From an uncultured Ruminococcus sp. (GTDB lineage: Bacteria; Bacillota; Clostridia; Oscillospirales; Acutalibacteraceae): a stretch of 21,460 bases of DNA. Made by a program: the position numbers and the translations under genes. The stretch spans positions 1-21,460 of the forward strand of contig CACYDZ010000223.1 in the NCBI GenBank assembly GCA_902773265.1, read 5' to 3'. A model generated the notes under the pieces. That model had not been told where the DNA came from. It did no database searches and saw only the letters and a program-made list of their open reading frames with translations. Numbering within the stretch: position 1 is the stretch's first letter; each line of letters starts with the position of its first letter. Below, piece by piece: positions 1-21,460 of the stretch.

Positions 1-104
1 CCGTATACAGCGTTGGTATATTCACCTTTTTTTGTCGTCAGTATTTTAATGCCGTAAAAAGCACGGTTGATAATACTGTTGCCGTCTATGACAAGCAGTT
101 TCAT
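1..104 (-). CDS. polA: DNA polymerase I, N-terminal fragment (runs off the left edge)
   Basis: Reading the minus strand from the ATG at 104 gives 34 codons beginning MKLLVIDGNS and continuing through NRAFYGIK to NAVY at the edge. This is the start of the 5'-3' exonuclease (FEN-like) domain of DNA polymerase I, where the DGNS aspartate helps bind the catalytic metal. The enzyme removes RNA primers and fills gaps in replication and repair. A strong ribosome site (GGAGGTG, complement of 110-116) sits 5 bases before the start, which supports this start. Only the first part of the exonuclease domain is visible, so a stand-alone 5'-3' exonuclease paralogue cannot be excluded, but the match is typical of clostridial polA. 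The gene diverges from ddl. Confidence 0.85.
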   Translation of the reverse strand, partial: MKLLVIDGNSIINRAFYGIKILTTKKGEYTNAVY

Positions 105-158
105 CGAAACACCTCCATTTTCAATACATCTTTATATTTTTTATTTCTATTCAACAAA

Positions 159-289
159 GCCCACTTTTCAAAGTAAAAGTGGGCAATCGCAAAAATCACG
201 GTTTAATCGTCAAAATTACCGCCTTTTAAAATCCGGTGTTAAGGGCTGCCGCCCTTAACAATCCCGCCCACTTTTTTGAAAAAAAGTGG
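159..289. repeat. cluster of three perfect hairpins (dispersed-repeat-like element) in the polA-ddl spacer
   Basis: Three inverted repeats lie in a row. 159-168 pairs with 175-184 (GCCCACTTTT, 6-base loop). 238-246 pairs with 251-259 (GTTAAGGGC, TGCC loop). 268-277 pairs with 280-289 (CCACTTTTTT, 2-base loop). The first and third share the CCCACTTTT core. The arrangement of an A/T-rich hairpin next to a GGG/CCC hairpin, with no reading frame, is typical of small dispersed intergenic repeats in Ruminococcus-like genomes, which is inference. A degenerate relative lies at 7590-7660. They could also act as terminators for a transcript from either side or sit in the polA leader. No other feature was seen in 105-383. 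Confidence 0.6.
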
Positions 290-383
290 ACAAAAAACTT
301 TTAATTGTGTGAACTTAATGTCGGATAATTATTTTGAACAAGAGTGCGGTATGAAATCCCTGCAATTAATTTTTGCAAAAGTA

Positions 384-412
384 TTGCCAACAATAAAAGT
401 TTGCATTATAAT
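384..412 (+). promoter_or_regulatory. sigma-A promoter for ddl-murF
   Basis: TTGCCA at 384-389 and TATAAT at 407-412 are separated by 17 bases, giving a near-consensus housekeeping promoter. Transcription would start near 419, leaving a leader of about 60 bases before the ddl ATG at 482. Confidence 0.75.
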
Positions 413-481
413 GTATTGGTTATTTGTTACTTTTTTTAATTCGGATTTTGTGTACAATAACGGAAAGGATTGATTTTTACA

Positions 482-1519
482 ATGAATATAGTTGTTCTTG
501 CCGGCGGACTGAGTACGGAAAGAGATGTTTCCATAATCACAGGCAAAAAGGTAGCCAAAGCACTGAGAAACAACGGTCATAAAATATGTCTGCTCGATGT
601 TTACATGGGGTACGATAATGATGACATTTCCGATATTTTTGACATAGATTACGACTTTACCAAAGATATCCACTCCATTGGTGAAAAAGCTCCCGATATC
701 AAAGCAATCCAAAAAATGAGAACCAATCAGGCAAAACAATGCTTTTTAGGAAAGAATGTGGAAGAAATTTGTCGTAAAGCGGACATTGTCTTTATGGCTT
801 TACACGGCGATGTCGGAGAAAACGGTCAGTTACAGGCAACTTTCGATATTCTGGGAGTTAAATATACCGGTTCAGGATATATCGGCAGTGGTCTGGCAAT
901 GAATAAAAGTCTGTCGAAAAAAATGTTTATTGCCGACAGTATTCCTACACCCTGCGGTCAGTTGTTTACCGTTCACGATGATATCACAAAATGGGATAAT
1001 TTTCCTTGTGTGGTAAAGCCGTGTTCGGGCGGTTCCAGTGTAGGTGTTTCCATTGTACAGAACAAAGCCAACTTTGAAAAGGCTATGCAGGAAGCATTCT
1101 TGTTTGAAGATGAAGTGCTTGTCGAAAAATACATAAAGGGTCGTGAACTTTCTATTGGTGTTGTGGCAGGAAAGGCTTTGCCTGTCATTGAGATTTGTCC
1201 CAAAGAAGGATTTTATGACTATAAAAACAAATATCAGACCGGTCTTACGGAAGATATCTGTCCTGCCGTATTGCCCAAAAGTGTCACAGAACAGTTACAG
1301 AACACTGCCGAAAAGGTTTATCAGACACTCAAACTTGACGCTTATGCAAGAATTGACTTCATTCTGGATAGTGAAAGTCATTTCTACTGTCTGGAGGCAA
1401 ATACTCTTCCGGGTATGACCCCTACAAGCCTTTTACCTCAGGAAGCTCTGGCTGTCGGAATTTCTTATGATGAACTGGTAGAAATCCTTGTGGACGAATC
1501 TTTGAAAAAGTACAATTAA
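482..1519 (+). CDS. ddl: D-alanine--D-alanine ligase
   Basis: This 345-residue cytoplasmic ATP-grasp enzyme joins two D-alanines using ATP, supplying the dipeptide that MurF adds to the peptidoglycan precursor. Visible family marks are the N-terminal VVLAGGLSTE strand-loop, the HGDVGENG motif at about residues 108-115, the KPCSGGSSVGV ATP-binding segment, the omega-loop YDYKNKY at 245-251, and the metal-binding EANTLPGMTP near the C terminus. The lysine-tyrosine of the omega loop is the pattern of D-Ala-D-Ala rather than D-Ala-D-lactate ligases. The frame is open from a TTG at 470, but AAAGGA at 464-469 abuts that codon; the ATG at 482, 12 bases downstream, is the sensible start and gives the canonical N terminus. 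It is co-transcribed with murF, with a 13-base gap. Confidence 0.95.
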   Translation: MNIVVLAGGLSTERDVSIITGKKVAKALRNNGHKICLLDVYMGYDNDDISDIFDIDYDFTKDIHSIGEKAPDIKAIQKMRTNQAKQCFLGKNVEEICRKADIVFMALHGDVGENGQLQATFDILGVKYTGSGYIGSGLAMNKSLSKKMFIADSIPTPCGQLFTVHDDITKWDNFPCVVKPCSGGSSVGVSIVQNKANFEKAMQEAFLFEDEVLVEKYIKGRELSIGVVAGKALPVIEICPKEGFYDYKNKYQTGLTEDICPAVLPKSVTEQLQNTAEKVYQTLKLDAYARIDFILDSESHFYCLEANTLPGMTPTSLLPQEALAVGISYDELVEILVDESLKKYN

Positions 1520-1532
1520 TAGGTGAATATTC

Positions 1533-2903
1533 ATGAAAGATTTAAGTTTATTTGAAATTGCTGCCGCCTGCAACGGTACGCTAAATAATAAAAGCTACGG
1601 CGACCTTTATATCACATCAGTTACTACGGACAGCCGTCAGATTGGCGAAAAAACACTTTTTATTCCGCTTAAAGGCAGTAAGGTTGACGGACATGACTTC
1701 ATCATGAAAACTTTTGAAAACGGTGCAGTATGCTCCCTTTCAGAAAAAGATGTCGATACTGATAAACCTGTTATCAAAGTAAAATCCTGTTATCAGGCAA
1801 TCAAGGATATTGCGGAATATTATCGTTCTTTGTTTACTATTCCGTTTATCGGGATTTCGGGCAGTGTCGGAAAAACAAGTACAAAAGAAATGATTGCGTC
1901 TGTTCTTTCACAGAAGTTCAAAGTCCATAAAACACAGGGTAACTTTAACAATGAACTTGGTGTTCCGCTGACGATTTTTGGTCTGGAAGAATATCATGAA
2001 GTTGCTGTCATTGAAATGGGAATAAGTGGTTTCGGCGAAATGACAAGGCTCAGCAAAATTGTCAGACCTGATATCTGTGTCCTTACCAGTATCGGCGACT
2101 GTCATCTGGAAAATCTCGGCGACCGTGACGGTGTTCTCAAGGCGAAAACGGAAATGTTTACTTATCGCAATAAAAATGGTAAAATTTTTCTCTGCGGTGA
2201 TAATCTTCATCTGGCAACGGTCAAAAAGGTTGATGATACACAAACTGTTTTTTATGGTATCGAAAACAATGGTATCAATACCTACTATGCCAAAGATATT
2301 GTCAATAAATCTGCTGACGGTATCAGCTGTACATTACGCACTCCCAAAAATGAATTTACTGTTACTATTCCTGCAATAGGAAATTATATGGTTGCCAATG
2401 CTCTTGTTGGTGTGGCTGTCGGTGAATATCTTGGTATGAACGCTGAAAGTATGACAAAAGGTGTTGCTTCTTATAAAACTGTCGGCAGTCGTGACGGCAT
2501 TATCAAAACAGATTCTCTCACCATTATTGATGACTGCTATAACGCAAGTCCTATTTCTGCAAGAGGTGGCGTGGATAATGTTAATACCTTCAAAGGCAGA
2601 AAAGTCTGTATCCTCGGCGATATGAAAGAACTTGGAAAAAACAGCCGTCAGCTTCATTTTGAAACAGGAGAATATGTCAAATTACAGAATATTGATGTAC
2701 TTGTCGCTATTGGTACACTGGCTAAAGATTTGGCAGACGGTTGTCGGGGTGGTAATACTACTGTCTATTGGTTTGAAACTGTCGAAAAAGCAAAGGAAAA
2801 CCTGAAAAATATTCTGCTTAAAAATGATAATGTGCTTGTCAAGGCCTCAAGAGCAATGCAGTTTGAAAATGTTGTCAGTTTTCTTAAAGATGTTGTACTG
2901 TAA
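1533..2903 (+). CDS. murF: UDP-N-acetylmuramoyl-tripeptide--D-alanyl-D-alanine ligase
   Basis: This 456-residue Mur ligase adds the D-Ala-D-Ala made by Ddl to UDP-MurNAc-tripeptide, completing the cytoplasmic pentapeptide precursor. An N-terminal UDP-binding domain contains TTDSRQ (31-36). The ATPase P-loop GISGSVGKTS follows at 107-116 (Lys114), then the MurF-typical GNFNNELGVPLT around 136-147. The C-terminal domain has GDMKELG and a KASRAMQFE stretch in place of the usual KGSR. Length and order are normal for MurF. An AGGTG ribosome site lies just before the ATG. It forms a two-gene unit with ddl under the promoter at 384-412. The gene faces the eight-gene minus-strand block, with the convergent gap at 2904-3093. 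Confidence 0.95.
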   Translation: MKDLSLFEIAAACNGTLNNKSYGDLYITSVTTDSRQIGEKTLFIPLKGSKVDGHDFIMKTFENGAVCSLSEKDVDTDKPVIKVKSCYQAIKDIAEYYRSLFTIPFIGISGSVGKTSTKEMIASVLSQKFKVHKTQGNFNNELGVPLTIFGLEEYHEVAVIEMGISGFGEMTRLSKIVRPDICVLTSIGDCHLENLGDRDGVLKAKTEMFTYRNKNGKIFLCGDNLHLATVKKVDDTQTVFYGIENNGINTYYAKDIVNKSADGISCTLRTPKNEFTVTIPAIGNYMVANALVGVAVGEYLGMNAESMTKGVASYKTVGSRDGIIKTDSLTIIDDCYNASPISARGGVDNVNTFKGRKVCILGDMKELGKNSRQLHFETGEYVKLQNIDVLVAIGTLAKDLADGCRGGNTTVYWFETVEKAKENLKNILLKNDNVLVKASRAMQFENVVSFLKDVVL

Positions 2904-2922
2904 AACGAAAATCATGGTAAAT

Positions 2923-2962
2923 TTAAGGGTTTCTGAAACAATATTGTTTCAGAAACCCTTAA
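2923..2962. terminator. perfect 40-bp palindrome between convergent transcripts
   Basis: TTAAGGGTTTCTGAAACAAT at 2923-2942 is followed directly by its exact reverse complement at 2943-2962. It lies 20 bases after the murF stop and about 130 bases beyond the end of the opposing operon. As RNA it would form a long hairpin on either strand. There is no clean U-run after it on the plus strand (TTTC only), so termination would be non-canonical or bidirectional. The remaining gap (2963-3093) contains only a weak 6-bp hairpin near 3014-3032 and nothing else recognisable. Confidence 0.6.
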
Positions 2963-3093
2963 TTTCACTGTATAAACAAAAATCAGAACTTTTATATGAA
3001 ACATTCACTACCTAGAAAGGTCGGAACTTTCTTGCCAAGACAAGGTAAAATAATAATGAAGAAATTTATCAAAGATTATTGCAAAATCACCTT

Positions 3094-5934
3094 TTACTTT
3101 AATACAGGAATGTAATCCCCATACCTAATCAAACGGAAATTATGTTCTTCACTGTGTTTCTTTACAGTGTCGTGACTGTCATTTTTAGTATTGTTGTAGA
3201 TAATCACTAATTTACCACAATTAGCCAACAGATTACCTATATCGTTATTATCTGTCACATTACCTGCATTACAGATAATACAAGTATCAAAATACTGTGG
3301 TTGCATTGTCCATAATGGGATTTCTTCTTCTGTCAAAACAACAATTTTCTTTTCTGTTGTATCCTGCATTTGCTGATGAATTTGATTTGTATATATTCTT
3401 TCCAGACAATTATGCACTTGATAATAATACTGTATATCCAAAAAATACTCTGCTGTTCCTATCTGATACTGCTCTAAAAGAAATTTTATGTTATTTTCAC
3501 ACCACAATCTTTCAAATTCAAGACATTTTTCCTGATAATTTGTCAAATCCATCTGATAAATAAACTGTGGTATTGTTTCTCTCATAACACTTTCTCGATA
3601 AAGCAGATAATCTTCTGCATACCTGCTAACAAGATGATAAATTCTTGCCAGATAATCATGCACTTCCTTCTTTCGATACATAGTATCTTCAGATGAAAAG
3701 AGCGTCGATTGCAAAGTCCTGATAATACTGTTCATTTTGTCTGTCAGCTTATCTGCGGTTTGTACCATCATTTTCATATCTTCAAACAGCACATCAGTAA
3801 GTCCTTCATTTTTGTCTGCCGAACGACGGATAACTTCTGTGAGAAAAGTATACTGCTGATTCAATTTCTTATATTCTGCTATACTCTGTAACTGTACTTC
3901 AATGGTATTACCATACACATTTTCTTTGAAAAATTCATACAGCTCTTCAATGCTGACAAATCCTTTACCTGCAACAGAAATTTTTGTATTTCCACGCTGT
4001 TGAACACTGAAAAATTTTTCTGTAATTCCTGCTAATTCTTCCAGGTCGTCTCTGTAAATATGTTCCTTTTTGAATAACTTCTTGAAGAATTTGTCTAAAG
4101 GAGAAATACTTTCTTCGGGCTGATTTTCTGATCTCAGTTTAACATACAGTCTGGAAAAATAATCTTCTGCATTCTGTACCTTACTGTTGACTTTTAATCC
4201 GTTATTACTCCTTTCCAAAATGATTTTTGCATATTCTCTTATAGTATCCAAATCGGTTTCCAGCAAAATGTCAGTTTCCTCTTCATCGACTTCATTCTGC
4301 TTTCTTTTCTGACAGGTAGTATTCAATATTTCAGCAAGTTTTTCTGCACCAAATTCTTCCATCTGCTTTTGCAAACCTACTTTTTTTGCTAAAAATTCAC
4401 GGTACTGCTTATAAAAATCTCTGTACGGTTCATCAGCGAGAGAAAATTCATCAAAATGATTTCTCTGATTATTGATTTTCTCTTTGCACAGACGATAAGC
4501 TATATAACTGTAATTTTCTGTACTGTCGGCAAGTTCCTGTAAATTTTCTGCTTTTTTGATTTCTTCTTCAACTTTTTGCCTATATTGCAAAACACAACAA
4601 TATAACTGTTGTTCACTTTCAATCTCACTTTTTAAAAATTCTATATTAGATTTTGACGGATTCTGAATAATGTAATCAAAATTTTCTTCTGCAAATTTAT
4701 CTAATATTGCTTCATAACGATAGACATATTGCAAATCAGCTATTTCTAGAAAATGTACACCATTAAACATTGGATTTGCTGTCAGTGGTCTTCCTATCTT
4801 TGCACACCGTTCCAGCAATTCACTCAGTGGTACATCGTATTCTCTTTCCGGATACTCATATTGTAATAATTTTTCTGATATGACAGCTAATTTTTGCTGT
4901 AATTCCTTTTGATTATTGTTTTTTTTGTCAAAATCACTTTCTGAAAAAGAAACGGGTATTTTTTCTATACTGTCTGCACCATCTATACCTCCTGAAACAA
5001 ACTGCACATATCCACCAAATTCGGAATTTCTGAATTTTTTTGCTATTTTCTGTACACCGCTATCATTGGTAATTATCAGCGTTCTACGACCTTTGAACAG
5101 ATTGTCCGCTGTCAGACTACAAGAAAGTATATATTGCGTATCTTCCTCTTCTGTTTCCACAGCAACGATATTGTTACCTGTTTCCTGATTCAGCGTTCCC
5201 AGAATAAAACAGTCTGTTTTGCTCATTTTCTCTCTGAAGAAAATAACATTGTTGAAATCTGTCATCACATCAATCGCTTTGTTTTCTTCTGAAAACTGTC
5301 GGTAATAATCTCTGTTCAAACCTGTCAGACGGACACCAAAATAAAAATCCGGCTGTTGTATAGTAAGTCTATTTATTTCCGGCATAGTATAAAAACAGAT
5401 TGCTTCCTGTACATCTGAAAACCAGTCACTGTCATGCCGAATGTATGCTTCTTCCGTATTGTACAATATCCCATATATATCTTCAAAAAGAATACTTCTG
5501 TCACCTGTGTTGACAAAGGAATTTTCTCCCATTCTCAACAATCTTTGGCTGTCAGAAACAATAGTATTGTTCCGACTTTTGGGTGGAGTAAGCAATACCC
5601 CTATAAATACATAGTTTTCTTTATACATCAGCACACATGCTATCCCTATTGCGGACAAAAATGTACAGTATAACAGGCACATTCCGTACATATCCTGTCG
5701 AACAACAGTAAATTCTTTTCTTTCCCGAAAATCATTGTTCTTCTCTATCTGACTGCTGTCAAACTCACTTCGATATACCTGCGAAAATATTCTTGAAAAT
5801 TCCTTGTTGACATTTTCCATTTGATAAAACGGATTACTTTGTGCATAAAAATCAAAACTCTGATTTTTAATAGAGATAATCTTTTCTTCCATCTGTGCAT
5901 AGAGTTCTTTAGCAATATTCATCTTGAAAAACAT
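3094..5934 (-). CDS. inactive superfamily 1 helicase-like protein (single RecA lobe, no Walker motifs)
   Basis: This 946-residue protein is last in the block. It follows the shape of UPF1/Dna2-type SF1 helicase N-terminal lobes. Residues 241-300 occupy the motif I-Ia position, with the GKRVLFVSEK-like strand reading GRRTLIITND, but the P-loop position reads GTLNQETGNN with no GK[ST]. A helical stretch (345-380) resembles the segment after motif Ia. A long alpha-helical insert (about 390-860, glutamine- and glutamate-rich, probably coiled) follows. Then 882-891 (FDTCIICNAG) aligns with the Walker B FDxxIxDEAS, the DEAS having become CNAG. Finally IIYNNTK (911-917) aligns with motif III VVGDxxQ. 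The chain stops there, so the second RecA lobe is absent. It therefore should neither bind ATP in the usual way nor unwind nucleic acid; a scaffold or regulatory role is inferred. Residues 1-240 are unrecognised. AAAGGAGG lies 8 bases before the ATG, and the PBP stop is 23 bases upstream. Confidence 0.6.
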   Translation of the reverse strand: MFFKMNIAKELYAQMEEKIISIKNQSFDFYAQSNPFYQMENVNKEFSRIFSQVYRSEFDSSQIEKNNDFRERKEFTVVRQDMYGMCLLYCTFLSAIGIACVLMYKENYVFIGVLLTPPKSRNNTIVSDSQRLLRMGENSFVNTGDRSILFEDIYGILYNTEEAYIRHDSDWFSDVQEAICFYTMPEINRLTIQQPDFYFGVRLTGLNRDYYRQFSEENKAIDVMTDFNNVIFFREKMSKTDCFILGTLNQETGNNIVAVETEEEDTQYILSCSLTADNLFKGRRTLIITNDSGVQKIAKKFRNSEFGGYVQFVSGGIDGADSIEKIPVSFSESDFDKKNNNQKELQQKLAVISEKLLQYEYPEREYDVPLSELLERCAKIGRPLTANPMFNGVHFLEIADLQYVYRYEAILDKFAEENFDYIIQNPSKSNIEFLKSEIESEQQLYCCVLQYRQKVEEEIKKAENLQELADSTENYSYIAYRLCKEKINNQRNHFDEFSLADEPYRDFYKQYREFLAKKVGLQKQMEEFGAEKLAEILNTTCQKRKQNEVDEEETDILLETDLDTIREYAKIILERSNNGLKVNSKVQNAEDYFSRLYVKLRSENQPEESISPLDKFFKKLFKKEHIYRDDLEELAGITEKFFSVQQRGNTKISVAGKGFVSIEELYEFFKENVYGNTIEVQLQSIAEYKKLNQQYTFLTEVIRRSADKNEGLTDVLFEDMKMMVQTADKLTDKMNSIIRTLQSTLFSSEDTMYRKKEVHDYLARIYHLVSRYAEDYLLYRESVMRETIPQFIYQMDLTNYQEKCLEFERLWCENNIKFLLEQYQIGTAEYFLDIQYYYQVHNCLERIYTNQIHQQMQDTTEKKIVVLTEEEIPLWTMQPQYFDTCIICNAGNVTDNNDIGNLLANCGKLVIIYNNTKNDSHDTVKKHSEEHNFRLIRYGDYIPVLK

Positions 5935-5957
5935 AGATACCCCCTCCTTTTCTCTTG

Positions 5958-7556
5958 TTATTCCCTATTCAGTTTTTCAATTTCATTATAAACTTTCTCC
6001 AGCGGACTGTATTCTTCATCTGTTCCTCTTGATGCCCAGCCTGAACCTGTTCTTGCCCCTGCTTTTTCATTCATACTGTTCATTACAACACTGTAAATAT
6101 GACCGTTGACCGTGCAGAACGACATAAACCATAAATTGTCTTTTTCTTTGACTACGACTTCTCCTGTACCTGACTTTCCTCCGATATTTTCTCTCTGGAA
6201 ATTATAGTAGTTATGTTCTTCCTCATCTGAACAGGTATACAGCATTGCCGACTTGATTTTATCGGCTACTTCCATCGTAGTGACATTGATAGGTAAATTG
6301 TGATTATCCAGTTCGGGGATATTGTGCTTTTCGGCAATCTCTTTTAACGGAATTTCTTTCTTTTCGACACCTGCACTCTTTATTGCCTTTATCATATAAG
6401 GATTATAGGCTTTTCCGCCGTTGGCAATGGCGGAAACCAAACGAATTTCTGTGATTGTGGATAATTTTGTACCGCCTTGTCCATAAGCAGTATCTGCCAA
6501 TGCCCGCTGATATAACATATTTCCGCTGTCGTTGTCGTAATTGTATTTTCCTGTCTGTTTATTCTTGTCAAATGCCCATATGTCGACAACATTGCCAAAG
6601 TCGAATGAGGTTATTCGTCTGCCGTAATCATCAACTTTTTCCCCTGTCAGACGGTTCATTATGTTCGTCAATTTGACTTCAGCATTTTCCATATCCAGCA
6701 TTGCTCCTGCAAAAAAGATATTGGAAGAATAGTCCAATGCTTTTTTGTAACTCAATACTTCTCCTTGATTAGAACTGTCATAATTGACAATAAATTTGGC
6801 TTCATCTTCTTCACGGATAAATTCTCGCTCCAGATATTCATTTGTCTTTGTTACTCTGAACGGTGTATTTATTCTTTCATACTCTTCCCCTTTTACACCT
6901 TTGATACTGTTTTCCAGCAAAGCAATACTTGTTAGTACTTTGAATGATGAACCAGGTATTCTCGGGTCATCACAAACAACTGATGTGTACTTTTTTGGTA
7001 ATTCCTTTTCAGGATTATAGGTCGGCAAAGATACCATCGCCAGTATCTCACCGTTTTCGGCATCACTTACTACGATTGATGCATCTTCTTTGGAATTTCC
7101 TACAAAGTCTTTCATAATCTGATAGACGCTCTCTTGCAGGTCACTATCAATCGTCAGTTGTATATCATTTCCCTTTGTTTCTTCTATACTCCCTGTATCG
7201 TACAGAACATCGTAATATTTACGCAAAATACCTTCTGAATTTTCTTTTTCACTTCGGATATACCCTAAAAACGGTGCATACATTTCGGCATTGGTATACT
7301 CTCCGTAATTGCCGTTGGCAAAATCGACATTGGCTAAATTACAGATTTCTTTTCCGTTTCTGTCGGTAATTTTTCCCAGTACAACGACATGTTTCTTATA
7401 TTCCGTTACCGCTTTTTCTTTGAAAAATTCTTTGTTGTTGTTTCCGCCGAAAAATCCTCCTTGTGTGGTCAGCAAGGCTTCTGCAGTCATAATTCCTATC
7501 ACTAAAGTAATCCCGATGATTTCTTTTACATTCTTTATTTTTACTTTCCACTCCAC
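5958..7556 (-). CDS. class B penicillin-binding protein (PbpA/FtsI-like D,D-transpeptidase)
   Basis: This 532-residue membrane-anchored protein cross-links peptidoglycan stem peptides and is the expected partner of the SEDS polymerase encoded just upstream. A single transmembrane anchor lies at about 12-30, then a short pedestal with the GKITDRNG motif (61-68; usually RGxIxDRNG). The transpeptidase domain has all three active-site motifs: SSFK at 203-206 (nucleophile Ser203, Lys206), SSN at 277-279, and KSGTGE at 461-466. AYGQGGTKLS (about 358-366) precedes the last motif, as is usual. There are no PASTA domains. Size and layout recall mycobacterial PbpA more than PBP2 or SpoVD. The start is a GTG preceded by GGGGAGG 8 bases upstream. 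The enzyme looks fully active. Confidence 0.9.
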   Translation of the reverse strand: MEWKVKIKNVKEIIGITLVIGIMTAEALLTTQGGFFGGNNNKEFFKEKAVTEYKKHVVVLGKITDRNGKEICNLANVDFANGNYGEYTNAEMYAPFLGYIRSEKENSEGILRKYYDVLYDTGSIEETKGNDIQLTIDSDLQESVYQIMKDFVGNSKEDASIVVSDAENGEILAMVSLPTYNPEKELPKKYTSVVCDDPRIPGSSFKVLTSIALLENSIKGVKGEEYERINTPFRVTKTNEYLEREFIREEDEAKFIVNYDSSNQGEVLSYKKALDYSSNIFFAGAMLDMENAEVKLTNIMNRLTGEKVDDYGRRITSFDFGNVVDIWAFDKNKQTGKYNYDNDSGNMLYQRALADTAYGQGGTKLSTITEIRLVSAIANGGKAYNPYMIKAIKSAGVEKKEIPLKEIAEKHNIPELDNHNLPINVTTMEVADKIKSAMLYTCSDEEEHNYYNFQRENIGGKSGTGEVVVKEKDNLWFMSFCTVNGHIYSVVMNSMNEKAGARTGSGWASRGTDEEYSPLEKVYNEIEKLNRE

Positions 7557-7730
7557 TATCCAATCCTCCCCTTTTCAAAAATCGTCCCTTTAAACATTCT
7601 GTTAAGAAACTTTTCTCCTTAACCCTACAAACTTTAAAAAAAGTTTGACAAAGCTTCTCTTTGAAAAAATATTGCGTTGATTTTTTCCCTATTGTTACTC
7701 TAAAAAAGATTTCTCATTGTCGATTCGTTC
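7557..7730. other. 174-bp spacer inside the operon with a repeat-like hairpin
   Basis: This is the largest gap inside the block, between the SEDS and PBP genes. It holds a perfect hairpin (CAAACTTT 7628-7635 with AAAGTTTG 7640-7647, AAAA loop), followed on the minus strand by a TAGGGTTAAGG stretch. The order of A/T hairpin then GGGTTAAGG resembles the element in the polA-ddl spacer and suggests a decayed copy of the same repeat. The ribosome site of the PBP gene is at its left end. No convincing internal promoter was found. Confidence 0.45.
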
Positions 7731-10118
7731 TTACATGAAACCGACCAGATAATACATCACTAACAGCAATACTACGAAAATGCCGTTGGTAATTCCAAAA
7801 TTCTTTTCGGGCCACCGTATAAACTTCCGTAATACTTCTTTTCCTATAATGACAGATACTCCTATAAATAAAATCACTGCACCGATAATGGTATGTACAT
7901 CAATCGCTATGATACCACCTATCAGCACAATAATAATACCTAATAAAACTCGGACAAGGTCTTTAAAGGAATGCAGGGTATGGTGAACGATATTTCTGAT
8001 AGTTCTGTCAAAGTTTTTCTCATCCTTGATGTCTCTCTCAAACTCTCCACTGGAAATCAACAATAATATACATGTTACCATCATGCTGACTGTCTGAATG
8101 GCACCACCATGAGATACATACATCAGCGGTATGCCTGTAATCGGAAAAAGCGATATATTCACGGCAATATGTACGATATTCTGAAATGCCAGCAACAATA
8201 CAATGGCTACACCTAATACTCGGTAATAACCATCCTTTACATTAATTATCGAAAAATAACTTGTCAGTACCAACATCATATACAGTACTACCAGGATAAA
8301 AGCAAAAAGGTATCCTGAGGTATAAATAAACTGTGCAAACACAGCATCAGTACTGTTTTCGATTATTGTCAGGTTCATATCATTTTTGATAGGACCTAAA
8401 ATATCGGCTGCCGCTCGTGCTTTCATCATCTGAAATCCTTGTGAACCGCTTCCTATTCTGACAAAATCATCTTCTGTATCGTTGACATGAATAAACGCAT
8501 ATATTCTTTGACAAACTTTTGCCAGTGTTGGTTCGATAATACCGTCTACATCTTTCTGCTGACTGAGTTGTTCAGCGGTAAGTGCAAGATAATTTGCTTT
8601 CGGGTCATCAATTTCCCGTTCAAAAACTGTCTCAAATTCTTCGCTTGCTATCATGTTTTCGTACTTATAGTAGACACTTGTCAGAATACCTATACCTGAA
8701 ATCAGAAAAATTCCGCACATAGCAAGTATTATCCACTCTAACTTTTTAAAAGCAAACATCTTTCTATCTGTGAACATGAACAGCATAAGAATACCTATCA
8801 TAAACAGTGAAATCAGTGTACCCAGCTCCGATAAAACCAAAAATCCTATACAGTTGATGACAATATAAATGATAGCACAAAATACACGGTTGAATTTAAA
8901 ACACCCGAAAAAGGTAAACTGATTGTTCTTTTCTGATTTTCCGATAAAACCCGTCATCACAAAGACAAAAATGATTTTGGTAAATTCCAGTATATTGATA
9001 CTGCCCAGTACGATAGATGCTCCTGAACCACGCCCGAACAACAACAATGCCCCAAAAATCAGTATCTGCACTCCTATCATAATATGCAGAAAAACATCAT
9101 AATAGATGCCGTAGGCACAACCAAACAATACCATAAAAATAATGGCAAATATCACACTGAACAGTGCGTTCCGTATCATATACTTCATTTCGTCATGATA
9201 CTGACTGATTTTTTCCCATTTAATCATCTGCTTGTAAACTTTAGCGTATTTACTGATGGACATATCTGCATCAGCTTTTTCACCGTCTCTGAGAGTAAGT
9301 ATTTTGGATAAACCCAAATTCTTGACTATCAGATAATGCCTTTGAGCTATCTTATTTTCTTCTTCACTTAGAACTGCGATTTTTTCTTCATAGTCGCTAC
9401 AATTTTCCTGATAGTTTTTATCATCTGCGTTTTTGATTTTATACTGCTTATAAGCGTTTACCGTTTCCAGACGGTATTTTCTTATAGTCGCCTGTACAAA
9501 ACTGTCGGCACTGCCGTCTGTTTCAAAAGTAATAACTTCACTTTTTCCGTTCTCCGCTGTTTTCAGATTATCTACTTTAAGAATGTTTTTCTCTTTAAGT
9601 TCTTCCATAAAGGCTTTAGCATCCTCTACGGTAAAATTATATGTTTGTTCAAATTCGGCTTTCAGTTCGTTGATTTCATTCAAAGAAATCGTTTTGCCGG
9701 CATTTTCACTCGGTTCTTTTTTGCAAAGATTCTGTATCTGGTCATATTCTGAAAGTAGGAATACTTTTTCCAGTGTGTTCCTGACAGGCGATTGCAGTTC
9801 AAAATTGGAAATCTGTATAAACACACCGAATACCATAATTACCCCTGTACAGATAACTAACATTGTATTCAATTTACGGTAACACAGGTATTTCATAATA
9901 TTGATGCACAACAATAACATAATACAGATATATACCGTTACAATAACCAGAAAGCGGATAAAAACCTGAAAGGCAACTTCTGTATCATTGATATTTTTCG
10001 TCATTTTGTAGCCCAGGATACCTAAAACCAGTAATATCCCCGCTATACTTAATCCGATAACCACTCCTTTTTTTTTGCGGATTTCCGTTATCCTCTGCCA
10101 TATATCGCCTGATTTCAT
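7731..10118 (-). CDS. enlarged RodA/FtsW-family (SEDS) peptidoglycan glycosyltransferase
   Basis: The 795-residue multi-pass membrane protein is about twice the normal SEDS length of 370-430. Family members polymerise lipid II with a partner class B PBP, here the next gene. Recognisable SEDS segments (numbering from the GTG) are GRGSGA with EFTK around 363-382 (for GxxRWI..QPSExxK), SELGTLI near 431-437, IGSGSQG near 557-562 before a long outer loop, STDAVFA at 590-596 whose Asp592 sits where the catalytic Asp of RodA/FtsW (TDFIFA) is found, and FPITGIP..VSHGG at 659-673 matching the signature VTGIPLPFISYGG. Three extra features are an N-terminal hairpin of two membrane segments (about 20-78), a soluble insert of roughly 210 residues (105-315), and two or three extra C-terminal membrane segments (722-796). 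The start is GTG at 10121 or ATG at 10118; neither has a strong ribosome site. Confidence 0.85.
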   Translation of the reverse strand: MKSGDIWQRITEIRKKKGVVIGLSIAGILLVLGILGYKMTKNINDTEVAFQVFIRFLVIVTVYICIMLLLCINIMKYLCYRKLNTMLVICTGVIMVFGVFIQISNFELQSPVRNTLEKVFLLSEYDQIQNLCKKEPSENAGKTISLNEINELKAEFEQTYNFTVEDAKAFMEELKEKNILKVDNLKTAENGKSEVITFETDGSADSFVQATIRKYRLETVNAYKQYKIKNADDKNYQENCSDYEEKIAVLSEEENKIAQRHYLIVKNLGLSKILTLRDGEKADADMSISKYAKVYKQMIKWEKISQYHDEMKYMIRNALFSVIFAIIFMVLFGCAYGIYYDVFLHIMIGVQILIFGALLLFGRGSGASIVLGSINILEFTKIIFVFVMTGFIGKSEKNNQFTFFGCFKFNRVFCAIIYIVINCIGFLVLSELGTLISLFMIGILMLFMFTDRKMFAFKKLEWIILAMCGIFLISGIGILTSVYYKYENMIASEEFETVFEREIDDPKANYLALTAEQLSQQKDVDGIIEPTLAKVCQRIYAFIHVNDTEDDFVRIGSGSQGFQMMKARAAADILGPIKNDMNLTIIENSTDAVFAQFIYTSGYLFAFILVVLYMMLVLTSYFSIINVKDGYYRVLGVAIVLLLAFQNIVHIAVNISLFPITGIPLMYVSHGGAIQTVSMMVTCILLLISSGEFERDIKDEKNFDRTIRNIVHHTLHSFKDLVRVLLGIIIVLIGGIIAIDVHTIIGAVILFIGVSVIIGKEVLRKFIRWPEKNFGITNGIFVVLLLVMYYLVGFM

Positions 10119-10195
10119 CACTTATCAACCCCATTTCGGCTTTTTCTGTTCAAAATCATTTTTTTCACTTTCAATTTTTGACTATATCTGCTCAA

Positions 10196-10672
10196 TCATC
10201 GTTTTTCATTGATTTCGGGTATTTTGATGTAAAATTCCATCGTTTTTATCATAAATTGATATTGTTGTCCGTTTCTCAGCGTCAGTTCTTCTTTCACTTC
10301 ACGATAATCTTCACCCTCTTTATAATACAGTGGCATCTTCTTACTGAGATTTTTTATCCGATAAATTCCATTGACGGTATCAGTCGTTATGGTCATCTGT
10401 CTTTTTTTCATCCAGCTGCAACAAAAACCGTTCTGTTTTCCCATAACTTCCACGCTGTCGGTAATATTGAACCTTTTTTCATGGTTGCCTTCCTGCCATT
10501 GAATTACAGGCTGCTGCTGTATTTTGAGATGTTCTATTTTTATCGCTTCCGACTTTGCGGTGCTTTCAGATGCTTCTGACTGCTTTTCGATAATCCCGTC
10601 AAGGTCGCCTTTGAATGTGTAAATTACTATTGCTATCACACCGATAATAATAATCAATCCGACAATGGTCAT
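10196..10672 (-). CDS. membrane-anchored protein with a degenerate FHA-like domain
   Basis: The product is 158 residues. An N-terminal membrane segment (about 3-20) is followed by an acidic/serine-rich linker and then a beta-rich domain of about 90 residues from FNITDSVEVMG to FYIKIP. The pattern of alternating strands, an YRIKNLS segment where FHA domains have the D.gSsNG turn, and a closing L..G..Y.F strand suggests a forkhead-associated fold. The phosphothreonine-binding GR, S and NGT residues are not clearly present, so peptide binding is doubtful. The frame is open from a GTG at 10681, but GGGAAG lies directly before that codon and 8 bases before the ATG at 10672; I take the ATG. It lies between the GAP1-like genes and the SEDS gene, as FHA genes precede rodA-pbpA in Actinobacteria. 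The FHA assignment is tentative. Confidence 0.6.
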   Translation of the reverse strand: MTIVGLIIIIGVIAIVIYTFKGDLDGIIEKQSEASESTAKSEAIKIEHLKIQQQPVIQWQEGNHEKRFNITDSVEVMGKQNGFCCSWMKKRQMTITTDTVNGIYRIKNLSKKMPLYYKEGEDYREVKEELTLRNGQQYQFMIKTMEFYIKIPEINEKR

Positions 10673-10709
10673 TCTTTTCACTTCCCGATTTTCATTGCTT
10701 TATGCTGAA

Positions 10710-11672
10710 CTATTCTGTTTCATTCCAGTCACTGAATTGTTGCATTTGTTCTCTTACATTCTCACATTTTCTAAGATAATTCCTAACATCTTCAAATAAT
10801 TTCTGTTTCAAATTTACTCTTTCACTTTCGTCAAGAATATCTTCACGCTGACAGGCAAACAGGTAGTATTGTATCTTTTCTGCCTTAAATTCTTCTTCAC
10901 TTTGCAGATAAGCATATACCTGTGCAAAAATCAGCGTCCGCTGTTCGAATATATCGGGAGTGTTTTCGTTGATAATATACTGTAATTTATCTCCCAAATA
11001 AGTATACAGATGCCTGTACATTCTGCTGTCAAACTTTTTATTGAACCATCTACAAAGAGAAACATACTCTCTTCTGGAGGTCATTTTTGCGGTGATATAC
11101 TCAAAAATTTCTGCGGAAATATACGCAATAAATGTTCGGAAAAGCTCTTCATCACTACTGTTTTTTAAGATTATCTTCCAGTTTTTCTTTCTTCTTTCTT
11201 CGTTACTTCCGAATTTGCCTGTCATAAAATAGGTATATTCCAGAAAAAGACTGTATTTAAGTCCTTCACCTTTAATATCACTGAGAGAATGGCAAAAGAT
11301 TTCGTCATACAAGAAGCCGAAATCTTCCACCGCTGTATTGTCCCAAAAAAATGCACTGTCTCCGAAATATAACAGTTCCAATATTTCACGACTTCGGTCG
11401 CCCTCTGAAAACTGCTCTTTCAGTCCGTCAATATCTCTTGTGATTTTTCGGCATATCTCCTTGTAACCTTCCAGAGAACATTCTGCGTTTTTCTCTATCC
11501 ACCCGATAACATAACAGAAGGTTTCTTGTGTATATTCATCATCAAGAATTCTGTTGGCTTCATTCAGCCAGAGAATTTGCAACTGCGTATCTTCAATCTG
11601 CGAAAAAGACTGTTTTATTTCAAGTTCTTCAAAAGTCTTTGTGTTGACTATGCTATTCTTGAAATCATTCAT
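10710..11672 (-). CDS. GAP1 C-terminal-region paralogue, 320 residues
   Basis: This soluble, charged, mostly helical protein has no signal peptide or membrane segment. It aligns end to end with residues about 1046-1357 of the 1450-residue protein encoded just upstream. Shared blocks include GEGLKYSLFLEY, NWKII, SLCRWF, FEQ..LIF..VY.Y and EKI.YY. The two genes also share an exact 20-base stretch (11236-11255 and 12514-12533), so this is a tandem partial duplication. GGAG lies 9 bases before the ATG, and the upstream stop is 12 bases away, so the two are translated from the same message. It lacks the N-terminal GAP1-like part, so it may compete with or assemble alongside the large protein. No enzymatic motif was recognised. 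Confidence 0.75.
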   Translation of the reverse strand: MNDFKNSIVNTKTFEELEIKQSFSQIEDTQLQILWLNEANRILDDEYTQETFCYVIGWIEKNAECSLEGYKEICRKITRDIDGLKEQFSEGDRSREILELLYFGDSAFFWDNTAVEDFGFLYDEIFCHSLSDIKGEGLKYSLFLEYTYFMTGKFGSNEERRKKNWKIILKNSSDEELFRTFIAYISAEIFEYITAKMTSRREYVSLCRWFNKKFDSRMYRHLYTYLGDKLQYIINENTPDIFEQRTLIFAQVYAYLQSEEEFKAEKIQYYLFACQREDILDESERVNLKQKLFEDVRNYLRKCENVREQMQQFSDWNETE

Positions 11673-11684
11673 TGTTCCTTACTC

Positions 11685-14600
11685 CTATTTATCAGATTTC
11701 TGATTTGCTGTTTTGCGTTTTGGAAATGGTTTGTCAGGCTGGTCAACATTGTATTTGCCATTGGCACTTCTTGTAAAAGAAGTTTTTATTCCATCGAAAA
11801 TACTGTTCTTTGGTCTGCCTACACAGTAATTATCACGACTTGATGCATTTGTACAGATAATATTGCTGATATAGGTATTTATCTGACAGATGATATCTTT
11901 ATGTTTCTCAATAAATTTCTGTTTTACACCGTCGTCCAACATATCAAAATTTCTAATAAAATCATTCCAGTTCAGGTCATTTTCTTTACACCACTCACTG
12001 ACTTTTGCCATTTCACTTTGAATTTCGATATAATGTATATCACTAGGACTGTATTTCCTGACATCGTTGAAAAGATGATATCTTAAATTTTCCTTTTCTT
12101 TCGCAGTGAGAATATCTTTCCATATGTATGCTGATACATAGTAACGAATTTTTTCTGGTCTGAATTTTTCTTTTCCCTGTATATAGTTGTAAACCGAACT
12201 GAAAATCAATATACTCTGTTCAAAACTGTCCTGTGTATTTGCATCAATAACCTCTCTCACCTTTTTGCCGAGACATTCATTGAGATAACGGTACATCTGT
12301 TCATATTGATATTTCTGAGAAAACCATCGGCAAAGACTGATAAATTCTCTCTTACCTTCCGGTTTTGCTGTTATTTCATCGAAAGCTTTCTCCGACAAAT
12401 ATCGTATAAACCAATAAAAATCATCGAAATCCTGCTTGCTCTGAATGATAATTTTCCAGTTACGCCGATATCTTTCCTCATCGGCAGGAAATATGCCTGT
12501 TCTGAAATAACTGTATTCCAGAAAAAGACTGTACTTTAATCCTTCTCCCTGAATATTCTGCAAAGTACCCCGAAAAATCTCATCATAAACAAAATCAAAA
12601 TCCGTAATCTTTATAAAATTCCAGAAAGCAACATTATCCCAAAGATACAGAATTTCTCCTGCACTATGCGTACGGTTTCCCTGTATGAACTGATTTTTGA
12701 TTTCCTCTATATCTTCTCCGATTTTCTGACAAAGAGTAATATATCCCTCTTCATAACAGCCTTTGTTTATTTTTTTCCACTGGACAATCCACTGAACAAT
12801 ATATTTCAGTGTGCTTTCATCGTAATCACTGTCATTGATGATGGCATTAGCTTTAGCGAACCATTTTCTCTTGAGGTCTGTGTTGGTAAGTTTTTCAAAT
12901 GGCTGACTTTCCTGTAACTGTTTAAACTGCTGTGCATAGTCTATTTTCAGGATACTGCACATATAACTGTATCTCTTAACAGTGTCTTTTTGCAATGGTG
13001 TCAGCAAAGACTTTACTTCCGCTCGCTCAAGCTGTGTAAGAATGTTATCTAAGGCACTACTGTCCCTGCCTGTCGCTTCAAGTTGCTGTATCAGTTTGTG
13101 TATCAGTTCACACACTAAGAATTTGGTATAGTTGTTGTGAAAACATATATCTTCAAACAACATATCCAGATAAATTTTGATGTCATCTGTTTGATAAAGG
13201 TCAGCTGTTTCCTGTTCTCTGACAAACTCCTGCCATTGATTGATTGAAAATATAGTGCTGTTTCTTTCTACAAAACTGTATACCTCATATTTTTCCGTAT
13301 AGGAATTTTTAGTACGGTATTCGTTCCTAGCTTTTTCAATCATATCCGCTCTGAATTGTTCGCTTTCGTTTCCTTCGCTAAAAATCCCCACATCGTAAGC
13401 CTTACAGTAATCTTCGGTCAGTTTTACTTCGCTGTTATGCTGAATATATGAACGGACTCTCTGATAACAGGCAATCTTTTGAGCAATCGTATATTGCTGT
13501 TCATAAACGGTAAACTGCTGAATGTCATCGGGCAACCACTCACAAAGATTTCTGTAAATGATTTTTCCTGACAATCTTTCATACTGCTCACACAAAAATA
13601 GACAGCTGAGAACATTATTTCCCTCAAAAACAATATTGCATTCACAACAAATACAATGGATAAATTCTTTCAGCATGATATCATCAACAGCAAAAATGTC
13701 TTCCTGTAACAATTCATTTTTCTGAAAGGCTGAGTAATACAGAAAACATACCGACTGAAAACATTCTCTGCGGATTTCCACTTCCGAACAGGCGGTAAAC
13801 TGACAATAAGATTGATATAATTTTTTCAGATTTTCGGCATTAAGAACTATCCCTTTCCAAAATTCTTCGTCATCGGTAAATGAGTAAAGCCACCATATCC
13901 TTTCAAAGTTGCCTGCGTCTGCCTGCTGTCTGATACCATCGATGAAAGTATCCAATTTGGTGCAAAGTTCATCATATGCTGTGCAGATTTCTTGTGTATC
14001 ATGTTCAGTGGAAAACACATTATTGGTTTTCCACTGCTGAATTTGTCGGAAATCTGTATAAAAACCATTCTGTAACAAAACTGTTACTTTCTTTATCCAG
14101 AATGATTTTATTTTTTCTTCTCTGACGGTCGAAAAAGGTACAGTACGGGTAAGTTCACTAAATGTTTCTGCCTGCGTAATTTTCCGGTTTTTTTTCAGAA
14201 ATTCAATCTGTTCACTGTATTGATTCAGACGCTTCTGTTTTTCGGGTGTCCAGATAAGGTCATTCTGTATTCTGCGGATTTGTTGCAAATCATATTCGGC
14301 AATATCCATATTTCCCTGACGAATATGTTCTCCCAGTTGATTCAGAAAACTGTCTGCCAGAGCTGTATACAAAAATGTGATATATTCCGCATAATCATTC
14401 TGTTTTGTATGGCAGATAAATATATCTGCTGTATTGTTGTCAGCAATATCTATACGACTGATTTCGGTATCTATGACAAATTGTTCCCACTGAGATATTT
14501 CTATCACATTACTGTGCTGTTCTGCTACGGTGAACAGTATACCTTTTTCTGAAAAACTTCGGCAGGACTGATAAATATTTTGCAGTCTATGTAAAATAAA

Positions 14601-16037
14601 TGTCTGTATCTCTTTCTGACAGGAACTTTCTTTATTGATGAGATTACCGTAATACAAGGCTATTGTATCAAACATTGTATTGAGTTCATCTGTTTCTATG
14701 GGTATCTTCTGCATAAGAGAACTGATGTGTTCTTTAATGATATTGTTTTCCGTGCGTCCGTACAGGATTTCCAGTACAGATATACGGTCTTTGAGTTCAA
14801 AAAGTCTTTCTGCATCCGTACCATAGGTTTTATCCATGCAGTCAAATATCCTGACTATCTCTCCATCAGAAAAGTGGTTACTGCTCAAAGCATAGTCCCA
14901 TATCTTCAGTAATTCATCTTCGGAAACTTTCCCACCTGACAAAATACAAGGGTCAAACTTTTCGATATGCTCAATATATTTCTTACAGTACTGTTCCACC
15001 ATGAATGAACCTTTTTTAGCACGATTCAGTCGTTCTGACAGTTTTCCCACTTTGAAAGAAACACATTCCACTGAAGAATCCAGTTCTTTAATATCGTAAC
15101 GGATATAATATAAATCAATCAGCTTTTCCAGATAAACACTTCGGGTATTTTTCTGATTGGCAGTAAAATCTTCTCCTGAACAAAGCTCCCGAAGATAGTT
15201 TTTCATCTCTATCAAAGAATATTGTGCCTTTGTGGCAAGTTCGTAATAAAAACTGTTTTCGGGAACATCATCATAACTTTTTGATAAATCGTACAGTACA
15301 TCTTCACTGCTACCTATATAACTGCTTTTCGGTACAAAACATACTCCGTTTTTATACTCCGTCTTTTTGCATACACTGTATCCTAAAGATTTATGCAATG
15401 TTTCGGCGGAAAGTATACTTCCACTGAAACACTCAGGGATTAACAGATGCATAAGCAGACAAAATTCTGCGGATATCCGATAAATGTTATTGTGATAGCT
15501 GTAATCAAAACAAATGTCATCTATCGGAATGACTATTCTCTGACAGGTATCATAGAAAAATGAACGGTATTCTGTTTCTATCAGCTTTGCCAGTCTTTTC
15601 AGTCCTGCCGTGCCGTCAAAATCGAATTTTTCAAGAAGTTGTTTGTAACTGAGTTGTACTTCCTGCGGTTGTATCTGCCTTAGTTTTATTCCCTCATAAA
15701 AATTTTCTCTGTCATTTTTGTAATAGTAAGGGTACATATAACGGATATAACTTTTGGGATTATCAAAGGTAAAATGTTCGTCTTGTGCGGGAATGAAAAC
15801 GGATTTCAGTACTCCGTAATCGTCCTCTACATTTTCTTTGCTGATATCTATTACGGCTATATAACCAAAACAACCTGACTTCTCGTTATATCTAAAATAT
15901 TCTGTGGCAATACTATCAAATTCAGGCTTCTGGTCACCAATAAACCCCATAAACTGACTTTCATCTCCGCCTGATGTGTTCTTTATGCCAAAACCTATTC
16001 CACGCCTGCCATAGTGATAACATTGATTATAGCTCAT
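11685..16037 (-). CDS. GTPase-associated protein 1 (GAP1)-like giant protein, 1450 residues
   Basis: This large cytoplasmic protein has no membrane segment. Its N terminus (about 1-240, with NQCYHYGRRGIGFGI at residues 4-18) resembles the N-terminal domain of the GTPase-associated protein 1 family, which is encoded next to double-GTPase genes in predicted bacterial conflict systems. The rest is helical and rich in aromatic residues and cysteine. I see an internal repeat: about 498-675 and 915-1095, each with an I.QW.EFV start, a LTPLQK/WTPEKQ..RYS middle and a following F..L....F segment. Residues 1046-1357 recur as the separate 320-residue protein. No catalytic motif was found; a large adaptor or regulator of the GTPase is inferred from position. 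The ATG has only a weak ribosome site (GATGG, 7 bases upstream), 46 bases after the GTPase stop. Calling it GAP1 rests on context and the N terminus, without a database search. Confidence 0.6.
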   Translation of the reverse strand: MSYNQCYHYGRRGIGFGIKNTSGGDESQFMGFIGDQKPEFDSIATEYFRYNEKSGCFGYIAVIDISKENVEDDYGVLKSVFIPAQDEHFTFDNPKSYIRYMYPYYYKNDRENFYEGIKLRQIQPQEVQLSYKQLLEKFDFDGTAGLKRLAKLIETEYRSFFYDTCQRIVIPIDDICFDYSYHNNIYRISAEFCLLMHLLIPECFSGSILSAETLHKSLGYSVCKKTEYKNGVCFVPKSSYIGSSEDVLYDLSKSYDDVPENSFYYELATKAQYSLIEMKNYLRELCSGEDFTANQKNTRSVYLEKLIDLYYIRYDIKELDSSVECVSFKVGKLSERLNRAKKGSFMVEQYCKKYIEHIEKFDPCILSGGKVSEDELLKIWDYALSSNHFSDGEIVRIFDCMDKTYGTDAERLFELKDRISVLEILYGRTENNIIKEHISSLMQKIPIETDELNTMFDTIALYYGNLINKESSCQKEIQTFILHRLQNIYQSCRSFSEKGILFTVAEQHSNVIEISQWEQFVIDTEISRIDIADNNTADIFICHTKQNDYAEYITFLYTALADSFLNQLGEHIRQGNMDIAEYDLQQIRRIQNDLIWTPEKQKRLNQYSEQIEFLKKNRKITQAETFSELTRTVPFSTVREEKIKSFWIKKVTVLLQNGFYTDFRQIQQWKTNNVFSTEHDTQEICTAYDELCTKLDTFIDGIRQQADAGNFERIWWLYSFTDDEEFWKGIVLNAENLKKLYQSYCQFTACSEVEIRRECFQSVCFLYYSAFQKNELLQEDIFAVDDIMLKEFIHCICCECNIVFEGNNVLSCLFLCEQYERLSGKIIYRNLCEWLPDDIQQFTVYEQQYTIAQKIACYQRVRSYIQHNSEVKLTEDYCKAYDVGIFSEGNESEQFRADMIEKARNEYRTKNSYTEKYEVYSFVERNSTIFSINQWQEFVREQETADLYQTDDIKIYLDMLFEDICFHNNYTKFLVCELIHKLIQQLEATGRDSSALDNILTQLERAEVKSLLTPLQKDTVKRYSYMCSILKIDYAQQFKQLQESQPFEKLTNTDLKRKWFAKANAIINDSDYDESTLKYIVQWIVQWKKINKGCYEEGYITLCQKIGEDIEEIKNQFIQGNRTHSAGEILYLWDNVAFWNFIKITDFDFVYDEIFRGTLQNIQGEGLKYSLFLEYSYFRTGIFPADEERYRRNWKIIIQSKQDFDDFYWFIRYLSEKAFDEITAKPEGKREFISLCRWFSQKYQYEQMYRYLNECLGKKVREVIDANTQDSFEQSILIFSSVYNYIQGKEKFRPEKIRYYVSAYIWKDILTAKEKENLRYHLFNDVRKYSPSDIHYIEIQSEMAKVSEWCKENDLNWNDFIRNFDMLDDGVKQKFIEKHKDIICQINTYISNIICTNASSRDNYCVGRPKNSIFDGIKTSFTRSANGKYNVDQPDKPFPKRKTANQKSDK

Positions 16038-16083
16038 TATTATACCATCAACTTTCTGTTATCATAACGCTGTTGTTTATTTG

Positions 16084-17907
16084 TCACTGGTTATTCGAAT
16101 GTTCGTCCGTTACCTTCGAAATGAAACAGTTGACAAACGGGTCGGCTATTCTGACAAAGTTGTGTTCGCAGGACATCTCATCTACACCAGTATCTATCGC
16201 TACATTGACACAGTTCCATGAATAGCTAATAGAATTTTTATACACATACTGTGGAGAAACCTTCTGAAATTCCAGTTGGTCATTAATAACAACACGCCTG
16301 AAAAAAGATTTTATGGTTTCATCTCTGTCAGCTCTTCCCTGCAATTCAAATGGGTCAAGACCTCCGGCAGGCTGTTGCAGATAAGATGGGAATAACATTA
16401 ACTCTTCATCGTCTTTCCAGTGTTCCTTTTCAGCTATATCCAACAACTGATTACTCTTAACCACAGTAAAGGCGATATGTCGGATACTTATGTTTGAACC
16501 AAATGCTGCATTGGAACGCAGGATGTCCAGAATGTTCAACAAATATAACATCGGTGACTTCGAATGGGAAATGTTGTTCTTCTGTAAACCTGTTTCTTTT
16601 GTATCAGGGAAACTCTCCCTCTGAAATGTTCCGTCAGACTTTTTCTCTGATACTTCTCTCTTTTCACTGTCTTCTTCGCTGAAATATTTGCTTAGTCCCC
16701 TCATATTTTTAGGTTCTACCATATAAATCAGCCCTTCAATTTTTTCCAATAATGGCGTGATACTATTATCAAAGTTTTCTATACTTTCAAATGTTTCTCC
16801 TGCCACATCAAATATGCCGATAAGCAGTTTTGTATTACCGAATGTTCCTTTACAATCCGTTATAGCAATATAAACAGGCGGTAAAATGGTATGTTCATTG
16901 GTATGTTCGGGAAATCGCTTCAAGGTATCGACCTCTCCTTCATTACGGATTTTTCCTGTAAATCTGTCCAGATTCTTGTAACGGGTTCCCTGTATGCGGA
17001 ATCTCTCCCTTTCAAAGGGAATTCCTGTCGTTATACTCCACCATCTTCCATTGTTTTCTCCTGTATTCAGACACGCCTCCAAATTGCCTGCCATCAACAG
17101 TGCGGACATATAAGTTGTCTTTCCTCCTGTGGGCGGTGCAACCATCATGACAGGCATATACCCCTGCAGTTTTTCCTTGTCAAACCATCCGTTGGGCAAT
17201 AAAGTATGACACTTCGGACAACATGGTAAAATATAGTACAAAATGTCATCTAAAGCATCTTTTATGACATAGAAAAAGGTGTTTTTCCCGACTTCTTTTA
17301 TAATATAGTCTGTTTTTTCTATCATTTCCATAAGTGCTTTTATTTCGCTCTTCTTGTCCTCTATTCGATTGCCCTCTCCCTGGGAATATAATAGATTTCT
17401 CGGTTCGTTATTCCCATCTATACCTTCCCATGTCTCTCGATACACTTCTGATACCGTTTTTTCTCCGATAACTTTATAGCGTTGATTTCCCTCAATTCCT
17501 GCCAGCTCTTCATTAACAAAACTATTGAAATCATCTACATCCTTGCTTCTTGGAAAGACTTCATAAACCAATATATCACGGCAATAAATATCTGTTACAT
17601 TGGATTTGTTTATCATAGTATGAAATTTAGCAGGACATCTCTTTCTCCACAAATCCATCTGAATAGAAACACTCTTTTCTGCAACCGGAGATGTTTCAGT
17701 TCTTTCAGTTCTTTCAGTTCTTCCTGCCTGTTGCGTTCTTTCATAATATACTGTATGGGCTGTATTGTTTTCAATGTTTTCTTTTGTCAACGAGGAGAGT
17801 TTTATTGCGGGAGTAGACTTCTCTTCTTTATTGTTTTCTTCATTTGTTTTAGCTATACTATTGCCTGTGCGTCTTGAAATATCTGGATTGGTCTTCTTTA
17901 ACGGCAT
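16084..17907 (-). CDS. P-loop GTPase of the double-GTPase (DO-GTPase2-like) type
   Basis: The 607-residue protein opens with a disordered, charged leader (1-80) carrying an RTE repeat at 63-71. A CCPKC zinc-ribbon-like knuckle at 229-233 directly precedes the nucleotide-binding core. The P-loop is APPTGGKT at 257-264 (Lys263, Thr264). The Walker B/switch II DxxG is DVAGE at 367-371. The base-specificity motif is expected at VKSNQLLD (483-490), where family members usually have [NT]KxD; here the Asp position is Asn486. The core has long insertions (about 400-450, Lys/Glu/Ser rich) as in TRAFAC double-GTPase proteins. It probably binds a purine nucleotide and acts as a switch with the GAP1-like protein encoded next. 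AAGGAG lies 10 bases before the ATG; the vWA stop is 14 bases upstream. Confidence 0.7.
   Translation of the reverse strand: MPLKKTNPDISRRTGNSIAKTNEENNKEEKSTPAIKLSSLTKENIENNTAHTVYYERTQQAGRTERTERTETSPVAEKSVSIQMDLWRKRCPAKFHTMINKSNVTDIYCRDILVYEVFPRSKDVDDFNSFVNEELAGIEGNQRYKVIGEKTVSEVYRETWEGIDGNNEPRNLLYSQGEGNRIEDKKSEIKALMEMIEKTDYIIKEVGKNTFFYVIKDALDDILYYILPCCPKCHTLLPNGWFDKEKLQGYMPVMMVAPPTGGKTTYMSALLMAGNLEACLNTGENNGRWWSITTGIPFERERFRIQGTRYKNLDRFTGKIRNEGEVDTLKRFPEHTNEHTILPPVYIAITDCKGTFGNTKLLIGIFDVAGETFESIENFDNSITPLLEKIEGLIYMVEPKNMRGLSKYFSEEDSEKREVSEKKSDGTFQRESFPDTKETGLQKNNISHSKSPMLYLLNILDILRSNAAFGSNISIRHIAFTVVKSNQLLDIAEKEHWKDDEELMLFPSYLQQPAGGLDPFELQGRADRDETIKSFFRRVVINDQLEFQKVSPQYVYKNSISYSWNCVNVAIDTGVDEMSCEHNFVRIADPFVNCFISKVTDEHSNNQ
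17694..17720. repeat. 9-bp in-frame tandem repeat, three copies
   Basis: TTTCAGTTC is repeated exactly three times within the disordered leader of the GTPase gene. On the coding strand it specifies successive Arg-Thr-Glu units. Copy-number change would alter protein length by three residues without a frameshift. Confidence 0.85.
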
Positions 17908-17921
17908 AAAATCACTGCTCC

Positions 17922-20486
17922 TTACTGTTTATTTTTTTTCTTGACTACGATTATCCAATCGTCTTTACCATCCCAAATTGTTGTTTTCCTAACCCTTTCT
18001 TCAGTCACAGTCATCTTCACGGTGTCTGACTGCTGTACTGTACCGTCTACGGATATCTGTTCACGCCCTGCAAAAATGATACTCAGTTCATCTGCATTTT
18101 CCGACGAAATAAAAATAATATTCAGATTTTCTCTTCTCTGCTCTCTCAGAAAATTCTTTACCGTCATCACCGCTCCGCCTGTTACCCTGAAATCTTCTAT
18201 GGAGGCAATATAAGTTACTGTATCAGACTTGAATGCCCGACCAAACTCTCTGTTGAAAATTACTGTAATCTCAAAAGGCATTGTAGACTGCAGTCTGCTT
18301 TTCTTATCAATGATTTTTCTATTTTTCTCCTTAAGATTTTCTATTGTGTCAGATACAATGTTTCCATTAAGACAACCTCTGAGTTCTTCATTTTTACTGC
18401 GGATTTCTTCTGCTATCTCGGATAATTTATGGGTATCATTGATTTGTTCTGTCTGTTCATCGGACAAAATGTTCTTGAAAAAGTCTTTACTTTCTTGCAG
18501 TTCCTGATTGAACATTTGTGTTTTGCTATCGATGGTTTCCAATAGTGCTGTTTCTTCACTTGTTATTTCGTCAATAATTTTTTGTGGAATACATTTTTTT
18601 CCCAGTGCTTCCCGTAATATGGAAAGATTTATACGGTAATTCTTTATATCACAGTCATTCGATAAATCACTACACCGTTTTTCCAGATTGTCTATATTTT
18701 TTTTCAGTTCGGCTTTCTGTTTTTTTATCTCATTTCTACGCTTTGTTATTGTTTCTCCTTTTCGACTTTTTTCACTATCTCTGATACTTATGCTACCTCG
18801 TCTTGGGCTGATAAATACATAATAAACACCTACCAACAACAGTCCTGCTAGAATCATTCCGAAAAATATGCATGATATCGTTCCGTTCACTATAAACCCC
18901 TCCATTTTTAAACTGACTTTCAAATTCGTACTGTCTCTGAAAATAAGATTACTGTCTATTTTTCCGAACAGCTTTTCTGCTTTACATTTTAGTCTGCCGT
19001 TTTCGATATACGGCACAGACACTAAACGATTATCTCCTTTATTGTAAATAACCTTATCTACAATAAGTTCGTTTATATCGGAATCTCCATCTCCAATATA
19101 AGCTCCTATATCAATATCAAAAACATATTCACCGTTTTCTGTCACGGTACAGATAATTTTCTGATGACAGTTTTTAATCAGATACGGTGCTTCCGCTTTT
19201 ACCTGTGCGATATGTTCTGTTATACATTCTATATCGATATAGTCATCGTATAAGATATGTATCTCTACATCTACTGTACCGTAACTGTTAAATTCAAACT
19301 CATCACTCACCAGCTTTCCCTTTTCTTGTCTGAGTGTCAGCGATTTATACAAGGATTTTTTTCCATCTGTCATAATATCACTGAAATAGATATCTGCTTT
19401 TATTTCGGCACCTTCATCGGGTAAATAAGAATTTCCTTTGCTGTCCGATAAGTCCGCTGTCAAAATACAGGAAGTATTTTTCTTCAGTACACTGCTATTT
19501 CCGTTATTATCTGTCAGCTTTCCCGATGCGGTCAGTTCTGTATAATAGGCCATCGTCACTTTTGTATTTTGAATATCTTTTTTATTGTCACCTTCTATTT
19601 TTATCGTCCACTCTCCGTGTGTGGGATTATCTATACACAAAAAAACATTGAAACCGTCTACCCATGAATTACTGCGATTTTTCTCTCCCAAAGGGCCTAT
19701 TACCGTTATCCTGATATGATTTCCTCTTGCATATGTCTGTAATTTCGTTACATTGAGTTTCGGTATGACAAAAACATATTTTCCTTCTTCGTCCAAAGAC
19801 ACCGTCTGATACTGCACATCTCCCCTTGAACCGTAAAAAATATCAGCAAACTTTTCTGTCATCAAATCCATATTCCCTTCATTGATATGGAAAATCTTTC
19901 TTGTATCCAGCAGATTTTCAAACTCGCTTTTCTTCGTATTCTCACCTATCAAAGCACAATAAAGTTCTATGTTTTCCTTTGCCAGTTTCTTCTTCTGTTC
20001 ACTTAAATCTGAATTTGTTTCTGTGTTTACACCATCTGTAATGAGTATCATTATCCTTTTTCTTGTCTTATCCTGATGTCTGAACAACTCCATTCCTGAT
20101 TCAATTAATTTTTCTGACACCGTCTGCTTTCTTTCTTTGTGTATTGGTAAATCAAAATAATTTTTGACTATCGCTTTATAACTGTTTTCATCTTCTATCA
20201 AAGTAAGATAATGTTTACTGCGTAATCTGTCCGTACAGTAAACACTGCCTACCCGTATGTCTGAACCTACCCCTGAATATACTGCATTACACATCGCATT
20301 GTGACACATTTCACTTTTGGCTATCATACTTTGACTGTCATCTACTACAAATACAACATCCAGTTTTTCATTCTGTTGCATATAGTTCTCTGCTGTTGCA
20401 TATATCAATTTCGTATCTACTGCACAGAAAAGCAAACAAACCAGAATAAAAAAAATGATATTTCGCCTTAATTTTCCATAAAACAA
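17922..20486 (-). CDS. secreted/transmembrane von Willebrand factor A (vWA) protein
   Basis: This 854-residue bitopic protein is the first gene of the block. A signal segment (about 8-28, possible cleavage after ATA at 30-32) is followed by a vWA domain (42-220) with an intact MIDAS metal site: DDSQS at 49-53, Thr122 and ITDG at 149-152. Beta-rich extracytoplasmic domains (225-530) come next. One transmembrane helix lies at about 535-558, followed by a positively charged segment (SPRRGS), so the C terminus is cytoplasmic. It holds a coiled coil (580-730) and a beta-rich terminal domain (735-850). This suits a sensor that recognises a surface ligand and signals to the cytoplasmic GTPase. The start is TTG at 20486: AGAGGTG lies 5 bases upstream, the signal peptide begins there, and the nearby ATG is out of frame and hits a stop at once. 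Confidence 0.85.
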   Translation of the reverse strand: MFYGKLRRNIIFFILVCLLFCAVDTKLIYATAENYMQQNEKLDVVFVVDDSQSMIAKSEMCHNAMCNAVYSGVGSDIRVGSVYCTDRLRSKHYLTLIEDENSYKAIVKNYFDLPIHKERKQTVSEKLIESGMELFRHQDKTRKRIMILITDGVNTETNSDLSEQKKKLAKENIELYCALIGENTKKSEFENLLDTRKIFHINEGNMDLMTEKFADIFYGSRGDVQYQTVSLDEEGKYVFVIPKLNVTKLQTYARGNHIRITVIGPLGEKNRSNSWVDGFNVFLCIDNPTHGEWTIKIEGDNKKDIQNTKVTMAYYTELTASGKLTDNNGNSSVLKKNTSCILTADLSDSKGNSYLPDEGAEIKADIYFSDIMTDGKKSLYKSLTLRQEKGKLVSDEFEFNSYGTVDVEIHILYDDYIDIECITEHIAQVKAEAPYLIKNCHQKIICTVTENGEYVFDIDIGAYIGDGDSDINELIVDKVIYNKGDNRLVSVPYIENGRLKCKAEKLFGKIDSNLIFRDSTNLKVSLKMEGFIVNGTISCIFFGMILAGLLLVGVYYVFISPRRGSISIRDSEKSRKGETITKRRNEIKKQKAELKKNIDNLEKRCSDLSNDCDIKNYRINLSILREALGKKCIPQKIIDEITSEETALLETIDSKTQMFNQELQESKDFFKNILSDEQTEQINDTHKLSEIAEEIRSKNEELRGCLNGNIVSDTIENLKEKNRKIIDKKSRLQSTMPFEITVIFNREFGRAFKSDTVTYIASIEDFRVTGGAVMTVKNFLREQRRENLNIIFISSENADELSIIFAGREQISVDGTVQQSDTVKMTVTEERVRKTTIWDGKDDWIIVVKKKNKQ

Positions 20487-20539
20487 AAAATCACCTCTGA
20501 TGTTACCAGATTCTTCTTTCTTCTAATATATTTGATATC

Positions 20540-20568
20540 ATTTTATCTCAACTGTTTTGTTAAGTCAA
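20540..20568 (-). promoter_or_regulatory. sigma-A promoter for the eight-gene block
   Basis: On the minus strand TTGACT (complement of 20563-20568) and TAAAAT (complement of 20540-20545) are spaced by 17 bases. Transcription would begin near 20533, leaving a leader of about 47 bases before the vWA TTG codon. No later promoter of comparable quality was found down to 3094, so one long transcript is plausible. Confidence 0.75.
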
Positions 20569-20623
20569 TATTTTCGGTCAATATTTTCAGGGTAACTGCA
20601 TAAAAATATTACTGAAGTTTATT

Positions 20624-20640
20624 GAGTGTGTTAACATAAA
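20624..20640 (+). repeat. left terminal inverted repeat of the IS remnant
   Basis: GAGTGTGTTAACATAAA matches the reverse complement of 21165-21181 at 15 of 17 positions. Confidence 0.75.
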
Positions 20641-20642
20641 TA

Positions 20643-20671
20643 TTTACAAAGCCTGATAAGATAGGTATAAT
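20643..20671 (+). promoter_or_regulatory. promoter-like sequence at the left end of the IS
   Basis: TTTACA at 20643-20648 and TATAAT at 20666-20671 are spaced by 17 bases, just inside the left inverted repeat and reading into the transposase remnant. It is probably the former transposase promoter, or one created by the internal deletion. Confidence 0.5.
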
Positions 20672-20679
20672 AAAGACAT

Positions 20680-21173
20680 GAAATTGACAGTACAATCATA
20701 AAAGCTCATCCTGACACAACAGATACCTGCAAGTCAAATGGTAAACAGAGTATCGGGCGTCCAAAGAGGAAACTGACAACGAAACTGCATCTGTGCTGTG
20801 TTTCTGAACGATATGCATTTGTTTTTCATCTTTCTGCCAACAATCATCATAATGCACCGCAAGGGCGAAAATTTATTGAAACCATTTACTCGGAAGATAA
20901 TCATGAACTTCTCTCATGGACAGAGCTTATAAAGGCAATAAAACCCGTGCTTTGGCTAAAGAACACGGGTTTTATGTTGTTGTTTCTCCAAAGAAAAACC
21001 GTAAAGCTCCTTGGAAGTATGATAAAGAACTTTATAAAAAGAGAAATCAGATAGAATGCTGTTTTCTCAGAAGCAAATGTTTTAGAAAAGTTTTTACACG
21101 CTATGATAAACTCGATTCAATTTTTCTTTCGGTGATTAGGTTAGCTATGATTTTTGATGTTCTTTTTATGTGA
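20680..21173 (+). pseudogene. transposase remnant (IS5 family, DDE), truncated and frameshifted
   Basis: The first frame begins EIDSTIIKAHPD, the first catalytic Asp region of IS5-type DDE transposases. It continues through KQSIGRPKRKLTTKLH to about SEDNHELL (near 20910). The reading then passes to another frame at MDRAYKGNKT (20916), which holds the second Asp (DRAY), the P.KNRK..W.YDKELYKKRNQIE segment with the catalytic Glu, and the closing TRYDKL, ending at the TGA at 21171-21173. The three acidic residues survive but lie in two frames. The N-terminal DNA-binding part is absent: an in-frame stop lies only two codons before His-Glu-Ile. It is therefore non-functional unless supplied in trans or read by frameshifting. 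Confidence 0.8.
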
Positions 21174-21181
21174 ACACGCTC
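21165..21181 (-). repeat. right terminal inverted repeat of the IS remnant
   Basis: TTTATGTGAACACGCTC overlaps the last codons of the transposase remnant and pairs with 20624-20640. Confidence 0.75.
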
Positions 21182-21194
21182 TAGTTTCAATTTT

Positions 21195-21460
21195 TCAAAG
21201 AACTGTTTTCTCATTCTGTCTGTCAGAAATAATTCTGCCGTCTGAAATTTCAATCTGTCTGTCGCAGCTTTTAGCAACAGACAAATCGTGCGTGATAATA
21301 ACCACAGTTTTGCCTTTCTGATTGAGTTCTTGAAAAAGTTTCATAATTTCCGCAGATGTTTTTGTATCAAGTGCTCCTGTAGGTTCGTCGGCCAAAATAA
21401 ATGCAGGGTCGTTGACAATAGCTCTGGCAATCGCCACTCGCTGTTTCTGACCGCCTGAAA
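21195..21460 (-). CDS. ABC transporter ATP-binding protein, C-terminal part (runs off the right edge)
   Basis: The minus-strand frame enters from the edge at the ABC signature SGGQKQR, followed by VAIARAI, Walker B with ILADEPTGALD, the D-loop and the H-loop IITHD. It ends ISDGRI...EKTVL at the stop at 21195. This is the MacB/LolD/BceA class of ATPase, which energises export or lipoprotein- and antibiotic-handling permeases of the FtsX fold. The Walker A half lies outside the window, so the partner and substrate are unknown. The IS remnant ends 13 bases beyond its stop codon. It is not obviously part of the vWA operon, which has its own promoter. Confidence 0.9.
   Translation of the reverse strand, partial: SGGQKQRVAIARAIVNDPAFILADEPTGALDTKTSAEIMKLFQELNQKGKTVVIITHDLSVAKSCDRQIEISDGRIISDRQNEKTVL

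Follow-up and report, generated by a model that had tools for sequence, protein, structure and literature searches.

The window (the whole stretch of DNA analysed, 21,460 nucleotides from an uncultured Ruminococcus sp.) harbours a run of eight genes in which a vWA protein and a GTPase-like protein are joined to a SEDS glycosyltransferase and a class B PBP. This run most likely represents one co-inherited, rare unit, and the link between sensor/GTPase and wall synthase looks real, the same combination having been found in a distantly related genome. With moderate confidence, the run may be regarded as one accessory operon making a dedicated, switch-controlled peptidoglycan synthase.

Gene layout and transcription signals

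As the initial annotation had described, eight genes follow one another with tight spacing of 12 to 174 bases; their reading frames lie on the minus strand from 20486 to 3094. Every frame is open, and the gaps in the order of the genes are 14, 46, 12, 28, 74, 174 and 23 bases, the widest lying between the SEDS and PBP genes (174), followed by that between the FHA-position gene and SEDS (74). The features are as follows:

20540..20568, minus strand: sigma-70-like promoter match TTGACT-17-TAAAAT, 10 of 12 positions matching, about 50 bases upstream of the vWA start
17922..20486, minus strand: vWA protein, 854 aa (PF00092 at 3e-9; hydropathy; homologue in genome G601)
16084..17907, minus strand: DO-GTPase-like protein, 607 aa (profile comparison; motif alignment; metagenomic homologue P0002; homologue in G601)
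11685..16037, minus strand: 1450-aa protein directly 3' of the GTPase, in the GAP1 position, with two related stretches of about 300 residues (620-872 and 1035-1349)
10710..11672, minus strand: 320-aa protein, a stand-alone copy of stretch 1035-1349 of the 1450-aa protein (43% identity, E 1.5e-79)
10196..10681, minus strand: 161-aa protein, one N-terminal TM followed by a domain; it takes the place that the TM-FHA protein has in G601, G536 and G491
7731..10121, minus strand: SEDS glycosyltransferase, 796 aa (PF01098 at 4e-17, above cut-off), 15 hydrophobic stretches
5958..7556, minus strand: class B PBP, 532 aa, one TM (PF00905 at 5e-32)
3094..5934, minus strand: 946-aa last protein, earlier termed a pseudo-helicase; helicase homology suggestive only
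2917..2968, no strand assigned: inverted repeat of 26+26 bases, perfect-type, 92% complementary, no loop

The run was also said to possess one strong promoter. The site itself is present, but its class is about as frequent in shuffled sequence (79 sites in the region versus 68.2 +/- 8.8), so that its role as a strong promoter is plausible only. Four minus-strand terminator-like sites were detected, every one within a gene and none in the gaps. The inverted repeat, located between the convergent murF and the last operon gene, is a possible two-way transcription end, and the Rfam search gave no match. Three contigs are listed for the GTPase protein, which speaks against an assembly accident.

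The predicted proteins

The Pfam match makes the name of the vWA protein firm. Its vWA domain retains DxSxS (D49-S51-S53); according to hydropathy, a hydrophobic stretch (10-28) at the N terminus is followed by a later single TM (536-554), beyond which lie a charged coiled-coil-like section and a C-terminal cytoplasmic part.

The second protein is DO-GTPase-like but divergent. No Pfam match, DO-GTPase2 (PF19993) included, was obtained at the cut-off, and the GTPase of G601 reaches this family at E 0.27 (11 of 27 bits). The GTPase name given initially nevertheless holds on a profile match and on motifs in register: hhalign against a profile of six DO-GTPase-type proteins returned 96.1% (single-comparison E 2.8e-9), with only 73% and 64% against two sub-sets, and of the motifs CPKC (230), APPTGGKT (P-loop, 257-264), DVAGE (367-371) and KSN (484-486), the zinc-ribbon-like CPxC, the P-loop and DxAGE coincide with those of the aligned DO-GTPase-type proteins, which have KxD in place of KSN. 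Aligned with five others, DVAGE supplies the Walker B Glu of the TRAFAC type. One CPxC pair is in register with canonical members, and no second pair was recognised; PMC7159879 gives N-terminal zinc ribbon(s) for 60% of DO-GTPase members. GTP use by the window protein is uncertain because Ala occupies the first Gly position of the P-loop and Asn the Asp position of NKxD; by analogy with mutants of Ras and EF-Tu, KSN would make for a weak or altered preference for guanine. The metagenomic homologue P0002 is 72% identical.

Both enzyme names of the wall synthase pair were confirmed by Pfam. The SEDS protein carries loops of 214 residues (105-318) and 122 residues (483-604), the latter holding a conserved Asp, D592. 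This residue aligns with the TD in MrdB of E. coli (PDB 8tj3) and with relatives, and we take it to be the Asp of the large outer loop that is catalytic in SEDS proteins. The window SEDS matches the SEDS proteins of two ordinary loci of the order (L063/L064) at 98.0% by hhalign and the metagenomic P0004 at 85% over 67%. In the PBP, SxxK (S203-K206), SSN (277-279) and KSG (461-463) are retained; with the SEDS Asp and the PBP SxxK, SxN and KSG kept, alignment shows that the catalytic residues of the predicted pair are preserved. The profile matches of the PBP include SpoVD and MrdA types, but the family scores are far below every equivalog cut-off and therefore name no role.

The third and fourth genes had been described as GAP1-like paralogues. 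Their paralogy stands, the 320-aa protein being weakly similar to residues 620-872 of the 1450-aa protein as well (23%, 2e-8). GAP1 membership of the 1450-aa protein is not supported by sequence: there is no Pfam match, the profile comparison yields 0.2%, and its GAP1 N-terminal score is equalled by 87 of 337 unrelated proteins and its M-block score by 12 of 150. Position alone fits, and the GAP1 identity is kept as a positional guess. The corresponding large protein of G601 reaches 7% in the GAP1 profile comparison, with an N-start score attained by 4 of 337 unrelated proteins. Residues 1-360 of the 1450-aa protein, predicted alone, gave no usable model (pLDDT 36).

Similarly, the designation of the 161-aa protein as FHA-like is not statistically supported in the window, as it has no Pfam match, a profile comparison of 1.3% and, against the second G601 FHA protein, a score equalled in 86 of 1000 shuffles. 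The FHA proteins of G601 match FHA at 6e-11 and 3.5e-9 and carry the phosphothreonine-binding residues.

The claim that the last gene encodes a dead helicase is not supported in the window. Neither a Pfam or NCBIfam match nor a P-loop was found in the 946-aa protein, hhalign gives 0.2%, BLAST against the G601 helicase returned no match, and the SF1 motif blocks score at chance (motif I, 10 of 60 column shuffles as good; motif II, 28 of 60), with no Walker A or B recognised. Its N-terminal Cys block resembles that of DUF4011 / SF1 helicases more than any of 60 column shuffles, while 6 of 323 hydropathy-matched real blocks score as high. The gene seems to be maintained rather than decaying, since two full-length homologues (62-63%) occur in metagenomic sets. 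Structure prediction of the protein and these two homologues gave no usable model (pLDDT 34), and a profile search of genome contigs with their alignment found no match.

The second locus and the distribution of the unit

A GTPase-profile search across 394 genomes of the order matched two, namely the own genome and G601 (JAJPXP010000037.1), which belongs to another family. In G601, genes for a vWA protein, GTPase, large protein, HTH protein, two TM-FHA proteins, SEDS and PBP lie in this order on one strand, the GTPase and large-protein genes overlapping by 11 bases and SEDS and PBP by 4. Protein matches between the two loci range from E 2e-35 for vWA (25% over 544 aa) through 4e-27 for PBP (28% over 425 aa) and 2e-18 for the GTPase (23% over 397 aa) to 3e-17 for SEDS. 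In the trees, the window and G601 proteins are sisters for both PBP (96/92) and SEDS (93/93), although both groupings involve long branches, with a flag that they may be false, and the SEDS one falls below the 95 mark. For the second SEDS tree, L052 and P0004 were omitted and the window protein was represented by residues 315-705; the two class A PBPs were omitted from the second PBP tree. A recent duplication of the host FHA-SEDS-PBP genes was rejected, the host copy grouping with its own genus and not with the window pair.

The initial annotation had set, as a test of the single-system idea, whether SEDS-PBP genes lie next to vWA/GTPase genes in relatives. G601 has them side by side and in unchanged order, but the arrangement is rare, with 2 of 394 genomes. 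Because the joined order recurs in G601, where SEDS and PBP are sisters of the window proteins, the idea gains real support, and gene order, pairwise matches and trees together make a single co-inherited unit the most probable origin of the run. That a vWA/GTPase module came by chance to lie beside an ordinary FHA-SEDS-PBP triad of the order, in a diverged copy, is improbable. In favour of chance, many members of the order have the triad by itself, and the two gaps that flank SEDS are the widest in the run; moreover, among 97 open frames of seven ordinary triad loci (L060-L064, L066 and the own L090, the last only 3.7 kb long; L065 is not a triad and enters no triad count) none matches the vWA, GTPase, GAP1-position or last-gene proteins at E 0.01. 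Against mere chance stand the recurrence in G601 and the fact that all gaps are below 175 bases without a terminator-like site.

The operon is accessory: it is extra to the housekeeping SEDS/PBP set, and GTPase and vWA are absent from all five genus-mates searched. These possess two SEDS and three PBPs each (leaving aside a third, sub-threshold SEDS row in G002, which belongs to an unrelated gene), and the own genome exceeds them by one SEDS and one PBP. Among 5.8 billion metagenomic proteins, one homologue was found for the GTPase, one close and two weak for SEDS and two for the last protein, counted among about 8000 scored candidates per query, the reach being close relatives only; the contigs that bear them measure 2.7-5.2 kb. 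The close homologues of the GTPase and the last protein indicate that the genes are maintained. There are two genomic occurrences in all. Viral contigs gave no match for SEDS, the GTPase alignment, the G601 GTPase or P0006, and the 72 plasmid records found with P0006 (all below 60% identity, the best covering 22% of the query) are ordinary SEDS. The operon has a GC content of 0.358, whereas the 15 contigs sampled have 0.39. Compared with 52 frames of the host, its individual genes range from the 10th to the 17th percentile and are thus only mildly low, and codon use is not unusual; this composition is not strong evidence of transfer.

Comparison with known systems and possible functions

For DO-GTPase systems, a conflict role close to the membrane has been predicted (Kaur et al., eLife 2020, PMC7159879). 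The window shares with them, canonical examples being taken from G012, G119, G163, G201 and G231, a TRAFAC-type GTPase with DxAGE and a Walker B Glu, a large protein 3' of the GTPase, a TM-anchored vWA protein and a membrane-proximal setting, but differs in that no GAP1 domain, FNIII (none by Pfam in the eight window proteins), tubulin or HSP70 partner was found, and in carrying SEDS and PBP; the main text of that paper mentions neither "FtsW" nor "penicillin". The order FHA position, SEDS, class B PBP is that of the triad of the order (L060-L064, L066, L090) and of the actinobacterial fhaA/fhaB-pstP-rodA-pbpA-pknA/pknB cluster (PMC3989709). G601, with two FHA proteins, PP2C and a Ser/Thr kinase, is nearer to this cluster, whereas the window unit is joined to vWA and GTPase, has no recognisable FHA residues, encodes no Ser/Thr kinase or PP2C by Pfam among its eight proteins, and has a SEDS protein with long extra loops and C-terminal TMs. 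None of the literature matches listed joins DO-GTPase/vWA with SEDS-PBP.

We infer a relay from vWA through the GTPase to wall synthesis. The membrane-anchored vWA ectodomain would respond at the envelope to a ligand or to damage, and its cytoplasmic tail would alter the state of the GTPase, for which the 1450-aa partner and its 320-aa paralogue may serve as scaffold or regulator, in the place held by GAP1 in DO-GTPase systems. The GTPase step would then license the extra SEDS-PBP pair, possibly tethered via the small TM/FHA-position protein, for local wall building. In G601, the adjacent PP2C and kinase and the intact FHA domains suggest that phosphorylation sets the corresponding step; the window version seems to have lost this input.

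SEDS-PBP enzymes are the main wall builders and are known in division, growth and sporulation, and extra pairs in other bacteria serve developmental or backup roles. A synthase of that kind, for spore-like division, shape or growth under wall drugs, with GTPase and vWA only localising the enzymes, would accord with such precedents and with the SpoVD and MrdA types among the PBP matches, but is unlikely given the low family scores and the absence from genus-mates, which must share basic development.

A somewhat less doubtful alternative is defence, in which a phage-triggered GTPase switch would cause emergency or aberrant, growth-stopping wall synthesis, the last gene being akin to anti-phage DUF4011 helicases. 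The conflict role predicted for DO-GTPase systems in PMC7159879 and the patchy, accessory distribution speak for it, as does a unit neighbouring the G601 locus, which encodes PP2C, Ser/Thr kinase and a DUF4011 helicase (PF13195 at 4e-9, intact P-loop GGPAGNGKS). This helicase matches the NCBIfam families "anti-phage protein ProA" (7.8e-116) and Hhe (1.9e-32) as well as PADLOC PDC-S37 (2.4e-53). However, its scores of 388 and 112 bits are far below the curated cut-offs of 1500 and 2000, respectively, and its unit, which a gene on the opposite strand separates from the PBP gene 1048 bases away, may be transcribed on its own, while the window's last protein shares with DUF4011 / SF1 helicases (ProA and Hhe included) the one Cys-block resemblance and no P-loop, Pfam, NCBIfam or profile match. 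Furthermore, none of five window proteins matches PADLOC at E 0.1, and neither phages, searched with the G601 vWA, nor plasmids, searched with the G601 GTPase, gave a match.

Returning to the switch-controlled synthase, a tentative extension is that of a conflict- or damage-triggered machine, in which the vWA sensor and DO-GTPase-type switch would turn on a private SEDS-PBP pair whose action repairs or seals the envelope. In G601, kinase/PP2C/FHA control would be added, and an anti-phage-type DUF4011 helicase lies alongside. If this were true, the effector would neither kill the cell nor cut nucleic acid; it would mend or seal the envelope. Two fields would be linked by a rare, transferable-looking unit in which a conflict-type GTPase switch governs SEDS-PBP, and DO-GTPase systems, whose outputs so far are predictions, would gain a testable function, with G601 offering a version whose recognisable FHA, kinase and phosphatase components may be tested part by part.

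Gene content of the operon

The window comprises the entire contig C223 of a 1.79 Mb genome (388 contigs, 77% complete). Eight open frames run on the minus strand from 20486 down to 3094 with intergenic gaps, in gene order, of 14, 46, 12, 28, 74, 174 and 23 bases, which confirms the tight single-strand run (gaps of 12-174 bases) described in the initial annotation.

Features of the window
470-1519, plus strand: ddl, left of the operon
1533-2903, plus strand: murF, left of the operon
First gene of the operon, minus strand: vWA protein, 854 aa
16084-17907, second gene, minus strand: GTPase, 607 aa
11685-16037, third gene, minus strand: large protein, 1450 aa
Fourth gene, minus strand: paralogue of the large protein, 320 aa
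Fifth gene, minus strand: TM protein, 161 aa
Sixth gene, minus strand: SEDS, 796 aa
Seventh gene, minus strand: PBP, 532 aa
Eighth gene, minus strand: last protein, 946 aa
20700-21173, just outside the operon on the right: DDE transposase remnant (PF13586, 3e-11)
Right of the operon: ABC ATPase, truncated by the contig end

A stretch of ~300 residues is present twice in the 1450-aa protein (11685-16037) and a third time as the stand-alone next gene, a recent internal amplification.

The vWA, SEDS and class B PBP assignments were borne out, all three proteins scoring above the Pfam cut-offs. The PBP retains SxxK, SSN and KSG, and the SEDS protein shares the TD motif with E. coli MrdB. Judged by hydropathy only, the length of the SEDS protein stems from a loop of 214 residues behind hydrophobic stretch 3, another of 122 residues ahead of stretch 10 and three additional C-terminal stretches. 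The metagenomic SEDS proteins P0005/P0006 (710 aa) have an outer loop of 238 residues and group loosely with the SEDS of the window, G601 (another family of the order) and loci L063/L064 (93/93, long branches).

The Pfam search returned no match for the GTPase. Profile-profile comparison with six DO-GTPase-type proteins gave 96.1% (single-comparison E 2.8e-9), with two sub-sets of these 73% and 64%, with G601 added 97.7%, and against G601 alone 97.8%. The CPKC, P-loop and DVAGE motifs align in register with the relatives. At the NKxD position, the window protein (residues 484-486) and its metagenomic homologue P0002 carry KSN, versus KxD in G601 and three canonical proteins; in both, the first P-loop Gly is replaced by Ala. 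An Asp-to-Asn change in the NKxD specificity motif shifts guanine preference to xanthine.

Three further names could not be upheld. For the large protein, termed GAP1-like, Pfam gave no GAP1 match, profile comparison gave 0.2%, and the GAP1 N-terminal score was equalled by 87 of 337 unrelated proteins. The 161-aa protein, termed FHA-like, has no FHA match in Pfam; its local alignments to both G601 FHA proteins cover the same FHA strands, with scores equalled by 184 (first) and 86 (second) of 1000 shuffles. The supposed dead helicase and three homologues lack any helicase family match, its profile comparison gave 0.2%, and its helicase motif blocks are at chance.

Second occurrence in the order

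A profile of the window GTPase and P0002 matched only two of 394 genomes of the order, its own and G601 (family f13; E 2.9e-10). Contig JAJPXP010000037.1 of the latter (Clostridia bacterium isolate AH.12_9) encodes on a single strand vWA (885 aa), GTPase (553), a 1125-aa protein and an HTH protein (534), followed by TM-FHA proteins (246 and 194), SEDS (475) and PBP (673). The proposed joining of vWA/GTPase to SEDS-PBP thus recurs in the same order in a related genome. BLAST matched vWA (25% over 544 aa, 2e-35), PBP (28%, 4e-27), GTPase (23%, 2e-18) and SEDS (21%, 3e-17), and gave no match for the large, 161-aa and last proteins. In trees whose long branches were flagged by the program, the two PBPs are sisters (96/92), as are the two SEDS proteins (93/93, below the 95 mark).

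A second G601 unit, 1048 bases past the PBP gene with an opposite-strand kinase-like gene between, encodes PP2C, a Ser/Thr kinase, a protein with weak vWA similarity, another of 210 aa and a 1310-aa DUF4011 helicase. The helicase reached 388 bits against NCBIfam ProA (cut-off 1500), 112 bits against Hhe (cut-off 2000) and 2.4e-53 against PADLOC PDC-S37; PADLOC matched none of five of the eight window proteins. Directly downstream, past a TM protein whose tail is SH3-like, lies a capsule/exopolysaccharide-type locus (L140, G601:C23:47500-67400) with sugar transferase, flippase-like and CpsD-like genes.

Rarity and the ordinary triad

The operon is accessory. Among 5.8 billion proteins (about 8000 candidates scored per query), the GTPase has one relative (72% identity), SEDS one close relative (85% over 67%) and two weak ones, and the last protein two (62-63%). 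The GTPase was found in its own genome only (98 relatives searched), as were vWA and, at 1e-10, PBP (60 searched each). Five genus-mates have murF (68-92% identity) and lack the GTPase and vWA; no operon match follows their murF in stretches from 1.3 kb (G002, up to the contig end) to about 17 kb (G004). Each has two SEDS proteins above the Pfam cut-off and three PBPs, versus three and four here, two window rows being treated as one PBP. G002 also gave one weak SEDS hit just below the threshold (26.3 bits, cut-off 26.4); it comes from a 428-aa gene that neighbours a PadR-like one and does not belong to this operon. After murF, G002 has another transposase-like frame, unlike the DDE remnant.

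FHA-SEDS-PBP triads are common across the order (L060-L064, L066 and L090 of the same genome as the window). In five of these seven loci the FHA domain is part of the SEDS protein; L063 and L064 encode it separately, as a TM-FHA protein of 159-174 aa. At E 0.01, none of the 97 frames of the seven loci matched the proteins of the vWA, GTPase, GAP1 or last gene. The operon's right half thus represents a diverged version of this common triad, and what is unusual is its join to the left half.

A putative gated wall synthase

According to PMC7159879, whose main text lacks the words FtsW and penicillin, DO-GTPase systems follow tubulin, HSP70 or kinase themes with extracellular vWA proteins; PMC3989709 describes an actinobacterial pkn cluster uniting FHA, RodA, PbpA and kinases. 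Our literature search found no paper uniting the two. In a same-family genome, a DO-GTPase/GAP1/HSP70/vWA/HerA-like locus (L036-L037, G012:C1:1092000-1128000) follows the HSP70 theme already published, with no SEDS-PBP seen. The window is not assigned to the DO-GTPase/GAP1 systems, since GAP1 was tested for and not recovered. Its unit looks like one acting as such a system, in a variant that seems new and whose output is a predicted wall synthase.

With its parts, their order and its second occurrence observed, the operon is taken as a gated wall synthase, every signalling step of which we infer. An envelope signal would reach the vWA ectodomain, the vWA tail would act on the GTPase with its large partner, and these would act on the TM/FHA-position protein and SEDS-PBP; in G601 the signal is probably also passed by phosphorylation. 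Because of the KSN and P-loop Ala of its GTPase and its degenerate FHA-position protein, the evidence suggests that the window holds a simplified or rewired version.
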